DNA from: a virus
Length of the DNA stretch: 59,083 bases
Reading direction: 5' to 3' (one strand)
Virus record (IMG/VR): IMGVR_UViG_3300042568_000868
Location: 1 to 59,083 of that record
How positions within the stretch are numbered: the first letter of the stretch is position 1; each line of letters starts with the position of its first letter. Below the pieces are notes generated by a model. That model saw only the letters and a list, made by a program, of their open reading frames with translations. It did no database searches and was not told the origin of the DNA. The translations under genes were made by a program, and so were the position numbers. Of this stretch, positions 1 to 59,083 are shown one piece after another.

Positions 1-234
1 AGATGAGTTAGACATATCCTTTGTAACTAGATTAAGTCCATTCATCTCCTGTACATACATTTGATTTATAGTCTTACCTCTATCTATGTCTTGTTTGATG
101 AGGAAACTTCTATATTCTGTAATCCATTGCTCTATCTGAATTCTACTTAATTGTTCTGATTCAGCAATATTATTGTTTCTTGCTTCTAATAGAATATCAT
201 CTATTATTGTATTTAGTGTATGTAATTGAACCAT
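1..234 (-). CDS. Conserved crAss-like virion protein, partial (N-terminal 78 aa)
   Basis: The frame starts with ATG at 232-234 and runs off the left edge of the window without a stop, so only the N-terminus is visible. The visible part is helical and polar and begins MVQLHTLNTIIDDILLEARN. It lies 5 bp downstream of the endolysin stop on the same strand. From memory, similar N-termini occur in a conserved structural protein of crAss-like phages. That link is recall, not a search result. The exact role, such as tail hub or ring, cannot be told from this fragment. Confidence 0.7.
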   Translation of the reverse strand, partial: MVQLHTLNTIIDDILLEARNNNIAESEQLSRIQIEQWITEYRSFLIKQDIDRGKTINQMYVQEMNGLNLVTKDMSNSS

Positions 235-239
235 GATGA

Positions 240-752
240 TTAATTAAAGAATTTCAGTTCGCCTGTAGTAAACAATAAAGCCTCACTCTTCCTTCTGTAT
301 ATAAGCCCTGGAAGTGTTTTTCCTCCAGCCTTTGTCCATGCCATAAAGTTCTTCTCTATAGTAATATTGTCAGCTCCTGCTAATATATTTTTCAATAGAG
401 TGCTTTTCCTTAGAGCGTTTATGCCTACATTATACGAGAATGATATTAAAGCAGATATCTTATCTTCATCTATATTGCCGACTAGCTTAACTACATTTGC
501 TCTGTATTCAGCAAGAGTCTTATTTAGTGCTTCTAAAGCCTCCTCTTTTGTATGAATCTTTGCAAACTTGTATGCGGTAGTTCTAGTAGCCAAACCCTTT
601 AAAGGCTTCTTCTGAGCGTCTAGTATCAGTTCTCCATATCCTTCAGTCCAGAATCCAGCAGGGCACATCTTAGGCTGAGTTCCTATAGTTTTCAAATCTC
701 CATCGTGTAGTGACTCATAGTGAGATACTAATTGTACTAATTTATTTTCCAT
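240..752 (-). CDS. Endolysin, GH24 lysozyme (T4/P21 type)
   Basis: This 170-aa protein is a phage lysozyme that should cleave the MurNAc-GlcNAc bond of peptidoglycan at the end of infection. The active-site arrangement is visible near the N-terminus: E13 in HYESLHDG, C30 in MCPAGFWTEGYG, and T36. This is the E-C-T variant seen in lambdoid P21-like endolysins, in place of the E-D-T triad of T4 lysozyme. A typical C-terminal GLIYRRKSEALLF segment follows. There is no signal peptide, so release should depend on the neighbouring holin. It is the last gene of the lysis cassette, 35 bp after the spanin-like gene. Confidence 0.93.
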   Translation of the reverse strand: MENKLVQLVSHYESLHDGDLKTIGTQPKMCPAGFWTEGYGELILDAQKKPLKGLATRTTAYKFAKIHTKEEALEALNKTLAEYRANVVKLVGNIDEDKISALISFSYNVGINALRKSTLLKNILAGADNITIEKNFMAWTKAGGKTLPGLIYRRKSEALLFTTGELKFFN

Positions 753-787
753 GTGTTATGTATAATCAAATATTTTGTATAAACTAA

Positions 788-1420
788 TTAGTTACCTTTT
801 ATAACCCTCATATCAGTTACCTTTATTAACTCATTACTATTTACTATAGAGTATTTAGTTACATCCTTCTTCCTATAGTCTAGATGTATTAGCCTATCTA
901 GCCACCCCTTGTAATCCTCAACATACTCCCTCGTTGAGTAAACGTATAAATATTGGGAATTGTTTATATCTAGGTTGCAATTTAGTGATCTTTTTTTAAG
1001 TTTTATTGTATATTTTGTATCTTTATTTGGATAAATAGTAGTATCTATGTTAATAGAATCAACTAATTTCACTGTATCTGGTATTTTTACATCAATATTT
1101 GACGTCAGATTGGTTGTAGATACACTAAGAACATCACCAGGCTTATTTCCTTTGATTTTAAGCGACTTTCTCACTGAATCTAACTCATGTATCAGTTTAT
1201 CATTAGAGTCTCTTAAATCGTCTATATTTAGCGTTAGAGCGTAATTATCCTTTATACGTCTCTTCATTATATTCTTATATACTTCAGCATTAGTTTCTGC
1301 TGTATACATTTTTTCTTTCATAGATACATAATTATCATATGAAGCTTTTCCAAAATAACAAAAACCGACTATCGTCAAGATGCCGGCTAATGATAATATT
1401 AATTTAAATTTGTTTAACAT
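788..1420 (-). CDS. Inner-membrane spanin-like lysis protein
   Basis: The 210-aa protein has one N-terminal membrane anchor (about residues 7-24, LILSLAGILTIVGFCYFG). A coiled-coil-like helical stretch follows (about 30-95), then a beta-rich domain. The topology, with a short cytoplasmic start, a single membrane segment and a long periplasmic helix, fits an Rz-like inner-membrane spanin that would help disrupt the outer membrane. The position between the holin-like genes and the endolysin supports a lysis role. No separate outer-membrane lipoprotein partner was recognised. The assignment rests on topology and context, not on a recognised family motif. Confidence 0.6.
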   Translation of the reverse strand: MLNKFKLILSLAGILTIVGFCYFGKASYDNYVSMKEKMYTAETNAEVYKNIMKRRIKDNYALTLNIDDLRDSNDKLIHELDSVRKSLKIKGNKPGDVLSVSTTNLTSNIDVKIPDTVKLVDSINIDTTIYPNKDTKYTIKLKKRSLNCNLDINNSQYLYVYSTREYVEDYKGWLDRLIHLDYRKKDVTKYSIVNSNELIKVTDMRVIKGN

Positions 1421-1425
1421 AGTAG

Positions 1426-1704
1426 TTATTGTTGAACTGTTTCAGTTGGATTACTTTTAATTTTCTTAGTAACGAGCATTCCTGTTCCTAGTGTAGTCAT
1501 TGCTATTGAATTTAACAATAGATCTGAAGAGTTCTCTTTGCTTATAACTACACATACAGTTCCAGTTATGAATCCTAGACATCCAACTATACAGCAAGCA
1601 AAGCCTACTAGAGCGCTTATGGATGACTTCCCATTACTATTGTTTAGAGCTTCTACGAGAGAGAATTCTTTTACGCTCAGTTTTGATTGATTTTCTTGAC
1701 TCAT
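1426..1704 (-). CDS. Small membrane protein with two transmembrane segments, holin-like accessory
   Basis: The 92-aa protein has a polar N-terminal third and two hydrophobic segments, about residues 29-54 (ISALVGFACCIVGCLGFITG) and 61-79. It ends in a short charged tail. It overlaps the 3' end of the upstream holin gene by 68 bp in another frame and lies 5 bp before the spanin-like gene, so it is translated as part of the lysis cassette. Two membrane segments in a lysis cassette suggest a second holin or an antiholin. No family motif was recognised. Confidence 0.65.
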   Translation of the reverse strand: MSQENQSKLSVKEFSLVEALNNSNGKSSISALVGFACCIVGCLGFITGTVCVVISKENSSDLLLNSIAMTTLGTGMLVTKKIKSNPTETVQQ

Positions 1705-2200
1705 TTCTCTTTTCCTTTAATTCTATATTGATTCCAGTCTTTCTCTCCACTTCAGCAGACAGATACTTCCTTATTGCTTTTATTATTCTTAAATCTGGAT
1801 TAACTCTAGATATATGTCCTAATACGCTCCATAAATCAGCAGCGCAAAATAACGACCCAACCACTCTTGTTATATTATCAGAAGACCCAATCATATTCCT
1901 TTCTACCATTGCTACCATAAATATAGCAGACAAATACATAGCTAGTTTAAATGCTGTTTTTGATATACAGATACTGAGTATAAATCTCTTTGTTTTTACA
2001 TTTGCAACTGTAGCCCACATTAAATCTAATAGTGCAGCAGCAAGCACATAATGTATTACCTGTATCCCAGGACCAAGACATGTAGCTAGGAATGTCATTC
2101 CAAGTAAGGCCTTAGACACTGTATAATTAAATATTGAATTTATTTTTGCTATAGATGCTGGAATTATTCCGATTAGCTCTGATAAGAGAGTATTGTTCAT
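1637..2200 (-). CDS. Holin, phage holin 4 (phi29/Cp-1-like) family
   Basis: The 187-aa membrane protein has several hydrophobic segments in its first 130 residues, including GMTFLATCLGPGIQVIHYVL and the ALLDLMWATVANVKTKR turn. It ends in a long, very basic tail. The pattern of membrane helices with a D-x-W motif between helices and a basic C-terminus resembles the holin 4 (toxin secretion/phage lysis) family. It would form the membrane lesion that releases the endolysin. Its 3' end overlaps the next cassette gene by 68 bp. The basic tail (about residues 140-187) is longer than usual. Confidence 0.75.
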   Translation of the reverse strand: MNNTLLSELIGIIPASIAKINSIFNYTVSKALLGMTFLATCLGPGIQVIHYVLAAALLDLMWATVANVKTKRFILSICISKTAFKLAMYLSAIFMVAMVERNMIGSSDNITRVVGSLFCAADLWSVLGHISRVNPDLRIIKAIRKYLSAEVERKTGINIELKEKRNESRKSIKTERKRILSRRSSKQ

Positions 2201-2207
2201 TTCTGTT

Positions 2208-2288
2208 CTATTTTTTTGAATCTGTTATTATGACAGCTATAAATGTAATAATTATAGACATTATTATTATATCCGCTAATTCAACCAT
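2208..2288 (-). CDS. 26-aa single-span membrane microprotein in the lysis cassette
   Basis: A short frame encodes 26 aa: MVELAD, then a continuous hydrophobic stretch (IIIMSIIITFIAVIIT), then DSKK. Its ATG overlaps the last 13 bases of the upstream DUF1353 gene, whose final codons read TGG TTG AAT TAG. It ends 7 bp before the holin start. That tight nesting argues for translational coupling and for a real gene. It could be a minimal pinholin-like or regulatory peptide. It is too short for family assignment. Confidence 0.55.
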   Translation of the reverse strand: MVELADIIIMSIIITFIAVIITDSKK

Positions 2289-2611
2289 TCTTTTATTTGT
2301 TTTTTAATTAAGTAGTAAAATCTAACTGCTACGTAGTATATGTATGATAATTCAAATTTCTTATCTTCTAATAGTTTAAGGAATATTGCGTCAGCCATAT
2401 CTCTATCTATTGGATTGAATTCGCAAAAGAAATCGTGAATCAAACATGGATAATACGTCTTATTTGTATTTATCGCACAAGTGCATCCATCCCATGTGTA
2501 TCCCGTATATATCTTTAGAAACCCATATGAGATAGATCCTTTTTTACACTGAAAATCAATACCAATTAATTCAGGTATGAATAGTTCGTAATCATTTTCT
2601 AGTGTAAACAT
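2276..2611 (-). CDS. DUF1353-like phage protein
   Basis: The 111-aa protein carries the hallmark segments of the DUF1353 phage family: GYTWDGCT near residue 37, CLIHDFFCEF near 56, and a later MADAIFLKLL helix. The conserved H-D pair (residues about 58-60) suggests a metal- or peptidoglycan-linked enzymatic activity, but the function of the family is unknown. Members often sit beside holins and endolysins, as here. Its 3' end overlaps the 26-aa membrane peptide. Confidence 0.75.
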   Translation of the reverse strand: MFTLENDYELFIPELIGIDFQCKKGSISYGFLKIYTGYTWDGCTCAINTNKTYYPCLIHDFFCEFNPIDRDMADAIFLKLLEDKKFELSYIYYVAVRFYYLIKKQIKEWLN

Positions 2612-2613
2612 AA

Positions 2614-2721
2614 CTATCTATTTTTATATCTACTAAGTGCGCACTGCTCGCAATACGTATTGTAACCTATTCCTCTTTCGGAATTCTCATTAGTTGGCTT
2701 GTTACAGTTCTGGCAGCTCAT
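2614..2721 (-). CDS. 35-aa zinc-ribbon-like microprotein
   Basis: The 35-codon frame has two CxxC knuckles, CQNC at residues 3-6 and CEQC at 24-27, separated by 17 residues. This is the spacing of a minimal zinc ribbon. Its start codon lies inside the last 20 bases of the upstream Cys-rich gene, and its stop lies just before the start of the DUF1353 gene, which matches the overlapping style of the operon. The coding call rests on that packing and on the cysteine pattern. Its role is unknown. Confidence 0.5.
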   Translation of the reverse strand: MSCQNCNKPTNENSERGIGYNTYCEQCALSRYKNR

Positions 2722-2920
2722 ATAATTCTAGATTAAAATGAGTTATAGCGTCTTCTTTGGTGTCGCTTTGAAAGCAGCAGCTTTCTGGGTCTCCGCAGTT
2801 ACAATTGCACTCTATTGGACAATAAAATCTTAATTCAGCTTCTAGCAAATCATATCTTTCGAGAGTAGTCTTATCTACGTATTCACCACCAGTGGCGTTT
2901 GCAAATTTCTTGTATAACAT
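2702..2920 (-). CDS. Small cysteine-rich protein (72 aa), unknown function
   Basis: The frame is open further upstream into the adhesin gene, but the better start is the ATG at 2918-2920. It lies a few bases after that gene's stop and is preceded by an A-rich leader. The product begins MLYKKFANATGGEYV and has a dense cysteine cluster in its middle (CPIECNCNCGDPESCC), suggesting metal binding. It ends in LELYELPEL. It sits between the tail-adhesin genes and the lysis cassette. No family was recognised. Confidence 0.65.
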   Translation of the reverse strand: MLYKKFANATGGEYVDKTTLERYDLLEAELRFYCPIECNCNCGDPESCCFQSDTKEDAITHFNLELYELPEL

Positions 2921-2927
2921 ATTGTTT

Positions 2928-4217
2928 TTAATTTTGAACAGTCCAACCTTTATTTGTAGCAATAGATGTATCGCAAGTTCCAGCACCAGGACATCCTGTA
3001 ATTTTAATAGCCTTGCCACTTACAGTAGGAAGTGATGTAAATAAAGCATTTAATGCAGATGCATTCATATTACAATATTGTACATCAACCTGTGGGCTTG
3101 AACCTCCGAAAGCACTTGTAGCGTTTGTCAGTATTATTCCTGTAATTGGGAGTGGAACGGTTGAGTTGCCGCCTATGCTTAATTTACTTAACTTAGCGCC
3201 GATAGTTAGTGATTGAGCTAGATTCTCACATCTATAAAATATATTTGTCCAGTTGCAATCCTGAGTTCTACTTCCCAAAAATTCAAGATTAGTAAGGTGC
3301 TTCAAATTACCACACAAATAGAACATATTTGTACAGTTAGTGTTTTTGTCATTGCCAACACCTGCTGGCAAATGCACCTCGTCTAAAGCAGTATTTGTAT
3401 CAAACATATAAGCAGTAGAGCCTGTTGAGCCCCAATCGCTTGCAGTTATATTGAACGTTCTAACCTTTCCACTATTTGATAAATAATATGTGTATGATGC
3501 AGTTGAACCTCCACTATACAGCGTATCCATTGTACCATTAATCACGCCAGTTCCATATAATGAGTATGTTCTAGATGTAGCAGAACCCATAGCAGGAAAA
3601 TTGAAATCCTCAAAACTCCCGCAATTATATGCGAAATAGTCAGAACTTGTAACGTTGCTTGCATCATAGATATTTACCTTTTTCAAAAATGGGCTTCTAA
3701 GTGGTGATACAGCAACGCCATTGCTGAACATTTGAGAGATATTAACCAATGAAGGTACATTAATTTCCGCCCATGCAACACAGCTATTTTGTTGGGTATA
3801 TTGTGCGCTTGTTTTTGCAACTTTGAAATACTTTATATCCGAACTTGCATTGTAAATGCGAACGGTGTAAGCCCAAACTTTCCACTCAGGAATCCACACA
3901 CCTAACCCGCTACCATTATTTTCTACATAAGTGTGAGATACTTGTGCGGTTAAGTTATTGCCAGCCGTTTGAGTAGTAAATGCTGTTGATACTCCACCTT
4001 CAATAACTCCATCGCCCCAATCAATAGAGTATGTTCCATCTGATGTGGTTTGAATAGCGAATCCATTTACTCCCCCATTATCAATACAGATCATCAATAT
4101 TTCACCAAGTTGAGCTTTGCCACTTATATTTGGAAAGCTATTGCCTTGATATGTTATTCCTATATTACTAATAGTTGGAACCCAGACTCCTCCTATATTT
4201 ATTTTCTGTATAGCCAT
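2928..4217 (-). CDS. Putative tail adhesin with BspA-like leucine-rich repeats
   Basis: The 429-aa protein opens with MAIQKINIGGVWVP and has a DGTYSIDWGDG segment (about residues 59-69) resembling the D-W-G-D-G turn of PKD-like domains. From about residue 150 a run of irregular repeats follows, with N-I-S-Q-M-F-S and N-M-F-Y-L-C-G-N-L-type signatures. This matches BspA/LRR5-type repeats used by gut Bacteroidetes and their phages for surface binding. It is the last of the tail-protein genes before the lysis block, so a receptor-binding role is likely. The domain reading is by eye. Confidence 0.7.
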   Translation of the reverse strand: MAIQKINIGGVWVPTISNIGITYQGNSFPNISGKAQLGEILMICIDNGGVNGFAIQTTSDGTYSIDWGDGVIEGGVSTAFTTQTAGNNLTAQVSHTYVENNGSGLGVWIPEWKVWAYTVRIYNASSDIKYFKVAKTSAQYTQQNSCVAWAEINVPSLVNISQMFSNGVAVSPLRSPFLKKVNIYDASNVTSSDYFAYNCGSFEDFNFPAMGSATSRTYSLYGTGVINGTMDTLYSGGSTASYTYYLSNSGKVRTFNITASDWGSTGSTAYMFDTNTALDEVHLPAGVGNDKNTNCTNMFYLCGNLKHLTNLEFLGSRTQDCNWTNIFYRCENLAQSLTIGAKLSKLSIGGNSTVPLPITGIILTNATSAFGGSSPQVDVQYCNMNASALNALFTSLPTVSGKAIKITGCPGAGTCDTSIATNKGWTVQN

Positions 4218-4218
4218 A

Positions 4219-4695
4219 TTAATTTCTATTCATTACGATTTCGTAAAATAATTCCTCGGTTGAAACCGGGCATTGTTTGTCTGTAAAATCTAATGGTATC
4301 GCCTGCAATTCTTCTATAGTTGTAGCATTTTTGATTGCTTGTATTTTTGCGTATCTCTCATCGCTTCTTTGCATAGTCCACGCAACCGCATTGGTACACT
4401 TTTCATATCCATGATTTTCAAATCCACTCCAAACTGGAGCAGGTAATACGCTATCGAAATTACTATCTATCATTGCTGTATAATTACTAGATACCATCTT
4501 GATTGCCATATCTTTCATTTCTTCCAGTGTGATCGTGCTGATTTTAATTTCGCATCTTAGAATATCTTCTATTGAAGCTCCTTCGTTATTTAAAAGAAAA
4601 TCTATTTGTTCTTCATTTAAAATAATAACGCCTTGAATATTGGACATATCAGCTTCCGTTATAGTAATTCTGTTTTTTAATATGTAGTAATTCAT
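4219..4695 (-). CDS. Small tail-region protein, possible fibre chaperone
   Basis: The 158-aa protein is mixed helical with no signal or membrane segment. It contains ITEADMSNIQGVIILNEEQI near the N-terminus and a helical C-terminal half with ATTIEELQAI. It is placed between two large adhesin-type genes, 1 bp after one and 7 bp before the other. Small proteins between fibre genes are often assembly chaperones, but no chaperone motif is recognised here. Confidence 0.5.
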   Translation of the reverse strand: MNYYILKNRITITEADMSNIQGVIILNEEQIDFLLNNEGASIEDILRCEIKISTITLEEMKDMAIKMVSSNYTAMIDSNFDSVLPAPVWSGFENHGYEKCTNAVAWTMQRSDERYAKIQAIKNATTIEELQAIPLDFTDKQCPVSTEELFYEIVMNRN

Positions 4696-4702
4696 AATTT
4701 AT

Positions 4703-6091
4703 TTAAATAAATACGTTATTAATGTCATTATTGTAAGCACACCTTCCGATCGAGGCCAGTCCTATCCAATTAGAATCATTAGGTACGTTAGGAATAGGTA
4801 ATCCACTTCTTAACTTTGTTTCTGCTAAATTCCAAACCAGCCAAACCTGTGTTCCTATTTTTACTGTTGGATATACTTGCGTATCATTTCCAATGTAGCT
4901 AGCGCAAGGCGTTCCATCTGCTTGTAGTTGCTCTGAAACTGTTGCTGGGCGGACTAGACGAATCGAACAACCATATTTTACGTTTGATGGTGCAATATAT
5001 GTTTCTGCAACATTACTAAAATTTAATACTTTAACGTAATCTGTAGAAAATACATAATCTTTAATTTGAAAAAGTCCGTATGCTTTCAAATAACTAAAAC
5101 TACCATCATCTAGTCGCATTCCACCCGCTCTAATTTCCATACTAAATAAGTTGACAGCATTAGAATTAGGCGGAAGCCAATAATCACTATTAGTAGACTT
5201 CATTCTACTAAGCGGTGCAAAATTAGTCAATAGATAATTAAAATCAGCAAGTAAGGGAACGGTCCAGTCATCACTACTTGTTATACTATTGGTTCCTGAT
5301 CCTTGAGTTGCATACCAGTTATACAGATAACCATATTTCATAGTCTTCTGTACAAAGTTATACTGATAACTAGATATGAATACATTATTCATATCATTAT
5401 TATAAGCGCATCTAGCACCAAAATTTGCAGTACCCCACGTAGCATTATCTGAGATATAGGTTATATCAGTTCCACCTCTATATTTAGTCTCTGCTAAATT
5501 GCAACCAAGCCATACTTGTGTGCCAATTTTTACAGTAGGGTATTGTAGTCCATCATTACCTATATATGGATCACAGGCACTTCCATCAATTTGCAACTGT
5601 TCATTTACGGTGGCTGCACGAACCAATCTGATTGCGAGCCCCATTGATTTTCCACCAGTAGCATCACCAAATCCGCCATTAGCTCCATTGTTATATATCA
5701 TGAAGTAGTAAGTCTGTGCTGCATAATACTCCCACATACGAAATTGATATCTTAAAGAACTAAATACACCATCACCATTTTGTCTAAACCCAGATCCTCT
5801 AAAGTTTAGATTATATATATTTAAAGCTCCTACATTGCCTTCCCAATAAATAACTCCATCTTCTTTAAGCCTAGCTCCTATATTACTTTGACCACCTGCA
5901 TCATAATTAACTAATGTAGTTGTATCTCTATTTGCTACAGCTCCTTGAGGAACCGACCATCCAACGTTAGACATTGCTAGCGGAATTATACTAGCATTTC
6001 CAGTACCTTCTATCACATAGTAGTTATATAGGTATCCATATTTAACTACTGGAAGTCCTGCAGATAGACCCATGTATCTTCTTCCTACCAT
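4703..6091 (-). CDS. Tail adhesin with two FISUMP (Fibrobacter paralogous) domains
   Basis: The 462-aa protein contains an internal duplication. Each half has a YGYLYN motif (about residues 18-24 and 253-259), a W-x-V-P segment, a GxRxxDGxF or GSGFRQNGDG turn and a SxGLAIRLVR-type strand. Each then ends in YPTVKIGTQVWL...NLAETK...CAYNNDxNNVFI. These are signatures of the Fibrobacter succinogenes major paralogous (FISUMP) domain, which has a C-type-lectin-like fold and is common in surface proteins of Bacteroidales and their phages. It likely binds a host surface glycan or protein. The gene overlaps the next fibre gene by one base at position 6091. Confidence 0.75.
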   Translation of the reverse strand: MVGRRYMGLSAGLPVVKYGYLYNYYVIEGTGNASIIPLAMSNVGWSVPQGAVANRDTTTLVNYDAGGQSNIGARLKEDGVIYWEGNVGALNIYNLNFRGSGFRQNGDGVFSSLRYQFRMWEYYAAQTYYFMIYNNGANGGFGDATGGKSMGLAIRLVRAATVNEQLQIDGSACDPYIGNDGLQYPTVKIGTQVWLGCNLAETKYRGGTDITYISDNATWGTANFGARCAYNNDMNNVFISSYQYNFVQKTMKYGYLYNWYATQGSGTNSITSSDDWTVPLLADFNYLLTNFAPLSRMKSTNSDYWLPPNSNAVNLFSMEIRAGGMRLDDGSFSYLKAYGLFQIKDYVFSTDYVKVLNFSNVAETYIAPSNVKYGCSIRLVRPATVSEQLQADGTPCASYIGNDTQVYPTVKIGTQVWLVWNLAETKLRSGLPIPNVPNDSNWIGLASIGRCAYNNDINNVFI

Positions 6092-7407
6092 TATTCTTGA
6101 ACCTTATACATTATTGAAACATCACAAGTAGTTGAACTAGTGAATGAATATAAATAAGACAACTCAACTCTTTTGTTCTGAGGAACATCAATTGGATCTA
6201 TTTGCATCATAAAATATGTATACGTTACAGCTCCTACAGTATTATTACCGGTAGAAGGCACGAACGTTACATCAGCAGCCTTTAAGTTCTTTATTATAAG
6301 GGCTTTATTTATATCATCATATACCGGAGGATTTGTTGGAAAATCTACCAATACCGTATTTCCACTTGCGTAATTGCTTGTATACTTAGATAATTGATTT
6401 GCTATATTTGGAGTTATTGTAGCTCCAGTCGTAGCAATGAATGACGTGTTTACTGCGGCTGATGTATCTATCCATATGCTCTCATTATACAATGGGGCTG
6501 AATCACCAATATGCACTTCATTTAAATACGTCTTAGACACTTTTTTCCAATATGATACAACTGTATCCCAAATTAAAAAGTAGTCTGCATTTAGAGGAAT
6601 AGTCTTTTCTATTGAGGTATTTACATCATGTAGTTCATTTAATTCAAAACCACTATTTGGATTTACAAATATAGCTCCATTGTTTGTACTATTCAATGCA
6701 ATACCAACTATAACACCATGATTTGGAGCTACGGGTCGTGTCATTGTCAAACCGCCTTCCGTTGTAGCGGATAGATATAGTTTAGCTCCATCAGTAAATG
6801 TAGATGTATTGAAATTGTTTACGGTGCCAAATACAGTAACGAATCCTTGATGGTTGTTGCTTATGGTTTCAGTACAAACCCCTATAACATAGCTCGTTTG
6901 CTCATTTGTGGCTATTGCTTTAGTAGCTGTTGGTCTATTGCCTTGAGCGCCACTAATGTAGACTACATCTCCATCATTTAGTTGTGATCCTGTCTTATTA
7001 ACTACACGAACATACATTTCAAGTCCATTTTGTAGTATAACTCCGTTTCCTAAAACAGTAGATAAAACTTTGTATGTCTCATCATAGTACATAGATCCAG
7101 CTATAGATGGAGTTGGCGGAGTAGATTGAAATTCTACTACATCTGGCCTTAATACTTCTTCAGCATGATCATGGGCTGATGGAGTATATGTAGATGGTTT
7201 ATTTAGTATTTGAGCCTCTCCACTAGTAGCATTCCAATCTGAATTAACTTTAACGTTTGATTTCCATATGCCATCTAAAGAGTGAGTATACTCTATTCCA
7301 GTGATATTATCATGCCATATAGTCCCAATAGAATATCCACTTGCTATATTTTCATTTATAGTAGGAGTTATATCGCTAAATACTTTTGGTTGAATTTTCT
7401 TTATCAT
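6091..7407 (-). CDS. Tail fibre protein with SDWNATSG-type motif
   Basis: The 438-aa protein is beta-rich. It contains SDWNATSGEAQILNKPST (about residues 56-73), a motif found in many phage fibre and baseplate proteins just before a shaft region. A TPSAHDHAEE segment and long stretches of alternating polar and hydrophobic residues follow. It is one of five consecutive fibre or spike genes on this strand. The C-terminal domain beginning near residue 300 may carry the binding tip. It is assigned to the tail by motif and context, and the exact position in the virion is unknown. Confidence 0.75.
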   Translation of the reverse strand: MIKKIQPKVFSDITPTINENIASGYSIGTIWHDNITGIEYTHSLDGIWKSNVKVNSDWNATSGEAQILNKPSTYTPSAHDHAEEVLRPDVVEFQSTPPTPSIAGSMYYDETYKVLSTVLGNGVILQNGLEMYVRVVNKTGSQLNDGDVVYISGAQGNRPTATKAIATNEQTSYVIGVCTETISNNHQGFVTVFGTVNNFNTSTFTDGAKLYLSATTEGGLTMTRPVAPNHGVIVGIALNSTNNGAIFVNPNSGFELNELHDVNTSIEKTIPLNADYFLIWDTVVSYWKKVSKTYLNEVHIGDSAPLYNESIWIDTSAAVNTSFIATTGATITPNIANQLSKYTSNYASGNTVLVDFPTNPPVYDDINKALIIKNLKAADVTFVPSTGNNTVGAVTYTYFMMQIDPIDVPQNKRVELSYLYSFTSSTTCDVSIMYKVQE

Positions 7408-7417
7408 ATTGATTTTG

Positions 7418-9319
7418 TTAGCTATTGGTCACAGTTATTACGGTATCTCCTAACTCATCCTTATAAGACACAATCTTGTTTCCATCTCTTGATACTGCTT
7501 CTACCAATAAATTAATATCTGAGGACATTTGGTCTGCAAAGTCATAAAGATAAATACCAACCATGTTGCCCTGAAATGTTACATTCTTTATCTTTACTAA
7601 GCTATGAATTGCGGATATTACTCCATTGATAGAGCAATTCTCCATATCAGTGAATTGATTATTACTGTTGAATAAAATCCCGTCACCTCCAACTGATATT
7701 ATTGAGTTGCATTTTATGTTAGATATTCCTCTTAAAGAGCAGCTATCTATATTTTTAGCAGTCACTGAAACCATACCCAGAGGAATAATATTACAATACG
7801 ATAGGTCGTTCATGTTGCATTCAGATATAAAACTCGATTCCACATTGCGGAATTGTGTAATTCTAACATTAACTATGTCTCCTGATATATTCGAACTATC
7901 AAGTATTGAAATTACACTAGAGAATATAAATCTCACATAATTACTTACTAAGTAACCAATACCAACTTTATCTATTTGGTCTATCTTATTGTACGATACA
8001 CTGTTTAGTAAAGTCGCTTGATACAATATTCCTATTTTATTGTTAAAAAACGATTCAGATATTACGCTCATTAGCATAGAATACTTCAGTTCATTGATCT
8101 CGTTATCGTGAAAATCTGAATATTTAATAATTGAATGCGATTGAGAACCTATTCTATTGTTTCTAATCAATGGCTTGTTCTCATAATCTTCTATCAACTT
8201 ATAATATATCTTGTCTGATAAAGTTGGTATATCAAATCCGTTAATATCCCAAATGTAGGTATTTGGAGTGAATTGAGTATTGATGCAATATGTATAGATA
8301 AGTAGATTAGGTTCATTTGAATTAAAATCGTTTATCACGTAATGTAGAGTTCCGTATAAATAAAATAATTGACCTTGCGTAAAGTTTGTGTTAGTAGGTA
8401 TTGAGCTGTACGATGGAATATTGCTGCTATTAATCCTGCGGAATGGGTATTTTAATTCTCTCCAGTCTCCTTGAATATCATTGTTGCGTAAAGTATCGAT
8501 TCTTCTATATATCAGACCTCTTGTAGAGTCGTTAGAGTTATCAATAGTGTAGTATACGATATCATGCGTATGTATTGGACTGTAAGCCTCTACTTTTAGT
8601 GTATTGCGAGTGGAGGCTGTTAACAATAAAGGCTCCACTGGACACACTACTTCATCGTCTTGCAGTATTCCGTAGAACAGATCTGAAGCTGATCTACCTA
8701 AAGTTACGTTTCCGTCAGAGTATGTAGTTCTGTAATCTGTAAGCAAGTATGTTTGTACAGGAACCAATAATGAATTATTTATTAAGTCTACTAACTCGTT
8801 ATATGTAACGTGTATAGACTTTCTTACCAGCTCCTCTATGTTTATATTTGAGTCTGTAATTGAACTTCCATCTATAGAGTCGAATATTGCTATGTTATTT
8901 ATCTCAGACACATTTGGTCCAAGTACTCCTTGTTCTGGAAGGTTTACAATATGACTAGCATCAACTACCTTTCCATCTGATGGTTTAATCCAATCTGGCT
9001 CGGTGTCTGGTTCCCATAGTTGAGGGGCTCCAGGAATATAGTCATCAACTTTCAAGTAAGTTAAATCAATTCTATCTCCATTAGCATCTCCAGTAGCTTT
9101 ATCTACTATACCGTTATTGTTGGCATCATAGATACTCTTCTCCATAAATGTATCAGTTAGATACTGTACATCTGGGAATAAGTTTACATATCTAGTGCCA
9201 TCCCAATACTTTATAGTAGATCCATATTGGTTTGTAGCTAGATCCATCCATAGAACATTCATAGACGGATGAGGGGCTATATCACTAACCCATATTCTTA
9301 GATAATCTCTATTTACCAT
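7418..9319 (-). CDS. Tail spike or fibre protein with beta-helix-like C-terminal half
   Basis: The 633-aa protein starts with MVNRDYLRIWVSDIAPHP. Its C-terminal ~250 residues are made of short repeated N/S-I-x-x-S/C strands such as NIDSCSLRGISNIKCNSII and NCSINGVISAIHSLVKIKNV. That pattern fits a right-handed parallel beta-helix, as in pectate-lyase-like tail spikes. The middle (about 170-300) is a separate domain. No catalytic residues could be assigned. It lies in the fibre cluster and is likely to form a trimeric appendage. Confidence 0.7.
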   Translation of the reverse strand: MVNRDYLRIWVSDIAPHPSMNVLWMDLATNQYGSTIKYWDGTRYVNLFPDVQYLTDTFMEKSIYDANNNGIVDKATGDANGDRIDLTYLKVDDYIPGAPQLWEPDTEPDWIKPSDGKVVDASHIVNLPEQGVLGPNVSEINNIAIFDSIDGSSITDSNINIEELVRKSIHVTYNELVDLINNSLLVPVQTYLLTDYRTTYSDGNVTLGRSASDLFYGILQDDEVVCPVEPLLLTASTRNTLKVEAYSPIHTHDIVYYTIDNSNDSTRGLIYRRIDTLRNNDIQGDWRELKYPFRRINSSNIPSYSSIPTNTNFTQGQLFYLYGTLHYVINDFNSNEPNLLIYTYCINTQFTPNTYIWDINGFDIPTLSDKIYYKLIEDYENKPLIRNNRIGSQSHSIIKYSDFHDNEINELKYSMLMSVISESFFNNKIGILYQATLLNSVSYNKIDQIDKVGIGYLVSNYVRFIFSSVISILDSSNISGDIVNVRITQFRNVESSFISECNMNDLSYCNIIPLGMVSVTAKNIDSCSLRGISNIKCNSIISVGGDGILFNSNNQFTDMENCSINGVISAIHSLVKIKNVTFQGNMVGIYLYDFADQMSSDINLLVEAVSRDGNKIVSYKDELGDTVITVTNS

Positions 9320-9323
9320 AATA

Positions 9324-10412
9324 TTATACTTCTAGCCAATTATATCCATCAGAGATTAGAGATATGAAAGATCTATTTGTCATTGGATCATACTGAAATC
9401 CTCCTGGAGTGTGATTCATATCTACATAAGTAACCTCGGAATATGTGCCATTTGCAGAATTTTTCAGTATTATAGTGTCAGATCCTTGGGCTGAAATCAT
9501 ATCGCCAAGTATATTTCCAAGTCCGCCTAGCTCAAAAAAGAATTTTATTTCTCTCCCTGCGGATTCTGAAGCTAAAGGGAGTGTAAGATTCACAGTATTA
9601 TGTACAAGACCTCTAGACCTTACAGAAAAGAAATTCTCTCCCTTATTTATTGAGTAGTTTTCATATGTTGAGCAGTTAACTGAATCTATATACACTACTG
9701 GAGCAGTCCAATTTCCCCATTCAAATCCATCTGGAATTACAGGAGCAGAATGATAAAGTCTATATGCGGTAGTGCCATTTGTAAAACTAGCTGTTTGCTT
9801 ATAATCAGCTACACTACCAGGAGCTGGGTTAATATCTTCTACTAATAGATTAAATAATGTAAATCCATTTATACTCCCAGACGACAATGTAACTGCGTAA
9901 CTACCAGGAGTAGTCATTGAGTCCAAGTCTGTTATTGGTATATTTATAAATGAGTCAGATAAGAACGATTGTGGAGTTTCTACTTTTTCGAATGTTCCTT
10001 CTGGGTATATACCTGCTGGAGTTGGGCCACCTGGACCTCCACTGGCAGGATAGAATTTTAATTTTCTCCTGTATATTACATCATTATCTAGTTTAACTTC
10101 TTGTATATACTCTTGATCGAATATAACTGTATCTCCTACAGAATATGTATGTAGTTCTAATAGACTATCAGATCCAAGTACTGCTTTGTGTGCTACATCT
10201 AGATTCGCAGTTTTTAGTGTAGCAAATCTAGTTCCACCATAGAAAGCATCAAGTTCTTGGTCTGTTTCTATTGTTATGTTTCGTGATAAATTAGACGCTT
10301 TTATATATTTTGTTGTTGGCACCAAGCCATCGACAACAGGTATTATAGTAGTATCAGTAGCAAGTCCTAGCTCTGTTAGCGCGCTTATTTTTTTTCCTTT
10401 TAATTGTGCCAT
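9324..10412 (-). CDS. Tail or appendage structural protein
   Basis: The 362-aa protein begins MAQLKGKKISALTEL, a short start that many crAss-like appendage proteins share with attachment domains. It has a proline/glycine-rich linker (ASGGPGGPTPAGIYPEG, about residues 124-140) that separates an N-terminal attachment part from a beta-rich C-terminal domain ending in an SLISDGYNWLEV strand. The layout is typical of a head- or tail-fibre protein. It lies 4 bp after the spike gene. Confidence 0.65.
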   Translation of the reverse strand: MAQLKGKKISALTELGLATDTTIIPVVDGLVPTTKYIKASNLSRNITIETDQELDAFYGGTRFATLKTANLDVAHKAVLGSDSLLELHTYSVGDTVIFDQEYIQEVKLDNDVIYRRKLKFYPASGGPGGPTPAGIYPEGTFEKVETPQSFLSDSFINIPITDLDSMTTPGSYAVTLSSGSINGFTLFNLLVEDINPAPGSVADYKQTASFTNGTTAYRLYHSAPVIPDGFEWGNWTAPVVYIDSVNCSTYENYSINKGENFFSVRSRGLVHNTVNLTLPLASESAGREIKFFFELGGLGNILGDMISAQGSDTIILKNSANGTYSEVTYVDMNHTPGGFQYDPMTNRSFISLISDGYNWLEV

Positions 10413-10418
10413 TGCATT

Positions 10419-10760
10419 TTATTGTTCTAATAGTATTGGTCTAGAGTCTTCTGTAAATAAAATAAATAAATCTTCTGTCAGTATTGCGTCAGGATTATAT
10501 TCTCCGGAAGACAATCCGTCTCCATAATTCTCTAGGAATGGTATATTGCTAATCATCAATCTATTTAATAGGATTTTCATATCCTTTATATCCTGTATGC
10601 TGTATGTAGATTGATTCATAAGCATATACTTAACGAGATTGTGTAAATGCAAAATAGATATGGCATCGTTTTGATCCATATCTCTATTGTTTATATTTAT
10701 TCTTATATCATTCAGAATATATAGTCCAAAATCCCTTATTGATTTATCTATATCCTTCAT
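10419..10760 (-). CDS. Small helical virion-region protein, unknown function
   Basis: The 113-aa acidic and helical protein begins MKDIDKSIRDFGLYILNDIR. It is packed between the fibre genes and the 185-aa protein, 2 bp from the latter. No motif is recognised. Its position and tight spacing suggest an assembly or connector factor transcribed with the virion genes. Confidence 0.55.
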   Translation of the reverse strand: MKDIDKSIRDFGLYILNDIRININNRDMDQNDAISILHLHNLVKYMLMNQSTYSIQDIKDMKILLNRLMISNIPFLENYGDGLSSGEYNPDAILTEDLFILFTEDSRPILLEQ

Positions 10761-10761
10761 A

Positions 10762-11319
10762 TTACATATAATAACTTGGTTGGTATATATTCTTATTGCT
10801 AGATATGTTTAACATTTTTTGATAGTAAAGCTCAGCATCTTCTATGTATCCTAACTCTGCTGAGTTTAATAGCATTTGTTCTAGGAATGCAAATGTAGTC
10901 AAAGCCTTCTCCATATCAAAATCCTCAAAGATACATTTCTTTGTAGCTATAAGATTTAATTTATATGAATAGAAAATATCTGTATTTACATAAACAATAC
11001 TAACCAAATCTGCACTAGAAATAAGAATTAATTCAAATACTCCATCAGCTGTAAATGGTTCTGAATTTGGATCGTCAGGAAGCATTGTTGTAGCATCTAT
11101 AAGTAGTTTGTATTCATCTGTTGTAGGAGCTGCTGCTAATGTAGCCGCAAGAACCACTGGATCTATTGTATAACTAGCATCAAGACCATTTGTTATTATC
11201 CTAGCTTTTATATCAACTATAGTCGTAGCGTATGGATCTGTAATAACATCATCATTATATAAATCTACATTTATAAGTCCAGATATCTTTGATACGTATA
11301 TTTTCTCTATTGTTATCAT
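10762..11319 (-). CDS. Putative tail or connector protein, crAss-like
   Basis: The 185-aa protein has a beta-rich first half (MITIEKIYVSKISGLINVDL) and a helical C-terminal part (residues about 130-170, EDFDMEKALTTFAFLEQ). It is the first gene after the rho-independent terminator that closes the 399-aa structural gene, so it may be expressed by read-through or from its own promoter. A ring or tail-hub role is plausible from gene order only. Confidence 0.5.
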   Translation of the reverse strand: MITIEKIYVSKISGLINVDLYNDDVITDPYATTIVDIKARIITNGLDASYTIDPVVLAATLAAAPTTDEYKLLIDATTMLPDDPNSEPFTADGVFELILISSADLVSIVYVNTDIFYSYKLNLIATKKCIFEDFDMEKALTTFAFLEQMLLNSAELGYIEDAELYYQKMLNISSNKNIYQPSYYM

Positions 11320-11336
11320 ATATTATTCTTTAAACT

Positions 11337-11364
11337 AAAAAAGGGCAGTCTTGATAACCGCCCC
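11337..11364 (-). terminator. Rho-independent terminator after the 399-aa virion protein gene
   Basis: On the minus strand the RNA would read GGGCGGU, a 7-nt loop, ACUGCCC and a run of U. The stem pairs 11343-11349 with 11357-11363, with one G-U pair, and the U tract is 11337-11342. It lies 16 bp past the stop of the 399-aa gene and before the 185-aa gene. Confidence 0.8.
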
Positions 11365-11379
11365 TTCTATTGTTATTTA

Positions 11380-12579
11380 TTAGAGACCAGCCCAAGTTGC
11401 GATTGCATCGCGCAATACTTCTGCATCTCCAGCACCGCCAACAGTATCAATGTAAACCTCAGAAGCGAAGTCTGTAGATTTTACATATTGATTGTCTGGA
11501 CTTTGATAGTTGTTTGAAAACTCGATAACCAAAGTATCATAGTTTTTAGTCAAATCAACATTCAATTCTGGTTTGATTACAGGCCATTCAGTTCTGTATG
11601 TAATGCCTCTGTAAGCCAAAGCAGCTTGTTCTCTATCACGAACGATATATTTGTTTCCGCGACCAGGAGCGCTTTTTACAGTAGCAACTGTAGCACCTGG
11701 AACTACTTCATATACATTCGAACGTGGAGTAGTTGGATTTGTTTTGTACAAATAAACATCCATTTGAACTTGAGAATATGGAGTGATTGCTTCTTTACCT
11801 TGAGTAGAGAAACCATTGTCAACTACAGATAGAGCAGCCAAATAGATTACTCCAGCTTCAACTGTAATGTTTGCAGTTGGAACGTCTGTAGATTCGCCAC
11901 CAATCAATGTAAGTGTTTGTGTTGGATTAGCTGCATTGTGAGCTGCGATAAGTTGAGCAAGAGTGCTTACACTATCAGCAGTTAATACAACGTTAGCAGT
12001 AATACCAGCACCAGAACCAACGATTGTAGCAGCAGGACTAACACCAGCAACTGTACCAGAGAAATATGCATTATACGCAGTCACTCTGCGACCAGCGTGA
12101 GCGTTAATACGAGTGTACAATTTGTTTGCCAAAGTGATAGCAGTTTCTCCAGTTGCAGCAATAGCCTCATAAGAATGAGTGAATTGACCTGGATGCTCAT
12201 ACAAGTCGTTATAAACGATACGAGCTACATAACGATGACCAACAGTGATAGTTGCGCCAGTGATGTCAATAACAGAAGAAGCTTCTGTATTTGCAACATA
12301 TGCACAAGTTCCGTTAGGTGTAATAGATTTAATTTTATCTTTGCTAATTGGAGCAGATTTCTCGATGACTGCGTCTTGAATCAAAGTTCCAACTGATTTT
12401 ACATATCCTAATTGGATTGTAGGAATAGAAGAACTAAGACCATTGCTAGCTATGATAGTTCCGTTTGCTGGGTTAATCATTACGATATCACCAACTGTAA
12501 GAGTATTAGCGTCTGATGGGTTTTTCGCTGTAACATATGATTGTTTTCCAACGAATACTGTATTTACTTTTTGTAACAT
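11380..12579 (-). CDS. Abundant virion structural protein (399 aa), possible auxiliary capsid or tail component
   Basis: The protein begins MLQKVNTVFVGKQSYVTAKN. It is Ala/Thr/Val-rich with long beta-strand regions, an ITVGHRYVARIVYNDLYEHPG segment near residue 125 and a C-terminal AEVLRDAIATWAGL helix. The codon use is richer in G+C than in neighbouring genes, as in the capsid gene, which suggests high expression. A structured leader lies upstream and a rho-independent terminator directly downstream, so the gene is insulated as its own unit. These points suggest a high-copy virion protein. The exact role is not determined. Confidence 0.7.
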   Translation of the reverse strand: MLQKVNTVFVGKQSYVTAKNPSDANTLTVGDIVMINPANGTIIASNGLSSSIPTIQLGYVKSVGTLIQDAVIEKSAPISKDKIKSITPNGTCAYVANTEASSVIDITGATITVGHRYVARIVYNDLYEHPGQFTHSYEAIAATGETAITLANKLYTRINAHAGRRVTAYNAYFSGTVAGVSPAATIVGSGAGITANVVLTADSVSTLAQLIAAHNAANPTQTLTLIGGESTDVPTANITVEAGVIYLAALSVVDNGFSTQGKEAITPYSQVQMDVYLYKTNPTTPRSNVYEVVPGATVATVKSAPGRGNKYIVRDREQAALAYRGITYRTEWPVIKPELNVDLTKNYDTLVIEFSNNYQSPDNQYVKSTDFASEVYIDTVGGAGDAEVLRDAIATWAGL

Positions 12580-12597
12580 AATTTTAGTTAATTTAAT

Positions 12598-12665
12598 GAG
12601 CTCAGCTTAACTAGTTGTTTAGTCGCTCTACTTTCGCATTGGATTTCCACGTTGAACTAAACTGA
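12598..12665 (-). promoter_or_regulatory. Structured leader before the 399-aa virion gene
   Basis: The 98-bp gap between the 240-aa and 399-aa genes can fold on the minus strand. CTCAG and neighbouring bases near 12650-12665 pair with the CTGAG-containing stretch at 12598-12616, enclosing a small TGGA/TCCA hairpin. It is one of few gaps in this arm and lies just upstream of a gene that looks highly expressed. A promoter, processing site or mRNA-stabilising leader would fit. Confidence 0.4.
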
Positions 12666-12677
12666 GATTTGTTATTG

Positions 12678-13400
12678 TTATTCGGATGTTAAAGCATTTG
12701 AGGCATAAGAGTTAATCCTTATATCTGAAATGTTTTCTAATGCAAGACTAACAGCTTCTACGACTATCTCGCTCCACGTATGGTCTGGCAATGTTGTTAT
12801 TGTACTAGTTCTACTCACTGTAGACGAATACCAATCTAATTTTTCTGGCATCTTTATGTAAGTTAATACATATTTCTGTATAGAGTAATTGCCATCCGTA
12901 TAAAGCCTTATATGGTTATTTACAAATAATCTAATTGGCTTTGCGGAATCTCCATTCAAATTATGCTCTGATAGTTTAGATTTTAATTTAGAGTCTATAT
13001 CTTCTATAGTAGACTCAATCACATCTGTTCTTAAAACCGTCTTCTGTCCATTCTTTTCTGGCCACAACTCAGACGTTGATGTTATAAATGCAGTCTCTCC
13101 TACAGCGATAAAATAATCTGATGGATAGTCAACCTCTATTGAATAATCAAAACCTTGAGTGACGTTTGATACGTCATAAGGTCTTTCCACGACTAAAGTT
13201 CTGAGATCTTCAGTTCGTTTTTGATTTTGTTGAAATCCAGTTCTATACAGGTTTCTACCAGAATATCTAGACTTTATAAATCTCTCAATAGAACTATTAA
13301 GCCAATAGTCTATTTCTTCTGGAAGAAATGATGGGTAACTAGATATTTCTGATTTATCTAATTCTATCTTAAAGTTTCTATGGAGTTCTGTTAGTGTCAT
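12678..13400 (-). CDS. Head-tail connector-like protein (240 aa)
   Basis: The protein starts MTLTELHRNFKIELDKSEIS and has a helical N-terminal part with EEIDYWLNSSIERFIKSRY. A beta-rich middle follows (residues about 90-190), then a final helix, WSEIVVEAVSLALENI. This helix-sheet-helix layout and its position after the capsid gene match the adaptor or ring proteins that join portal and tail in crAss-like phages. It overlaps the upstream 250-aa gene by 4 bp (ATGA). Confidence 0.65.
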   Translation of the reverse strand: MTLTELHRNFKIELDKSEISSYPSFLPEEIDYWLNSSIERFIKSRYSGRNLYRTGFQQNQKRTEDLRTLVVERPYDVSNVTQGFDYSIEVDYPSDYFIAVGETAFITSTSELWPEKNGQKTVLRTDVIESTIEDIDSKLKSKLSEHNLNGDSAKPIRLFVNNHIRLYTDGNYSIQKYVLTYIKMPEKLDWYSSTVSRTSTITTLPDHTWSEIVVEAVSLALENISDIRINSYASNALTSE

Positions 13401-14149
13401 TTACTTTCTAGTTCATTCATGATCGCCATTCGGAGATCTTGATTGTTTTTGTTATTTAAATATGCAACCGTATCTTCTAGAGATGTTCCTATGATTTCAG
13501 TACCATAGTAGTATGCATTTTTATTTTTTCTCATTATATTCTTAGCAAGGGCTGTTTGAATGATAACTTCAGTATCTTTGCTTTTATTATCAACCCACTT
13601 AGAGAAGAATACTTCTGGATCTCTTTCTACTAGTTCGAACAATTTGCTCTCTACTAATTCAGAGGACATTGTATCTGATTTGTAACCAAGCAGTCTTAGG
13701 CATTTTCTCATATCATCAAGAGAAAGTTTATCGAACTCCTTAATTGCCTCTCTTTTCCTTTTATTAATCTTATTGCTTTCTTGAGCTTCAGAATCCTTAT
13801 TGATTATAATATATTCTGTCATAGGTTTCAAATCATTTACTCCGTTAGCAACCCTTTTATGGTTTCTCAAGAATAGATATTGAAGTTCATCCCATGGACG
13901 AGAAGTATCTAGATATGTTTCTTTTGCTGAAATTTTGATAGCAAATGTAGACCAATATTTACTAAATGGAGCTAGAGTGTCTTTTTCTAGTCCCAATGCT
14001 TTTTCAAGTCGAATGGCATCTTCTTCTGTAAGTCCAGTGTGTTTGTTGCCAGATCTTGTTAGTACTGGTGATATGTAATCAAAGCATCCTTTATACTTTA
14101 TCACGCCAGCCCATGAGTCCTTTTTTTTGTGTTTTAATACAACTTCCAT
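13397..14149 (-). CDS. Conserved crAss-like virion-module protein (250 aa)
   Basis: The protein begins MEVVLKHKKKDSWAGVIKYK. It contains an EDAIRLEKALGLEKDTLAPFS region and a central basic helix (NKINKRKREAIKEFDKLSLD, about residues 127-146). It is the first gene downstream of the capsid gene on this strand, separated by 66 bp that contain a hairpin. Its place and style suggest a head or connector protein. No enzymatic motif was seen. Confidence 0.6.
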   Translation of the reverse strand: MEVVLKHKKKDSWAGVIKYKGCFDYISPVLTRSGNKHTGLTEEDAIRLEKALGLEKDTLAPFSKYWSTFAIKISAKETYLDTSRPWDELQYLFLRNHKRVANGVNDLKPMTEYIIINKDSEAQESNKINKRKREAIKEFDKLSLDDMRKCLRLLGYKSDTMSSELVESKLFELVERDPEVFFSKWVDNKSKDTEVIIQTALAKNIMRKNKNAYYYGTEIIGTSLEDTVAYLNNKNNQDLRMAIMNELESK

Positions 14150-14183
14150 ATTGTCATTAGTTTATTACTAGTTAATATAGTTA

Positions 14184-14209
14184 TGCGGTCCAGAACCAAC
14201 CAGACCGCA
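14184..14209 (-). promoter_or_regulatory. Hairpin after the major capsid gene
   Basis: A perfect 7-bp stem pairs TGCGGTC (14184-14190) with GACCGCA (14203-14209) around a 12-nt loop, 7 bp past the capsid stop. No U tract follows on the minus strand, so it is more likely an mRNA 3'-end stabiliser or processing site than a strong terminator. Confidence 0.5.
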
Positions 14210-14215
14210 CTATGA

Positions 14216-15688
14216 TTACTCTACATCAAGAATCAACTCGCCACAAGCACGTGGGTCGAGGACCATGATACCTACTTCACCTAGGAAGTGTACAGAGTAT
14301 CCGTCTTTCGCGTTAGAACGCAATGTGTTAACCGATTTAGCATATCCTGCACCTGGGGTAACAGAACCACCTGTATGCCAAATAACCATCTCTCTATCTT
14401 TGCGAGCAACCTTAACGATGTTAGATTCTCCGTCGCGCATTCCAAAGTCAAGGAATGTAAAACGATAAGATTCAGTAGGTTTACCTGTGATAGGGTGAAG
14501 AGTACGGTTGTGGATTAAATCATCATACAAAGGTAGATGTTTAACTGTCAACTCGATACCGTTAGTCATTTTGTAAGTAGTGAATTGACCACCCAATACA
14601 AGCTCTTGACCTGAACCAGTGATAAATTTGCTATCTACAACTGTAAATGCAGCAGCTTTTTCTTTAAGAACGCGGTCAAATTCACGCATTCCCATTTCGC
14701 CAGTGAAAGCAACGAATTTACGTTCGTTAGTTCCAAGCAAGTTATAAGACATGTCATACAAGAAATCTTCAAGAAGATCTGCTGTAAGTTCTGTATAATA
14801 ACGACGGTTAGCTGGTGCGATTTGTTGCAATAGACCTGCTCCAATATAAACTGGACGACCATTAGAACCCATCAAGCTAGTAGTACCATCTGCGTTTGCG
14901 TTGTATTTAGAGTATACAAGTTGACGCTCAAGACGTTTCATCCATTCGCGAGCAGCTTTCCACTCTTGGAAATCAGACCATAAGTAAGATGTTTTTCCAG
15001 ATTTAGGATCTTTCAAACCAACAGCTAGTACAGTGCTATAAGCAGAACCTGTAATATCATAAGACAAACGTACAGTAGTCAAGTGATTGTGTAGTTTGAT
15101 ATGAGTGCTGTAGTTGATGATATCAGCTTCTTCTGAGTATTCTTCGTAAGCAGAACCTAGACGAGAAACTTGACATCCTTGTTGAAGCAATTCAGCAGGA
15201 ACATAAGAAGCAGCTTGTCCATCAGCTAAGAAACAGGTATAAACCCACTCATTACCATCTTGATAAGGAGCTCCAGCTACACGTAGTTGGTATTCTTTGT
15301 TATCCAATTCGAGGATTGCACCAGGACCAAACCATTTATCTTCTAGGCTAATCATGATTGGAGTGTTACCAAGACCAGCTTGAACACCAGTAGTTACTGC
15401 AGAACCATTCCAACGAGCAGAACGGATAGTTACAGCACGGTCTGAATCAATCATAACATTCCAGCGGAATTCTCTTTGATCGATTACTTTTGTTTTACCA
15501 AGACCACCAGTCAAGAAATCTAGAGATGATGTGTATCCACCGTCTTTAGTACCAAATACATAAGAAATTATGTTTGCTACTTCGTGTGGTTTTGTAAGCA
15601 GAGCATTAGACAACATATTCTCATCAACAAGATCAGAGAACCATTTGCCTTTATACATCTGCAGGTTATTTAAAATTCCATTTTCCAT
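14216..15688 (-). CDS. Major capsid protein, crAss-like HK97 fold
   Basis: The 490-aa protein starts MENGILNNLQMYKGKWFSDL and has the length and sequence style of crAss-like capsid proteins. Typical features include the DFLTGGLGKTKVIDQREFRW strand, an insertion around residues 100-170, the GAGLLQQIAPANRRYYTELT helix and a C-terminal GEVGIMVLDPRACGELILDVE strand. It assembles the icosahedral head. Its codons are clearly richer in G+C than those of its neighbours, consistent with very high expression. Scaffold-like, portal and terminase genes follow in the usual order upstream. Confidence 0.92.
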   Translation of the reverse strand: MENGILNNLQMYKGKWFSDLVDENMLSNALLTKPHEVANIISYVFGTKDGGYTSSLDFLTGGLGKTKVIDQREFRWNVMIDSDRAVTIRSARWNGSAVTTGVQAGLGNTPIMISLEDKWFGPGAILELDNKEYQLRVAGAPYQDGNEWVYTCFLADGQAASYVPAELLQQGCQVSRLGSAYEEYSEEADIINYSTHIKLHNHLTTVRLSYDITGSAYSTVLAVGLKDPKSGKTSYLWSDFQEWKAAREWMKRLERQLVYSKYNANADGTTSLMGSNGRPVYIGAGLLQQIAPANRRYYTELTADLLEDFLYDMSYNLLGTNERKFVAFTGEMGMREFDRVLKEKAAAFTVVDSKFITGSGQELVLGGQFTTYKMTNGIELTVKHLPLYDDLIHNRTLHPITGKPTESYRFTFLDFGMRDGESNIVKVARKDREMVIWHTGGSVTPGAGYAKSVNTLRSNAKDGYSVHFLGEVGIMVLDPRACGELILDVE

Positions 15689-15711
15689 ATATAAAACTTA
15701 GTTTTATTTGT

Positions 15712-16827
15712 TTAGTTTTTTGAGGGTTTCATTAGTTGAGATGAGGCAATATCCCATATGTTGCGTACTCCTCCATTGTTAATTGTTTGTTTAGAACCTC
15801 CAACGAATTTCGTAGATTTGAGACTATCTTTAAATTTTTCAACCGCAGATGTTTCTCCACTCTTTTTTGCCTGAGAAATTAGAGCATCGCCCTTCATTGT
15901 GAAGTAAGCGGACTCTATTAAGTTCTTTGTTGATTTAGCATAGTCCTTTTGATATTTAGTAAGACCGTCTGACTCAACTCTAAATATATATTCCATAAGC
16001 TCTTTTTTATCTTGCTTAGGAATTTTTATTCCACGAACCTCAGATGTAGATTCTATTTCCTGAACAACGCTGTTGTAAAATTTTTGTTGTTCTTGCTCAG
16101 CTTTCTCCTTAGCCATTTTTTGATTCTCCAATAGCTCTTTCTTTTCTACCTCTTTGCTCTCTTTTAAGAACTCTAAAGCATCAATAGCTTCGTCTTCTAA
16201 GATATCTGCATCTTCATACTTCTCTATCTTTCTCCTTATTTGAGTATCATTGAATCCTTTCTGAGCTAAAAACTCTTTTACGATTTCTTTTTGTGTAGCA
16301 ATATTGCTTGTATCTACATCATCATACTCGTAAGAAGACGATAAATTAAAGTAATCTTGGATGCTTCCTCCGTTTTTAACGAAGTCATCTAATTCTTTTA
16401 TTTGGTCATTTGCATATGATGGAGCGCTATTTACTTCAATAGCACTCTTCATATACTCGACTAAATCTTCTACACTCTTAGGTTTCTCGTCATCTGAGAT
16501 ATCTTCCCACCCAATAGTTTCTGCTAATGCATCGAAGAATGTTGAAACTACTGTAGAATCTTCATTGGCATCATCATTTTGTTCTTCTTCTTTGGGTTCA
16601 TCCTCAGATGGTTTCTCTTCTACTTTAGACTCTTCGTCTTTGATTGGTTCATCATTTTGGAACTCTTCTGTTGTGTCATTCTCGTCAATCAAGTCGAATG
16701 GATTTTCTTCATCAATATCAGTTCCTCCGTATACCTCCATGCCTGGTATCGCCCTAGAATTATCATTAGATCGCAATCCACCAAATACGGCATCAAAACC
16801 ACCTAGTACTTCTTTTCCTTTACTCAT
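15712..16827 (-). CDS. Putative scaffold or prohead core protein
   Basis: The 371-aa protein is strongly acidic in residues about 35-95, with runs of E and D and EEKPSEDEPKEEEQNDD. It is followed by long predicted coiled-coil helices (about 190-270, KEVEKKELLENQKMAKEKAE) and a conserved-looking C-terminal stretch ending RNIWDIASSQLMKPSKN. A Glu-rich coiled-coil protein immediately upstream of the capsid gene fits a capsid scaffold. No protease motif was seen. The assignment rests on composition and position. Confidence 0.7.
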   Translation of the reverse strand: MSKGKEVLGGFDAVFGGLRSNDNSRAIPGMEVYGGTDIDEENPFDLIDENDTTEEFQNDEPIKDEESKVEEKPSEDEPKEEEQNDDANEDSTVVSTFFDALAETIGWEDISDDEKPKSVEDLVEYMKSAIEVNSAPSYANDQIKELDDFVKNGGSIQDYFNLSSSYEYDDVDTSNIATQKEIVKEFLAQKGFNDTQIRRKIEKYEDADILEDEAIDALEFLKESKEVEKKELLENQKMAKEKAEQEQQKFYNSVVQEIESTSEVRGIKIPKQDKKELMEYIFRVESDGLTKYQKDYAKSTKNLIESAYFTMKGDALISQAKKSGETSAVEKFKDSLKSTKFVGGSKQTINNGGVRNIWDIASSQLMKPSKN

Positions 16828-16863
16828 GATTATATTATTTAATCGAATTTATTTTTTTTGTAA

Positions 16864-16926
16864 TTAACATTTTTTACCGCCGCCTTTTTTGCCGCTTCCT
16901 TTTTTACTTCCAGATTTACAAGCCAT
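16864..16926 (-). CDS. 20-aa Lys/Gly-rich microprotein
   Basis: A 20-codon frame between the scaffold and 66-aa genes encodes MACKSG followed by repeats of SKKGSGKKGGGKK and a terminal cysteine. It has A-rich upstream sequence like the other genes here and does not overlap them. Nine of 20 residues are Lys or Arg-like and seven are Gly, so it may bind nucleic acid or acidic scaffold. Reality as a gene rests on its biased composition and tight placement between virion genes. Confidence 0.5.
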   Translation of the reverse strand: MACKSGSKKGSGKKGGGKKC

Positions 16927-16930
16927 GATA

Positions 16931-17131
16931 TTAAATTTTATTTGATTTTATTTTATTATAAGCAAAACACAATTCTTTGTGGTCTTCAAATACCACCGGA
17001 CAGCCAACGCAATCCACATACGAAACCATCAACATTGGTTTACCTCCATTTTTAGCTTCGTTTTTCTTTACAGATCTCACATTGTCGAGATTAATCATCT
17101 CTCCTGGTTTAACTTCTACGAAATTACTCAT
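16931..17131 (-). CDS. Small conserved protein (66 aa), unknown function
   Basis: This compact beta-rich protein begins MSNFVEVKPGEMINLDNVRS and has a CVGCPVVFEDHKEL segment near residue 41. It lies 1 bp after the portal gene and 4 bp before the 20-aa peptide. The pattern of a strand, a short loop and a V-V-F-E-D turn resembles small domains of unknown function in Bacteroidales phages. No role can be assigned. Confidence 0.6.
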   Translation of the reverse strand: MSNFVEVKPGEMINLDNVRSVKKNEAKNGGKPMLMVSYVDCVGCPVVFEDHKELCFAYNKIKSNKI

Positions 17132-17132
17132 A

Positions 17133-19664
17133 TTATTTCTCCCCTGTTGTTTTATTTTTTATTACTGTCCTGGCCTTTAGTTGTTCTCTTTCCATTGCAG
17201 CCTTATCTTTTTGTTTCTGCAAATTTATTTGGAAGTCCATCTTTTTAGATTCTAGTTCCATCTTCTTTGCTTCAATCTCTTTCTGCGTAGACAATTTTCT
17301 TTCTTCTAGATTTTTTTTAGATCTTATGTCTTCTTGCTTTATGTTTGCCTGCATTTCTTTGTCCATCATATTTGCCTGATGAATATTATTCTTTAGTGCA
17401 ATATCAGCAATCTCCATAACATCTGGAATCCCATTGTTATCAGCATCTAGATCTTCTTGGAATTTATATGCGTTAAGTTCTGCGACGTAAACCCTAGTTT
17501 GATTATCTGAATCTATTTTATATTTATCCAACTCTAGTTCAGATTGTTTCATTTGAAGCTCTTCTGCCTTAGCTTGTTGTTGAGCTTGAATCAATTGCAT
17601 TTGTCTTTGGTTCTCTTCTTCTGCAGCTTTAGATTGTTGCTCCATTCGTTTTTGTTCTATCTCAGATAGCTTGTTTGTTATGTCGTTTAGATTTTGCATA
17701 GACATTATTTGAGCTACATCTAATAGTGTAGCGCCATTCTGCATTGCTGGTTGATAAAGATTCTTTATTGCTTCTAGCAATTGAGTATCCCTAGTAGAAT
17801 CTGATACAAACAAATCAAAATCATCATTATAGAACTCATCAGATAGGTTTATAAATGCTCTAGAAGCGTCGTCAAGAATATAATGAAGGTACTTCTTATC
17901 GCTCTGTCTCCAAGCTTCTTTAGCTACGTTTAAAAGAGCTTTAAGCATATTCTTTTTGAATTGCCCATGCATCCAGAATAAAGGCTCTGTAATGTATGCA
18001 GATTGCTGTACAGACAATGATGTATTACCAACTAACTCGCTAGGTGATATCGCTCCTTCTCTTTGTTTGGAAACACCAGATATAGCTGATATCATCTCCT
18101 CAATCTTAGACATCAAATTGATGTACTGGTTGATTACGTCTGACATAGTTAAATCTAATGCAGATATCTGATTAAACTGAGCTGGTTTACCTCCTTCTCG
18201 GCCTGGTATATCCCATCCTTCTTCATATGGATTAACAAAGTTAACACCAATAGCAGATAGATAATGCATCCATTTTGCAGCATCTATATTCATTGATTTA
18301 GGGATCTGTGTTATATCCATTGTTATAACTTTACCCTTATCTCTTGATAATGCAAGTTCAAGTCTATACCATACAATTATATACATATACTGCAATGGCT
18401 TCATTATTGCAACTAGAGATTTCGATGGAGTGTTTGAATTATTGTGTATAACTCCAACATATGGAAGTTTTTGTGCATTTGGATTGTCTATGGATACAAA
18501 TTGATATTCTATTGGATTTATACCTGCATATAGGTCTGTGCCTATTCTATATCCTTCCCATATCTCAATAATCCATTTCCATTCTAGAGATACTTCAGTT
18601 CCAACCATCATATAGTCTTCGCTAACCATAGTCTCTTGTATATCCCCTACCTCATCTACATACTTAAGGAATCCAATCTTCTTGAATGATTTCCATGTTA
18701 CATGCCATAGGTTAACAGAATTACTTGAGTTAATATTCTCATCATCAATAGAAGATACTGTCTTCATATCTAGATGGACATAGTCTATCATCGGTCTATC
18801 ACTTCCGTAGTTTCCAGCATTTGGCTGGTCTGTACACATTTCTAGTAGCTTATCGAGGTCTTTCTCATCTAACTTATCATACAGTCTATCATAAGCCTCT
18901 GTATATGATGTACGCATCTTTCTGCAAGCCCAGTCACCATCCTCTATGAATTCTAAGTCTGGAGATTGATCGTGAGCAAAGTATTTGGGATTAACCCTTT
19001 CTGCGATTGGATTGCCATTCTGTATACCAACATAACCTACCTCCTTGCCTGATATCAAGCCGTCTTTCCAGGCTTTTACAAATTCGTGTTGAAGATTTAG
19101 TTTTTCCTTTAAATAAGCAAGAGCTCTAGATGCTACATGCTCACCCATATCTTTGTAATCTTGAGTGATATATTTTGATATAGATTCAGGCTCCATGATT
19201 TCTCCTGATTCTAGTTTAGCTTGAAAATCTGCAGCCGCTTCTTCGTCTAGTTCTGCCATTGCAGATGCCATTAGATAATCAGTTATCATTAACTTCATCT
19301 TCTCCTGTATCTCTGAAGATGCATCGTCGCTGGTTCTAACTACTTTATGATTGAAAGGACGTTTAGTCTCCTCGCCTATTAATAGGTCTATCTTTTCTTT
19401 TATGATGTTCATATTTTGAGGAGATGCAGGGAACCCATCGTCTTGATTAAATGGATTGGTAACATATAACAAGTCCTCTTTATCTATGATTCCATTGTAT
19501 AGATTATAGTTAATCTGCATCTCATCTGCATCAGTCCTCTCCGTTGGAGAATGTGATATTTCCGACATACCAATTATATAATCAACACATCTTTCTCTCC
19601 ATTCTTTATTCTTCTTTTTTAATGGAAGTTTCTGAGCTGGGAATATAGTTGTTGTTTCTTTCAT
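17133..19664 (-). CDS. Portal protein, crAss-like
   Basis: The 843-aa protein forms the dodecameric channel through which DNA is packaged. It begins MKETTTIFPAQKLPLKKKNK. It shows the crAss-like portal features of an N-terminal clip/wing region with NIIKEKIDLLIGEETKRPFNH (about residues 85-105) and a long crown segment with ISAISGVSKQREGAISPSEL (about 535). Its ~180-residue C-terminal coiled coil is very rich in Q, E and K (from about residue 660). It follows the terminase gene with a 64-bp gap. Length and order are as expected for the group. Confidence 0.9.
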   Translation of the reverse strand: MKETTTIFPAQKLPLKKKNKEWRERCVDYIIGMSEISHSPTERTDADEMQINYNLYNGIIDKEDLLYVTNPFNQDDGFPASPQNMNIIKEKIDLLIGEETKRPFNHKVVRTSDDASSEIQEKMKLMITDYLMASAMAELDEEAAADFQAKLESGEIMEPESISKYITQDYKDMGEHVASRALAYLKEKLNLQHEFVKAWKDGLISGKEVGYVGIQNGNPIAERVNPKYFAHDQSPDLEFIEDGDWACRKMRTSYTEAYDRLYDKLDEKDLDKLLEMCTDQPNAGNYGSDRPMIDYVHLDMKTVSSIDDENINSSNSVNLWHVTWKSFKKIGFLKYVDEVGDIQETMVSEDYMMVGTEVSLEWKWIIEIWEGYRIGTDLYAGINPIEYQFVSIDNPNAQKLPYVGVIHNNSNTPSKSLVAIMKPLQYMYIIVWYRLELALSRDKGKVITMDITQIPKSMNIDAAKWMHYLSAIGVNFVNPYEEGWDIPGREGGKPAQFNQISALDLTMSDVINQYINLMSKIEEMISAISGVSKQREGAISPSELVGNTSLSVQQSAYITEPLFWMHGQFKKNMLKALLNVAKEAWRQSDKKYLHYILDDASRAFINLSDEFYNDDFDLFVSDSTRDTQLLEAIKNLYQPAMQNGATLLDVAQIMSMQNLNDITNKLSEIEQKRMEQQSKAAEEENQRQMQLIQAQQQAKAEELQMKQSELELDKYKIDSDNQTRVYVAELNAYKFQEDLDADNNGIPDVMEIADIALKNNIHQANMMDKEMQANIKQEDIRSKKNLEERKLSTQKEIEAKKMELESKKMDFQINLQKQKDKAAMEREQLKARTVIKNKTTGEK

Positions 19665-19728
19665 TTATATTATTTTTATATTTCGAAATATATAATACAT
19701 AGTCCTATGATCATTCGGATATATGTAT

Positions 19729-21774
19729 CTAAAAGTTTAAATCTACGACACTAGATCCAGATTTAAACCAAGTTGAACCAAATAGAGGCTTGTCGAATAA
19801 ATCCTTCTTCTTTTCTTCCTCTACTTTATTCTTTACAGTCATGTTATATAGTTGTTCCCTATATATCATACAACATTGTAACGCTCGAACTCTATCGAAG
19901 TTTCCTTTGTCGTTATATCTTATTAATTCTTCTAATAGCGGTTCAGATAATATCCTTTCTACATTTTTGCATCCAGGAGCAAATTCATCATTTAACCAAT
20001 CCTTTATAAGTATCTCGGAGTAAGCAATGATGCCTTTGGTCATGTGAATTCCTTTTCTCCTTTGCACCTTAGAGTTTCCTATGATATCACTAATAATATC
20101 AGGCTGATCTGCTAGTAGATAATCTTTGTGTTTGTTGGCGAAGTATGTAAATAGACCTTTCTTTTCATTCTCGTACAGCAATCTTGCATTGTAGTATAAT
20201 AGTAGTTTCATTACATTCTCGTAGTACTCATCTGCCGAATCTGGTCTTCCTGTATACTCAGCAACTATTATATCGTAATACTCTTCAAATCCTTGGAATC
20301 TCTTGTATATTATAGTTGACCCTAGAGATGTAGAGTTTGCGGCCTTATCAAAGTCATATGGGTCATTCCCACCAATATATAGACCGACTGGAGTATCTTT
20401 AGCTGGATGCTCCCATATAACTATAGAACCTGTCTGATCGTCGTCTTTGCCTAATGGATATTTAGTTATATCGCCTCTCTTTTTAACATTCCAAACCAGC
20501 TCTCCATTAACCCAGTTTAAATCACCCACTTGTTTATGATTTTGAAGGGCCTTATTCGTACGAATTCTAGCAAGCTGGGCCATTAGTTCTTTTTTAGGAA
20601 AGATGTTACCAGTGAGCTCCAAACAAGCCTCCTGAGGTGTTATAGGCTGTTCACTTATATATCTATCTATAGAACGTGCATCTGTAGCATTCTTAACTAC
20701 ATCCTCTCTTAATGACAGTACATAATCTTTAGCTTTCTCTGTGTATGTATTGCCATCATCATCCATGTATAATCTAGTACCATCATCATCTCTTACATCT
20801 AGATTAGTGTACTGAGGAATGAAGAATCCGCATTTATTTCCATGAGCGTTTTCATCCCATATATTATCTAATGGTAGGCAGTTATATCCATCTGGAGCAT
20901 AGAATAATTCACGCAAGCCTGTAAAGTCTTCTCCATCAGAACCTCCGGTTCCAAACACAATCATTAATCCATGAGCGATACCATCCTGCTCTACAGAAGG
21001 TCTAGCAATTTGCCATAACTCTAAAAGGTTAGGAAACTTACCTCCTTCTTCTAGTACAATTAAGGCTCCGCTTTTTCCACGAATTTTGTTAACGTCATTC
21101 TTAGTCGTAACGCCTATTATCTCAGATTTATATCCAACTTCTACTTTATTACCTGCATCATCAGTAGTAACTACAGAGGCACGTCTATGCATCTTTGTAT
21201 CTACCTTTTGACGCTTCTTAGCCCATGGTGTATTTTCATCAATAAAGTCCATATACTCCCATGCTTTTGTAATGATACCATCCTTTACAAGGAACTCATT
21301 CTCTGCAGCAAAAGCAAATGATTTAGACTCTGGTATGAAGTAATAATTCCTACACATCATGGATCCGTTTTTAAAACTATAGCCTTTCCTTCGTGATTTC
21401 AGAACAGCTAGATGCTTCCCTTTGTCTTGAGCTTCCTGTACAGCACAAAAGAAATAGTAGTCATAATCATAGAAGTCTGGGAACTCTCTAACCTTCTCCC
21501 TTTTCTGTATGATATTGCCATTTCTATCTTTAACTTCTTTAGTTACAATACGAAGGATAGGGCAGTAGTTTAGATAGAAGTAATTGAAACCACTAATCCA
21601 ATCTCCGTCCTCAGCTGTATATCCATTAAGGCATCTATCAGTCTCTTCATCCCAAAATGCTAGGTACTCACTAGTTCCACTTGGTAATAAACAGTAAACC
21701 CCGTGCTTCTTGAAATGAAGCGCAGGCGCCTGGAATTTTGAAGAGTTAACTATCTTTTTTGAGAAATCTATCAT
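19729..21774 (-). CDS. terL: Terminase large subunit
   Basis: The 681-aa protein is the packaging motor and nuclease. The N-terminal ATPase has a Walker A-like KSRRKGYSFK (residues about 126-135) and Walker B ALIVLEEGG (237-245). The C-terminal RNase H-like nuclease begins near GLYIGGNDPYDFD (about residue 470). The first codons, MIDFSKKIVNSSKF, recur in diverged form at the start of the upstream endonuclease gene. Its ATG overlaps the stop of that gene (ATGA), so terL is probably translated by coupling or re-initiation. Confidence 0.94.
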   Translation of the reverse strand: MIDFSKKIVNSSKFQAPALHFKKHGVYCLLPSGTSEYLAFWDEETDRCLNGYTAEDGDWISGFNYFYLNYCPILRIVTKEVKDRNGNIIQKREKVREFPDFYDYDYYFFCAVQEAQDKGKHLAVLKSRRKGYSFKNGSMMCRNYYFIPESKSFAFAAENEFLVKDGIITKAWEYMDFIDENTPWAKKRQKVDTKMHRRASVVTTDDAGNKVEVGYKSEIIGVTTKNDVNKIRGKSGALIVLEEGGKFPNLLELWQIARPSVEQDGIAHGLMIVFGTGGSDGEDFTGLRELFYAPDGYNCLPLDNIWDENAHGNKCGFFIPQYTNLDVRDDDGTRLYMDDDGNTYTEKAKDYVLSLREDVVKNATDARSIDRYISEQPITPQEACLELTGNIFPKKELMAQLARIRTNKALQNHKQVGDLNWVNGELVWNVKKRGDITKYPLGKDDDQTGSIVIWEHPAKDTPVGLYIGGNDPYDFDKAANSTSLGSTIIYKRFQGFEEYYDIIVAEYTGRPDSADEYYENVMKLLLYYNARLLYENEKKGLFTYFANKHKDYLLADQPDIISDIIGNSKVQRRKGIHMTKGIIAYSEILIKDWLNDEFAPGCKNVERILSEPLLEELIRYNDKGNFDRVRALQCCMIYREQLYNMTVKNKVEEEKKKDLFDKPLFGSTWFKSGSSVVDLNF

Positions 21775-22538
21775 CCTTTGCTCTTTTTATATTTTTTACC
21801 CTTATTCATTTTCCCAGCAGAACTTCTCTTTCTAAATAAATCAGTATCTCTTTTCCCTGATAATACATAATTGATTTTTAACTCCAATTCTTCTTTAGTG
21901 AATGAAAAAATATATCTTTTGTTTGATATAAATCTTCCATTTTGGTTGTTGCAAATGTAAGATATACTTCTAGAATCTACAAAAGTTTTCCTACTCATCT
22001 CTGATATGCTTTCTGCTGTATAGTTTGTTTTATTTAAAATATCAAAGCCGAAAACATATTTTCTTGCTTCAATAGCTACTTTTGGAATTCTATTTTTTGA
22101 TGAAAGTTTCATCTTTTCTATAGTATCTTTTGTGTGTTTAAACCCAAGTCTGCCGCTATCACCTCCAGGAGTTGAATTATATCCATTCTTATATGAATCA
22201 TAAATTTCAATATACATGCATTCAATAATGTTCAATTCTTTTGAAATAGACTCTTTACTTCTATCTTGTATATTTATTGCACATAATATACTGCATGTAA
22301 AATTATCTATTCCATATTTTGATATCGCAATGTATAGTTTTAGCTTACTACTTCCTTTGTTTATTGTTCTATTATGATGAAGCAATCTATTTCTTATATC
22401 TACAGACTGTCCTATATAAACTCTTCCGTTTATTTGATTTTCTATTTTGTATATACCGCAATTCCCTCTAGCAATCGCTTCTGGATTACTTAGAGGGAAT
22501 TTATCTGAGTTTACGACCTTTTTATTAAAGTCTATCAT
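21771..22538 (-). CDS. GIY-YIG homing endonuclease fused to a copy of the terL N-terminus
   Basis: The 255-aa protein starts MIDFNKKVVNSDKF, clearly homologous to the first 14 residues of TerL next door. It then enters a GIY-YIG nuclease domain: CGIYKIENQINGRVYIGQS (about residues 27-45), R49 and a later E with GYNSTPGG. A NUMOD3-like segment (SGRLGFKHTKDTIEKMKLSS, about 132-151) and a C-terminal helix-turn-helix NUMOD1-like region with SISYICNNQNGRFIS follow. Such proteins make site-specific breaks that copy their own gene into related phages. The fused start suggests insertion at the 5' end of terL. Confidence 0.9.
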   Translation of the reverse strand: MIDFNKKVVNSDKFPLSNPEAIARGNCGIYKIENQINGRVYIGQSVDIRNRLLHHNRTINKGSSKLKLYIAISKYGIDNFTCSILCAINIQDRSKESISKELNIIECMYIEIYDSYKNGYNSTPGGDSGRLGFKHTKDTIEKMKLSSKNRIPKVAIEARKYVFGFDILNKTNYTAESISEMSRKTFVDSRSISYICNNQNGRFISNKRYIFSFTKEELELKINYVLSGKRDTDLFRKRSSAGKMNKGKKYKKSKG

Positions 22539-22543
22539 AAGTA

Positions 22544-22822
22544 TTACTTATTTAACCATGCAATAAATTTGCGGAATAAAGATTTAATTTTAGATTCTTT
22601 AACAACTACTGATGCGCGAAACTCATCAATTTGTTTTGTAAGTTCTAGTGGGCTAACAGTCTCTTCTGCAAACTTTACTAGCGTGGTTTCTTTTAGTTGT
22701 AGTTTCTTTTTGTTTTTACGTCTAGCGTTATGAGATTTCTTTTCTACGATAGTTGAAACTTCTTTTTCTGGTGTCAATGCTACTGGTTGAGCAGGCTCCA
22801 CTTTATTTGCTTTTTTGTTCAT
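22544..22822 (-). CDS. Small basic protein (92 aa), unknown function
   Basis: It begins MNKKANKVEPAQPVALTPEK and has a Lys/Arg-rich middle (KKSHNARRKNKKKLQ, about residues 28-42) and a helical C-terminus. It is the first gene downstream of a promoter-like motif at 22841-22860. A basic, partly disordered protein before terminase could be a DNA-binding factor, but no small-terminase signature is visible. Confidence 0.55.
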   Translation of the reverse strand: MNKKANKVEPAQPVALTPEKEVSTIVEKKSHNARRKNKKKLQLKETTLVKFAEETVSPLELTKQIDEFRASVVVKESKIKSLFRKFIAWLNK

Positions 22823-22840
22823 TTTAATTAAATTGAATGT

Positions 22841-22860
22841 TTATCTATAAAACGTTATCA
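22841..22860 (-). promoter_or_regulatory. Promoter-like motif, ACGTT(T/A)TATAG class
   Basis: Read on the minus strand the site contains GATAACGTTTTATAG. It resembles sites upstream of the genes starting at 27385 and 28455. It lies in a 42-bp gap before the 92-aa gene that leads into the terminase and capsid block. Confidence 0.35.
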
Positions 22861-22864
22861 CTGT

Positions 22865-23326
22865 TTATTTTGTTTGTTCCTGTGTTTTGTCTTTTACAAC
22901 AATGTATACACCAGGATTAGTTTTATCTACTGAATAGTATTTACCATCAATAACATGTGCATATGGTATTATGTAGTCCATATTATCATCAGGTATAATC
23001 TCAAATGCCACCATTAAATCCATCACTATTTGACATATATTTATGAAGTCAAACTTAGCTTTTGTATCTCTAACAAAGTGTAATCCAACCTCACATGGAT
23101 ATGTTACATCTGCAAATAATTCCTTTAACTCCTTCACAGGAAACATTAGTGGAATTGTTTTGTATAAAGTAACTTCTTTCCTTCCTGATGAGTAATGCTG
23201 GATTCCGTGGGCTCTAAGGAATTTCCCTACAGTCTTTGAGTGGAATACTCCTGTACTTGTGGCAACCTTACTATTCTTTGATGATGGAATTTGACCATCT
23301 AGAAACACTACTTTACTCATCGTCAT
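22865..23326 (-). CDS. RusA-like Holliday junction endonuclease
   Basis: The 153-aa protein has GQIPSSKNSK near its N-terminus and an FDFINICQIVMDLMVAFEII-PDDN stretch (about residues 97-120). This recalls the D-x-D-N...DD core of RusA-family resolvases. RusA enzymes cut branched DNA before packaging, which fits its place upstream of terminase. The first of the usual RusA aspartates is only partly conserved (KFDFIN), so activity is uncertain. The start may be the ATG at 23326 or the one at 23320, which overlaps the upstream stop. Confidence 0.6.
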   Translation of the reverse strand: MTMSKVVFLDGQIPSSKNSKVATSTGVFHSKTVGKFLRAHGIQHYSSGRKEVTLYKTIPLMFPVKELKELFADVTYPCEVGLHFVRDTKAKFDFINICQIVMDLMVAFEIIPDDNMDYIIPYAHVIDGKYYSVDKTNPGVYIVVKDKTQEQTK

Positions 23327-23471
23327 CCTCCTCCTCTACTTCATATTTAAATGGCGGCTTAGGTCCGCTCCCTACTTCATAATCCATTATCATATCCATA
23401 GCAGCATGACTAGAGATAAAAGAATCATTTATCATTAAGTCGTCTATATCAAACCATATGTGCTTGCTCAT
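23313..23471 (-). CDS. 52-aa acidic small protein
   Basis: The frame begins MSKHIWFDIDDLMINDSFIS and ends with an acidic tail, KYEVEEEDDDE. Its start overlaps the stop of the 176-aa gene, and its stop overlaps the start of the RusA-like gene (ATGAGTAA), so it fits exactly into the operon. The acidic C-terminus could be a protein-interaction tail. Function is unknown. Confidence 0.6.
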   Translation of the reverse strand: MSKHIWFDIDDLMINDSFISSHAAMDMIMDYEVGSGPKPPFKYEVEEEDDDE

Positions 23472-23998
23472 CGTCTATTTGGTAATTCGTACATTCCTAT
23501 ATCTCCACCACCCCTAACTCTACTAGATTCAATCTCATCACGCTTAACTTGTTTCTCAAGTGTATCTATTGATTTGATTGCTTTCTCTAGCATTCCTGCT
23601 ACAGCAAGAGTATCCTTTGCCATTCGCATATCCATTCCATGATCATCTTTAGAATTCATATACTTACTCATTGCTTCTAGTCTATTTCTAAAGCCTCTAA
23701 GTAGTTTTAAATTCAATGTATCTAGAAACTCTATGTATTCTTTTTCAGCCTCTATAGTTAGTTCGTTGGGAGTCCAGTCTTTGTTGAATAGTTTAAGTTT
23801 AAGTTTCTCTGCTCTCTCTTCCTCATACATAGCCTTCACATATGGACTATCTGGATGGTTTTTAAGCACTATATATGTTATATAGTCTCTAGCTATAGAC
23901 TTATCCTTTTCAGACTCCCAGATAGCCCTAAAACAAGGAATTGCTAGGGCTTCTGTATGTATAGTAACTTTATCTCCTTGTAAATCAAATAGTTTCAT
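23468..23998 (-). CDS. Conserved helical protein upstream of terminase (176 aa)
   Basis: It begins MKLFDLQGDKVTIHTEALAI and is helical throughout, with PYVKAMYEEERAEKLKLKLF (about residues 52-71), TLNLKLLRGFRNRLEAMSKY (about 94-113) and a C-terminal LEKQVKRDEIESSRVRGGGD. Similar proteins occur near terminase in crAss-like phages as far as I recall. A small-terminase role is possible by position but not supported by a visible DNA-binding motif. Confidence 0.6.
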   Translation of the reverse strand: MKLFDLQGDKVTIHTEALAIPCFRAIWESEKDKSIARDYITYIVLKNHPDSPYVKAMYEEERAEKLKLKLFNKDWTPNELTIEAEKEYIEFLDTLNLKLLRGFRNRLEAMSKYMNSKDDHGMDMRMAKDTLAVAGMLEKAIKSIDTLEKQVKRDEIESSRVRGGGDIGMYELPNRR

Positions 23999-24422
23999 TT
24001 GATGCTTCTTCTTTTGGTTCCTCTGTATCTTCTTCCTCTACTGACTCCTCGAATATAATATCTAATTTCTCAGACTTAACAATGTCTAATTTGCAGAATA
24101 TATCATTAGGTTCATATATATTCGGAATAGAATCTGTATTGGTTTTAAACTCAACCATAAGTTCGCTATCGTCATTACTATATACAATTGGTGTAGATAT
24201 TGTCAATGCAAGAGATTTAATACTAGCATCTTCTATCTGCGATATAATTCCAATATATCCAGTTGGTATAATCACTGCCATTCCTGTTTTGTAAACCAAA
24301 ACTAGTCTGCCGTCTTTACCTATCTTTGTTCCTATTTCAATAGCCTTGAATTTCAATGAATTATGTTCATTTACTATTGGACTTTCAGCTTTCTTGTTTA
24401 ATTGTTTTACTATAATATTCAT
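23985..24422 (-). CDS. dUTPase-fold protein, probably non-catalytic
   Basis: The 145-aa protein follows the strand pattern of trimeric dUTPases: GTKIGKDGRLVLVYKTGMAV, an IIPTGYIGIISQIEDASIKS turn (about residues 50-70), EFKTNTDSIPNIYEPNDIFC and a final strand. The diagnostic catalytic motifs (PRSS, GxIDxxYRG, the C-terminal GFGS loop) are not visible. In place of the last motif is an acidic tail, EEEDTEEPKEEA. It may be a structural relative that lost activity, or a divergent enzyme. It overlaps the next gene by 14 bp. Confidence 0.5.
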   Translation of the reverse strand: MNIIVKQLNKKAESPIVNEHNSLKFKAIEIGTKIGKDGRLVLVYKTGMAVIIPTGYIGIISQIEDASIKSLALTISTPIVYSNDDSELMVEFKTNTDSIPNIYEPNDIFCKLDIVKSEKLDIIFEESVEEEDTEEPKEEASNETI

Positions 24423-24424
24423 GG

Positions 24425-24688
24425 TTATTTATTTATCTTTATTGCTTGTATATGTTCTTTCCAGAATTCAACTACATGTCTTAGATTAGATTCTTTATTA
24501 TAAAGCCACCATTTAGGATATTTATAATCAAGACAGATATCAATAGCCTCCTCTTCTGATTCAGCTTCTATATTTCCATAATCTTCTATTGTAGGATTCT
24601 CCATTCCATTCATCATCAAATAGAATCTACATGCGTAAATATTACTTCTTTTTGATTCGCTTATCTCTGTATGTGATGATTGTTCCAT
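24425..24688 (-). CDS. Small protein (87 aa), unknown function
   Basis: It contains SNIYACRFYLMMNGMENPTI and an acidic helix (YGNIEAESEEEAIDICLDYK). It overlaps the upstream 68-aa gene by 47 bp. The next in-frame ATG is 72 bases downstream and would remove conserved-looking sequence, so the first start is kept. No function can be assigned. Confidence 0.5.
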   Translation of the reverse strand: MEQSSHTEISESKRSNIYACRFYLMMNGMENPTIEDYGNIEAESEEEAIDICLDYKYPKWWLYNKESNLRHVVEFWKEHIQAIKINK

Positions 24689-24848
24689 TTACATCTTCGG
24701 TTTTGCTTTCGATTACAAGATACTTGTCTCTTTCTTTTCTATTAGCATAGACTTTCTTCATGTGTTCTGCTGAGTTTGCTAGTACAATATCAGAGAACTC
24801 TTTAATAGATAATTCTTTCTGTAATCTAGAGAATTCAAACATATCCAT
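24642..24848 (-). CDS. Small protein (68 aa), unknown function
   Basis: It begins MDMFEFSRLQKELSIKEFSD, has a helical N-terminus and ends in a basic strand, ITYRDKRIKKK. It lies 1 bp after the dATP/dGTP diphosphohydrolase-like gene. No motif is recognised. Confidence 0.5.
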   Translation of the reverse strand: MDMFEFSRLQKELSIKEFSDIVLANSAEHMKKVYANRKERDKYLVIESKTEDVNGTIITYRDKRIKKK

Positions 24849-24849
24849 A

Positions 24850-25167
24850 TTATTTCTTTTTTAAGTTTTTTGTATGCCACAATAATGCTATTGCGTTCCA
24901 TGCTACTTGAGCTAAGTGATAACATCCAGTTTCTTCGTCAATTAAGTTTCCTTTTCTGTACTCAACTAGATGTCTTAACAAAGCTGCATAGTATCTATTA
25001 TCATAATCATCTAGCCATTGCCATTTGTTTGGTCCATACTTATTTGCACCTGCTGTATAAACCTTAACTATATCCTCTATCTCTTCCATGGGAAGTAGTT
25101 CCCACATTAGTTTTCCATCTATACGATCATTCTTGACTGGCTTCATTATCATTCTTTTTAAATACAA
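24850..25167 (-). CDS. dATP/dGTP diphosphohydrolase-like protein (MazG-like, DUF5664)
   Basis: The 105-aa protein shows the hallmark sequence of the dATP/dGTP diphosphohydrolase N-terminal domain family: LMWELLPMEEIEDIVKVYTA-GANKYG (about residues 20-45), W48-W51, AALLRHLVEYRKGNLIDEETG (about 61-81) and HLAQVAWNAIALLW. The E-E...H/D helices form the all-alpha MazG-type metal site that removes pyrophosphate from purine dNTPs. It sits with thymidylate synthase and a DNA methylase, so it likely tunes nucleotide pools. It overlaps the methylase gene by 41 bp. Confidence 0.8.
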   Translation of the reverse strand: MYLKRMIMKPVKNDRIDGKLMWELLPMEEIEDIVKVYTAGANKYGPNKWQWLDDYDNRYYAALLRHLVEYRKGNLIDEETGCYHLAQVAWNAIALLWHTKNLKKK

Positions 25168-25579
25168 TAATCATTGAAGGGAATGGTGCAGAAGATTTGC
25201 TTCCACTAAACTTAAGTCTGCCTTTTATAAACTTAATAGAGCAATCAGGATTAGTATATATATAATCGTGAAACCATTTTGTGTCGACTCTAGCAGGTAG
25301 TAGCATGACGATCGTGCAATCTGCAGAGCATTCTTTGCTCGCTTTATAAACCCAATCAGAAATTTCTCTACCATAGGGAGGATTACACCAGCATACATTT
25401 TCTTGCCACGTTTGAGCAAGTCCGTTTTGTTTAACATTAAAATATTTATTTACTTTCTTATTTGTAGTATCTGCACAAACATCTAATGTAAAATTGTATA
25501 TAGAATTCAATTCGTCAAATAAATCTTGCGGTGTAGACCAGTGATTAGTTCCTGTACTGAACATTAAATCTGTATTCAT
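25127..25579 (-). CDS. dam: Phage-type DNA N6-adenine methyltransferase
   Basis: The 150-aa protein has HWSTPQDLFDELNSIYNFTLDVCAD at residues about 13-37, which is the substrate and SAM-binding start of phage Dam proteins. The catalytic N-P-P-Y lies at 66-69 (CWCNPPYG). A C-terminal RLKFSGSKSSAPFPSMIIVF segment is also typical. It methylates adenine N6, probably protecting phage DNA from host restriction. It is 1 bp from thyX. It is short compared with Dam of E. coli but normal for the phage family. Confidence 0.88.
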   Translation of the reverse strand: MNTDLMFSTGTNHWSTPQDLFDELNSIYNFTLDVCADTTNKKVNKYFNVKQNGLAQTWQENVCWCNPPYGREISDWVYKASKECSADCTIVMLLPARVDTKWFHDYIYTNPDCSIKFIKGRLKFSGSKSSAPFPSMIIVFKKNDNEASQE

Positions 25580-25580
25580 A

Positions 25581-26216
25581 TTACGATAGGTATTGTGCTT
25601 TCAAATCATCAAAAATTAACTCTATAGAATCACTCATCTTCTTTAATAGTTCTAATGCTAAGTATCGCATATCTGGATGAGCAGCAGGAGAACATCTAAG
25701 TTTAAAGAAATGTCTCCATTCTCTGAGGTTAGCTTTCATACATATTTCAGTCTTAAGTGAATTAGGTAAGATTGCTCTAGCTTGTTGTGGAGTGAATCCT
25801 TTCTTTAATGCCATAAAATAAGCTGTTTCTATCGCTTCTAAGGCATTATAATAGTCTGCCCCTACTATACCTGCATCGTCATCGAGAACGTTGCTTATAA
25901 AGGTTAATTCGTTGCCAAACTTATCTTTACTATAGTTGCAATACCTAGTAGATTCTTGTGCATATGAAGCCACTCTATGTCTCACTATCTCATGACTAAC
26001 GCCTCTATCACATATAAACTTCACTGTAACATCATGGAACTCTAGCATTGCTTCGTGATTAGATTCTATTAGTCTCTTTACCAATTTCTTTGCACTATCT
26101 TCTGTAATCAAATCCTCTGATTTGTAACAAGTTCTAGCTGCTAGTTCTATTGATTTTAGTACATCATCACTATTAATCTCGCTTAAGATATTCACGGTCG
26201 CCTTTATTACCTGCAT
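25581..26216 (-). CDS. thyX: Flavin-dependent thymidylate synthase
   Basis: The 211-aa protein carries the ThyX signature RHRxxSxxxxSxR at residues 79-91 (RHRVASYAQESTR) plus a C-terminal LREWRHFFKLRCSPAAHPDM segment that binds FAD and dUMP. It makes dTMP from dUMP using methylenetetrahydrofolate and NADPH. Together with the purine diphosphohydrolase-like gene and the dUTPase-fold gene it forms a small nucleotide-metabolism cluster. Length is normal for the family. Confidence 0.95.
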   Translation of the reverse strand: MQVIKATVNILSEINSDDVLKSIELAARTCYKSEDLITEDSAKKLVKRLIESNHEAMLEFHDVTVKFICDRGVSHEIVRHRVASYAQESTRYCNYSKDKFGNELTFISNVLDDDAGIVGADYYNALEAIETAYFMALKKGFTPQQARAILPNSLKTEICMKANLREWRHFFKLRCSPAAHPDMRYLALELLKKMSDSIELIFDDLKAQYLS

Positions 26217-26412
26217 ACTTCTTTCCTTTAAATCGTTTTTTAAGTCTTATTTTAAATAGATAAGCAAACATTAAATCCTTTTCATCATATATGTCAGATA
26301 TTCTCCTTGATGCAAATATAAATGGATGATTACAAATAGTAGATATTATTGCTTTATGTATATTGTATTTCTTTGATAATTCTGAATATATTTCTGTATT
26401 CTTAGTTATCAT
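26173..26412 (-). CDS. Small helix-turn-helix-like protein (79 aa)
   Basis: It begins MITKNTEIYSELSKKYNIHK and has a predicted helix-turn-helix: KYNIHKAIISTICNHPFIFA (about residues 15-34). It ends in a strongly basic tail, RLKKRFKGKKYAGNKGDREY. It overlaps thyX by 44 bp. A DNA-binding or regulatory role is plausible. Relatives that I recall in crAss-like phages have no assigned function. Confidence 0.55.
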   Translation of the reverse strand: MITKNTEIYSELSKKYNIHKAIISTICNHPFIFASRRISDIYDEKDLMFAYLFKIRLKKRFKGKKYAGNKGDREYLKRD

Positions 26413-26413
26413 G

Positions 26414-26557
26414 TTACAATAGGATTATGGTTATGCTTTTCCTTTTGTATAACATGTCTGTAAAACAGAAACTACTTTTTCCCCATGTTTCAAACCCGCA
26501 ATCATTTGCTTTTTTGAACCTACTTGTTTTACTTTCTTTCTTGCTGAACTTAGTCAT
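26414..26557 (-). CDS. 47-aa basic small protein
   Basis: The frame encodes MTKFSKKESKTSRFKKANDC, then a GFETWGKSSFCF segment and a hydrophobic end (KSITIILL). Its start overlaps the stop of the 124-aa gene by 8 bp and its stop lies 1 bp before the next start, which fits the operon packing. No function is recognised. Confidence 0.5.
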   Translation of the reverse strand: MTKFSKKESKTSRFKKANDCGFETWGKSSFCFTDMLYKRKSITIILL

Positions 26558-26924
26558 TTTCCTTTAATTTTAATAACATTGTTATCTGTATAGTCTTATT
26601 CCCTATTACAATAGGTATTAGAGCTTTGTTTATTGATAGTAAACCATCTTGGTCATTCATCATTAGTTTGTTGCTCTTGAATGTTTGTATGTATCTACAG
26701 AGATTATCCTTGGTTATATTCTCTTTCTCCATTACAATCTTTCTGTTTTCAGTTGAGTCTATCGCCTTTTTAGGTTTCTTATTCTTTGTTGACTCTAGAT
26801 GTATGGTAAGAAAGGTAGAGAGTATTGATAACTCTCTATCAGTCAAACCTAATAACCCATTAAGACTACGAAGGAACTCTATACTAAGTTTCTCTGATGG
26901 TATAGTCTTGATTAGTTTATTCAT
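26550..26924 (-). CDS. Hypothetical protein (124 aa) with helix-turn-helix-like region
   Basis: It begins MNKLIKTIPSEKLSIEFLRS. LLGLTDRELSILSTFLTIHL (about residues 24-43) looks like a sigma-region-4-type or LuxR-type helix pair, and a later NITKDNLCRYIQTFKSNKLM segment could be a second winged region. This suggests DNA binding. No family is named. Start and stop overlap the neighbouring genes. Confidence 0.5.
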   Translation of the reverse strand: MNKLIKTIPSEKLSIEFLRSLNGLLGLTDRELSILSTFLTIHLESTKNKKPKKAIDSTENRKIVMEKENITKDNLCRYIQTFKSNKLMMNDQDGLLSINKALIPIVIGNKTIQITMLLKLKEND

Positions 26925-27385
26925 TACGCTGTAATTTTGTTAATAAAATCAATTAGATTGTGGTATACTGTAATAGCTTCATCAGCATCTGCAATTAGTT
27001 CTCCTTCATATCTGCCTTTAAGGATATCGGCTTCCACTTCTTCCATTTTAGCTTCAAACTCAGCGCGTTTACGTTTAAGTTTTCCAGTGAGGTCACTTAG
27101 CTTCTTTTCTGCAGCTTCTTTCTTTTCTATTAAGTCATCGACAACATCATATAGAGATACAATCTCTTTTTGAGGTTCGGCCTTAGGTTCGATATCTTTA
27201 ACTACACCAAGACCAATCAATTCCTGTATTAAAGAATGTGATATGCTGGTAGTTACTCTATCCTCTCTAGATGATGAGATAAACTCTTCTGTATGTAGCC
27301 ATTCTGTATCTCCATGTTGAGATGTGAATACTGTACCTTTTTGAATATTACCAAAGTTATCTAGAAATTCTACTTCTTTTCCCAT
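26924..27385 (-). CDS. Coiled-coil protein (153 aa), unknown function
   Basis: The N-terminal third is a small beta domain (MGKEVEFLDNFGNIQKGTVF). The C-terminal half is a long charged coiled coil (EKKEAAEKKLSDLTGKLKRK, about residues 87-106). It follows a promoter-like motif at 27412-27431 and a terminator after the RNase H gene, so it begins a new transcription unit that runs through thyX and dam. It overlaps the next gene by one base. Confidence 0.55.
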   Translation of the reverse strand: MGKEVEFLDNFGNIQKGTVFTSQHGDTEWLHTEEFISSSREDRVTTSISHSLIQELIGLGVVKDIEPKAEPQKEIVSLYDVVDDLIEKKEAAEKKLSDLTGKLKRKRAEFEAKMEEVEADILKGRYEGELIADADEAITVYHNLIDFINKITA

Positions 27386-27411
27386 AATATATTATTATTA
27401 ATAAATTGTTT

Positions 27412-27431
27412 CTATATACATAACGTGTAAA
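27412..27431 (-). promoter_or_regulatory. Promoter-like motif, ACGTTATGTATAG class
   Basis: Read on the minus strand the site is TTTACACGTTATGTATATAG, 27 bp before the 153-aa gene. It shares ACGTTATxTATATAG with the site upstream of 28455. It lies directly after a rho-independent terminator, where a new promoter is expected. Confidence 0.45.
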
Positions 27432-27470
27432 CTATGAAAGTTGTTGTACGTAATTCGCAAATATATGTAT

Positions 27471-27501
27471 AAAAAAATAGAGCTTACTATTTCTAGTAAA
27501 C
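27471..27501 (-). terminator. Rho-independent terminator after RNase HI
   Basis: On the minus strand an 8-bp stem (27494-27501 with 27482-27489, one G-U) closes a GAAA tetraloop. It is followed after a short gap by a run of seven U (27471-27477). It ends the transcript of the co-chaperonin-like and RNase H genes. Confidence 0.85.
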
Positions 27502-27532
27502 CCTATTAAAACAATTAAAACAATTTAATATC

Positions 27533-27994
27533 TTATTCGACAAACAACATATTCATAGCCTCGACAGCATACTTATCTGCTAGTATATTATTAGCATTAT
27601 CAGCATGACCTTTAACCCAAATAACTTCAACATTAACTTCTTTAAGTAAGTCAGATACAAGCCTCCATTGGTCTGTATTTGCCTTATTCGCATATCCTTT
27701 AGCATGCCACTTCTTTAACCACCCGCAGGTCAAAGGATTAGAAACGTATTTAGAATCTGTATAAATAGTAATATCTTTTATACCATGTTCTTTTGCGAAT
27801 CTAAGGGCTGTAATAAAGGCTTGTAATTCCATTCTATTGTTAGTAGTATCAGGACTATTCCCTTGTAGTATCGCAGATTGCTTTCCTCCAATTAATTTCC
27901 CTTCACATTCAATAACAACACTATATCCTCCTGGGCCAGGGTTTCCGGAGCAAGCTCCATCCACCCATGCTTCCCATTTGTTTTTCTTATCCAT
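27533..27994 (-). CDS. rnhA: Ribonuclease HI
   Basis: The 153-aa protein has all catalytic residues of RNase HI: D12 (WVDGACSGNPGPGGY), E56 (NNRMELQAF), D80 (IYTDSKYV), H130 (VKGHAD) and D140. It degrades RNA in RNA-DNA hybrids, for example replication primers. It lies 5 bp downstream of the co-chaperonin-like gene. Length is typical of the bacterial enzyme. Confidence 0.95.
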   Translation of the reverse strand: MDKKNKWEAWVDGACSGNPGPGGYSVVIECEGKLIGGKQSAILQGNSPDTTNNRMELQAFITALRFAKEHGIKDITIYTDSKYVSNPLTCGWLKKWHAKGYANKANTDQWRLVSDLLKEVNVEVIWVKGHADNANNILADKYAVEAMNMLFVE

Positions 27995-27999
27995 ATGGA

Positions 28000-28455
28000 T
28001 TATTTCTTTGTAATAGCAACTACATCGAATGGTTCAACCAACGCTGAGTCTTTAAACAAATCAAAATCCATTGAGCGTTTATTTGGGAATACAATAGTAT
28101 CACCAACATTTAATTCAACAGCTCCATTCAATCCAGCTACTTTGACTGTAGCAGGTACAGATAAAACAATACCGCGTCTAAATGTAGATTCAGTTTCTAC
28201 TTCGGTTTTAACCATCTCTAGTATATCATCTCCATTCTCGTCCTTCTCACCAGTTGGTTGAGGGGCAGTCAACGGCTTAAGAACCATCTGAATTTCTAAA
28301 GGTTTTACTAGTATATATCTTGTGAAATCATATTTAATTCCTTCAGATACAATATTGGCTAGAGTTTCATCACTAACGTTTTCAATCTTGTGATAAGATT
28401 GCTCTTCTTGAGAAACTTCTATTGCAGGTGCATCACATACTTCTAATTCATCCAT
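28000..28455 (-). CDS. Co-chaperonin-like (GroES/gp31-like) protein, tentative
   Basis: The 151-aa protein has an acidic N-terminal arm. Its C-terminal beta domain contains RGIVLSVPATVK and LNVGDTIVFPNKRSMDFDLF (about residues 114-133), then ALVEPFDVVAITKK. The V-G-D-x-I-x-F-P turn and the final DVVAI strand recall the Cpn10 fold of GroES and T4 gp31, which help fold capsid proteins. The mobile loop is not obvious, so this is only suggestive. It is the first gene left of the divergent control region. Confidence 0.45.
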   Translation of the reverse strand: MDELEVCDAPAIEVSQEEQSYHKIENVSDETLANIVSEGIKYDFTRYILVKPLEIQMVLKPLTAPQPTGEKDENGDDILEMVKTEVETESTFRRGIVLSVPATVKVAGLNGAVELNVGDTIVFPNKRSMDFDLFKDSALVEPFDVVAITKK

Positions 28456-28480
28456 CTTTAACTATATTTAATTATTAATA

Positions 28481-28502
28481 CTATATATATAACGTATATA
28501 AA
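28481..28502 (-). promoter_or_regulatory. Promoter-like motif for the leftward arm
   Basis: On the minus strand the site contains ACGTTATATATATAG, 26 bp before the first gene of the leftward arm. It matches the site at 27412-27431 in 13 of its central 15 bases. The shared motif at two unit starts suggests a phage-specific promoter. Confidence 0.45.
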
Positions 28503-28904
28503 TACTATTTGTTGTTGTTAATTCTAAGATATTTCAAGCCCCTATAAGGCTTTTTATTTCCCTCTTCGACTTCATTATTTACTTCAGAATCACCGTTCGT
28601 CAGATTTCTCCTACACCTTCAGGCTTTATCCCAGTCTCCCCTCGTTATTCACTCCTAGACTTACGTCATTTAGTGAAGCGCCCCTGATTCCTTATAAAAT
28701 AACTTTTGACATCTCATTTAAAGCTCACTACTATTTGTAGGTTTAGTAAACGAGGACGTCCCTGTACTTATCGTTTCGCATATCTTCGAGGGAGGTCGAT
28801 GTCTTGAGTGACACTGTCATATATACTAACGAGAGTAAGTTTAAATTGTTCAGTCCAAATGTAACTTTTTTTCAAAATTTTTTATATTTTAGTGGAAATA
28901 TATA

Positions 28905-29062
28905 ATTTTTTGGTAAAATTTTTTAGGCATATTATGTATCTGAACACACAGAGGTAGAATTTTTTAGTAAAATTTTTTATAAATAATATATGCGAATGCT
29001 CAGAGGAATAATTTTTTTTAATATTTTTTGTTGATATTATATATCTGAATACTCAGAGGTGT
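28905..29062. repeat. Three ~52-bp A/T-rich direct repeats
   Basis: Three successive units each contain a T-tract pair (AATTTTTT...AAATTTTTT), a TATTAT-like stretch, and then TCTGAAyrCwCAGAGG or its close variant TGCGAATGCTCAGAGG. The end of the unit falls at about 28957, 29009 and 29062. The CAGAGG ends are spaced 52-53 bp, close to five helical turns, so bound proteins would stack on one face. They resemble iterons or operator sites. Confidence 0.7.
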
Positions 29063-29151
29063 CAAATACCCAACCCCCGGGGCTCGAGTTCATCGTCCAA
29101 TACCCCCACGTCAGTGCAAAGAACACACTCATATCAGGATCAAATACCCAA
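29063..29151 (+). promoter_or_regulatory. Repeated CAAATACCCA motif
   Basis: CAAATACCCAA occurs exactly at 29063-29073 and 29141-29151, and a variant CCAATACCCC lies at 29097-29106. The copies fill the 140 bp before the first rightward gene and may be operators or promoter elements for the early arm. Confidence 0.45.
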
Positions 29152-29210
29152 TTGCCACTGTATTTGGCTGCATGATATAATTTAATATTAACCTAAAACC
29201 AAAGACCATT

Positions 29211-29711
29211 ATGAGTGCATTCAAATTTATTGTTGATAGTATCGAATTGAATACTATCAAAAAACGTGGTAGCGACTTCGACGGCCACACTCAAGTAGTA
29301 TTCTTTTTGACTACTACCAATCTCAAAGACACCAAACGTTACAGACAATCTATCGTGCTTGCTCCAGAGCAAACTAATCAGATTGAGATGTTCGAGAAAA
29401 TGGCTTCAACAGGTGACTTTAAGTTGCTTCAACAAACTGTTGACTCATTGAAGTATGAGGTTGTTGAGGTGCAGTTACCTAAGTATTATCTACTTGACAA
29501 GAAAACAAAGGAAATTCGTACTCGTGAGGACGGTTCTCCTATGATTGCAAGTAGTATGAAGGTATTGATTGAAACCTATACCTGTAAGAATGATGATATG
29601 ATTATTGCTACAGCTACTAAGGAAGCTAATGCAATTGTTAATCGTACTTGTAAATGGGTTGAGGAGGTTGCTCCTAGCAAAACTAATGGACAATCATCTG
29701 ATGATGAGTAA
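29211..29711 (+). CDS. First gene of the rightward arm (166 aa), unknown function
   Basis: The protein begins MSAFKFIVDSIELNTIKKRG. It has a beta-rich first half that could be an OB-like fold, and a polar C-terminus ending NGQSSDDE. An acidic tail after a beta domain is typical of single-strand DNA-binding proteins, but aromatic binding residues are not evident. The codons are balanced and G+C richer than in the following genes, suggesting strong early expression. It is closed by a strong terminator at 29719. Confidence 0.6.
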   Translation: MSAFKFIVDSIELNTIKKRGSDFDGHTQVVFFLTTTNLKDTKRYRQSIVLAPEQTNQIEMFEKMASTGDFKLLQQTVDSLKYEVVEVQLPKYYLLDKKTKEIRTREDGSPMIASSMKVLIETYTCKNDDMIIATATKEANAIVNRTCKWVEEVAPSKTNGQSSDDE

Positions 29712-29718
29712 CATGTAT

Positions 29719-29757
29719 AAGCATTGAGCCTTCGGGCTCTTTGCTTTTCTTTTGCTA
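29719..29757 (+). terminator. Rho-independent terminator with UUCG tetraloop
   Basis: GAGCC-TTCG-GGCTC forms a perfect core stem (29726-29739). It is extended by AAGCA/TGCTT across a two-base mismatch and followed by a T-rich tract to 29753. It lies 7 bp after the stop of the first rightward gene. Confidence 0.9.
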
Positions 29758-29762
29758 AAGGG

Positions 29763-29809
29763 ATTAGTACCGTCTACATAACTTTGCACGTAATTAATTA
29801 GTACCGTCT
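29763..29809. repeat. 13-bp direct repeat, 34 bp apart
   Basis: ATTAGTACCGTCT occurs at 29763-29775 and again at 29797-29809. The spacing equals that of another unrelated pair at 45435 and 45469. The pair starts a non-coding region, so it may be an operator. Confidence 0.6.
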
Positions 29810-30283
29810 CTAGCCTTGCTGATAGGTAAAAGGCCAATTGCAGCTGCAGGCACATACCTAATCAGGCTTACAGTATTAGAATACGTTGGGTACACACTAA
29901 TCTATACAGAAATATGATTGGTTTACAGTTAAATCACGTGTTTTGTATAGATAATATTATGGTTGAGTAGAGGTTGTTTGGGGACTATCCTTATGTTCCC
30001 CTTTTAACCACTTTCTAACTATACCCAAACATCACACCATTCTAGCATTATATGGCCTAAACGCATTTTAAGGCCTTCTAAGGCATTATTACCCTTATAG
30101 AGTTAAGTGTGTAGTGTAGATTGACATTAATGCCTTAAATCGCCTTAAAATAACAAAAACTTAATAACTTTCCAAGTCATCGAGGACACCAGTTTCTATG
30201 CTAACTAAAGGACGACTACGGCCGATTCATGGGTAACATAGTTTTAGGTGTAAGATGCAAATAATTATTAATCAATAACAATT
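29810..30283 (+). ncRNA. Non-coding structured stretch before the 83-aa gene
   Basis: No convincing gene is present. Several hairpins are visible: CTATACA/TGTATAG (29912-29955), GGGGA/TCCCC followed by TTTT (about 29979-30005) and GGCCT/AGGCC near 30050. There is also an AAGGCATTA/TAATGCCTT inverted repeat (30081-30137). A two-part stem (ACACC/GGTGT and CTATG/CATAG) closes a ~65-nt element ending near 30253. The last element sits just before the next start and could be a regulatory leader. Confidence 0.45.
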
Positions 30284-30535
30284 ATGAACAGAATTAAACT
30301 ATTAGTAGCATTAATACTATTAATAACCTTTGCTATTAGTGCAAAGACAATATTTCCATCTGAGTATGTAGTTGAATATGATGTTCTTTATAAGAATAAA
30401 GTAATATCTACCAACAATATATTCATTGCTGAGAATCCAATCAGGAATAAAATGTACAATAGAGTTAAGCATATAGCTAAGCTTAAATACAATAAACCTG
30501 TAGATATTCATATAAATAAAATGGGCTACCAATAA
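30284..30535 (+). CDS. Small exported or membrane-anchored protein (83 aa)
   Basis: It begins MNRIKLLVALILLITFAISA, a clear signal peptide or membrane anchor, followed by about 60 polar residues. The start is preceded by the recurring leader motif TTATTAATCAATAA. It is the first of several small secreted or anchored proteins in this arm. The target is likely the host envelope, but no function is recognised. Confidence 0.65.
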   Translation: MNRIKLLVALILLITFAISAKTIFPSEYVVEYDVLYKNKVISTNNIFIAENPIRNKMYNRVKHIAKLKYNKPVDIHINKMGYQ

Positions 30536-30550
30536 CTAAATCAATTAATT

Positions 30551-30823
30551 ATGGCAAAGACTATAGTATTTAAGAAGGAATTTGAGGTGTTGCTCAAGAA
30601 ACATAAGGTTAAGACCAGATTTGTGAAAGAACTACGCAGGTATTGCAATGAAAATCAATCGCATACTGGCATACTATCTAAACGTGTTAAAGACCTAAAT
30701 AATAAAGAAAACTTTTATTTCTTCATTGCAGGAGCTTTTGTATGGAACACAGAAGGCGGTATATCTAATTTTGAAAATAGTTCATTTTGGTATAAAATAG
30801 CTGTATCTAATACAAATGGCTAA
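30551..30823 (+). CDS. Basic small protein, paralogue 1 of 3 (90 aa)
   Basis: It starts MAKTIVFKKEFEVLLKKHKV, then KTRFVKELRRYCNE, and is closely related to the next two genes. The shared plan is a TIxFxxEFE start, a KxKTxFVxEL helix and a C-terminal aromatic part with a F-x-W motif. High Lys/Arg content suggests RNA or DNA binding. It overlaps the next gene by 8 bp, so the three are co-translated. Confidence 0.65.
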   Translation: MAKTIVFKKEFEVLLKKHKVKTRFVKELRRYCNENQSHTGILSKRVKDLNNKENFYFFIAGAFVWNTEGGISNFENSSFWYKIAVSNTNG

Positions 30824-31076
30824 GACTATATACTTTAAACCAGAGTTTGAGAAGAAGCTCAAGGAGCTTAAAATCAAAACAAAGTTTGTCAATGAACTGC
30901 GTAGGTATTGCAAGGCTACTAATAAGCACTTCATAAACAGAGCTGAATTGATAAATAAGAATCAAAGGTTCTATAGATTTCTGTTTGATGGATTCCCGTG
31001 GCATACTACTAAAGATGGATATCCTTATTGGTCAGCAATGTTTAATAAATCTTATGAATTATGGGACAAACCGTAA
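30816..31076 (+). CDS. Basic small protein, paralogue 2 of 3 (86 aa)
   Basis: It begins MAKTIYFKPEFEKKLKELKI and shares KTKFVNELRRYCKA with the first copy. The C-terminal half is aromatic (RFLFDGFPWHTTKDGYPYW). Its ends overlap both neighbours by 8 and 16 bp. It is one of three tandem duplicates that lie directly upstream of the four-hairpin RNA array. Confidence 0.65.
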   Translation: MAKTIYFKPEFEKKLKELKIKTKFVNELRRYCKATNKHFINRAELINKNQRFYRFLFDGFPWHTTKDGYPYWSAMFNKSYELWDKP

Positions 31077-31336
31077 TCAACCTGCCAGAAAGACACGATA
31101 TACAGCTAAAAAAGCTTCGTGTCAAAACAAAGTTCATTGAAGAGTTTAAGGCTCAAAACAAAAGAGATTACACGACACAAGAAGAAATAGATGATATTCT
31201 TAGTAGACACACAAGCATACGTGCTCTTTTAATGGTATCATTTTCGTGGTTTAACTCCATATATGGATTAAAATACTGGAAAGACATTTACAAAAAAGCA
31301 AAAGCAATGGAATGCGGTTCATTGCCTGATAACTAA
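31061..31336 (+). CDS. Basic small protein, paralogue 3 of 3 (91 aa)
   Basis: It is the most diverged copy: MGQTVINLPERHDIQLKKLR, then VKTKFIEEFKAQNK. The F-x-W motif is kept as VSFSWFNSIYGLKYWKD. The RNA hairpin array begins at its stop codon. The association of basic paralogues with a repeated RNA may be functional. Confidence 0.6.
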   Translation: MGQTVINLPERHDIQLKKLRVKTKFIEEFKAQNKRDYTTQEEIDDILSRHTSIRALLMVSFSWFNSIYGLKYWKDIYKKAKAMECGSLPDN

Positions 31337-31530
31337 GCATAGGATGACAGCCTTGGGTGAGTGCCCCTTAATCAGTCATAAAAACATAGGATAATAACCT
31401 TTGGTGAAATGCCATTAATAATTGATTAGATAAAACATGAGTTGATGACTCCGGGTGAAATGCCCCAATAAAATCAGATGAAAACTGTAGCGGTGAAATG
31501 CCGTATTTACGAATGAAACGAGAGTTATCA
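31337..31530 (+). ncRNA. Array of four hairpins with a 16S rRNA 690-loop-like sequence
   Basis: Four units of about 37-52 nt start near 31337, 31384, 31436 and 31485. Each contains an inner 3-bp stem and a TGAAATG loop: GGG-TGAGTG-CCC, TGG-TGAAATG-CCA, GGG-TGAAATG-CCC and CGG-TGAAATG-CCG. The closing pair changes as G-C, T-A, G-C, C-G, which is compensatory. Outer stems such as ATGAC/GTCAT and TGAT/ATCA frame them. The fourth unit matches the universal 16S segment GTAGCGGTGAAATGC exactly. A rho-independent terminator follows. Confidence 0.65.
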
Positions 31531-31542
31531 TTTGGGACTAAT

Positions 31543-31580
31543 ATGGGAGATGTGTTTTGCGGCATGTCTCCCATTGTTTT
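31543..31580 (+). terminator. Strong terminator after the hairpin array
   Basis: ATGGGAGATGT (31543-31553) pairs with GCATGTCTCCCAT (31562-31574) over 11 bp including wobbles. The T-rich tract TGTTTT follows (31575-31580). It would end the array transcript 20 bp before the next gene. Confidence 0.85.
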
Positions 31581-31600
31581 ATCTACTAACAAATATAGTT

Positions 31601-31870
31601 ATGGAAAAAGATAAACCAACAGAATACAATCCTACACAACAAGAGATTGAAGACTTTATTATCCATAAAAATGGGTATTCAAAGAAAGAAGAAAGATTGG
31701 GTGTGGGTAGAAATATCAATGATAAAACAAGAGGTAAACTCATCCACAGAGAAGGGAAAAGAGAAGAAGTCTTGTATGAGAATAAGCCTTGGGCTCTATT
31801 GCAGTCATTGAAAAAGGGGTTAATTAAACAAGGTTATAAAAGTTCTAATCTAATAATAACATATGTTTAA
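31601..31870 (+). CDS. Small basic protein downstream of the RNA array (89 aa)
   Basis: The frame is open from 31532, but that part overlaps the terminator. The better start is the ATG at 31601, preceded by an A-rich leader. The product begins MEKDKPTEYNPTQQEIEDFI and is basic with GRNINDKTRGKLIHREGKRE in the middle. It lies where the toxin would lie in a type III toxin-antitoxin locus but is only half the length of ToxN-type toxins and shows no match to them that I can see. It overlaps the next gene by 8 bp. Confidence 0.6.
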   Translation: MEKDKPTEYNPTQQEIEDFIIHKNGYSKKEERLGVGRNINDKTRGKLIHREGKREEVLYENKPWALLQSLKKGLIKQGYKSSNLIITYV

Positions 31871-32147
31871 AGATAAGAAATTCTCAAAGGAATCAGTTAT
31901 ATACACATTAATAGTAATACTAGTGTCTATATTGATTGGTTTAGCTATTGGATTGCAGAGCAACAAAGTTGGTAATCCAAAGGTCTATTATATGACCTAC
32001 GATGTTTATGCTGATTCTATTTATGAAGATGTTTGTACAGGTGTAAAAGCAAATTCATATCAAGAAGCCAGAGAAAAGATTCTCAAGATTGAGAAAATGA
32101 GATTAAATGCTGATTCTATTATTGAGAAGAAGATAATGGAAGAATAG
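31863..32147 (+). CDS. Single-span membrane protein (94 aa)
   Basis: After a short basic start (MFKDKKFSKE) there is one membrane segment (VIYTLIVILVSILIGLAIGL, residues about 12-31). A soluble C-terminal domain ends in a charged helix, AREKILKIEKMRLNADSIIE. The topology suggests an inner-membrane protein with an outside domain. Its stop is 5 bp before the tRNA-Glu gene. Confidence 0.65.
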   Translation: MFKDKKFSKESVIYTLIVILVSILIGLAIGLQSNKVGNPKVYYMTYDVYADSIYEDVCTGVKANSYQEAREKILKIEKMRLNADSIIEKKIMEE

Positions 32148-32152
32148 TATAA

Positions 32153-32223
32153 GGCCCTGTCGTCTATGGGTAGGACGCCACACTTTCAGCGTGGAAAACG
32201 AAGTTCGAGTCTTCGTGGGGCTA
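32153..32223 (+). tRNA. tRNA-Glu (anticodon TTC)
   Basis: A full cloverleaf is visible. The acceptor pairs GGCCCTG with TGGGGCT (G-U pairs included). The D arm is GTC/GAC, the anticodon loop is CTTTCAG (TTC at positions 34-36), and the T arm is CGAAG-TTCGAGT-CTTCG. There is an A-C mismatch at the base of the anticodon loop. The CCA end is not encoded. It opens a 1.1-kb non-coding region. Confidence 0.9.
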
Positions 32224-33229
32224 CAATAAAACAAAAATACTCTAAGATTGCCGCGCGGGCTACAAATGAGCAAGAACAATATTTGCAAGAGTATTTACTG
32301 TTTTTAGCAGGACATGTAGTGGTGTGAAACCACTTTTTCACTATGTCTTGCTTTTTAAATAAACCAATCTCAGATTGAAGCAACAGATAATCTAAGGACG
32401 TAAAAAATTCTGAGAATAGCCTCTTCGTAATGAATGTAGCTCAGGGAGACGATTATCGACCTAATGCAGTAGGTCAGTTTGTTAGATGTAGTAAAATCCA
32501 GTGAAAAACAGCGGTATTTATAATCCGAAATTAATAAGTATTACTCCACTACAAGGACTGAGATTGGTTTTAAATACAGTCGGAAAACATTGACACGACT
32601 TTAAATGAGAATACTAACCCTGAATACAGGGTGATTGAAATCAAGATAAACGTAGCTGCCGCGAAAGCAATCTGTAGAAATACACAGTCATAAATTACGA
32701 ATTCTTCAATGGGGCCAGAATGAGAGAGTTCGGGCATTTCAATCGGAGTAATCCTAGATGTGTTGTTTCCTTGAGAAAGGAATGATTGAATATATGGAAG
32801 CAGGACTACCTATATCAACACAAATGAGTTCTCAGCAAAGATGATTAATCCAACGGAGGAAAGCATAGTAATATGTGAAGGACACTCAAAAGGGATGCAG
32901 ATAACCAAAGTCTTAGAAAGGTCTGTAATCATCGTGACCCTATTATCTTATTAGTTTGTGCCTATAAAAACAAGGCTGTATAACTGTTCTAATAGGATAT
33001 TAGGGTGCTAAAAACAAATATATAATAATTGATGCATCTAAGGGGTCTCCGATGTAATATTCGGGGGCAAGTCTAACCCAAAGCCTCTCATTATTGTATT
33101 AATATCTATATTTTATATCAAACGGCAAGGAATCGGGTCCGATATAAATTACTCATCCATATATAAAGTATAGATACAACAGTGATAGGGTTGCATACCA
33201 TAAGAACTGCACCCTATCCATTTTAACAG
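32224..33229 (+). ncRNA. Candidate large structured RNA (~1.0 kb) between tRNA-Glu and a tRNA-like element
   Basis: No open frame of note lies here. Many hairpins are present: the bulged 14-bp stem at 32306-32352, GACCTA/TAGGTC near 32458-32475, ACCCTG-AATA-CAGGGT near 32620-32635, TTCCTT-GAGA-AAGGAA near 32766-32785 and GATAGGGT/ACCCTATC at 33184-33218. The longest pairs 32938-32954 with 32989-33005 over 17 positions with one mismatch. Density and tRNA neighbourhood recall large phage RNAs such as GOLLD and ROOL, but no sequence match is claimed. It may be one RNA or several. Confidence 0.5.
32306..32356 (+). terminator. Strong hairpin with T tract
   Basis: AGCAGGACATGTAGTG pairs with CACTATGTCTTGCT (32339-32352) with a two-base bulge. 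An inner GTGGT/ACCAC stem continues it, and TTTTT follows. It could terminate the tRNA transcript or be a domain of the larger RNA. Confidence 0.6.
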
Positions 33230-33299
33230 GTCACCTACTTCAGTTGATGATAGCCAATTGAAGCCACGGAAGAAAGGAGTTCGAATCTCTAAGGTGGCA
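33230..33299 (+). ncRNA. tRNA-like element without an anticodon arm
   Basis: The acceptor stem GTCACCT/AGGTGGC (7 bp, one G-U) and a T arm with the canonical loop TTCGAAT (33280-33286) are clear. A73 is at 33299. In place of the D and anticodon arms there is one 9-bp hairpin, CTTCAGTTG/CAATTGAAG, with an 8-nt loop, then a single-stranded linker. No anticodon can be read. It could be a decayed tRNA or a tRNA mimic. It stands 50 bp before the next gene. Confidence 0.55.
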
Positions 33300-33349
33300 C
33301 AAACATTTTTATTCTAATCAATTGTTTAACACTCAAAATTATCAAAATT

Positions 33350-33613
33350 ATGGGAACAAGTACCTTTACATCGTTTTTGCTACAATTCAAGTTTGCTCCG
33401 AATGCAAATGTAGCTAAATTATTGAAATCTGGAACCGCAACAGATGCTGAACTCGCTCAGGCAGTGAAAACTACCAAGCAGTACAAAGAAAACAAAGACC
33501 TTCAAACTCAAGTAGCAGTGGTTATTGCCAAAGCAACAGAACCAGTTGAAGTGAAAAAAGTTGCAGAACAACCAAAGTCTACGTCCACCCGTGCTGGTGA
33601 GCCAAGACGTTAA
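33350..33613 (+). CDS. Small Ala/Lys-rich protein (87 aa), unknown function
   Basis: It begins MGTSTFTSFLLQFKFAPNAN and is helical in the middle (residues about 20-70), with VVIAKATEPVEVKKVAEQPK. It ends in a basic tail, STSTRAGEPRR. Codons are G+C-rich relative to neighbours, suggesting good expression. A 14-bp hairpin terminator closes it. Confidence 0.6.
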   Translation: MGTSTFTSFLLQFKFAPNANVAKLLKSGTATDAELAQAVKTTKQYKENKDLQTQVAVVIAKATEPVEVKKVAEQPKSTSTRAGEPRR

Positions 33614-33631
33614 TTGTTAAAACAGAAATAA

Positions 33632-33675
33632 AAAGAAATGCATCCTTTCTATTAGATTGGGTGTGTTTCTTTGTT
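33632..33675 (+). terminator. Hairpin terminator after the 87-aa gene
   Basis: AAAGAAATGCATCC (33632-33645) pairs with GGGTGTGTTTCTTT (33659-33672) over 14 positions including three G-U pairs. The 3' arm is T-rich and followed by GTTAATT. Being A/T-rich it could also act on the opposite strand. Confidence 0.7.
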
Positions 33676-33696
33676 AATTAATCAATAATTAATAAA

Positions 33697-34938
33697 ATGA
33701 CAAATTGGGAAAAATCATGCGTTGAAGCACTAGTAGCTAGTCCAGCAGCATTCGCTTTATTTAAAGCTAAACAAAAGAATAAAAAGCATGTTGACCAATA
33801 CTTGAATAAAGTGTGGCCATACAAGATAGAAAAAGAATTCAAAAGTGGAGATGACAACAGAAATATTATCCCTAAATTTAAAGCTGCAACATCATGTCTT
33901 GCGGAAGGAAGGATAGGAGAGTATGTAATATATCTTAAACCAAGAATCAGAAAAGAACAATTAATATCAATAATAAATAGGGCAAAAAAAATAACTCCGC
34001 CAAAAGTGGAGATACATAATGCCTCATTTAAAATCATACTTCACTCAAACATTGGTGACACAGAGGCATTTAATGTATACGCATTCAAAGATGAATGTCC
34101 TATGACGTCAATGGAGTATAGAATATCGAGATTGGATGGTGAATTTGTTGAAAAAATAGTATTCTCAACAAATAGAATGTATGATTCTAGCTTAACTCAT
34201 CAAGAAATAAGCAAAAGAATAAAGCCAGTTCTTAGTCATTTCCTTAATCAATTTAGTGCAAGCTCATTATCTGGTCGCTGTAACTACAAAAGGGAATACA
34301 AAGGTCAAAATGTTGGCATTGAGATAGAGTACGATGGACAATGGCAAAAGTATTTGCATAGACATCTAAACAAATCTAAAAATGCAATAAGCTTTAATTC
34401 TGGGTTAGATGGTGGAGAACAAAACCTTAAAGGTGACAAATACCACCTAATACCGAGACTAAGAGAAAATAGACTGAGAATAAACGGGTCAAGAGGTCTT
34501 AATGCTTTATATACGTTATTAATCAGTATGAAGAATGATGGATGTACAATGACTAATAAGTCAGGAATGCATTATCATATTGATTTGACTAAAAAGAAAG
34601 GAGCCGAAGATGATTCTAATTATTCATCAAAAGTGGATGAAATTAGAAAGGATTTGTATGATTTGGCAAAGAAAGACTGGGAAACAATAAGTGCAATAAG
34701 AAATATATTTGAATTAGACTATATTGATCCATCTCACTTTGTTAGAGAAATAAAGTATCCAACAGAGTTCCGTACAATGGAATGGAGAATGGGAAGTCAA
34801 TCATTAAACTTCACCAAAATAACAATTCAAATACTATTTTCAATTCACATGTCAAATGCAGTATTTTCAAAAGAAAAAAAGATTGATATTGAATATGTAA
34901 AATTCCTATCGTCTTTAATAACTAAAATTAATCTCTAA
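33697..34938 (+). CDS. Amidoligase-like enzyme (COOH-NH2 ligase fold)
   Basis: The 413-aa protein shows the key blocks of the amidoligase_2 family: VGIEIEYDG (residues about 206-214), SGMHYHIDL (289-297) and a later EFRTMEWRMG (about 355-364). These supply the metal-binding Glu, His and Arg residues of a glutamine-synthetase-like fold. The family joins amines to carboxyl groups of peptides or cell-wall components. The N-terminal ~190 residues are an unknown additional domain. In a phage it might modify a host protein or envelope peptide. The leader motif TTAATCAATAA lies at 33678. Confidence 0.7.
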   Translation: MTNWEKSCVEALVASPAAFALFKAKQKNKKHVDQYLNKVWPYKIEKEFKSGDDNRNIIPKFKAATSCLAEGRIGEYVIYLKPRIRKEQLISIINRAKKITPPKVEIHNASFKIILHSNIGDTEAFNVYAFKDECPMTSMEYRISRLDGEFVEKIVFSTNRMYDSSLTHQEISKRIKPVLSHFLNQFSASSLSGRCNYKREYKGQNVGIEIEYDGQWQKYLHRHLNKSKNAISFNSGLDGGEQNLKGDKYHLIPRLRENRLRINGSRGLNALYTLLISMKNDGCTMTNKSGMHYHIDLTKKKGAEDDSNYSSKVDEIRKDLYDLAKKDWETISAIRNIFELDYIDPSHFVREIKYPTEFRTMEWRMGSQSLNFTKITIQILFSIHMSNAVFSKEKKIDIEYVKFLSSLITKINL

Positions 34939-35368
34939 ATATAAAACAACTGAATTTCTTAATCTGTGCGTAAAACAATGCGATTTGTTTCGATGGAAAG
35001 ACGAGGTGCGGTTAGATTCTATTGCAAAAAGCCGAGATGGTATCAAAGGCAAAAGTACTTAGTAAGAATAATATATATGAGAGTGTTATTCTGTCGGGGT
35101 TTACCAGACTACCGGAAAAGTCAATATTGGTACAGATATGTAGCCAATCTGATTGTGATATTAGCAATCAACTTTTATATGAATGTACAATAGTATAAGA
35201 GAGAGATTAATTTTAAACCTGATGGCTGGAGCGAAACCAGATAGGGAATCATGGCAAACCATGGGAGTCAGTAAGCTTAGAAGAAACGAAGCCTCGTAAT
35301 GTTATGCGAGTATAGCGTGGGGTGGTTCCACGACTGACAACAATTATTTATTATTAATTTAACAATCA
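34939..35368 (+). other. Non-coding stretch with structured 3' part
   Basis: The first half (34939-35200) contains only a weak open frame of 75 codons starting with GTG. Its composition is basic and unlike neighbouring proteins, so it is not called. The second half holds two small hairpins and a cloverleaf described separately. The stretch separates the amidoligase-like gene from the next membrane protein gene. Confidence 0.55.
35226..35338 (+). ncRNA. tRNA-sized cloverleaf RNA preceded by two hairpins
   Basis: CTGG/CCAG (35226-35240) and CATGG-CAAA-CCATG (35250-35263) come first. Then 35267-35338 folds as a 72-nt cloverleaf. The acceptor-like stem is GTCAGT/ACTGAC and 2 nt follow. The D-like arm is GCTT/AAGC with a 10-nt loop, and the anticodon-like arm is CTCGTA/TGCGAG. 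A 5-nt variable segment leads to a T-like arm CGTGG/CCACG with a 7-nt loop stacked directly on the acceptor. The loop is GGTGGTT, not TTCRA. It copies tRNA geometry without the tRNA consensus. Confidence 0.6.
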
Positions 35369-35686
35369 ATGTTTATGAATTTAAAAAATCCTATTGAAAG
35401 ACTTGGTGTAATTATTCTTGTTTTTGCTGCAATATTCTCCCTTGCAGGAATCGGATATGGCCTTATCGAAGAATCACGAAAAGAACATGTCAAGCCAGAA
35501 ACAAAAGATGTACGTAATAATACATTCAAATACGTATTCAAAGATGAAACATATTGTGAAGTATTTGTAATTGCATCTGATTTGCCTGAAGATTCTGTAG
35601 AGAGTATAGTCCGCAAACTATATCCAGATGAATCTGAGATTAAATTAATAAACAAAATTGAAGTGCCAACTACTTCAGTGGAATAA
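35369..35686 (+). CDS. Membrane-anchored protein (105 aa)
   Basis: A short basic start is followed by one membrane segment (LGVIILVFAAIFSLAGIGYG, residues about 12-31). A soluble domain of about 70 residues follows with a YCEVFVIASDLPEDSVESIV motif. The second ATG at 35375 is an equally good start. The soluble part lies outside the membrane if the N-terminus is inside. Function is unknown. Confidence 0.6.
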   Translation: MFMNLKNPIERLGVIILVFAAIFSLAGIGYGLIEESRKEHVKPETKDVRNNTFKYVFKDETYCEVFVIASDLPEDSVESIVRKLYPDESEIKLINKIEVPTTSVE

Positions 35687-35689
35687 GTA

Positions 35690-35836
35690 GCTATGCTTGT
35701 CTGTGTCAGACATAATAGTAGGCTCGGAGTATGCCTCGAATACTCCTGTGATATCATAGTTCGGCCTCCACGTGGCGATATTGGATTAAAACTAATGAAC
35801 TAAACCTGTCAAGATAGCTTAACCTAAAGCGCTATC
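35690..35836 (+). ncRNA. Structured RNA with a three-helix junction
   Basis: GCTATG (35690-35695) pairs with CATAGT (35755-35760). It encloses TGTCTG-TGT-CAGACA (35698-35712) and GGAGTAT-7 nt-ATACTCC (35726-35746), a perfect 7-bp arm with a 7-nt loop. A further hairpin GATAGC/GCTATC spans 35813-35836. There is no gene between 35687 and 35910. Function is unknown. Confidence 0.5.
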
Positions 35837-35910
35837 AACTCATGTTGAGGATAGAGATTGTGGATGATACCCACACTTGGCGCAATTAAACATTTATTAA
35901 TCAATAATTT

Positions 35911-36021
35911 ATGGGAAAAACAGTAAAAAAAGGAATTCTAGAGAATGAATTCAGAAAATCTGAGAAGTCATCAGACAAGAAATTGAAAATGAAACCATTC
36001 GATAAAAAAGAAAGGGTGTAA
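35911..36021 (+). CDS. 36-aa Lys-rich peptide
   Basis: The frame begins MGKTVKKGILENEFRKSEKS and ends KMKPFDKKERV. It follows the recurring leader TTATTAATCAATAA (35894-35907) and ends 2 bp before the next start, which supports it as a gene. It is very basic (about one third Lys) and may be disordered. Confidence 0.55.
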   Translation: MGKTVKKGILENEFRKSEKSSDKKLKMKPFDKKERV

Positions 36022-36023
36022 TT

Positions 36024-36422
36024 ATGATGAATCCAGAAATAAAGGAAATATGCATCTTGTGTACTAAGAGTATATCAGATGGAAGAATTGGAGATTTCTT
36101 TGAAAGTGTAGGAGCTGGCAGGACTCGTAATGGATCTATACTTGGCCATTATTATTTTGTAGATAGGGGTATAATTAACTCATCTCGAATAAAACCAAAA
36201 GGAAAGAAGTTAATCAATCCATGGGTTAAACCGCGAAAAAAGTTCCCTAGAGAAATGATGGTATCGAATGATAATGAAAATTGGATAAAAATCGAAGTCA
36301 CAGGTAAAATTAAAGCAGAATTTGGATACATAAGTAATTATATGTACCCCGGCAGTTATGCTGGCTGGAGATATTATGCTGGCTGGAGATATGCTAAAGA
36401 AATTGAAATCAAAACAATTTAA
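36024..36422 (+). CDS. Paralogous small protein A (132 aa) with a tandem repeat
   Basis: It begins MMNPEIKEICILCTKSISDG. The C-terminal half (about residue 70 on) has KFPREMMVSNDNENWIKIEV and ends with YAKEIE, closely matching the next gene. An exact 18-bp tandem duplication (36357-36392) repeats YAGWRY in frame. Such a perfect copy is recent. Function is unknown. The two proteins look like modules with one shared domain. Confidence 0.65.
   Translation: MMNPEIKEICILCTKSISDGRIGDFFESVGAGRTRNGSILGHYYFVDRGIINSSRIKPKGKKLINPWVKPRKKFPREMMVSNDNENWIKIEVTGKIKAEFGYISNYMYPGSYAGWRYYAGWRYAKEIEIKTI
36357..36392 (+). repeat. Exact 18-bp tandem duplication inside a gene
   Basis: TATGCTGGCTGGAGATAT is repeated head to tail at 36357-36374 and 36375-36392. 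The copies are identical and keep the frame, adding six residues to the protein. Confidence 0.95.
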
Positions 36423-36433
36423 AATCATTCAGT

Positions 36434-36856
36434 ATGGAATGGACGAAAGAAAGCCTTAAAAAGTCATACGTTATATGCAAAAACGTAAAACAAGCTCAAA
36501 AAGCTGTTGAGATATACGAAGCTGCTGGCTATGAATTCTGGGGTCGTGTTGAAAAAGATATGCTTGTTATAGGTTCTGTTGGGATATTTGAAAATAGATC
36601 AATTCCTATTTCAGTGAGCACAATGAATCTTTACAAAAATGATAAAAGATTTACAAAAATCCCAAATAGCAGAATGTTTCCTCGTCGTAAATTTCCACGT
36701 GAAATGATGGTGTCGGATGATGAAATCAATTGGCGTAAAAGAATGGTAATAGCAAAAGCAAATGACGAATACATCTACATAACAAAAAGATTCAAGCTAG
36801 AATCCTATCCTGGCAGCTTTGTAGGATGGAAATACGCAAAAGAGATTGACCAATAG
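36434..36856 (+). CDS. Paralogous small protein B (140 aa)
   Basis: It begins MEWTKESLKKSYVICKNVKQ, with an AQKAVEIYEAAGYEFWGRVE segment in its first domain. The C-terminal domain, RRKFPREMMVSDDEINWRKR and later YPGSFVGWKYAKEID, is shared with protein A. It is followed by a strong terminator at 36891. The first halves of the two proteins differ, which suggests a common interaction domain with different partners. Confidence 0.65.
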   Translation: MEWTKESLKKSYVICKNVKQAQKAVEIYEAAGYEFWGRVEKDMLVIGSVGIFENRSIPISVSTMNLYKNDKRFTKIPNSRMFPRRKFPREMMVSDDEINWRKRMVIAKANDEYIYITKRFKLESYPGSFVGWKYAKEIDQ

Positions 36857-36890
36857 GTCGATTGGTGGAGCTGCCCAAACAGCAAAACGT

Positions 36891-36935
36891 GGGAGTCAGG
36901 CCTCTCTAGAGAAGCATACTTGGCTCCCCTTTTTT
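36891..36935 (+). terminator. Rho-independent terminator after protein B
   Basis: GGGAGTCAGG (36891-36900) pairs with CTTGGCTCCC (36919-36928) over 10 bp with two G-U pairs. A palindromic TCTCTAGAGA lies in the loop and six T follow. Confidence 0.88.
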
Positions 36936-36958
36936 CAAATTAATCAATAATAAGAAAG

Positions 36959-37378
36959 ATGAAGACAGGAAAACTCACTAATGCTCAGTATCAAAAACTG
37001 AAAAGACATTTCTCCAAAACCAATGGATTTGAGTGGTCTATGGATGATTTTATTAAATCAACTGTAATATCTATACCACATGGATTTGTCGTGCTTGATA
37101 TATATGATGAAGTTGAAGAGCTACCTAGATTTGGAAACTTAACATTCATATATGTTGATGAGAAATACAGAGGACAAGGTATTGGTGCTAAACTGTATAG
37201 AAAAACTATAGAATATTTCAAATCAGAGAGCCTTTCTGAATTTTATCTTACTATAGCATACAACAATCCTAAATCACTTGCTTTAGCTTTTAAGTTCAAG
37301 GCAGATGTGTATGAATTCTGTACATATTTTTCAAACGGAATGCCTGGGTATAACATAAAAATCAAAACTAATCAGTAG
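36959..37378 (+). CDS. GNAT-family N-acetyltransferase
   Basis: The 139-aa protein has the acetyl-CoA-binding motif RGQGIGAKLYRKTIEYFKSE (residues about 81-100, R/Q-x-x-G-x-G/A). It is preceded by the LTFIYVDEKYRG strand and followed by NNPKSLALAFKFKADVYEFC. It likely acetylates an amino group of a small molecule or protein. Phages use such enzymes against host defences or to modify host RNA polymerase, but the target cannot be told. The start follows TTAATCAATAA at 36940. Confidence 0.8.
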   Translation: MKTGKLTNAQYQKLKRHFSKTNGFEWSMDDFIKSTVISIPHGFVVLDIYDEVEELPRFGNLTFIYVDEKYRGQGIGAKLYRKTIEYFKSESLSEFYLTIAYNNPKSLALAFKFKADVYEFCTYFSNGMPGYNIKIKTNQ

Positions 37379-37383
37379 TAGAG

Positions 37384-37866
37384 ATGAAAAAGGAACAAGA
37401 AGAGATATGTATGTCTCTTATTTATGCTGCAACAAAAAAAACTGAAGTATATAATAGTATGAATGAGCTATTCAAAGGATTAGATCAGAAAATACTAAGA
37501 GAATTCGTATCCGCAAATTGGGATTCTCACTATAAAATTCAAGTTATCTCACTTGCAAATAAGACTTATCAAGAGAAATTCAAGATAGTCGATGGATTGC
37601 TCCGTAAAAAAGAAAATGGAGAAATCAAAAGAATTAAAATACATTTAATAAAATCAATCGAAAGTAAGATTCCGTTAGATGTATATGACAAAATTATTGG
37701 TCCGAAATTAAGCAGAAGAGAGCTTCTGAGAGGAACTGAAGTTGAGTTAGTAAAGTTTAGTTCTGATAGAATTAAATTAGAAGTAAAATCTCCTTCAGAT
37801 TTCTATGTGCATAATTTCACCATATGGGATTTAAACGACAGAAAAGGAATTTCAATAGTAATTTAG
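37384..37866 (+). CDS. Hypothetical protein (160 aa)
   Basis: It begins MKKEQEEICMSLIYAATKKT and has a helical N-terminal half and a beta-rich C-terminal half with KSPSDFYVHNFTIWDLNDRK. It is 5 bp after the acetyltransferase gene and 3 bp before a secreted protein gene, so the three form an operon. No family is recognised. Confidence 0.6.
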   Translation: MKKEQEEICMSLIYAATKKTEVYNSMNELFKGLDQKILREFVSANWDSHYKIQVISLANKTYQEKFKIVDGLLRKKENGEIKRIKIHLIKSIESKIPLDVYDKIIGPKLSRRELLRGTEVELVKFSSDRIKLEVKSPSDFYVHNFTIWDLNDRKGISIVI

Positions 37867-37869
37867 CTT

Positions 37870-38265
37870 ATGAAAAATATAGTAAAATTAATAGTGCTAA
37901 TACTTTTTATGTGTGTACCGCAAACATACGCAGAAAAGAATATCAAGCTATACAAGGCTTTTGAGTTTAAAGACATGGAGAACTGTGAATATATTCCTGA
38001 ATTCAAACAATGCAATCTGCTGCTTGAATATGATGTAGGGAATCATACATTCACGACATATTTGTCGAAACACAATATAGTAATAAGTAATTTCACTCAC
38101 ATTCGCTCATACAAGAAAAATGATATAACCTATTCAGATTATTATGGTGATTTGCCAGATGGGCAAAAACAATTCATAACATTTGCTCGGGTGGAAGATT
38201 CGCGGAACAAATATATAATATTATTTGATAACGATTGTTCGAATATCATATTGAGAGTAGAATAA
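37870..38265 (+). CDS. Secreted or periplasmic protein (131 aa)
   Basis: It has a typical signal peptide, MKNIVKLIVLILFMCVPQTYA, with a probable cleavage after Ala21. The mature part has a beta-rich domain with three cysteines, which could form a disulphide. Periplasmic location suggests action on the host envelope, perhaps superinfection exclusion. Function is unknown. Confidence 0.65.
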   Translation: MKNIVKLIVLILFMCVPQTYAEKNIKLYKAFEFKDMENCEYIPEFKQCNLLLEYDVGNHTFTTYLSKHNIVISNFTHIRSYKKNDITYSDYYGDLPDGQKQFITFARVEDSRNKYIILFDNDCSNIILRVE

Positions 38266-38337
38266 CATACGGCCCGTTAGGCTGTTTCATGGACGAACAA
38301 GACCGGGCTAGCATCATGCCCGCACCTCCACCAAAAC

Positions 38338-38410
38338 TACTATTTAGCTCAGTTGGTAGAGCATCCGCAGTAGGGGAGTGTCACCAGTTCGAATCTGGTA
38401 ATGGTAGCCA
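38338..38410 (+). tRNA. tRNA-like gene with encoded CCA and a shortened anticodon arm
   Basis: Acceptor TACTATT/AATGGTA, D arm GCTC-AGTTGGTA-GAGC, T arm ACCAG-TTCGAAT-CTGGT, G73 and CCA are all canonical. The anticodon part (38364-38382) is 19 nt instead of 22 or so. It best pairs TCCGC with GGGGA around only 4 nt (AGTA), so no 7-nt anticodon loop can be drawn and the amino acid is unknown. It may be a deleted tRNA or a deliberate mimic. The genomic CCA suggests a charged or processed end. Confidence 0.65.
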
Positions 38411-38597
38411 CGCAATAAGGGGGTGAACAGAATTGATTGGCGTCAGGAGTGATTCAGATAGGACTGTGTACAACGATAAATGGCAACATTATCACAATCA
38501 GAAACTACGTAGGTCAAGTAGCCTAAAAGTTTCGCCCCAGTACGGTTTGCCGTGGCCTTCGATGAGCGCTGGGGACCTAATTTTAATCAGTAAAATT
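38411..38597 (+). ncRNA. Structured RNA after the tRNA-like gene
   Basis: The 187 nt between the CCA end and the next start have no convincing gene. AGGTC (38511-38515) can pair with GACCT near 38575. Within it CCCCAG (about 38535) pairs with CTGGGG and encloses ACGG-TTTG-CCGT. The open frame through here lacks a good start and is unlike the membrane protein it joins, so it is treated as RNA. It could be a leader of that gene. Confidence 0.45.
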
Positions 38598-38951
38598 ATG
38601 ATACAAGTAATTTTAGCATTGTCAATAATTCACATATTAACCGCAATAATGTGTGCTATACTATTGACAGACATTGATGAATATGTATATTTAAATCTGA
38701 GAGATCAGAAAAATACATTTGGAACTCAAATTAGACTATCAAAGGAACTAGTTAGAAAAACATTTGGATTAAAGAGATTAACATATACATCATTCATTCC
38801 AATAATAAACATCATAGTATTGTATAAATCATTTAAATTTATATTCTCTATGCATAATCGTATGGAGATAGCAAGAGATATTGTTTCAGTTGGAAAGTCT
38901 CCATTGTCAAATTTTGTTAGAAAAATAAAGAAAACATGCAAAGCATTGTAA
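38598..38951 (+). CDS. Two-span membrane protein (117 aa)
   Basis: The start is placed at the ATG at 38598, giving MIQVILALSIIHILTAIMCA. Upstream in-frame sequence belongs to a structured RNA. There is an N-terminal membrane segment and a second hydrophobic one (YTSFIPIINIIVLYKSFKFI), then a basic tail. It overlaps the next gene by 16 bp. Function is unknown. Confidence 0.6.
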   Translation: MIQVILALSIIHILTAIMCAILLTDIDEYVYLNLRDQKNTFGTQIRLSKELVRKTFGLKRLTYTSFIPIINIIVLYKSFKFIFSMHNRMEIARDIVSVGKSPLSNFVRKIKKTCKAL

Positions 38952-39397
38952 CTTTAAAATGGTTTGATAGAGAAGTTCTATGTGAATTGATTAAAAGTCA
39001 AGGCAATACAACTATCATAAGAACAAACGAGAAAATAGACGAAAAGAAATGCATGTTTAATTGGGTTCCATCATCAATCTATCAAAAGAGAATAGAAGGA
39101 TTCCAATGTTACAAAGTGATTCCAGTAGTCTTTGAATCAAATATATCTAGTCCTGCTCAGGAAGAGATAGATTGGATTAAAAACAAAGTACTAACAACTA
39201 ATTCTGAATCAATATCAGACATGACTATGTTAGTAAATCTATCTATATTTGAATCTAAATTAAATAAGAAGCTTCACAGCTACTTTGTAAAGAAAATCAT
39301 ATTCGATACCGCAAACGAATTGAAAGAATTAATTGCAGAACAAAATAGAAAGAGAGAAGAATTAATAGAGTTTCAACTAAATCAATTACCTTTTTAA
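38936..39397 (+). CDS. Hypothetical protein (153 aa)
   Basis: It begins MQSIVTLKWFDREVLCELIK. A beta-rich N-terminal half is followed by a helical C-terminus, with ELKELIAEQNRKREELIEFQ at the end. It overlaps the membrane protein gene and is 1 bp from the next. Function is unknown. Confidence 0.6.
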   Translation: MQSIVTLKWFDREVLCELIKSQGNTTIIRTNEKIDEKKCMFNWVPSSIYQKRIEGFQCYKVIPVVFESNISSPAQEEIDWIKNKVLTTNSESISDMTMLVNLSIFESKLNKKLHSYFVKKIIFDTANELKELIAEQNRKREELIEFQLNQLPF

Positions 39398-39398
39398 G

Positions 39399-39725
39399 AT
39401 GAATTGGAATTTAGACTGGGAAAGAGACAATAAATACAAGAGAATGAGACTTGCTAAAGCCTTATCTCCATCTTGTATCCCATTGAGTTACAATGAACTA
39501 GTATTAACTACTAGAAAGAAGAATCCTTGCGAATACATGTTGAATGCTGTTAAGTGTATCAAAAAACGCTTAAGTATTTCATATGGATTGACAAAAGATT
39601 CCTTCTTAGAGCTTATGACATCAAGCTACTTTAAGGTAGAAGACTATCAAATCGAGCTAAAAAAGGCAGGAGATTTAGATAGTGGATGGTGTTTCATGAT
39701 AAGAGGGTATTATTTAACACCTTAG
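39399..39725 (+). CDS. Hypothetical protein (108 aa)
   Basis: It begins MNWNLDWERDNKYKRMRLAK and is basic and helical, with AVKCIKKRLSISYGLTKDSF in its middle. It ends with GWCFMIRGYYLTP. It is part of a tight operon that leads to the sigma factor gene. No family is recognised. Confidence 0.55.
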   Translation: MNWNLDWERDNKYKRMRLAKALSPSCIPLSYNELVLTTRKKNPCEYMLNAVKCIKKRLSISYGLTKDSFLELMTSSYFKVEDYQIELKKAGDLDSGWCFMIRGYYLTP

Positions 39726-39730
39726 AATAA

Positions 39731-39877
39731 ATGAAAGTTTGTAAAGAACAGTCTAGTTGGTTTTGCTCCGGACCATACTGTAAGACTTGCCTTTTTGGAG
39801 TATTGGATTCAAGTAATAATTCTAAAATAATTATTGATGAAGAAGAAGAATATCGCCTTAGTGACGCGCAACACTAG
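39731..39877 (+). CDS. 48-aa cysteine-containing small protein
   Basis: The frame begins MKVCKEQSSWFCSGPYCKTC, with four cysteines in 20 residues arranged C4, C12, C17, C20. This is a possible zinc knuckle. The end is acidic (IIIDEEEEYRLSDAQH). It starts 5 bp after the previous stop and ends 15 bp before the sigma factor gene. Zinc peptides next to sigma factors sometimes act as anti-sigma factors, but this is only a guess. Confidence 0.55.
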   Translation: MKVCKEQSSWFCSGPYCKTCLFGVLDSSNNSKIIIDEEEEYRLSDAQH

Positions 39878-39892
39878 ATTTATTATCGTCAA

Positions 39893-40519
39893 ATGGCGGA
39901 TGGAAGAACGATAAGCCATAGATTCTTGGTTGAGTCTATGGTAACAAAGCTATCTAACCTTAATATACATAATATGAATGTAAAAGAAGAAGTAGAGAAG
40001 GCTAAAAATGGGTCAGAAAAGGCCTTTACTAATCTGTATAATGAATTCCAAAAGGTAATTTATGTAGCGATATACAATATAGTAAAAAACAAAGAAGTCG
40101 CAGAAGACTTAACATCTGAGACATTTATAAAGATTTACAAAAACTTACACAAATACACAAAAGACTTTTCATTTGTTATGTGGGCTAAAACAATTGCAAA
40201 TCATCATGCTATTGATTATATACGTAGCGGTAAGAATCAATACAACACTCAATCACTTGACGATGAGATGGCAAATGTTATAGAGATTTCTGATTATACA
40301 GATCCTGAAACAAGCCTTATAAACAAAGAGATGGCATTACTAGAAAACGATGCCATTAAGTCATTAACCAAAAGAGAGTATGAAATAGTAAAATTAAGAG
40401 AAGAAGAAATTCCATACTCCAAAATAGCGGAGGAACTTGGAGTTAGCATAGGGACTGTAAAGAGTTCTATTCACAATTATCGTAAAAAAATTAAAAAATA
40501 CATAACCAAAAAAGAATGA
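39893..40519 (+). CDS. ECF-type sigma-70 family factor
   Basis: The 208-aa protein has sigma region 2 with AFTNLYNEFQKVIYVAIYNI (about residues 45-64), VAEDLTSETFIKIYKNLHKY and MWAKTIANHHAIDYIR. Region 4 is a helix-turn-helix: LTKREYEIVKLREEEIPYSK-IAEELGVSIGTVKSSIHNYR (about 158-197). Region 1 and region 3 are absent, as in ECF factors. It should bind host core RNA polymerase and direct it to a phage promoter class, perhaps the middle or late genes. Confidence 0.9.
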   Translation: MADGRTISHRFLVESMVTKLSNLNIHNMNVKEEVEKAKNGSEKAFTNLYNEFQKVIYVAIYNIVKNKEVAEDLTSETFIKIYKNLHKYTKDFSFVMWAKTIANHHAIDYIRSGKNQYNTQSLDDEMANVIEISDYTDPETSLINKEMALLENDAIKSLTKREYEIVKLREEEIPYSKIAEELGVSIGTVKSSIHNYRKKIKKYITKKE

Positions 40520-40523
40520 GTAT

Positions 40524-40922
40524 ATGAAAAAGACAAATCAATTGTCCTCTAGCATTATCAGATTTTTGCTTGAGACGTTTCTTGTTGTTTTATTGGGTGT
40601 GTTTGTTGGAGGAATCCAAGCTACAAATAGCTTAACTGTAATTCGTTCTGAATCCGGAATTTCTTGTGCCAATCACATAGAAAAAGGAACGAAAATTGAA
40701 ACAGTTAAGAAAACTGTAGTTTCTTCAACTAAAGATTGTGTTTGTAATAAAGATGTGTATACACAAGTGTCTCGCAAAAGCCTTGTGATGAATACACTTA
40801 CTTTGTCTAAAATTACAAATAACAATCTTGCTAGCAAATCGACATTGCCGGCAACACCCACTGTTCTAACTGAAAGAGCTCACAGTCCTCCAAGGAGTGA
40901 CAACATAGTTAATACTAGTTAA
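40524..40922 (+). CDS. Membrane-anchored or secreted protein (132 aa)
   Basis: After a short basic start there is one hydrophobic segment (FLLETFLVVLLGVFVGGIQA, residues about 14-33). A Ser/Thr-rich, low-complexity exported part with three cysteines follows. It lies 4 bp after the sigma factor, so a membrane anti-sigma or a surface role can be imagined, but no motif supports either. The sequence resembles the layout of the protein at 41876. Confidence 0.55.
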   Translation: MKKTNQLSSSIIRFLLETFLVVLLGVFVGGIQATNSLTVIRSESGISCANHIEKGTKIETVKKTVVSSTKDCVCNKDVYTQVSRKSLVMNTLTLSKITNNNLASKSTLPATPTVLTERAHSPPRSDNIVNTS

Positions 40923-40983
40923 GTTAAAATAAAAAAACAAAGAAGAAAAAAGAGAAAGTTAGATTTATCAAAAATTTAAAAAA

Positions 40984-40989
40984 AGGAGG
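40984..40989 (+). promoter_or_regulatory. Unusually strong Shine-Dalgarno site (AGGAGG)
   Basis: AGGAGG stands 7 nt before the ATG of the 286-aa gene. Most genes in this window have A/T-rich leaders without such a site, as expected in Bacteroidota, so this gene is translated by a different or enhanced route. Confidence 0.75.
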
Positions 40990-40996
40990 AATTTAT

Positions 40997-41857
40997 ATGA
41001 ATCTTCAAATGAACATGGATCATATGTTCAAATACCGTGAAATCCTTGTAGCAAAATCAGAGCTTGCAAGGCAGTGTGGAAACCAAAGACAGCTAAATGC
41101 TCTATTGAAGAGTATTACCGCAATAGATGTTATGTTGGAATCCGCTTTAATGGCAACAGTTGATAAATGCATGCCTGAGATTAAGTTTAATCTTGATATG
41201 TTTGATTCAACCAGTTTGCAGTTCTTAATGCCGAATGTGAATATCGCATTATTACCAAAAGACACACAAGTAACCCTAAAATTTGATAGCGAAGATGAAA
41301 CTCTACCCAATGGAGACGAAAAGGCATCTACCGTATCAATCATCGAAGGATTATTGAAAAGCAACTTTACCTCAAATATAGAAACTGCAGTAAATCTGTA
41401 TATTGAGAAAATTGATGCAAGTGCGTCGTTAGCCGAAGCATGGTTATCCATCGTAGCTTTATTTCCCGAAAGAGAAGTATTTAAAGTTTGGCACAATTAT
41501 CTAACATCCATTTTCCGTACGCAAGGACCAATAGTTGCATTTGCATCAGCAAAGAAGCATCTTAAACAATGGGATGATTTAGAAGTAGCCAAGTTTATTG
41601 GAAAGCTAATTGAAGATCGCATTGCAACAGAGCCGTATTCTATTGCCAACGAGCTTCAAAATGCCATGAACCCTACTCAAGCCCAAATCTATGGGTATAT
41701 TGAGGACAAAAAGATTTCTTCTTTGATTGACAAAATGAATCTTGAAAACATTAAATCAAAACAAGAATTCGTCCATCGGGTGGTAGCCTATTGCAATCCT
41801 TCCAAAAGAGAGCAAATAGAAAAGCGCCGGAAGAATTATGTAGAGAAAGGTTATTAA
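40997..41857 (+). CDS. Hypothetical protein with strong ribosome binding site (286 aa)
   Basis: It begins MNLQMNMDHMFKYREILVAK. It is helical at both ends, with a beta region near residues 85-105 (VTLKFDSEDETLPNGDEKAS). The C-terminus is basic (NPSKREQIEKRRKNYVEKGY). No domain is recognised. The sequence uses more G+C-rich codons than its neighbours. It sits between two membrane-protein genes. The full Shine-Dalgarno sequence and codon use suggest high expression. Confidence 0.65.
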   Translation: MNLQMNMDHMFKYREILVAKSELARQCGNQRQLNALLKSITAIDVMLESALMATVDKCMPEIKFNLDMFDSTSLQFLMPNVNIALLPKDTQVTLKFDSEDETLPNGDEKASTVSIIEGLLKSNFTSNIETAVNLYIEKIDASASLAEAWLSIVALFPEREVFKVWHNYLTSIFRTQGPIVAFASAKKHLKQWDDLEVAKFIGKLIEDRIATEPYSIANELQNAMNPTQAQIYGYIEDKKISSLIDKMNLENIKSKQEFVHRVVAYCNPSKREQIEKRRKNYVEKGY

Positions 41858-41875
41858 CTATAAATTGAGTGCAAA

Positions 41876-42274
41876 ATGAAAAATATAGTTAAATTTATCT
41901 GGATCCTCTCTATGTTTTGTTTAGGGATGTTTTTCCACACACACGACTTAGTGTCTGTCGAGAACATAAAATACAAAGCGATTTCTACATCTGAGTTAAT
42001 CAACAAAGATGTTCAATGTGTTTCTGACTTACTTAAAGTAAGCAAGGGATATCCTGAAACCACTAAAGCAATTAAACCTGCTCTAGTAAAATGTAAAGAG
42101 ATAAAAACTATTAAATCATCGAACAAGGAACTTGCCGCTACGAGAACCTCTGAGAACACGTTTAATAGAACATCTGAATCTGGAATAGCAACGTCGTTAG
42201 ATGAGCCTGGCTCCAGTGGAATACTTCATATTGATTATACAAAGAATCCTATCGAAGTTGTTTTTACATTTTAA
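41876..42274 (+). CDS. Membrane-anchored or secreted protein (132 aa)
   Basis: It has an N-terminal hydrophobic segment (MKNIVKFIWILSMFCLGMFF) and a Ser/Thr-rich exported part with two cysteines. The length and build match the protein at 40524, although sequence identity is low. Function is unknown. Confidence 0.55.
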   Translation: MKNIVKFIWILSMFCLGMFFHTHDLVSVENIKYKAISTSELINKDVQCVSDLLKVSKGYPETTKAIKPALVKCKEIKTIKSSNKELAATRTSENTFNRTSESGIATSLDEPGSSGILHIDYTKNPIEVVFTF

Positions 42275-42286
42275 ATAAAGAAAGTT

Positions 42287-42661
42287 ATGGATAAAGTAAA
42301 AATTGAAATTGCAAGATTAGTTTCTTGCAGAGTAAGAAGGCTCAAGGAAGCATTAATGGAAACAAGGGAATTGCGTTATGTCAAATTATATGGCAGTGAA
42401 AGATACGAATTCAACTTAAGAGAACTCCAAGAAAAGCTCGAGTTTGATATTTTAACATATCAGACAAGAATCAAAAAAAGTCTTTGTTCATTAACTGGAT
42501 ATTCCAGTAAAACAGATCTCGAGATAGAATATTTATCAAAAGAAGATCTTAAATCAGAAACTTTAGATATCTCTAAATTGCAAGATGGGAGTCGCCTCTT
42601 GAATTTGAAAACAGGAGAAATATCTACACAGAGAGCTAGAAATCTGTCTAATCCAAATTAG
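42287..42661 (+). CDS. Basic helical protein (124 aa), unknown function
   Basis: It begins MDKVKIEIARLVSCRVRRLK and is helical and strongly charged through residue 75, ending with a short polar tail. It is the last gene before the 1.7-kb non-coding region. A stable hairpin follows its stop directly. Confidence 0.55.
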   Translation: MDKVKIEIARLVSCRVRRLKEALMETRELRYVKLYGSERYEFNLRELQEKLEFDILTYQTRIKKSLCSLTGYSSKTDLEIEYLSKEDLKSETLDISKLQDGSRLLNLKTGEISTQRARNLSNPN

Positions 42662-44341
42662 CTATACAGATACCTTTTAAAACAGAAAAGGGGTATGTAT
42701 ATAGAGTTAGTTAACATGTATAATCTTTTAATTAGTATATGCTGGCTTGATGATGGATCAATTAAATTTGCCAGATACTAAAAGCGATTGGGAGCTATCG
42801 CTATACAAAATGCTCAAAAATGTAGGTGATACGTGGTTGCAGCCTAGACCGAAAGGGAATATCGTCAAGCAACAACAAGGTGTTTAAGCTTCACTATAGA
42901 AGAAGTAGAATCTATGTCTTAGCTTTTGAACTAAGCAGGAGATTAAGGCGAAGGCCGACATGTTTTTAGACATTCACGCAATATCAATGAGAAGCGGAAA
43001 GGTGTGTCCCTTTCAGAATGTAATAGTATGCTTCACAAGCAGACCATGCACATGGGAAAAAAGTGCAGAATAAATCAGTTCAATTTGAGTTTATTCACAA
43101 TATATTAAATTAGGCGGAAGAATAAACAGGTTTGAAAGAAAACCCCGGCCAGAAGACGACGGTATTTATATGGAAACATGTAAACGAGATTGATCTATTT
43201 AATATAAAATCGCTGCAAAAGTTATATGGTGAAACATTTAATCTAAGCACAATAGGCGATATAATTCAGCTCTCAAGTCTTGGCTTAATTTGGGTTCGAT
43301 TCCCAATATACCTTTAGGTTAAAAGATGCAGACATTCGTCGTTTCGAGATGTTAGACGAAGTAAAATAAGGAACATCCAGGCATCGCTGTGTTGTAGTGG
43401 CCTAAAACTACTGATGGACATTCTAGTAATAAAAGCTAGAGAACCTGAGAATCGGGGTATAACGATAGTCTTAACCCTAAACCAACGTCCCTTAATTCAC
43501 TATTCGACGAGACAGAAATGTGATATATCAGATACTATCCTACCGGCGATAAAACGTATCGCTTTAGCATAAAAGTAGTGTATTACTGTCTATAATATGC
43601 GAAAAGAACTGAAACAGTTCAATGCTTCTCAATAGTGGAAGGTCAACCACTCAAAAACCTTATTTAGAGGTCCCCTAATGAGCGCAAGTGATGATTAGGT
43701 ACTCTACTCCAATAAACAAATTCTAGACCCTTAGCGGGGCGCTAAATGCGTCGAAACTAAGCCTACATTAGCTCGATCAAGTGATTACTAATGCGGTACA
43801 CAAGCTAGATTACAAAACTCAACCCAGGTGTAAGCCCTGGCATAGGAACTTCAGAAAACTATCTCCTCATTAGAGACAGGAATTGATACAAAGTTCGTTG
43901 TTTTACCAAAGTTTTATCTTTTTTCCAAACAAAAAAGTATATGCAAAAACATATGTCTCTTTAATTCTATTTCAATATATTGCTATTAGTGTATTTGAAT
44001 CGAAGTTATGACTCGACAGTTGTTCGATAGATTGTAAAGATAATAATGTGATAGAGCCACATATTACTTGGACAATATATGTTTTAGCATCCCAATTATA
44101 TAAATATGGACTGCATTGGCGTAAACCCAAATCGTTATCGTAAATAACGTGTCTATTTAAAAACAACAGAATTCTTTAAATGTAAGACGATAGTTAAGTT
44201 AACCCCGCATGGTGAACATTACGTCCTGTTAAAAGAAAGTATAGTAAAAAGATTTACTGTACGTAGACGCTCAAAAAATTCTACAATAAGTTTTATCGTA
44301 AGAGTTTAGTAGACTACAAAAAGAGAAAATAAAATAGTTTT
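42662..44341 (+). ncRNA. Candidate giant structured RNA region (~1.7 kb)
   Basis: No credible gene is found on either strand. Stable hairpins occur every 40-80 nt. CTATA..ATACCTTTT pairs with AAAAGGGGTAT..TATAG (42662-42704). Others are CTGGC/GCCAG enclosing TTGAT/ATCAA (42742-42774), AGCGAT/ATCGCT (42783-42802), GAAAGG/CCTTTC (42997-43014), GCGATA/TATCGC (43546-43562) and GAACTG-AAA-CAGTTC (43606-43620). Further ones are CCTAAT/ATTAGG (43674-43699), CATTAG/CTAATG (43766-43793) and CCAGG/CCTGG (43824-43840). The extent and number of transcripts are unknown. It compares in size with known large ornate RNAs. Confidence 0.5.
43254..43314 (+). ncRNA. tRNA-like 3' half with canonical T arm
   Basis: TTGGG-TTCGATT-CCCAA (43290-43306) is a perfect T arm. 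The following TATACCT can pair with AGG and TATA at 43254-43263 if CGA is bulged. The middle lacks normal D and anticodon arms. It lies inside the 1.7-kb RNA region, so it may be a domain of it and not an independent tRNA. Confidence 0.4.
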
Positions 44342-44352
44342 TTAATCAATAA
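44342..44352 (+). promoter_or_regulatory. Recurring leader motif TTAATCAATAA
   Basis: This motif stands 14 bp before the 156-aa gene. The same 11 bases are found at 30268, 33678, 35897 and 36940, always 5-15 bp before a gene that follows a non-coding stretch. It may be a translation-enhancing leader. Confidence 0.55.
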
Positions 44353-44365
44353 AAAATATAAAGTT

Positions 44366-44836
44366 ATGAGCAAAAATAAAATGAAAAATTTCCAAGGTTT
44401 ATTTGGAGGCGCAATTCACTCTATCGTAAGTACTTCAGTTGACGCAGGATACCGGGCTAAGTCCGATGAAGAAAAAATCAATGTACAAGCTAAATTGTAC
44501 ACAGTAAAAACTGTAAACGTAAACAGCTTGAAGCTTGCAAAAGCAGAAGGTGGTGTTGACGTTGTTATCGTTAACGGAGGCGAAGAAGGCCTAACTTTAC
44601 CATGTACCCATGAATTTGTTACCAAAGCCGATCAAGTTGCCACATCTACTGATGGTGTAACTGGAAAATGGTTTGGAGAATATGCCGTTTGTGCAGATTT
44701 CTGCAATGCAATGAATGGAGCTGAAAAAGCTCGACTAGAAAAGATCATGAAAGATCTTCAAGGACAAATCGGCTGTTTGACTGATGTAATTTCTGCAAAC
44801 AACCAAAAACGCGAAGTATATAACTTCGAAGACTAA
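44366..44836 (+). CDS. Hypothetical, probably well-expressed protein (156 aa)
   Basis: It begins MSKNKMKNFQGLFGGAIHSI. A beta-rich middle with KTVNVNSLKLAKAEGGVDVV and a polar C-terminus follow. Codons are balanced and G+C-richer than in most nearby genes. It follows the giant non-coding region and leads an operon with the 180-aa gene 8 bp downstream. No domain is recognised. Confidence 0.6.
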   Translation: MSKNKMKNFQGLFGGAIHSIVSTSVDAGYRAKSDEEKINVQAKLYTVKTVNVNSLKLAKAEGGVDVVIVNGGEEGLTLPCTHEFVTKADQVATSTDGVTGKWFGEYAVCADFCNAMNGAEKARLEKIMKDLQGQIGCLTDVISANNQKREVYNFED

Positions 44837-44844
44837 TACTTGCC

Positions 44845-45387
44845 ATGAGAGTAAAATTGGATCGGTACGACAAGTTGAGACTAGCCGAGCTAGTTGACTC
44901 TTGTCTTACCATAACCAACGACTACACAATTAGTAGTAGTGGTGAAGTAGATTACTCTGAACAAGGTCTGGTAATGAGAGTCATAAAAGGCGTGGAAGCG
45001 TCTAAAATGGATTTCCTTACAGTAGTACATAATGTATCCGAATCAATCATGGGTAGAGTTAATTTAAATGATTACTCTAAATTCCTATGTGGTAAAGCAC
45101 TTGGAATTTTGATTGATACAAATAACAGACCAGAAGTAATCAAATGTCTTTATGCAGCCTTTCTGCTTAAGGACAATCTGCTTGCAACACCAAATGGACG
45201 TGGAAATGCCAGCCAAGGTCCACTAAAAATAGATAAAATAGAAAAGGTGACTAGAACGGAAATCGTACCGGCAAAATTTGAAAAGATTCCTACTAGTAAT
45301 GACCTTGCTCGAAATTTATCTAAAGATGTTGCAAATATCTTGAACAACGAACTCGAAAGAGGCTCTATTATCGTAATTAATGAATAA
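44845..45387 (+). CDS. Hypothetical protein (180 aa)
   Basis: It begins MRVKLDRYDKLRLAELVDSC. The first 110 residues look like an all-helical domain. After that comes a linker and a C-terminal helix, SNDLARNLSKDVANILNNEL. It is the partner of the 156-aa gene. Function is unknown. Confidence 0.6.
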   Translation: MRVKLDRYDKLRLAELVDSCLTITNDYTISSSGEVDYSEQGLVMRVIKGVEASKMDFLTVVHNVSESIMGRVNLNDYSKFLCGKALGILIDTNNRPEVIKCLYAAFLLKDNLLATPNGRGNASQGPLKIDKIEKVTRTEIVPAKFEKIPTSNDLARNLSKDVANILNNELERGSIIVINE

Positions 45388-45710
45388 AAGCATAAATCAA
45401 TAATATATTTTATTTAATCTAGAGAATTCAGCTAGAGTAACATCCTAATTGATATTTGTGTATAGTTGGAGTAACATCGTAATACTATATACATGTCGAA
45501 ATATCAGGCTATGTTTTCTTGAAATTGAATTTTAAATATATTATTGGTTGAAAAAAAAATATTAATATAGGAGAGGGGTAACACCCTTTCCTATATCTAA
45601 TAATATGTAAATGGTTATTGTAGGTTCGATTCCTACTATCATACACGGGAAGATTAAGATTTCTGGTTGAACAATTAAAAAAAGTATCAATCTTAAATAA
45701 TAATCAATAT
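45388..45710 (+). ncRNA. Non-coding stretch with a 13-bp hairpin and a T-arm-like element
   Basis: ATATAGGAGAGGG (45565-45577) pairs with CCCTTTCCTATAT (45584-45596), 13 bp with one G-U. A canonical T arm GTAGG-TTCGATT-CCTAC follows (45620-45636) with TATCATA after it, but a matching 5' acceptor strand is weak (TATG at 45604 only). No gene is seen. It may be a short structured RNA with a tRNA-like end. Confidence 0.45.
45435..45483. repeat. 15-bp direct repeat, 34 bp apart
   Basis: GAGTAACATC(C/G)TAAT occurs at 45435-45449 and 45469-45483, with one difference. The 34-bp period equals that of the pair at 29763/29797. Confidence 0.6.
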
Positions 45711-46187
45711 ATGCAAAACATTTTTAACAAACTTACAGTAAAAAAGAATTTCACTCCAACACAATTGATCGAAAAACGCGAATCTCTAATTGAAGATATC
45801 AAACGCGAATGGAAACGAATCCTATCTTTCAATGTAGTTACCAACGGTACAAAACAAGTGTTTGACTTGAAAGCTGTATATAAACAAATTAAATCATTTG
45901 AAGCTGATTTAATCGACATTAAAGTATCTATCCAGGCTGTGAATATGGGATTAACCTCTCTATCTCAAATGCCTAAAGAAAGCTCCTATCCATCAATCTT
46001 CATCTTATCTCAATTGAAAGAGCATAAGTTGAAATTGCAAAAAATTCCTACAAAAAAAGAGGAAGGAGAATCAGTAGTTTTCACTCGAAAATTCATTGAT
46101 GAAGAAGTAGGAAAAATTGACGCACAAATCAAGAAAATTGAAAAAGAACTTGCAGATTACAATTCAGAAATCGTTTTTACAGTCTAA
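45711..46187 (+). CDS. Coiled-coil protein (158 aa), unknown function
   Basis: It begins MQNIFNKLTVKKNFTPTQLI and is almost wholly helical, with VFDLKAVYKQIKSFEADLID (about residues 49-68) and EEVGKIDAQIKKIEKELADY near the end. It lies 3 bp before the 240-aa gene. It could be a structural or assembly partner of that protein. Confidence 0.6.
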   Translation: MQNIFNKLTVKKNFTPTQLIEKRESLIEDIKREWKRILSFNVVTNGTKQVFDLKAVYKQIKSFEADLIDIKVSIQAVNMGLTSLSQMPKESSYPSIFILSQLKEHKLKLQKIPTKKEEGESVVFTRKFIDEEVGKIDAQIKKIEKELADYNSEIVFTV

Positions 46188-46190
46188 CGT

Positions 46191-46913
46191 ATGGTTATAT
46201 TATTAGAAAACAAAGTTTTACCATGGGAATGTGAAGTTCTCACGTATAAATTGCACGAGAAATTAACAAACTCGATTATATTCGTAAATGCCCAGATGCC
46301 ATTATTTGATTTGGTATGTAAAGACAGACGAGACAGCTCCAAACGAGTTATTCAAAACAAGCTGCGAGGTGATTCATTTTGTGATTACGTTACAGATGAA
46401 GAACTCAAAGAAAAAGGCGTATCTGTTGCAAGAGAACGAATATACGAGCAACTTACTCGACGAATGAACGAATATGGATTCTATGACGATCTTGAGACTA
46501 ATAGTGTAACATCTAAAAGCCCAATATTCATAGTGTCTAATCTTGACGACAAACTAAAGAATGAATTCACTGACTCATTTAGTAATACATACATACTTAA
46601 TAAGGAGGAAGGGAAATACACTATTGAGAGTTTTCTTGAAAGTAGTGATATTCTTTCATGTTTAAGTGGGATGCTAAATGAAGGGACTGAGGTTATTCAA
46701 AATGAAGATGACTTGCTGGCCTTTATTGAAGAAAAGAAGGCAGAAAAAGCCAAGTTAGATGCAAATAAGTCTTTAATCGAAGACGAAGAGCATCAAAACT
46801 TATCAGAGCATCTTGACAGACTGGCGCATACAGAGATTTTTGATTTCGGACTTGCAGAGCCGCCAACTGATAGAGCTGTTGATTTTCAAGAGCTCGTAAT
46901 GAATGCTGCATAA
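46191..46913 (+). CDS. Hypothetical protein (240 aa)
   Basis: It begins MVILLENKVLPWECEVLTYK. It has an alpha/beta first half containing RRDSSKRVIQNKLRGDSFCD and an acidic helical C-terminal half with EEKKAEKAKLDANKSLIEDE. It follows the coiled-coil gene with a 3-bp gap. No enzymatic motif is recognised. Confidence 0.6.
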   Translation: MVILLENKVLPWECEVLTYKLHEKLTNSIIFVNAQMPLFDLVCKDRRDSSKRVIQNKLRGDSFCDYVTDEELKEKGVSVARERIYEQLTRRMNEYGFYDDLETNSVTSKSPIFIVSNLDDKLKNEFTDSFSNTYILNKEEGKYTIESFLESSDILSCLSGMLNEGTEVIQNEDDLLAFIEEKKAEKAKLDANKSLIEDEEHQNLSEHLDRLAHTEIFDFGLAEPPTDRAVDFQELVMNAA

Positions 46914-46926
46914 AAACAAAAAAAAA

Positions 46927-46982
46927 TAGGAATGATGGTGAAGTCGCTTAATAGCGAACTGGGTTCAATCCCCAGATTCTAA
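46927..46982 (+). ncRNA. D-armless tRNA-like element
   Basis: T arm CTGGG-TTCAATC-CCCAG (46959-46975) is canonical. The acceptor pairs TAG(G)AAT with ATTCTA. A single hairpin TCGCT-TAAT-AGCGA (46944-46957) takes the place of the anticodon arm, again with a 4-nt loop, and no D arm is present. It lies in the 132-bp gap before the next gene. It parallels the shortened arm of the element at 38338. Confidence 0.45.
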
Positions 46983-47045
46983 CAAAACAAATCCTTTCAG
47001 ATAATATCACATAGAAATTTTTAAACTTTAAAGTAATAAAAACCT

Positions 47046-47606
47046 ATGCTGATAGAATTGGATTTAGATGAGGCGAAACGCCTTAAACTAACAATTAATC
47101 AGTTTTTATTGATTAAACTACTAATAGACAAGATCGATATCAAATCGTTGCTGGATGTTATCCCCATCAGCGAGAATGACGTTAGTATTTTAATTGAAAA
47201 AGATGTATTGACAAAAGAGTCTCTTGGCAGAGATATAAACAAAGTCGAACTAAGCGAAAGAATACTCGGAGAGATAAATCAAAGAGACTATTTTATGGAA
47301 TTTTATAACCTATATCCTATATCAGTTACAAGAACTGACAATAGGAAGGACTACTTAAGATCTGACATGTCTAGATGTAGAAGGTATTATGAAAAGGAAA
47401 TAGGAAATAGCTTAGCAAAACATGAACATATGATGAATTGTCTTAGATTCGAAACAGAGTTGAGAAGAAGAGAAAATTCAATGGGGTTCATGAAACGAAT
47501 GAGCAAATGGCTTATGTCTGAAGAATGGCTAATATACAATGATGCTATGCAAGAAAACTCAGGCAAGAAAGAAGAAAGATATCAGTATGGAACAGACATC
47601 GAGTAA
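47046..47606 (+). CDS. Hypothetical protein upstream of the helicase (186 aa)
   Basis: It begins MLIELDLDEAKRLKLTINQF. The first part (TINQFLLIKLLIDKIDIKSL...) looks like a winged helix of replication-initiator type. The C-terminal half is helical and basic. The end overlaps the helicase start by 20 bp, so it is coupled to it. A helicase loader or initiator role is possible but not shown. Confidence 0.55.
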   Translation: MLIELDLDEAKRLKLTINQFLLIKLLIDKIDIKSLLDVIPISENDVSILIEKDVLTKESLGRDINKVELSERILGEINQRDYFMEFYNLYPISVTRTDNRKDYLRSDMSRCRRYYEKEIGNSLAKHEHMMNCLRFETELRRRENSMGFMKRMSKWLMSEEWLIYNDAMQENSGKKEERYQYGTDIE

Positions 47607-48564
47607 ACTTTTAAAATATAAGCACATATCATCTGCCACGAATGAAATAATAGAATACATAAAAGATCGTAGAACAGGAAGCGTTAAATCACTTAGAACT
47701 AGGTGGTTTAAATTCAATAAACTCTGTATGGGTGGAATTGAACCTAATGCAATATATTCTGTAGCTGGAATATCTGGCAGTGGGAAGTCTTCCTTTGTAA
47801 ACGCACTTGAAACTGACTTGATTGATTTAAATCGAGACGAAAAGACTATAGTATTAAGTTTCTCATTTGAGATGCTTAGTTCTAAACAAGTCGGACGAAA
47901 ATTATCTTATAAATTGAAAAAAACTACATCAGAATTATACTCTGCTTCAGATAATGGAGCTTTGTCTGATACTGACCTTGAAAGAGTCGAAGAAGCTGGC
48001 ACTTCTATAAAGGATTACCCTGTGTATTATGTTGATACACCTGGTACTGTTCCTCAGATTGCTGCTACTATCGAATTCTTTCAAAATACAATAGCCAAAG
48101 GGAAATGGCTTGTAGTTATCATTGACCATACATTATTAATTAATGGTAGTGGCAGTGAAAGAGAAATTATCGTAGATCTCGAAAAAGTATTAATAGGAGC
48201 CAAAAAGGTCGGAAAGACTTCTATAATACAAATATCTCAGATGAATAGAAATATCGAAGCATCAGAGAGGATGAATAATCCAACGCTTCATTATCCACAA
48301 AGAGGTGATTTATCAGCATCAGATGCTGTATTTCAAGCTAGTGACTACGTCTTGGTTATACACAGACCAGAAGTGTTAGGACTAATGTCCTATGGATATA
48401 ATAATCTTCCCGTAAAAGATTGCATTTATATGCACTTTTTGAAAAACCGAGAAGGAGTTCTTAAAGTACTTAAGTTTACAAACGACTTAAAATACAATAA
48501 TATAAAAGAATTCGATGATGAAGCAAAAAAAGATGACCAACAAAAACAATTAGAATTTGATTAA
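47587..48564 (+). CDS. DnaB-like replicative helicase (RecA-fold ATPase)
   Basis: The start is taken at the ATG at 47587 (MEQTSSKLLK), since upstream in-frame codons overlap the previous gene. The 325-aa protein has Walker A GISGSGKSS (residues 61-69) and Walker B WLVVIIDHTLLI. It also has an ISQMNR motif (about 215) and the arginine-finger-type end common to DnaB-like helicases. The primase-like N-terminal domain of full DnaB is missing. It unwinds DNA at the replication fork. Confidence 0.85.
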   Translation: MEQTSSKLLKYKHISSATNEIIEYIKDRRTGSVKSLRTRWFKFNKLCMGGIEPNAIYSVAGISGSGKSSFVNALETDLIDLNRDEKTIVLSFSFEMLSSKQVGRKLSYKLKKTTSELYSASDNGALSDTDLERVEEAGTSIKDYPVYYVDTPGTVPQIAATIEFFQNTIAKGKWLVVIIDHTLLINGSGSEREIIVDLEKVLIGAKKVGKTSIIQISQMNRNIEASERMNNPTLHYPQRGDLSASDAVFQASDYVLVIHRPEVLGLMSYGYNNLPVKDCIYMHFLKNREGVLKVLKFTNDLKYNNIKEFDDEAKKDDQQKQLEFD

Positions 48565-48581
48565 TTTAACACGACAACATT

Positions 48582-49127
48582 ATGGATAACAACGCATTTG
48601 TAGTAGAATTACCTTCTTTGACTCAAGATAAAAACGGTTTTTACAAAAAAGGTTTGATGGACCTAGTTATCAATAAATACCCTTGGCTAACAGTAGCTGG
48701 TATTGATGACCCAACTCGCCTTAAATCTGGTCGCGAACTACGTGGAGTAGAATACGCTGGTGCCGGTAATGTAATTACATTTGGCACAGCCAAAAGTCAT
48801 GATGTAAACTGGATTCAACGTCCTGATTACGCTCGTGAAAAAGGCTACAACCCTGTTTATAACTTGTTAAAAGATTGGAATACAATCACAAGCAAACTTC
48901 ATACATTTGCTATGGCAAAGAAACCTGTAGCTAAACCTACATGTGGATGCTACTACACTTCAGGCAACAGCTTTTTCGTTGATGGTCAAAAAGTTGAAAT
49001 CTTTGATAATTTTATCAAGATTGGATATAACATTATCCCTCGCAACTTGACCTCTCGCGAATTGTATGCCTACACCCCAGCTACGATTAAGCAAATTGAG
49101 ACAGTAATCGTTTATTTGTCTCGATAA
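48582..49127 (+). CDS. Conserved protein in the replication block (181 aa)
   Basis: It begins MDNNAFVVELPSLTQDKNGF. It contains a GVEYAGAGNVITFGTAKSHD turn (about residues 56-75) and a C-terminal helical region. Codons are G+C-rich compared with the helicase gene, hinting at strong expression. It stands between helicase and Sak4-like ATPase genes. Function is unknown. Confidence 0.6.
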   Translation: MDNNAFVVELPSLTQDKNGFYKKGLMDLVINKYPWLTVAGIDDPTRLKSGRELRGVEYAGAGNVITFGTAKSHDVNWIQRPDYAREKGYNPVYNLLKDWNTITSKLHTFAMAKKPVAKPTCGCYYTSGNSFFVDGQKVEIFDNFIKIGYNIIPRNLTSRELYAYTPATIKQIETVIVYLSR

Positions 49128-49214
49128 TATAAATTGATGCGAATCAATCAAATATTTTCAAATAGTATCACATAATTTCAGATTTATATTTCGTGTCTTA
49201 AAATCAGATAAGAT

Positions 49215-49820
49215 ATGATAAATTTACCTACAATCAAAACTAAACCTAAATTATCTAATCCAAAATTCTTAGTCTACTTTGGTAAACCAAAATCAGGTAA
49301 AAGCACTATAGCATCTATGCTAGAAGGCAACCTGATTATAGACTTAGAAAATGGATATGATTATTTAGAGGCTTTGGTAGTTAATGCCTCATCAGTTGAC
49401 GATCTAAGAGATATAGCAGTAGCGATATCTGAAAAAAACAAAGAACTTGGAACGTACGCTTACAAATATATAACCATAGATAATGCGACAAAACTTGAAG
49501 AAATGACACTTTCTTTGGCTTTAAAACTTTATCAAGAAACTCCAATGGGCAAGCTGTATAACGGAGACGTTAGAAAACTTCCTAATGGTGCTGGATATTT
49601 GTATATGAGAGAGGCCTTATTTAAGGTTTTAGACATGTTTAAGACACTAACTCCTCATTTGATATTGATATGTCACACTAAAGACAAATTAATAAATAAA
49701 GAGGGTAAAGAATTAGGTGAAATGTCTATAGATTTAACAGGGCAAGCAGCTAGACTAGTAGCAGCTGATGCAGATGCAATAGCATATGTATACAGACGAA
49801 AGAACCAAACCATCATGAAT
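49215..49820 (+). CDS. Sak4-like ATPase, exon 1 (split by a group I intron)
   Basis: The RecA-like ATPase has Walker A GKPKSGKST (residues 23-31), a LIIDLENGYDYLEAL segment and an HLILICHTKDK strand (about 153-163). The TIMN at its end is the last exon residue. Unspliced reading continues to a stop at 49868, but the normal family continues with F-N-x-x-D/E, which is found at 50835. Spliced, the protein would be 246 aa. Such Sak4-type proteins support single-strand annealing recombination in phages. Confidence 0.85.
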
Positions 49821-49920
49821 TTGAAAAAGTTCCTTTATACAGCGATGTATATCGAAAAATTCTTTTAATTGCTGGAACATCTAAAAATAATATGCATAAA
49901 AACATAACCTTTATTAAAGT

Positions 49921-49944
49921 TTTACGTTTTATATATTATTAATG
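49921..49944 (+). promoter_or_regulatory. Promoter-like sequence before the intron HNH gene
   Basis: ACGTTTTATATATTATTA lies just before the ATG of the HNH gene and resembles the ACGTT(T/A)TATAG motif class found at 22841, 27412 and 28481. It would allow expression of the endonuclease apart from its host gene. Confidence 0.35.
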
Positions 49945-50712
49945 ACAATCAGCAGCCAAGTTATGGAAGATATTTTTATAAAAGTTGAAAAAACAAGGAA
50001 AACAATAATTGGAAAAAATGGTAAAAATGAGTATAGGTACTATCTAAAGTTGAAGTGCAGAACATGTGGGTTCGAGAAAGAATCTCATGCCACAGAGAGA
50101 GATTCGCTTAAAAAATCTTGCAAAAACTGTGAAAAGAATAAGAACAGAAAATCATTTATAGATTATGAAAATAAAATATATAAAGTTCTAGATTATTCCC
50201 ACACAAGCAAAGATGGAAAGCGTATATTTTTTAAAATAAAGTGCAAACTTTGTGGACATGAACATGTATGTAGAAAAGACCAAATTAAAGAAGTAAAAAG
50301 CTTTTGTGCATTTTGCAGAACAAATACAAAAACACCTACACTAAAAGCTCCTTCTAATGTTTATTATTGCCAATATAGATATGGAGCTAAATCAAGAGGA
50401 TTAAACTTTGAGTTAACAATAGATGAATTTGAAAAAATAATACATAAAAATTGTTACTTCTGTAATGCTAAACCAATTCCAATAAGATCATTGAAAACAT
50501 ACAACAGATGCAAGCATGATATATATGTAAATGGTATTGATAGATTAAATCCAGAGAAAGGATATGTTATCTCAAATATTGTTGCATGCTGTCAGATGTG
50601 TAATAGGATGAAAATGAAAATGAATGAACCTAGTTTTTTAAATAAAATAAAAGAAATATACGAACATTCCATAAAAGGTTCAACGACTATCCCGAAGGGG
50701 AGTACACTATAA
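49942..50712 (+). CDS. HNH homing endonuclease encoded in the intron
   Basis: The 256-aa protein has several zinc knuckles (KCRTCG, SCKNC, KCKLCG, FCAFC). The C-terminal HNH region has NCYFCNAKP (about residues 171-179), NGIDRLNPEKGYVISN (about 200-215) and CCQMCNRMK. The H-N-H core is of the D/N-R-x-x-N/P...GY type common in phage intron endonucleases. It likely cuts intronless copies of the ATPase gene. Its 3' end overlaps the P7 strand of the intron core. Confidence 0.88.
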   Translation: MTISSQVMEDIFIKVEKTRKTIIGKNGKNEYRYYLKLKCRTCGFEKESHATERDSLKKSCKNCEKNKNRKSFIDYENKIYKVLDYSHTSKDGKRIFFKIKCKLCGHEHVCRKDQIKEVKSFCAFCRTNTKTPTLKAPSNVYYCQYRYGAKSRGLNFELTIDEFEKIIHKNCYFCNAKPIPIRSLKTYNRCKHDIYVNGIDRLNPEKGYVISNIVACCQMCNRMKMKMNEPSFLNKIKEIYEHSIKGSTTIPKGSTL

Positions 50713-50834
50713 GTATATGATAGTGGAAAAGGAGAAACTCTCACTGAGAGTATGATATAGTCTAATCTGCATAGAAATATGCAGCAGTTCATAAGAGAAC
50801 GTATATGATCTTACGAATCATATAGAATAAAATG

Positions 50835-50969
50835 TTTAATGGTGGTGAAGATTTAATCGTAGAAGCTAGACAAGCGCATCTCAGAGGTCAAGAAATAGTA
50901 GTAGCAGAGTCTGATGAAGACAACAATATTACTGCATTCTGGGATAAGATATACCTGCCTGAAGCATAA
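50835..50969 (+). CDS. Sak4-like ATPase, exon 2
   Basis: After splicing the frame reads F-N-G-G-E-D-L-I-V-E-A-R, then HLRGQEIVVAESDED and FWDKIYLPEA, ending at 50967-50969. This is the normal C-terminus of the family and cannot be translated in frame without splicing. It is too short to stand as a separate gene. Confidence 0.85.
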   Translation, partial: FNGGEDLIVEARQAHLRGQEIVVAESDEDNNITAFWDKIYLPEA

Positions 50970-50989
50970 ACATTAAAAAGGAATATAAT

Positions 50990-51571
50990 ATGAAATTTTC
51001 AACAAGTGATGCATTTAATGTAGAGAAAAAAGATGTTGCATTTCTAGATTCAGGAATACATGAAGATGTATTGATGACTGGAATTAGAAAAGAAAAATCT
51101 CAAAATGGAAATCTATTTATAGAGTTTGCATTTGCTAAAGACGGTAAGCGTCTTACTCACACAGAATTTGAGCCTACTAAAAGCCCAAACCAAAGTGATG
51201 ATGAATTCAATTCAAAGATAAATAATCAAGTGGCTAGAGTATTACAGATAATGTCTGTATTCTATCCTAAAGATGTTTTGTCTGGATTTGAAGGAGATTC
51301 TTTCGACCAATTCGCAACATGGGTTAAGTCGTTATTAGACGCAGCAGACAAAACAAAGTTACTTAGAGTAAAAGCTGTTTATTCAGCTAATGGATATGTT
51401 GGTTTACCAAAGTATTCTGCATATACATTCATAGAAAGTATGGATATTGCAAAAGAAAACTCTAAAATAGCTAAGCTAGGTATTGATGTATTCGATAGAC
51501 CAAACATCGGAGACAAAGAACAAGATACCAAATCTGCAGCTTCAACATTTGGAGCTAGTGCGCCATTTTGA
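50990..51571 (+). CDS. SSB-like or recombination-associated protein (193 aa)
   Basis: It begins MKFSTSDAFNVEKKDVAFLD, with beta-strands such as LFIEFAFAKDGKRLTHTEF (about residues 41-59) and SANGYVGLPKYSAYTFIESM. The build suggests an OB-type ssDNA-binding protein and the place next to the Sak4-like ATPase, primase and helicase supports that. The C-terminal end (FGASAPF) only faintly resembles the acidic SSB tip. Upstream AAAGGA could be a weak Shine-Dalgarno site. Confidence 0.55.
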   Translation: MKFSTSDAFNVEKKDVAFLDSGIHEDVLMTGIRKEKSQNGNLFIEFAFAKDGKRLTHTEFEPTKSPNQSDDEFNSKINNQVARVLQIMSVFYPKDVLSGFEGDSFDQFATWVKSLLDAADKTKLLRVKAVYSANGYVGLPKYSAYTFIESMDIAKENSKIAKLGIDVFDRPNIGDKEQDTKSAASTFGASAPF

Positions 51572-51590
51572 TAAATAAATTCCTTACAAT

Positions 51591-52571
51591 ATGTATAATA
51601 CTAGTAAAGTATTAGCAGGTAGGGATAGACAACCAAAAGTATCCGATATAGTAAAGTCAATCCCAAGCGATGACATATGGAAATGCTATATCGGAGACTT
51701 TAGGGTTGGTAAAGTCTATAACTCTCCATTGAGAGAGGATAAGACGCCATCCTTTGGGCTGTTTAGAAGCCATTCAGATGGAGCTTTGTTATATAAAGAT
51801 CTTGCAACAGGAGCATCTGGTAATATATTTTCTTTCATAAAGGAGTATAAAAAACTATCTACAATGAAAGAGGTTTATGATGATATATTAAGCAATCTAA
51901 ATAAAGGCAGCATATCTATATCTGATAATAAGGATGTATATAAGAAGTCTAGAGGTATAAATATTTCTGTAAAAAGGAAACATTTTGAATCTCACGATAT
52001 ATTGCTCTGGAAACAGTTCAATATAGATTTAGATATACTTAAAAAATTCAAAGTAAATGCAATTACAAATTATATAGTTGATAATAAAATATTGGCTACA
52101 TATAGTGATGACAATCCAATGTACTCTTACAAAGTATTTGATAAATTTAAAATATATCGACCACTTGCCCCAAAGACAAATAAGTGGAGAGGAAATTTAT
52201 CTAATTTGGATATACAAGGTTTTGAGCAGCTACCTAAAAATGGTGGTTTGCTTTTTATAACAAAATCATTAAAAGATGTCATGACTCTAGACTCTTTAGG
52301 ATATGCAGCAATAGCGCCAGCTAGTGAAACAAGCATAATACCTGACGTTGTCATAAAGAATGTAAAATCAAGATTTAAAAGGATTATTATATTCTATGAT
52401 AGAGATATGACAGGAATGACTTTTACAAGAAAAATAGTCAACAAATACCGATTCGAATTTGCATTTATAAATAAAAAATATAAATGTAAAGACATAAGCG
52501 ACTTCGTTAAAAAATACGGAGTGGAAGACACAAAGAAATTACTATTAAAAATAACAAAAGGGCAGCTCTAA
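51591..52571 (+). CDS. DnaG-like primase with TOPRIM domain
   Basis: The 326-aa protein has YNSPLREDKTPSFGLFRSHS (about residues 42-61), part of the zinc-binding-domain strand in primases, although the zinc cysteines are missing. The TOPRIM half has LLFITKSLKDVMTLDSLGYA (about 217-236, E-to-K at the first acidic site) and IIIFYDRDMTGM (about 263-274), supplying the D-x-D. It makes RNA primers at the fork. It probably replaces the primase part missing from the helicase. Confidence 0.85.
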   Translation: MYNTSKVLAGRDRQPKVSDIVKSIPSDDIWKCYIGDFRVGKVYNSPLREDKTPSFGLFRSHSDGALLYKDLATGASGNIFSFIKEYKKLSTMKEVYDDILSNLNKGSISISDNKDVYKKSRGINISVKRKHFESHDILLWKQFNIDLDILKKFKVNAITNYIVDNKILATYSDDNPMYSYKVFDKFKIYRPLAPKTNKWRGNLSNLDIQGFEQLPKNGGLLFITKSLKDVMTLDSLGYAAIAPASETSIIPDVVIKNVKSRFKRIIIFYDRDMTGMTFTRKIVNKYRFEFAFINKKYKCKDISDFVKKYGVEDTKKLLLKITKGQL

Positions 52572-52628
52572 CTGGAAGAGATCTTAATAAGATTGTAGGT
52601 CGATCTGCACTGCTAACTAATAACAAGG

Positions 52629-53537
52629 ATGAAATTTATTGTAAAGAAAATAAGACAATATTCCGAAGAGGCTGATTTAAGTCTTTTAAAGGGAATGAAC
52701 AAGCAATTGTTTATTACAAAGCAAGAGAATGGGATTCCTTGTATAATAATAAATGGGCTTGTTTGCGATTCAAGTGGTACGCCATTCAAAAATACAAATC
52801 TTCAAAGCGAATTTGAATTTATCGCAAAACGATTTATGGGCTGTAAAACAATAATACTAGGAACTATCAAAATTGCAGATAGGAGTAGTTATTCTTGTAT
52901 GTCAGATTACACAGAGTCGAGATTGAAGATAATGGAAGTGGTTAATTCTACTTCAGAAAGATACAAAAAAGGATATCTAGAGATTGTAATTGAAAATGGA
53001 GTTTCTGAATTTAATTCAAACATGCCATATAGAACTATGCATGGTATGATTTCAGGAATAATAAAATCAATACAATATGCTGGAGTCGACTATCTAAACT
53101 CACAAAAAATAAAGATGGTTCCTGTAATAGAGGTGAATAGCAATGATGAGGCTTCTATTAGAAGCATCATAAAATCTAACTCTATTATTTTTAAGAATAC
53201 TTTAATAATAGACCCAGATTCTGTATATTATAATGAAGATGGAGATTATACTAAGCAATTAGTATCATTCAATCTCAATAAGCTTGGTTCTTACAAAATC
53301 AAGAAGATATACAAACAAGACCTTGGAGAACTATCTGGATTTGTAGAGTTGATGACAGAAATGATATCATCTTTAGACGTAGAAGTATCTAAAGGAAAAA
53401 TATTGCGAGTAGACATGACTGGAATTGATGAATTCAGAAGGTGTGTTCTACTAAAATCAATAACAGATGGAAACATAAAAGAAATATATCTTTATGGTTT
53501 TTCTGAAAATAAAAAAACAAATTTAAACCTACCATAA
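52629..53537 (+). CDS. Hypothetical protein, faint resemblance to DNA ligase fold (302 aa)
   Basis: It begins MKFIVKKIRQYSEEADLSLL. The stretch IPCIIINGLVCDSSGTPFKN (about residues 37-56) and later GCKTIILGTI recall the strand order of ATP-dependent ligases, yet the catalytic K-x-D-G is absent. It may be a degenerate nucleotidyltransferase or an unrelated protein. It lies 1 bp before the 880-aa gene. Confidence 0.4.
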   Translation: MKFIVKKIRQYSEEADLSLLKGMNKQLFITKQENGIPCIIINGLVCDSSGTPFKNTNLQSEFEFIAKRFMGCKTIILGTIKIADRSSYSCMSDYTESRLKIMEVVNSTSERYKKGYLEIVIENGVSEFNSNMPYRTMHGMISGIIKSIQYAGVDYLNSQKIKMVPVIEVNSNDEASIRSIIKSNSIIFKNTLIIDPDSVYYNEDGDYTKQLVSFNLNKLGSYKIKKIYKQDLGELSGFVELMTEMISSLDVEVSKGKILRVDMTGIDEFRRCVLLKSITDGNIKEIYLYGFSENKKTNLNLP

Positions 53538-53538
53538 T

Positions 53539-56181
53539 ATGACACTTATCAAAAGCGAAAATACGAAAATAGATTTAGGATCTGCTTCGTTTGGAGGACC
53601 AGAAGCTGCTTCATTGATGGAGTCTATAGGTGCAATATCTCCTGATAGATTCATCGCGGCTATAGAAAAGTATAGTAACTTTGGAATCATCCAATCTATA
53701 AAAGCAGCAACAAGCACTGTCCTAAATAAAATTGAGATTGAAAAATACTTTAAAAACGATTCTAATAAATCAGTTAGAATATGCATGCATAGAAGCTTAG
53801 TTGAATTGATTAAGCAATCTGCAGACAGCAAGATTAAAAGTAGACTTTCAGAAATAAATGAAAAGTTATCTCTGAAATCAGACATGGTTGCATTGGTCAA
53901 AAACCAATATGTAATTAAAAATAACTTTAATTTTTTTAATTTAAATATAGGCGACGATGCTACGACAATAACCTATTCAACTAGGAAATTCATAGAAGAA
54001 AGAATATGGTTAATAGTCCTATATGATTTTATGAACACAGTGATTTACTGGCCTGATGAAGCTCCAGATGGAAAGAGAATTGAATTTTCAAATATCAGAG
54101 CCTTGATTAGAATATACTTTACTAAGAAGGTAAGTCAGCATCACAATAATCCTTTATATAGAGATATAGAGATTTTAAGTACTACACATAGACCGTACAA
54201 GCGTTTTGGATATGGTTGCCTTGTTCCAGGAGCTAGACCATACATGCCATCTGTAATTAATGGACTTTCATTAATGACAACGCTTTCTAGAACATCAGGA
54301 ATGAGTATCTCTTGTCCTAAAATGTTCTCGTCAATACTAAATGCGTATGAGCATGATTTAGCAAAATTAAATTCAATATCTAAAGTAGAAAAGAAACTAC
54401 ACATCAATCAGGTTAGTGGTTTCGAGTCAATAAAGAATGTAAGAGTTCCTTTAAATGACTTTATCCCAGAAGAAGATGTTGAAGCTGCTAGTGCGTCATT
54501 TTCAAAGATAAATGAGTTCATAGAGTCATTTGCAAACAATGTAAAGAAATATGAATTGTCTCTAAACGCAAATAAATGTAGCGAAGTAAAAGAAGTCAAA
54601 GGATATGATATTGTTAAATTATATCATATATCTTCGTATAAAGAATCTACATTTGAGATGCCACTTAAACAAACTGAAGGAATAAATGGATCGACTGGAA
54701 AGGTATATAATGGATGGAAGGTTGATGAGAATGCGAAAGCAGGAACTCTATTTACATCTTGTATGCGAAATTCAGGTTCAATCGCAAGAATAGCATTCTA
54801 CGCTAAAAATAGTGACTTTATATCAATGTTGGCAGTAACAAATAAAGCTGGTAATAAGATATCTGGCCGAGCCATAGTGTGGGAAGACCAATCTACAGGA
54901 TTTAAGTATGTAGATAGAATTTTCTACAAAGAAGAATCAGACTTGAATAAGATTGTTGCACATGTGGAAAATACTCCTAATATGTTTAACATTCATTTAA
55001 ATCAGGGTTCTAGATTTTCGTCTAGAAAGAATGGAGGAGAAGTGTGTTTTAAATTAGATAAATTGATTTACGACACACACATGCCATATCTAGATTCTGT
55101 TTGTTTTTATTTTGACAAAAAAGAGCAAGTTCCAGTATTAATGTCTAGAAACTGTAGAGAGTCGTCTACAGGTAGAAAGCTTGAGTATTTAAGTGTTGGA
55201 ATATACGACTCAGAAACAGATTCTTCTAAAGATAGCTTGAATACGAAAGGGGAAACAGCTAGATGTTCCATATGTCGAATGAATATGGGAGGAAAGAAGT
55301 CTATACGCATATCAGTCCATGGAGATACTAATCAGGTATGCGAAAAATGCTTGAAATTAGATTCAACAGGAGAACTATATGTTAGTAAGCGATATCTGAA
55401 ATGGTTTCTGTCTAAATCAGATTCTACTAGTAATTTTGTTAATCGCGTATATCATTGGAACGATGAATCTAAGCTACTTGTCGAAGATCGTTATTTTAGA
55501 AAATTTGACGAATTGAAAAAAGTAGAAAAAGGTGGAGATTACTTAGCAACTTATTTTGCATTTATAAACAAATTTACCTCACGAGGATATGATTATGTTT
55601 TAAATTTAAAATACGATAAAAGTCGTAATAAGTTTATGCCTGTCGAAGATGTCAGAAATAATCTTATGGGTAAAGATACTGATATTTACTATGATTCAAC
55701 TAATCTAAATCTCATTGAAGTGAGTGGCGAGCCAGTTCTTGTAGATAAGAATATGTCGAAAGAATCAGAAAAGTATCTAGATGCTATTAAGAAGATCGTA
55801 GAGATTAGAAGATATCATAGGAAAATACCATTTGAAAAGTGGACAACCAACACAACCAACAAATTAAAACTAAATACATGTTTTGCGAAGTGGTGTGATG
55901 CTAGATTTTTGAATGGAAGTTACTCTCCTGATAAGATTGGTAGTCTTACTAAAGAAACTATTGATAACGTTTTAAGTTATTTTATACGATGCAGTATCAC
56001 TGATTACGAAAACATAGAGGCGTTTAATGTGAAGTTGGAAGAGTTAAATGAACTATTACGTACATTAAACAGATTGCTTTCACAAAAAACAATATCTAAT
56101 TACATATCTAGTTCAAACGCAGATGCTAGAATTTTGAAATATTTATCACTTAATCAAAGCGGATGGAAAAAAGCCTGTTAA
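53539..56181 (+). CDS. Large protein with zinc ribbon, unknown function (880 aa)
   Basis: The protein has three visible parts. The N-terminal half includes SQHHNNPLYRDIEILSTTHR (about residues 198-217). A middle domain has AGTLFTSCMRNSGSIARIAF and KISGRAIVWE (about 400-455), a pattern I recall from uncharacterised proteins of large phages. A zinc ribbon follows with CSICRMNMGG and CEKCLK (about 575-610). The C-terminus is helical. Replication or transcription roles are possible. It overlaps the next gene by 19 bp. Confidence 0.6.
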   Translation: MTLIKSENTKIDLGSASFGGPEAASLMESIGAISPDRFIAAIEKYSNFGIIQSIKAATSTVLNKIEIEKYFKNDSNKSVRICMHRSLVELIKQSADSKIKSRLSEINEKLSLKSDMVALVKNQYVIKNNFNFFNLNIGDDATTITYSTRKFIEERIWLIVLYDFMNTVIYWPDEAPDGKRIEFSNIRALIRIYFTKKVSQHHNNPLYRDIEILSTTHRPYKRFGYGCLVPGARPYMPSVINGLSLMTTLSRTSGMSISCPKMFSSILNAYEHDLAKLNSISKVEKKLHINQVSGFESIKNVRVPLNDFIPEEDVEAASASFSKINEFIESFANNVKKYELSLNANKCSEVKEVKGYDIVKLYHISSYKESTFEMPLKQTEGINGSTGKVYNGWKVDENAKAGTLFTSCMRNSGSIARIAFYAKNSDFISMLAVTNKAGNKISGRAIVWEDQSTGFKYVDRIFYKEESDLNKIVAHVENTPNMFNIHLNQGSRFSSRKNGGEVCFKLDKLIYDTHMPYLDSVCFYFDKKEQVPVLMSRNCRESSTGRKLEYLSVGIYDSETDSSKDSLNTKGETARCSICRMNMGGKKSIRISVHGDTNQVCEKCLKLDSTGELYVSKRYLKWFLSKSDSTSNFVNRVYHWNDESKLLVEDRYFRKFDELKKVEKGGDYLATYFAFINKFTSRGYDYVLNLKYDKSRNKFMPVEDVRNNLMGKDTDIYYDSTNLNLIEVSGEPVLVDKNMSKESEKYLDAIKKIVEIRRYHRKIPFEKWTTNTTNKLKLNTCFAKWCDARFLNGSYSPDKIGSLTKETIDNVLSYFIRCSITDYENIEAFNVKLEELNELLRTLNRLLSQKTISNYISSSNADARILKYLSLNQSGWKKAC

Positions 56182-57383
56182 TAAAACTGGTGGAAATCCA
56201 ATCCTCTTCCACCGAAGACAAAGAAATAAATGAATTTATACACAAATACCTCTTAGGAATTAAAGGAGTATCTGTAGAAATAGATACATTTGGCAATATT
56301 TACGCAACTAAAGGGAATGGCGAAAATGGATTTAAATCTATAGTATGTCATACAGATACGGTTCATTCTATAGAAGAAGATCGTATCGTTGTTGAAGTAA
56401 ACAATACATTGGTTGCGTTTGCAAAAGACAAGACTAGAACTCAAAACTCCTCAAAAATTAAACAGGTTGGAACTGGAGGAGATGATAGATGTGGAATCTA
56501 CACATGTTTAAAAGCATTAAAAGATTTCAATGATATTAAGGCAGTATTCTTCAGGTTTGAAGAGTCTGGCTGTAGAGGTTCTAGAGCATCGAATTTATCT
56601 TTCTTTGATGATTGTAATTTTATATTGCAATGCGATAGGAAGGGAAGTTCAGACTTTATAACTCATTCAAATGGTCTTAAAATAACCAGTGACGAGTTTA
56701 TTTCTGATTCAAAAGATATACTAGGAAAATATAATTATAGCACAGCAATTGGTATAGCTACTGATGTTGGAGCGTTACGAGGTATGGGATTAGAGATATC
56801 TACATCTAATATATCTTGTGGTTATTATGACCCTCATAGAAATATCGAGACAATAGACTTGATAGATTTAGAGAACTGCTATAATTTAGTTTCTGAGTTA
56901 TTTAACGAATTAGGAACAAAAAAATATGTATTCAAGAAAGAGCCAGTGGTAACTTCTACGTACATAAGTAGACCAAAATCAAGATTTACATTCGAAAGAA
57001 CAAGTAACTACTTTAAGGATCTTGCAACTTCATCCAATGAGGTTGAAAATGATTCTAGCTCCATGTTTTCTAATATACCTAATACTAAACTATACACTAT
57101 GCTTAAGTATGACAATATACTTATGGATAAGTGCGAATGTAGTGTTTGTGGTAGCAAAGATTCAATATTAATGAATACCATTTCTGGCTCATTATATTGT
57201 GTTGAAACTAATATGTGTGGTCTAATTATAGATTCTGACGCATATAAACGCTGTATAGTAGAAGATAAAGGAACATCTTATTGTTTAGATAAGATACAAG
57301 GATTTTGGATTAAAGATTGTGATGCCTACTGGGATGAACAATTAAACACATATAGATTGATAGACGAGAATTTAGTTTATTAG
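56163..57383 (+). CDS. M20/PepT-like metallopeptidase with C-terminal zinc ribbon
   Basis: The 406-aa protein has the five metal ligands of the M20 clan: H63-x-D65 (CHTDTVH), D107 or D108 (GGDDRCGIY), E133-E134 (FEESGC), D158 (QCDRK) and H225 (YYDPHRN). It also has the typical lid-free short form. From about residue 310 a cysteine-rich segment (KCECSVCGSKDS, later LYCVETNMCG) forms a second, zinc-ribbon-like part that normal peptidases lack. It likely removes residues from peptides in the host cell or serves in regulation. Confidence 0.75.
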   Translation: MEKSLLIKLVEIQSSSTEDKEINEFIHKYLLGIKGVSVEIDTFGNIYATKGNGENGFKSIVCHTDTVHSIEEDRIVVEVNNTLVAFAKDKTRTQNSSKIKQVGTGGDDRCGIYTCLKALKDFNDIKAVFFRFEESGCRGSRASNLSFFDDCNFILQCDRKGSSDFITHSNGLKITSDEFISDSKDILGKYNYSTAIGIATDVGALRGMGLEISTSNISCGYYDPHRNIETIDLIDLENCYNLVSELFNELGTKKYVFKKEPVVTSTYISRPKSRFTFERTSNYFKDLATSSNEVENDSSSMFSNIPNTKLYTMLKYDNILMDKCECSVCGSKDSILMNTISGSLYCVETNMCGLIIDSDAYKRCIVEDKGTSYCLDKIQGFWIKDCDAYWDEQLNTYRLIDENLVY

Positions 57384-57681
57384 TCTAAAAATAATACCTC
57401 ATGATCGGGGGGTATGTTAATATTAGATCATGCAATTAAAAGAAGATAGGAATAATACTAGAACGAAGTAGACCTCTAAGTATATTTGACCGCATAAAGA
57501 TTAACATAGCAATGCTATGAATATCCGGTAAGCCCGATAATGAAGAAAGTGCAAACGCTTCAAAATCCCATACAAAGCCCTCTTATTTATTGATACTATA
57601 TGCATGTTGTGTATAGACATCTTTACTTAGGCCAGCCAACTAGTGGGAACCTATCTTCTTTTTTTTTAAACCAAACCAATT
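57384..57681 (+). other. 298-bp intergenic region holding a structured RNA
   Basis: A hairpin CATGATC/GATCATG (57400-57432) with a loop containing six G opens the region. The ncRNA described next fills the rest. No open frame of interest is present. Confidence 0.6.
57438..57667 (+). ncRNA. Structured ncRNA (~230 nt) closed by a 13-bp terminal stem and T tract
   Basis: AGAAGATAGG (57441-57450) pairs exactly with CCTATCTTCT (57650-57659). It extends by A-T pairs into the T run 57660-57667, so the 3' strand doubles as terminator. Inside are CATAGC-AAT-GCTATG, TATC.GG/CC.GATA, AAGTG-CAAA-CGCTT and CTATA/TATAG hairpins. Such a clean long-range closure marks a discrete RNA gene. It is not recognised as a known family. 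Confidence 0.6.
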
Positions 57682-58680
57682 ATGAAGATAGAAATACCAT
57701 ATTATTTAGATTCAAGTAGAATATCTAATAGTGCATTAGGCTGGTTCAAAAAATCACCAAAATACTATAGAGATAGACTTGATGGAAAAATACCTGGAGA
57801 ATCTTCTAAAGCCATGGAAAATGGTACAGCAGTACATATGTATATCTTACAGCCAGAAGAATTTAAGAAGGAATACAAGGTTTTAAACTTTGAATCACCT
57901 TCATCGCCTAATCAAAAGAAGTTTTGTTTAGATTACATAAATTCAAAGGCCACTACAGCCAAATTAAAGGCCTTAGAGGCATTTAAAAGTAATTATAGTG
58001 CAACTGGTAAGAAAGATGATGAAATGGCCTTAAAAGGGCTAGAAATAGCCTTAAAGCTTAAGGACTACATCAAATGGATTAGATACTCAAATGGAAATGT
58101 AAAAACATTAACATGGTCAGAATTGAATTCTCTAAAACTTATAAAAGAATCAGTTCTTTTGCATAAAAAGGCAAAGGAATTATTGTTAACTAACGATAAC
58201 TCTGAATCAAAAGTAAGCTTTAGTGAGTTTCATATAAATTGGGAATTTGTAACAGAGAACAAAATAAAACTGAATTGCAAATCTCTTATAGATAGAATAA
58301 AAATAGATCATGAAGCAAAGACTGTATATCTAATAGATATAAAGACTACAGGATCTATAAGTGATTTTAAGAAATCATTCAATGAGTATGACTATGGAAG
58401 GCAGATGGCTTTCTATTGGTATGCTATATGCTGGTACTTTGATAACGTATCAAAGATAGATATATCTGAATACAAACAAAGCACATATATAGTTGCTATA
58501 GAATCCAGAAACAAAGAAGTAAAAGTTCTTGAAGTTCCAGAATCTATATTAATTGAAAAATCTAAAGAGATAAAAAACATAATATCTCAAATAGAATGGC
58601 ACGAAAAACATAATTTATGGGAATTCTCTAAAGAATACTATGAGAATGACGGAGTAGAAACATCATTATATGAAGTATAA
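57682..58680 (+). CDS. PD-(D/E)XK nuclease, RecE/exodeoxyribonuclease VIII-like
   Basis: The 332-aa protein starts with a YYLDSSRISNSALGWFKKSP segment typical of the DUF3799/PD-DEXK exonuclease group. It has GTAVHMYILQPEEF (about residues 48-61) and the catalytic YLIDIKTTGSI (about 213-223, D and K of the D-x-K core), followed by YGRQMAFYWYAI. It likely makes 3' single-stranded DNA for the annealing system with the Sak4-like and SSB-like proteins. Confidence 0.88.
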   Translation: MKIEIPYYLDSSRISNSALGWFKKSPKYYRDRLDGKIPGESSKAMENGTAVHMYILQPEEFKKEYKVLNFESPSSPNQKKFCLDYINSKATTAKLKALEAFKSNYSATGKKDDEMALKGLEIALKLKDYIKWIRYSNGNVKTLTWSELNSLKLIKESVLLHKKAKELLLTNDNSESKVSFSEFHINWEFVTENKIKLNCKSLIDRIKIDHEAKTVYLIDIKTTGSISDFKKSFNEYDYGRQMAFYWYAICWYFDNVSKIDISEYKQSTYIVAIESRNKEVKVLEVPESILIEKSKEIKNIISQIEWHEKHNLWEFSKEYYENDGVETSLYEV

Positions 58681-59083
58681 TAATAACGCAACAAACACTG
58701 CAATATATCTATTACCGTCTGTATTACTACATACTTTAGATTATTACGGTATAAGAGAAGCCGACTTAGATAAGGTAAGTGTTATGAATTATGATATAAA
58801 TAAGCCTCACTTAGATAAACATCTATTTATAATGATAGAAGTATCATTATTTAAGAATCTAAGAATATACGCATTTCAAAGAGAACGTAATTTCGAAAGA
58901 TATTATTTTTCTAGAATAGCGGATAAGGATTATATCATATTCGTATTTAAAATTATAGATGGACTGTATTTTAAGGATACAAACATATATGAAAGTGTAT
59001 GTTTAGGCAATGTCCAATTGCTACCATTTACATACAAGAAATTTATATGTTCTTATTGGGACGTATCATTTAAATTTGATAAT
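58670..59083 (+). CDS. Hypothetical protein, partial (N-terminal 138 aa)
   Basis: The frame starts with ATG at 58670, overlapping the end of the nuclease gene by 11 bp, and is open to the window's right edge. It begins MKYNNNATNTAIYLLPSVLL and contains NLRIYAFQRERNFERYYFSR. No domain is recognised from the visible part. The overlap suggests coupled translation. Confidence 0.6.
   Translation, partial: MKYNNNATNTAIYLLPSVLLHTLDYYGIREADLDKVSVMNYDINKPHLDKHLFIMIEVSLFKNLRIYAFQRERNFERYYFSRIADKDYIIFVFKIIDGLYFKDTNIYESVCLGNVQLLPFTYKKFICSYWDVSFKFDN

Follow-up and report, generated by a model that had tools for sequence, protein, structure and literature searches.

A probable early-module RNA operon in a Suoliviridae-like crAss phage, with a large conserved RNA region and a circularly permuted tmRNA

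GOLLD and ROOL are long, elaborately structured phage RNAs of obscure function that lie near tRNAs, and in GOLLD the 3' part is conserved while the 5' part is freer (PMC12286853). Earlier Rfam models of permuted tmRNAs came from Alphaproteobacteria, Betaproteobacteria, and Cyanobacteria (PMC11915505); in family RF04321, which includes phage-encoded copies such as that of Methylophilales phage Melnitz, the order is acceptor piece, intervening segment, and coding piece, with G3.U70 in the acceptor and a tag open reading frame (ORF) (PMC9004378). The locus in this report resembles both, with a large, apparently structured RNA region near tRNAs and a tmRNA that shares the order, acceptor pair, tag ORF, and phage origin of the Melnitz type. 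The window, i.e., the whole stretch of 59,083 nt analyzed, is a piece, 59 kb long, of the genome of a Suoliviridae-like crAss phage. Human gut viruses include few groups as abundant as the crAss-like phages. As of a 2023 review, the Suoliviridae had no cultured member (PMC10136315).

Our main reading, to which we assign a probability of about 0.72, is that the plus-strand arm of the window (29712-47045) is an early-module RNA operon whose long noncoding stretches are functional RNA genes. Noncoding DNA makes up 5,319 nt (30.7%) of this arm, where gaps of 100 bp or more number exactly ten (572, 264, 1202, 175, 225, 102, 332, 1704, 323, and 132 nt), in agreement with a sequence-only reading that had put it at roughly 5 kb, a quarter to a third of the arm, in at least ten gaps. 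The same reading had described the minus-strand virion arm as nearly free of gaps over 150 bp, and in that arm (240-28455) the largest gap is 147 bp and 1,130 nt (4.0%) are noncoding; the segment 47046-58680 is 7.1% noncoding. The stable hairpins that had been noted in the gaps did not hold up: folding energies are no better than chance, with mean minimum free energy z-scores of -0.68 for the gaps, -0.61 for their reverse strand, and -0.59 for the arm's own coding DNA (p = 0.86). Gap z-scores equal to those of coding DNA led us to drop hairpin stability, and the structural evidence for the putative gap RNAs is comparative, not energetic. Compensatory changes in related phages, which the sequence-only reading had named as its computational check, are abundant, and its proposal of many functional RNAs is supported, within limits. 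Comparison supports at least four predicted kinds, namely, a large RNA at 42662-44365 (here “big RNA”), a permuted tmRNA, tRNA-like elements, and a motif of about 110 nt at 30150-30260, but three gaps (31337-31600, 35194-35368, and 35687-35911) yielded no RNA evidence in themselves.

The big RNA region on the plus strand was recognized by position, homology, and covariation, and its best-supported parts are 42680-42940 and 43424-44210; the middle (43030-43420) is poorly conserved. A gap of 1.6 to 2.5 kb occupies the same position in all arms compared, and gap-versus-gap blastn matches are plus/plus and colinear. Per 220 columns, the alignment of 10 homologs has 16.6 cells with compensatory changes on both sides; shuffling leaves 1.2, and coding DNA that has diverged as far gives 4.8. 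The coding-DNA control is the better yardstick, since column shuffling breaks stacking and its z-scores therefore overstate significance. The Boorivirinae homologs are 2403 to 2514 nt long and have 21.4 both-side cells versus 10.2 shuffled, compared with 19.0 versus 17.8 in the coding DNA next to them. A 3' domain with helices H1, P, and H3 (43819-43900, plus strand), possibly enclosed by a further helix suggested by RNAalifold, is matched by our covariance model R1 at an E value of 5.6e-9, and the window was not in the seed. Changes on both sides are seen in 13 of the 16 pairs of this domain, 95% of its cells are paired (slid controls, at most 52%), and both-side cells number 51 versus 14.6 shuffled. 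R1 was not found in more distant arms, and the homology of the large RNA between the two clades therefore rests on position, not on R1. A conserved hairpin with a downstream ACC segment (AGTGGAAGGTCAACCACTCAAAAACCTT; 43634-43662, plus strand), read from the homolog alignment with no formal count, is a possible H-type pseudoknot.

The big RNA gap has no Rfam family match, and Rfam searches of the two big gaps gave no known family. GOLLD (RF01998) and ROOL (RF03087) had no match at E ≤ 10 in the 29- to 48-kb region, nor at E ≤ 1 in the big RNA homologs; Rfam matches to ohsC, CRISPR-DR46, and drum (E > 3) were taken as chance. A profile built from the big RNA homologs reaches with nhmmer as far as the relative L107. 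Weak nhmmer matches of the close-clade profile near 1650-1750, which fell on both strands and looked AT-rich, were set aside, and a tRNA match at 43220-43314 (21.6 bits) was treated as uncertain; the L066 sequence there has no T-arm. The window's big RNA has no direct DNA match to named phages, and the cr50_1-type homologs match one another. In Steigviridae phage crAss001 (100 kb examined) there is neither a tmRNA annotation nor a gap of at least 1.6 kb.

Judged from sequence and comparison, the interval 38281-38526 holds a two-piece tmRNA of the circularly permuted type. It matches RF04321 over the full length of the model (1-213, as do its relatives) at 37.6 bits (genome-wide E = 1.2e-7), under the Rfam gathering score of 47 bits, a cutoff that nine other records exceed; at E ≤ 0.1, 25 of 39 records match, 18 of the matches at 27.8 bits or more. 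The acceptor (3') piece, 38281-38333 on the plus strand, carries a T-arm (CGGGC/GCCCG) and an encoded ACCA and precedes the coding (5') piece, 38419-38526 on the same strand. The acceptor strands, CACCTCC (38323-38329) and GGGGGTG (38419-38425), form 7 bp with the G3.U70 identity of alanine, and this 7-bp stem with G3.U70 recurs in all 14 copies that could be parsed (of 15), in seven different acceptor sequences with varied pairs. The tag ORF (38482-38526) follows an ATAAAT resume site and encodes GNIITIRNYVGQVA and a stop; it is related to the tags of relatives (GNKTIQINNYVGLVA, GNNTIQINNYVGLMSA, and others), with synonymous changes. The T-loop, TAGCATCAT, lacks the canonical TTCGA carried by ten relatives, and because of this and the score below gathering the window copy could be decaying. 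Within the intervening segment lies a tRNA-Tyr-like element (38338-38410, plus strand; ARAGORN and Rfam tRNA) with a degenerate anticodon stem; L201, L202, and L205 have a tRNA-like element at the same spot. After the tag, a small branched element with a CCCCAG/CTGGGG stem and a TTCGAT loop (38535-38574, plus strand), noted on reading the sequence, may be a tRNA-like or 3' processing element; L205 has a similar one after its own tag.

Two tRNAs were called in the arm, the Tyr element and a tRNA-Glu (TTC) at 32153-32224 on the plus strand (ARAGORN; 44.2 bits in Rfam). The proposed tRNA-like elements were borne out by a search for T-arm hairpins, which found five on the plus strand, versus 0.17 in dinucleotide shuffles (at most one in any of 100), and none on the other strand. 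Over 15 arms there are 63 on the plus strand and 8 on the minus strand, with 2.9 expected, and 14 of the 34 T-arms outside called tRNAs have a matching acceptor at p < 0.05 (Fisher, 6e-11), although in the window this holds for only one of four extra T-arms. The extra elements have no ARAGORN call and no cloverleaf with an anticodon arm, and their best acceptor strand begins 7 to 92 nt upstream of the T-arm; many of the T-arms belong to tRNA-like elements in which no anticodon arm can be recognized. One such element, 33230-33299 on the plus strand, has an acceptor (GTCACCT/AGGTGGC; p = 0.02), a long D-like hairpin, and a T-arm, and its L066 copy has compensatory changes in the acceptor (GCCAAC/GTTGGC) and in the D-like stems, the loop ATGATAGC being identical. 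A T-arm hairpin in the 323-nt gap, GTAGGTTCGATTCCTAC (45615-45640, plus strand), has no acceptor stem that we found, and a possible mini tRNA-like element at 46929-46980 (plus strand) combines a hairpin and T-arm with a weak 5-bp acceptor whose match is not significant.

The region of about 1.0 kb between tRNA-Glu and the element at 33230-33299 (32225-33229, plus strand) is a candidate second long RNA: L066 has equal spacing between matching ends, and there are short matches to other noncoding loci of L066. The motif at 30150-30260 (plus strand), upstream of a gene at 30284, was found by alignment; it is 84% identical in L066, and RNAalifold predicts a consensus of two hairpins for the eight phages aligned. 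The corresponding arm of Boorivirinae relatives has Rfam matches to the Hatchet ribozyme, RAGATH-9, and RAGATH-22, none of which was found in the window.

In the operon we propose, a structured RNA region of 1.6 to 2.5 kb would sit at a constant position downstream of the gene for the sigma factor, with the permuted tmRNA upstream of that region, together with real tRNAs and short motifs. Sequence comparison establishes the conservation of both position and RNA structure in the large RNA, the tmRNA architecture with its tag, and the T-arm and acceptor enrichment. The tRNA-like elements most likely serve as cutting marks for RNase P and RNase Z: these host enzymes would cleave long early transcripts at the tRNAs and anticodon-less elements, freeing the large RNAs as well as the two parts of the tmRNA. 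The tmRNA would be charged with alanine, partner with host SmpB, and add a phage-specific peptide to stalled peptides, and the large RNA would be a stable structural RNA, in kind like GOLLD and ROOL. A bolder version, which we hold tentatively at a little under even odds, is that Suoliviridae-like crAss phages carry an undescribed class of giant structured RNAs (at least about 1.5 kb), with anticodon-less, tRNA-like minihelices punctuating early transcripts and host tRNA enzymes thereby freeing both the giant RNA and a tmRNA in two pieces, the loop of which is a tRNA gene.

Were the gaps for the most part leaders of mRNAs, terminators, and DNA that regulates the many small host-takeover genes around them, acting in cis and not as free-standing RNAs, one would expect the interleaving of small genes with gaps that we see, the slight excess of terminator-like sites (12 versus 7.4 in shuffles), and the placement of the 30150-30260 motif and a block at 46982-47042 directly upstream of genes. 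However, it would be unusual for a leader to measure 1.7 to 2.5 kb and have helices that covary along most of it, and a tmRNA or tRNA inherently acts in trans; we consider this explanation unlikely.

Less probable still is that the large stretches are passive remnants of mobile RNA elements, such as degenerate introns or tRNA-linked insertions. Group I introns are plentiful in the Suoliviridae (PMC10136315), and related noncoding segments sit at differing places in L062, L066, and the window, yet the big RNA is fixed between the same genes with base pairs kept across divergent phages, and no group I or group II intron matched in Rfam at E ≤ 1. That the gaps are coding, with genes missed through stop-codon reassignment, is very improbable and largely refuted: phages recoding TAG and TGA exist within the Suoliviridae (PMC10136315), but reading TAG as Q or TGA as W gives no ORF of more than 146 aa inside either of the two big gaps, and no ORF is kept in one frame. 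Apparent conserved ORFs in the big gap were rejected, with peptide matches in all frames and on both strands, as DNA similarity alone predicts.

The conserved region of 1.6 to 2.5 kb, unannotated in cr50_1, gives RNA biology a concrete target, much as GOLLD and ROOL once did. A tRNA lying within the loop of a phage tmRNA, together with miniature tRNA-like elements, makes the punctuation of transcripts by tRNA enzymes directly testable. The claim of an undescribed system needs dividing: the big RNA has no Rfam counterpart, but tmRNAs upstream of the sigma factor, the same kind of gene, are already annotated (GenBank/RefSeq) in the related crAss genomes cr50_1 and cr10_1, the RefSeq record of cr50_1 having no annotation for its nearby 2.5-kb RNA region. 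In NC_055868 the gap spans 44405-46918 and the tmRNA 39374-39869. Neither this large RNA nor the arrangement of tRNA-like elements appears to have been described in the sources searched; tmRNAs and large ornate RNAs are, as kinds, already known from phages. The likeness of the big RNA to GOLLD and ROOL, a large covarying secondary structure in a phage near tRNAs, is an analogy only: its region measures 1.7 kb, whereas ROOL env-120 has 659 nt and many GOLLDs exceed 800 nt, and it differs in its conserved motifs and in its constant position downstream of a sigma-factor gene in Suoliviridae-like phages. Unlike the known RF04321 copies, the tmRNAs described here are carried by crAss-like phages with different tags, and in the window's group the intervening segment holds a tRNA or a tRNA-like element, ACCA is encoded, and the T-loop is altered.

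The window, a virus record of 59,083 bp, is placed within the Crassvirales, near Besingivirus (Suoliviridae, Uncouvirinae), by the sequences of its terminase (69% to cr118_1), portal, and major head protein. Virion genes occupy the minus arm; the plus arm carries small genes and a sigma factor gene (39893-40519), followed by replication genes, among them that of a DnaB-like helicase (47539-48564). A review of crAss-like phages, illustrated with a Suoliviridae genome, distinguishes early (regulatory), middle, and late modules (PMC10136315), and 29712-47045 looks like the early module. The arms are separated by a 755-nt divergent intergenic region with AT-rich direct repeats (28456-29210), which may act as a bidirectional control region or as an origin. 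The gap opening the plus arm contains TAACTTTGCAC (29779-29789), similar to the Bacteroidetes -7 promoter motif. A tandem trio of related, paralog-like small genes (30551, 30816, and 31061) spans 30551-31336, and degenerate direct repeats of ~50 bp, ACATAGGATAATAACCTTTGGTGAAATGCC-like, lie at 31334-31500 inside a 264-nt gap.

The sequence-only reading had described 29712-47045 as RNA-rich compared to the virion arm, and the contrast in non-coding content holds: by a hand-made gene list, 30.7% of the region is non-coding (5,319 nt, with ten gaps measuring 100 bp or more), compared to 4.0% of the virion arm, where the largest gap is 147 bp, and 7.1% of 47046-58680. Stop-codon recoding leaves the plus-arm gaps unfilled. 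The stable hairpins also put forward carry no evidential weight alone, since folding stability in the gaps is the same as in coding DNA and on the opposite strand.

The big RNA is a conserved region in the 1,704-nt gap at 42662-44365 (plus strand), downstream of the sigma factor gene and flanked by genes homologous to those in related phages. Every arm compared has a 1.6- to 2.5-kb gap at this place, and pairwise blastn matches between the gaps are colinear and all plus/plus. In an alignment of 13 homologs, with identities mostly of 40 to 55%, conserved motifs form islands. The best-supported parts of the region are 42680-42940 and 43424-44210; it has no conserved reading frame and matches no Rfam family.

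A covariance model of the 3' domain (R1; 43819-43900), built on six homologs with the window left out, recovers the window at E = 5.6e-9, along with L103, L064, L096, L088, L106, and L107, always inside the homologous gap. Across 14 distinct sequences, 95.2% of cells are paired, 13 of 16 pairs show changes on both sides, and there are 51 two-sided-change cells compared to 14.6 in shuffles, counts biased in favor of the structure because the alignment was fitted to it; sliding the partner by 1 to 3 columns reduces pairing to ≤52%. RNAalifold, run on this alignment, adds an enclosing helix, again with two-sided changes. The compensatory changes that the sequence-only reading proposed to seek in related phages are also present in a MAFFT alignment of the whole gap from ten phages, which was not structure-fitted: 220-column windows average 16.6 two-sided cells (1.2 column-shuffled), compared to 4.8 (1.6) in equally diverged adjacent coding DNA and 9.1 (5.2) in a conserved helicase gene.

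In the Boorivirinae, a 2,514-nt gap without annotation occupies the corresponding place in the RefSeq genome cr50_1 and has homologs in cr55_1, cr1_1, and cr10_1; in cr10_1 one short hypothetical protein is annotated inside it. Two-sided cells number 21.4 here versus 10.2 shuffled, and 19.0 versus 17.8 in adjacent coding DNA. A search with R1 found no match in this clade, and homology of the two clades' large RNAs is therefore based on position.

RNA richness of the plus arm is a family property rather than a peculiarity of one assembly, since a ~110-nt motif at 30150-30260 is alignable in eight phages and the corresponding arm in crAss phages of the Boorivirinae contains Rfam hatchet ribozymes and RAGATH RNAs (L071 3792-3919 and 5789-5955; L069 2332-2502; L075 2722-2821). 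In the replication arm, a conserved non-coding block at 50713-50989, with ~120 nt 70 to 82% identical in many relatives, is a candidate leader RNA for the gene at 50990. Among relatives, an RNA-like non-coding segment of 80 to 92% identity (L062 10303-10667, reverse strand, reversed coordinates; L066 226-507 and 13480-13757) sits at differing places in differing phages, as if mobile. A third conserved non-coding region of ~1.3 kb (L062 5246-6567, reversed coordinates; L064 1887-3336; L066 1966-3264) was not seen in the window.

Hairpins resembling tRNA T-arms number 63 on the plus strand and 8 on the minus strand of 15 related arms, with 2.9 expected; many lie within called tRNAs or tmRNAs and about half outside. 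Among the latter, 34 were tested, including four from the window, and a matching upstream acceptor strand is commoner than in shuffles (14 of 34 at p < 0.05; combined p 6e-11), and some elements are near-perfect minihelices, such as AAGTACT-AGAGG-TTCGACT-CCTCT-AGTACTT (L071 8468). Acceptor/T-arm minihelices are sufficient for RNase P. The clearest tRNA-like element in the window, 33230-33299, has compensatory acceptor and D-like stems in its L066 copy; it and a tRNA-Glu flank the 1.0-kb segment 32225-33229, with similar spacing in L066.

The Rfam permuted tmRNA model RF04321 matches 38281-38526 over its full length at 37.6 bits, below its cut-off of 47 bits. Nine of 39 records score above the cut-off, and 18 matches reach ≥27.8 bits; where checked, these are located upstream of the sigma factor gene, as in the window. 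Weak matches alone mean little, because 12 of 14 control genomes match at E ≤ 0.1, with just one above the cut-off. Of 15 copies, 14 could be parsed, and in all 14 the acceptor is 7 bp long and contains G3.U70, which confers alanine identity. The acceptors covary (CACCTCC/GGGGGTG, CAGCTCC/GGGGCTG, CAACTCC/GGGGTTG, ATGCTCC/GGGGCAT, and others), and the tags, with synonymous changes, form two related sets, GN..TIQINNYVGL(VA/MSA) and GN.FVTDYTRIAA; that of the window is GNIITIRNYVGQVA. A tRNA-Tyr or tRNA-like element sits within the intervening segment in one group of copies (the window, L201, L202, and L205), which also encode the CCA and have a T-loop other than TTCGA. We read these features as processing moved to the inserted element; the alternative is decay of the tmRNA.

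Most likely, host tRNA-processing enzymes would cut long early transcripts at the tRNAs and tRNA-like elements, the tmRNA halves would join, be alanylated, and tag stalled peptides, and the big RNA would stay on as a structural RNA. The components of this scheme have support from sequence comparison; processing, activity, and function we infer. The tmRNAs of cr50_1 and cr10_1 are already annotated in GenBank, and permuted tmRNAs are known from marine phages (PMC9004378); in the open-access library searched, we found no paper on tmRNA in crAss-like phages. In the openly accessible sources searched, we saw no apparent description of the big RNA, of its place, or of the tRNA-like layout. As kinds of RNA, permuted tmRNAs and the large ornate RNAs of phages both have precedents. 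Although the big RNA belongs by Rfam to neither the GOLLD nor the ROOL family, by analogy it may work in their manner.

Follow-up and report, generated by a model that had tools for sequence, protein, structure and literature searches.

Our analysis of a 59,083-base virus record (hereafter the window, meaning this whole stretch of DNA), from a Bacteroidota phage, indicates that the block at 32153-33299 is, on comparative grounds, a cassette made up of several self-contained structured RNAs, all encoded on the plus strand, not one large RNA. The principal module, termed module C, belongs to a family of phage RNAs (class 1), and covariation among the members shows this RNA to be a structure kept by selection. 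The family has no match in Rfam 15, and we found no description of it in the open-access journal papers searched. With modest confidence, we lean towards the interpretation that module C is a gene for a predicted trans-acting non-coding RNA of this uncatalogued but widespread family. The interest of the class-1 RNA lies in its very clear covariation across about 100 distinct viral sequences and in its presence in an isolated phage whose host is named, the Cellulophaga phage phi14:2 of Cellulophaga baltica #14.

Composition of the block and its relatives

The major head protein, terminase and portal encoded in the window match PHROG head-and-packaging families. ARAGORN calls two tRNAs in it, the tRNA-Glu that opens the block and a tRNA-Tyr at 38338-38410; no Rfam family other than tRNA scores above threshold in the window, and no plus-strand ORF of 40 or more amino acids lies between 32327 and 33350. 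The block and the gene following it can be parsed thus:

32153-32224, plus strand: tRNA-Glu, anticodon UUC (ARAGORN; Rfam RF00005, 44.2 bits)
32236-32295, plus strand: module A, about 60 nt, closed by AATACTC/GAGTATT, with the core AAGATTGCCGCGCGGGCTACAAATGAGCAA
32306-32356, plus strand: bulged hairpin followed by a T tract, intrinsic-terminator-like by its sequence and kept in the related virus L231
32363-32568, plus strand: module B, a multibranched domain closed by ACCAATCTCAG/CTGAGATTGGT
32386-32392/32451-32457 and 32458-32463/32470-32475, plus strand: inner helices of module B
32577-33011, plus strand: module C, the class-1 family member, with its core match to the covariance model (CM) R1 at 32727-32838
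33012-33229, plus strand: stretch D, stable hairpins
33230-33299, plus strand: anticodon-less tRNA-like element with counterparts in L230 and L231
33350-33613, plus strand: ORF of 87 aa downstream of the tRNA-like element, with a similar ORF, recognized by eye, at L230:5655-5921

A sequence-only reading of this DNA had drawn attention to a canonical tRNA-Glu, a bulged hairpin with a T tract, a 17-position stem and a closing tRNA-like element, and these observed features are confirmed as real. Its further suggestion of a large structured RNA beside a tRNA holds in so far as a conserved structured non-coding RNA is present, but not as a single kilobase-sized molecule bounded by both tRNA structures. 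An ornate RNA of this kind, spanning about 1 kb with tRNA-Glu and the tRNA-like element at its ends, would fit the finding that each intervening stretch surpasses its dinucleotide shuffles in folding (z = -3.07 for 32225-32576, -2.36 for 32577-33011 and -3.04 for 33012-33230, which is essentially stretch D), as well as the order tRNA-Glu, module A, module B, tRNA-like element that is kept in L231. However, L231 is without the RNA core and has a 138-aa ORF between modules A and B, after the T-tract hairpin; moreover, the terminator-like hairpin splits the block of the window itself. In L230, the nearest virus by a 413-aa neighbouring gene (41% identity), about 3.4 kb separate the core (394-508) from tRNA-Glu, and about 5 kb separate it from the tRNA-like element, which immediately precedes the 87-aa-type gene that starts at 5655. 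We therefore regard the single large RNA as improbable. Because the tRNA-like element holds its place upstream of the 87-aa-type gene in L230 without the class-1 RNA adjacent to it, it is to be viewed as a separate module. The 87-aa protein itself matches no family in PHROGs or Pfam, and no relatives were found by peptide pattern.

The 5′ part of the cassette is preserved in L231, which shows 90% column identity to the window over about 210 nt comprising the tRNA-Glu gene, module A and the hairpin with its T tract; the tRNA-Glu counterparts are L231:8918-8990 and L230:3867-3957. Module A has homologues among the viral contigs only in L231/L232, with its closing stem compensated in L231 (AATATTC/GAATATT), and no Rfam match. 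Module B, with homologues in L231 and L236, is likewise a covarying structure: double changes are seen at two pairs of its closing stem (CCAAUCUCAG/CUGAGAUUGG versus UCAAUUUCAG/CUGAAAUUGA), at one of the second helix and at four of the third (GACCUA/UAGGUC versus AAUCAC/GUGAUU). In L236, the module B copy is followed by a tRNA-like element (read by eye). A further match in L235 was set aside as a chance one, since the rest of the module is missing there. Stretch D had no homologue among the relative loci compared.

The class-1 RNA, its covariation and the class-2 variant

The class-1 family emerged from plain blastn of the window against phages, independently of any covariance model: the sole meaningful non-tRNA match was to phi14:2, a crAss-like member of the Steigviridae (77% across approximately 102 nt, E = 3e-8). 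This nearest annotated relative of the RNA falls where the phi14:2 annotation has small hypothetical proteins on the minus strand, and a tmRNA follows about 0.8 kb further on. Neither a megablast of 24 kb against phages nor an exact 24-mer of the window core against the viral contigs returned a match. A motif derived from the window and phi14:2 (TTGAGAAA-N25-55-ATGAGTTCTCAGC) matched at least 119 viral contigs, and all but a few chance matches share a common architecture. Altogether, our searches, which covered virus contigs without host names and in part fragmentary records, recovered at least 97 distinct class-1 cores and at least 45 distinct cores of a second class described below. The core of module C scores 83 bits against CM R1 (E = 6.5e-18), the window itself being in the training set of that model. 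Its parts are:

32578-32600, plus strand: hairpin H1, AGTCG-gaAAACATTGAca-CGACT
32617-32632, plus strand: hairpin ACCCTG-AATA-CAGGGT, present in those relatives whose GUAA hairpin is split
32745-32754, plus strand: GUAA (GNRA) tetraloop hairpin, GGA-GUAA-UCC
32759-32765 with 32816-32822, plus strand: stem Pa, enclosing hairpin Pb and a variable hairpin
32766-32782, plus strand: hairpin Pb, with TTTCC (32766-32770), loop TTGAGAAA (32771-32778) and GGAA (32779-32782)
32829-32835, plus strand: pseudoknot partner TTCTCAG, pairing with TTGAGAA (32771-32777) of the Pb loop
32936-33011, plus strand: terminal hairpin GACCCTATTATCTTATTAG/CTAATAGGATATTAGGGTGC plus GCTAA

In the consensus order, H1 (loop AAACAUUGA) is followed by the GUAA-tetraloop hairpin, then by Pa with the enclosed Pb and variable hairpin, and then by UUCUCAG, the pairing partner of the Pb loop (CUUGAGAA); thereafter come an optional stem and the terminal hairpin GACCCU...AGGGUGCUAA. 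The near-invariant 3′ GCUAA is a further feature. In some members, including the window, the GUAA hairpin is split by an insertion, and the additional ACCCTG/CAGGGT hairpin of the window appears by eye in relatives as ATCCTG/CAGGAT, ACCATG/CATGGT and the like. Module C displays the core, the pseudoknot UUGAGAA x UUCUCAG, H1 and the terminal hairpin of the family.

In a set of 69 sequences with mutual identity below 80%, 96.1% of the cells are paired, and 16 of the 24 pairs exhibit double compensatory changes; the covariation score is 0.450, as against 0.116 for shuffled and at most 0.096 for slid controls. Stem Pa is paired in 99.6% of cells with double changes in 6/7 pairs, its variants among viruses including AUGUGUUG/CAACACA, ACGUGUUG/CAACGCG, ACGUGAG/CUCACGU and ACAUGCAG/CUGCGUG; the corresponding values are 94.9% and 4/4 for Pb and 88.8% and 6/6 for the GUAA helix. 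An H1 stem of at least four pairs is found in 76 of 87 relatives (3′-side shuffles: mean 49.8, maximum 58). Likewise, the terminal hairpin of 51 long-loop relatives has a pairing value of 6.66, compared with a maximum of 5.73 in 200 shuffles. This hairpin, in which 32936-32954 pairs with 32989-33008, is the 17-position stem of the sequence-only reading; it is genuine, but it proves to be a variable extension, with a loop of 6-121 nt across 65 relatives. The loss of stems without compensation, for which we looked among the relatives, gave way to its opposite: the stems are kept, with compensation.

Since the members of the first set were picked by their pseudoknot letters, the constancy of the pseudoknot there is no evidence for it; hence, a second search used Pa and Pb only. 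It returned 69 distinct matches, 10 of which have a non-consensus loop, and all 10 of these loops still pair with the 3′ flank through 5-7 contiguous pairs. Both sides are changed in L151 (UUUGGAA x UUCCAAG) and L147 (UGUUGA x UCAACA). In L173 the pairing is broken, so the pseudoknot is not absolute. The peripheral parts of the RNA are mosaic: window positions 32823-32953 share 85% identity with L053, although Pa belongs to a different type there.

The Pa/Pb-only search also brought out class 2 (e.g., L180, L213, L152, L146 and L157), in which the partner of the Pb loop lies within a hairpin loop (GAGG-acUUCUCAu-CCUC), i.e., a kissing loop. In many cases the hairpin bearing it is placed directly 5′ of a tRNA or tRNA-like element. 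Several class-2 RNAs have, in addition, their own 5′ domain (GATAGTG...CACTATC). In L185 (9488-9600), a class-1 5′ domain is fused to a class-2 3′ hairpin, a chimera which suggests that the two classes recombine.

The anticodon-less tRNA-like element and its kind

The element closing the block has no anticodon arm and was called as a tRNA by neither ARAGORN nor Rfam. It consists of:

33230-33236/33292-33298, plus strand: acceptor stem of 7 bp, GTCACCT/AGGTGGC, with one G-U
33239-33246/33255-33262, plus strand: arm of 8 bp with loop ATGATAGC, replacing the D and anticodon arms
33277-33289, plus strand: T arm GAG-TTCGAAT-CTC

When the window is scanned for the combination of a 7-bp acceptor and a T arm, three sites emerge (this element, the tRNA-Tyr and one more) versus 0.9 in block-shuffled sequence, a count that does not by itself exclude chance; chance is excluded by the recurrence of the element in two related viruses. 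The counterparts in the window, L230 and L231 share the loops AUGAUAGC and UUCGAAU, and the arm between them is re-paired (UUCAGUUG/CAAUUGAA, CAUAGG/CCUGUG and UUAUUGGG/CCUAAUAA), with double changes in five of its eight pairs. The acceptor likewise pairs in all three, albeit in a slightly shifted register (GUCACCU/AGGUGGC, GCCAAC/GUUGGC and GCCACU/AGUGGC). The 87-aa-type gene follows in the window and L230, whereas in L231 the next feature is another long tRNA-like structure. The latter (10039-10240) has the acceptor GGGGATAG/CTATCCCC, a T arm and an insert of about 190 nt, and is called neither tRNA nor tmRNA.

The general shape recalls tmRNA and tRNA (RF00023, RF00005), in that the element has an acceptor stem and a T arm, as does the tRNA-like domain of tmRNA, and both are without an anticodon arm. 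It differs in its single 8-bp arm with the conserved loop and in having no tag reading frame; ARAGORN and Rfam detect no tmRNA in the window. Across 1.6 Mb of loci, 143 tRNA-like elements with a full acceptor and T arm were missed by ARAGORN, as against 5 in shuffled sequence, making them a second lead beside the class-1 RNA; we found no description of anticodon-less phage elements of this kind in the open-access journal papers searched. Thirty-four of them (24%) stand at most 60 nt before an ORF, compared with 13% of random positions. The element at 33230-33299 most likely marks a site where an mRNA 5′ end is made. In RNAs built on tRNA scaffolds and in tRNA punctuation, processing enzymes can use tRNA-shaped ends that flank an insert with no decoding role or that sit at the boundaries of mRNAs. 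The present elements differ from those in being a set of 143 in phage genomes, with their processing being putative.

Degenerate tRNA-like genes are frequent in the virus set, which would agree with the block being a decayed tRNA operon with meaningless spacers. Yet the double compensatory changes in the class-1 core, module B and the tRNA-like arm imply selection on structure, and refute decay for these three parts; stretch D could still be such a remnant. For the block as a whole, we consider decay very improbable.

Arrays of anticodon-less tRNA-Leu-like elements were observed in L157 (7991-12207), L170, L216 and others, with up to 11 in a single 14-kb locus; their ends are near-constant (AGTCAGGTGGCGGAATTGG ... 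CAGGTTCGAATCCTGTCCTGACTAC) and their inserts hypervariable. They look like natural tRNA scaffolds.

Distribution, genomic neighbours and possible roles

Among 20 whole records, 19 matched the class-1 model, and 17 of them have exactly one copy. The exceptions are the L037 record with a tandem pair and the L015 record, where a strong match is accompanied by a weak one of 25 bits. In the L037 tandem (4075-4531), as in those of L055 and L121, the second RNA begins a few bases past the GCTAA of the first. The phage phi4:1 gave no core match; of the RNA's parts it has the terminal hairpin alone, directly ahead of a CDS. The family is virus-restricted, with a single genuine copy found in 84,980 prokaryotic species genomes, on a Sphingobacteriales MAG contig; matches other than this one (L128) are chance matches, the remainder of the core being absent there. 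For 28 of the 85 elements with full flanks, a tRNA, tmRNA or tRNA-like element lies within 300 nt on the same strand, versus 9.6% of random positions. None of the 85 has such a neighbour solely on the opposite strand; random positions split about evenly. tmRNA genes adjoin several class-1 relatives.

These neighbourhoods lend themselves to a mechanism for the trans-acting interpretation. Longer phage transcripts would be cut to release the class-1 RNA, with RNase P and RNase Z probably trimming at the neighbouring tRNAs and tRNA-like elements, as these enzymes accept minimal acceptor-T-arm substrates. By way of its pseudoknot in class 1, or its kissing loop in class 2, the released RNA would then adopt a compact and stable fold and act in the infected cell, where it would probably influence translation or serve as an RNA scaffold. 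More speculatively, the large Bacteroidota phages might own an RNA-based system in which anticodon-less tRNA-like elements, as processing marks or natural scaffolds on the transcripts, deliver class-1/2 RNAs that help to control translation in infection, a proposal that we hold to be doubtful at this stage. Counting against trans action, the tRNA/tmRNA neighbourhood is limited to one third of the elements. Further, the terminator-like hairpin at 32306-32356 stands between tRNA-Glu and modules B and C, so that co-transcription with the tRNA may be partial. On the supporting side, a host-type promoter motif that would serve the RNA alone is not clearly enriched before H1 (4/87 versus 2.5%). The window encodes a sigma-70-type factor (39893-40519; Pfam Sigma70_r2, r4), and with such a factor the phage's own promoters may deviate from the host consensus for which we scanned.

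Twenty-one of the 67 elements with a defined 3′ end sit at most 60 nt upstream of the ATG of an ORF; hence, a cis-acting 5′ leader would fit too. This would be a general mRNA element (for stability, translation enhancement or as an exonuclease-resistant fold) preceding whatever gene follows. The lone terminal hairpin of phi4:1 just before a CDS is in keeping with such a role, and the three-way junction with its loop-to-3′-flank pseudoknot resembles, in outline, exonuclease-resistant RNAs. However, there is usually one copy per genome, whereas an mRNA element of general use would be expected more than once; several copies precede tmRNA or tRNA-like elements, not ORFs; and such ORFs as begin no more than 120 nt downstream mostly show no relationship among themselves. 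The last of these observations also led us to reject a riboswitch for one type of gene. We accordingly see the leader as a possible but rather unlikely explanation.

Catalysis is a further option, with the RNA being an intron remnant or a self-cleaving ribozyme that frees adjacent RNAs. The compact pseudoknotted core, the GNRA hairpin and the near-invariant 3′ end are compatible with it, as is a twister-P1-like sequence in L231 (3827-3885, 52.5 bits, E = 1.3e-9, under the Rfam gathering score). Against this, no Rfam model of a group I intron, a group II intron or a ribozyme matched either the block, at permissive thresholds, or the cores of the relatives, the examples examined are intergenic, and no cleavage-site signature was identified. 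Hence, a catalytic function strikes us as improbable.

Returning to the trans-acting reading, the closest parallels are GOLLD and ROOL, phage RNAs near tRNA islands that form RNA cages via kissing loops and other contacts (PMC12286853). As with the class-1 RNA, these are structured RNAs of phages or prophages, of unknown function, often near tRNA islands and with pseudoknots or kissing loops (PMC12286853). In contrast to them, the class-1 RNA has another conserved core and measures about 200-430 nt, versus 659 nt for ROOL env-120 and over 800 nt for many GOLLD RNAs; their covariance models matched neither the window nor its relatives, with the block scanned to E = 10. Thus, the class-1 family, known here from its sequences, possibly works like GOLLD and ROOL, while by covariance model it is not a member of either. 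It joins them as a further case of large phages keeping structured RNAs beside translation genes. RNA C and RNA D of phage T4 are likewise stable RNAs, which have no assigned function and share their locus with phage tRNAs; their likeness to the class-1 RNA is one of description, and the host of T4 is unrelated. The single copy, the small core and the isolate phi14:2 render the question of class-1 function testable.

Elsewhere in the window, the GC and AT skews flip sign at about 29000, the point at which the large ORFs pass from one coding strand to the other and two divergent gene blocks meet. A GIY-YIG-like ORF (21771-22538, minus strand) adjoins the terminase gene (19729-21774, minus strand), and its start, MIDFNKKVVNSDKF, resembles that of the terminase, MIDFSKKIVNSSKF; one may ask whether it is a homing-endonuclease insertion with a duplicated N-terminus.
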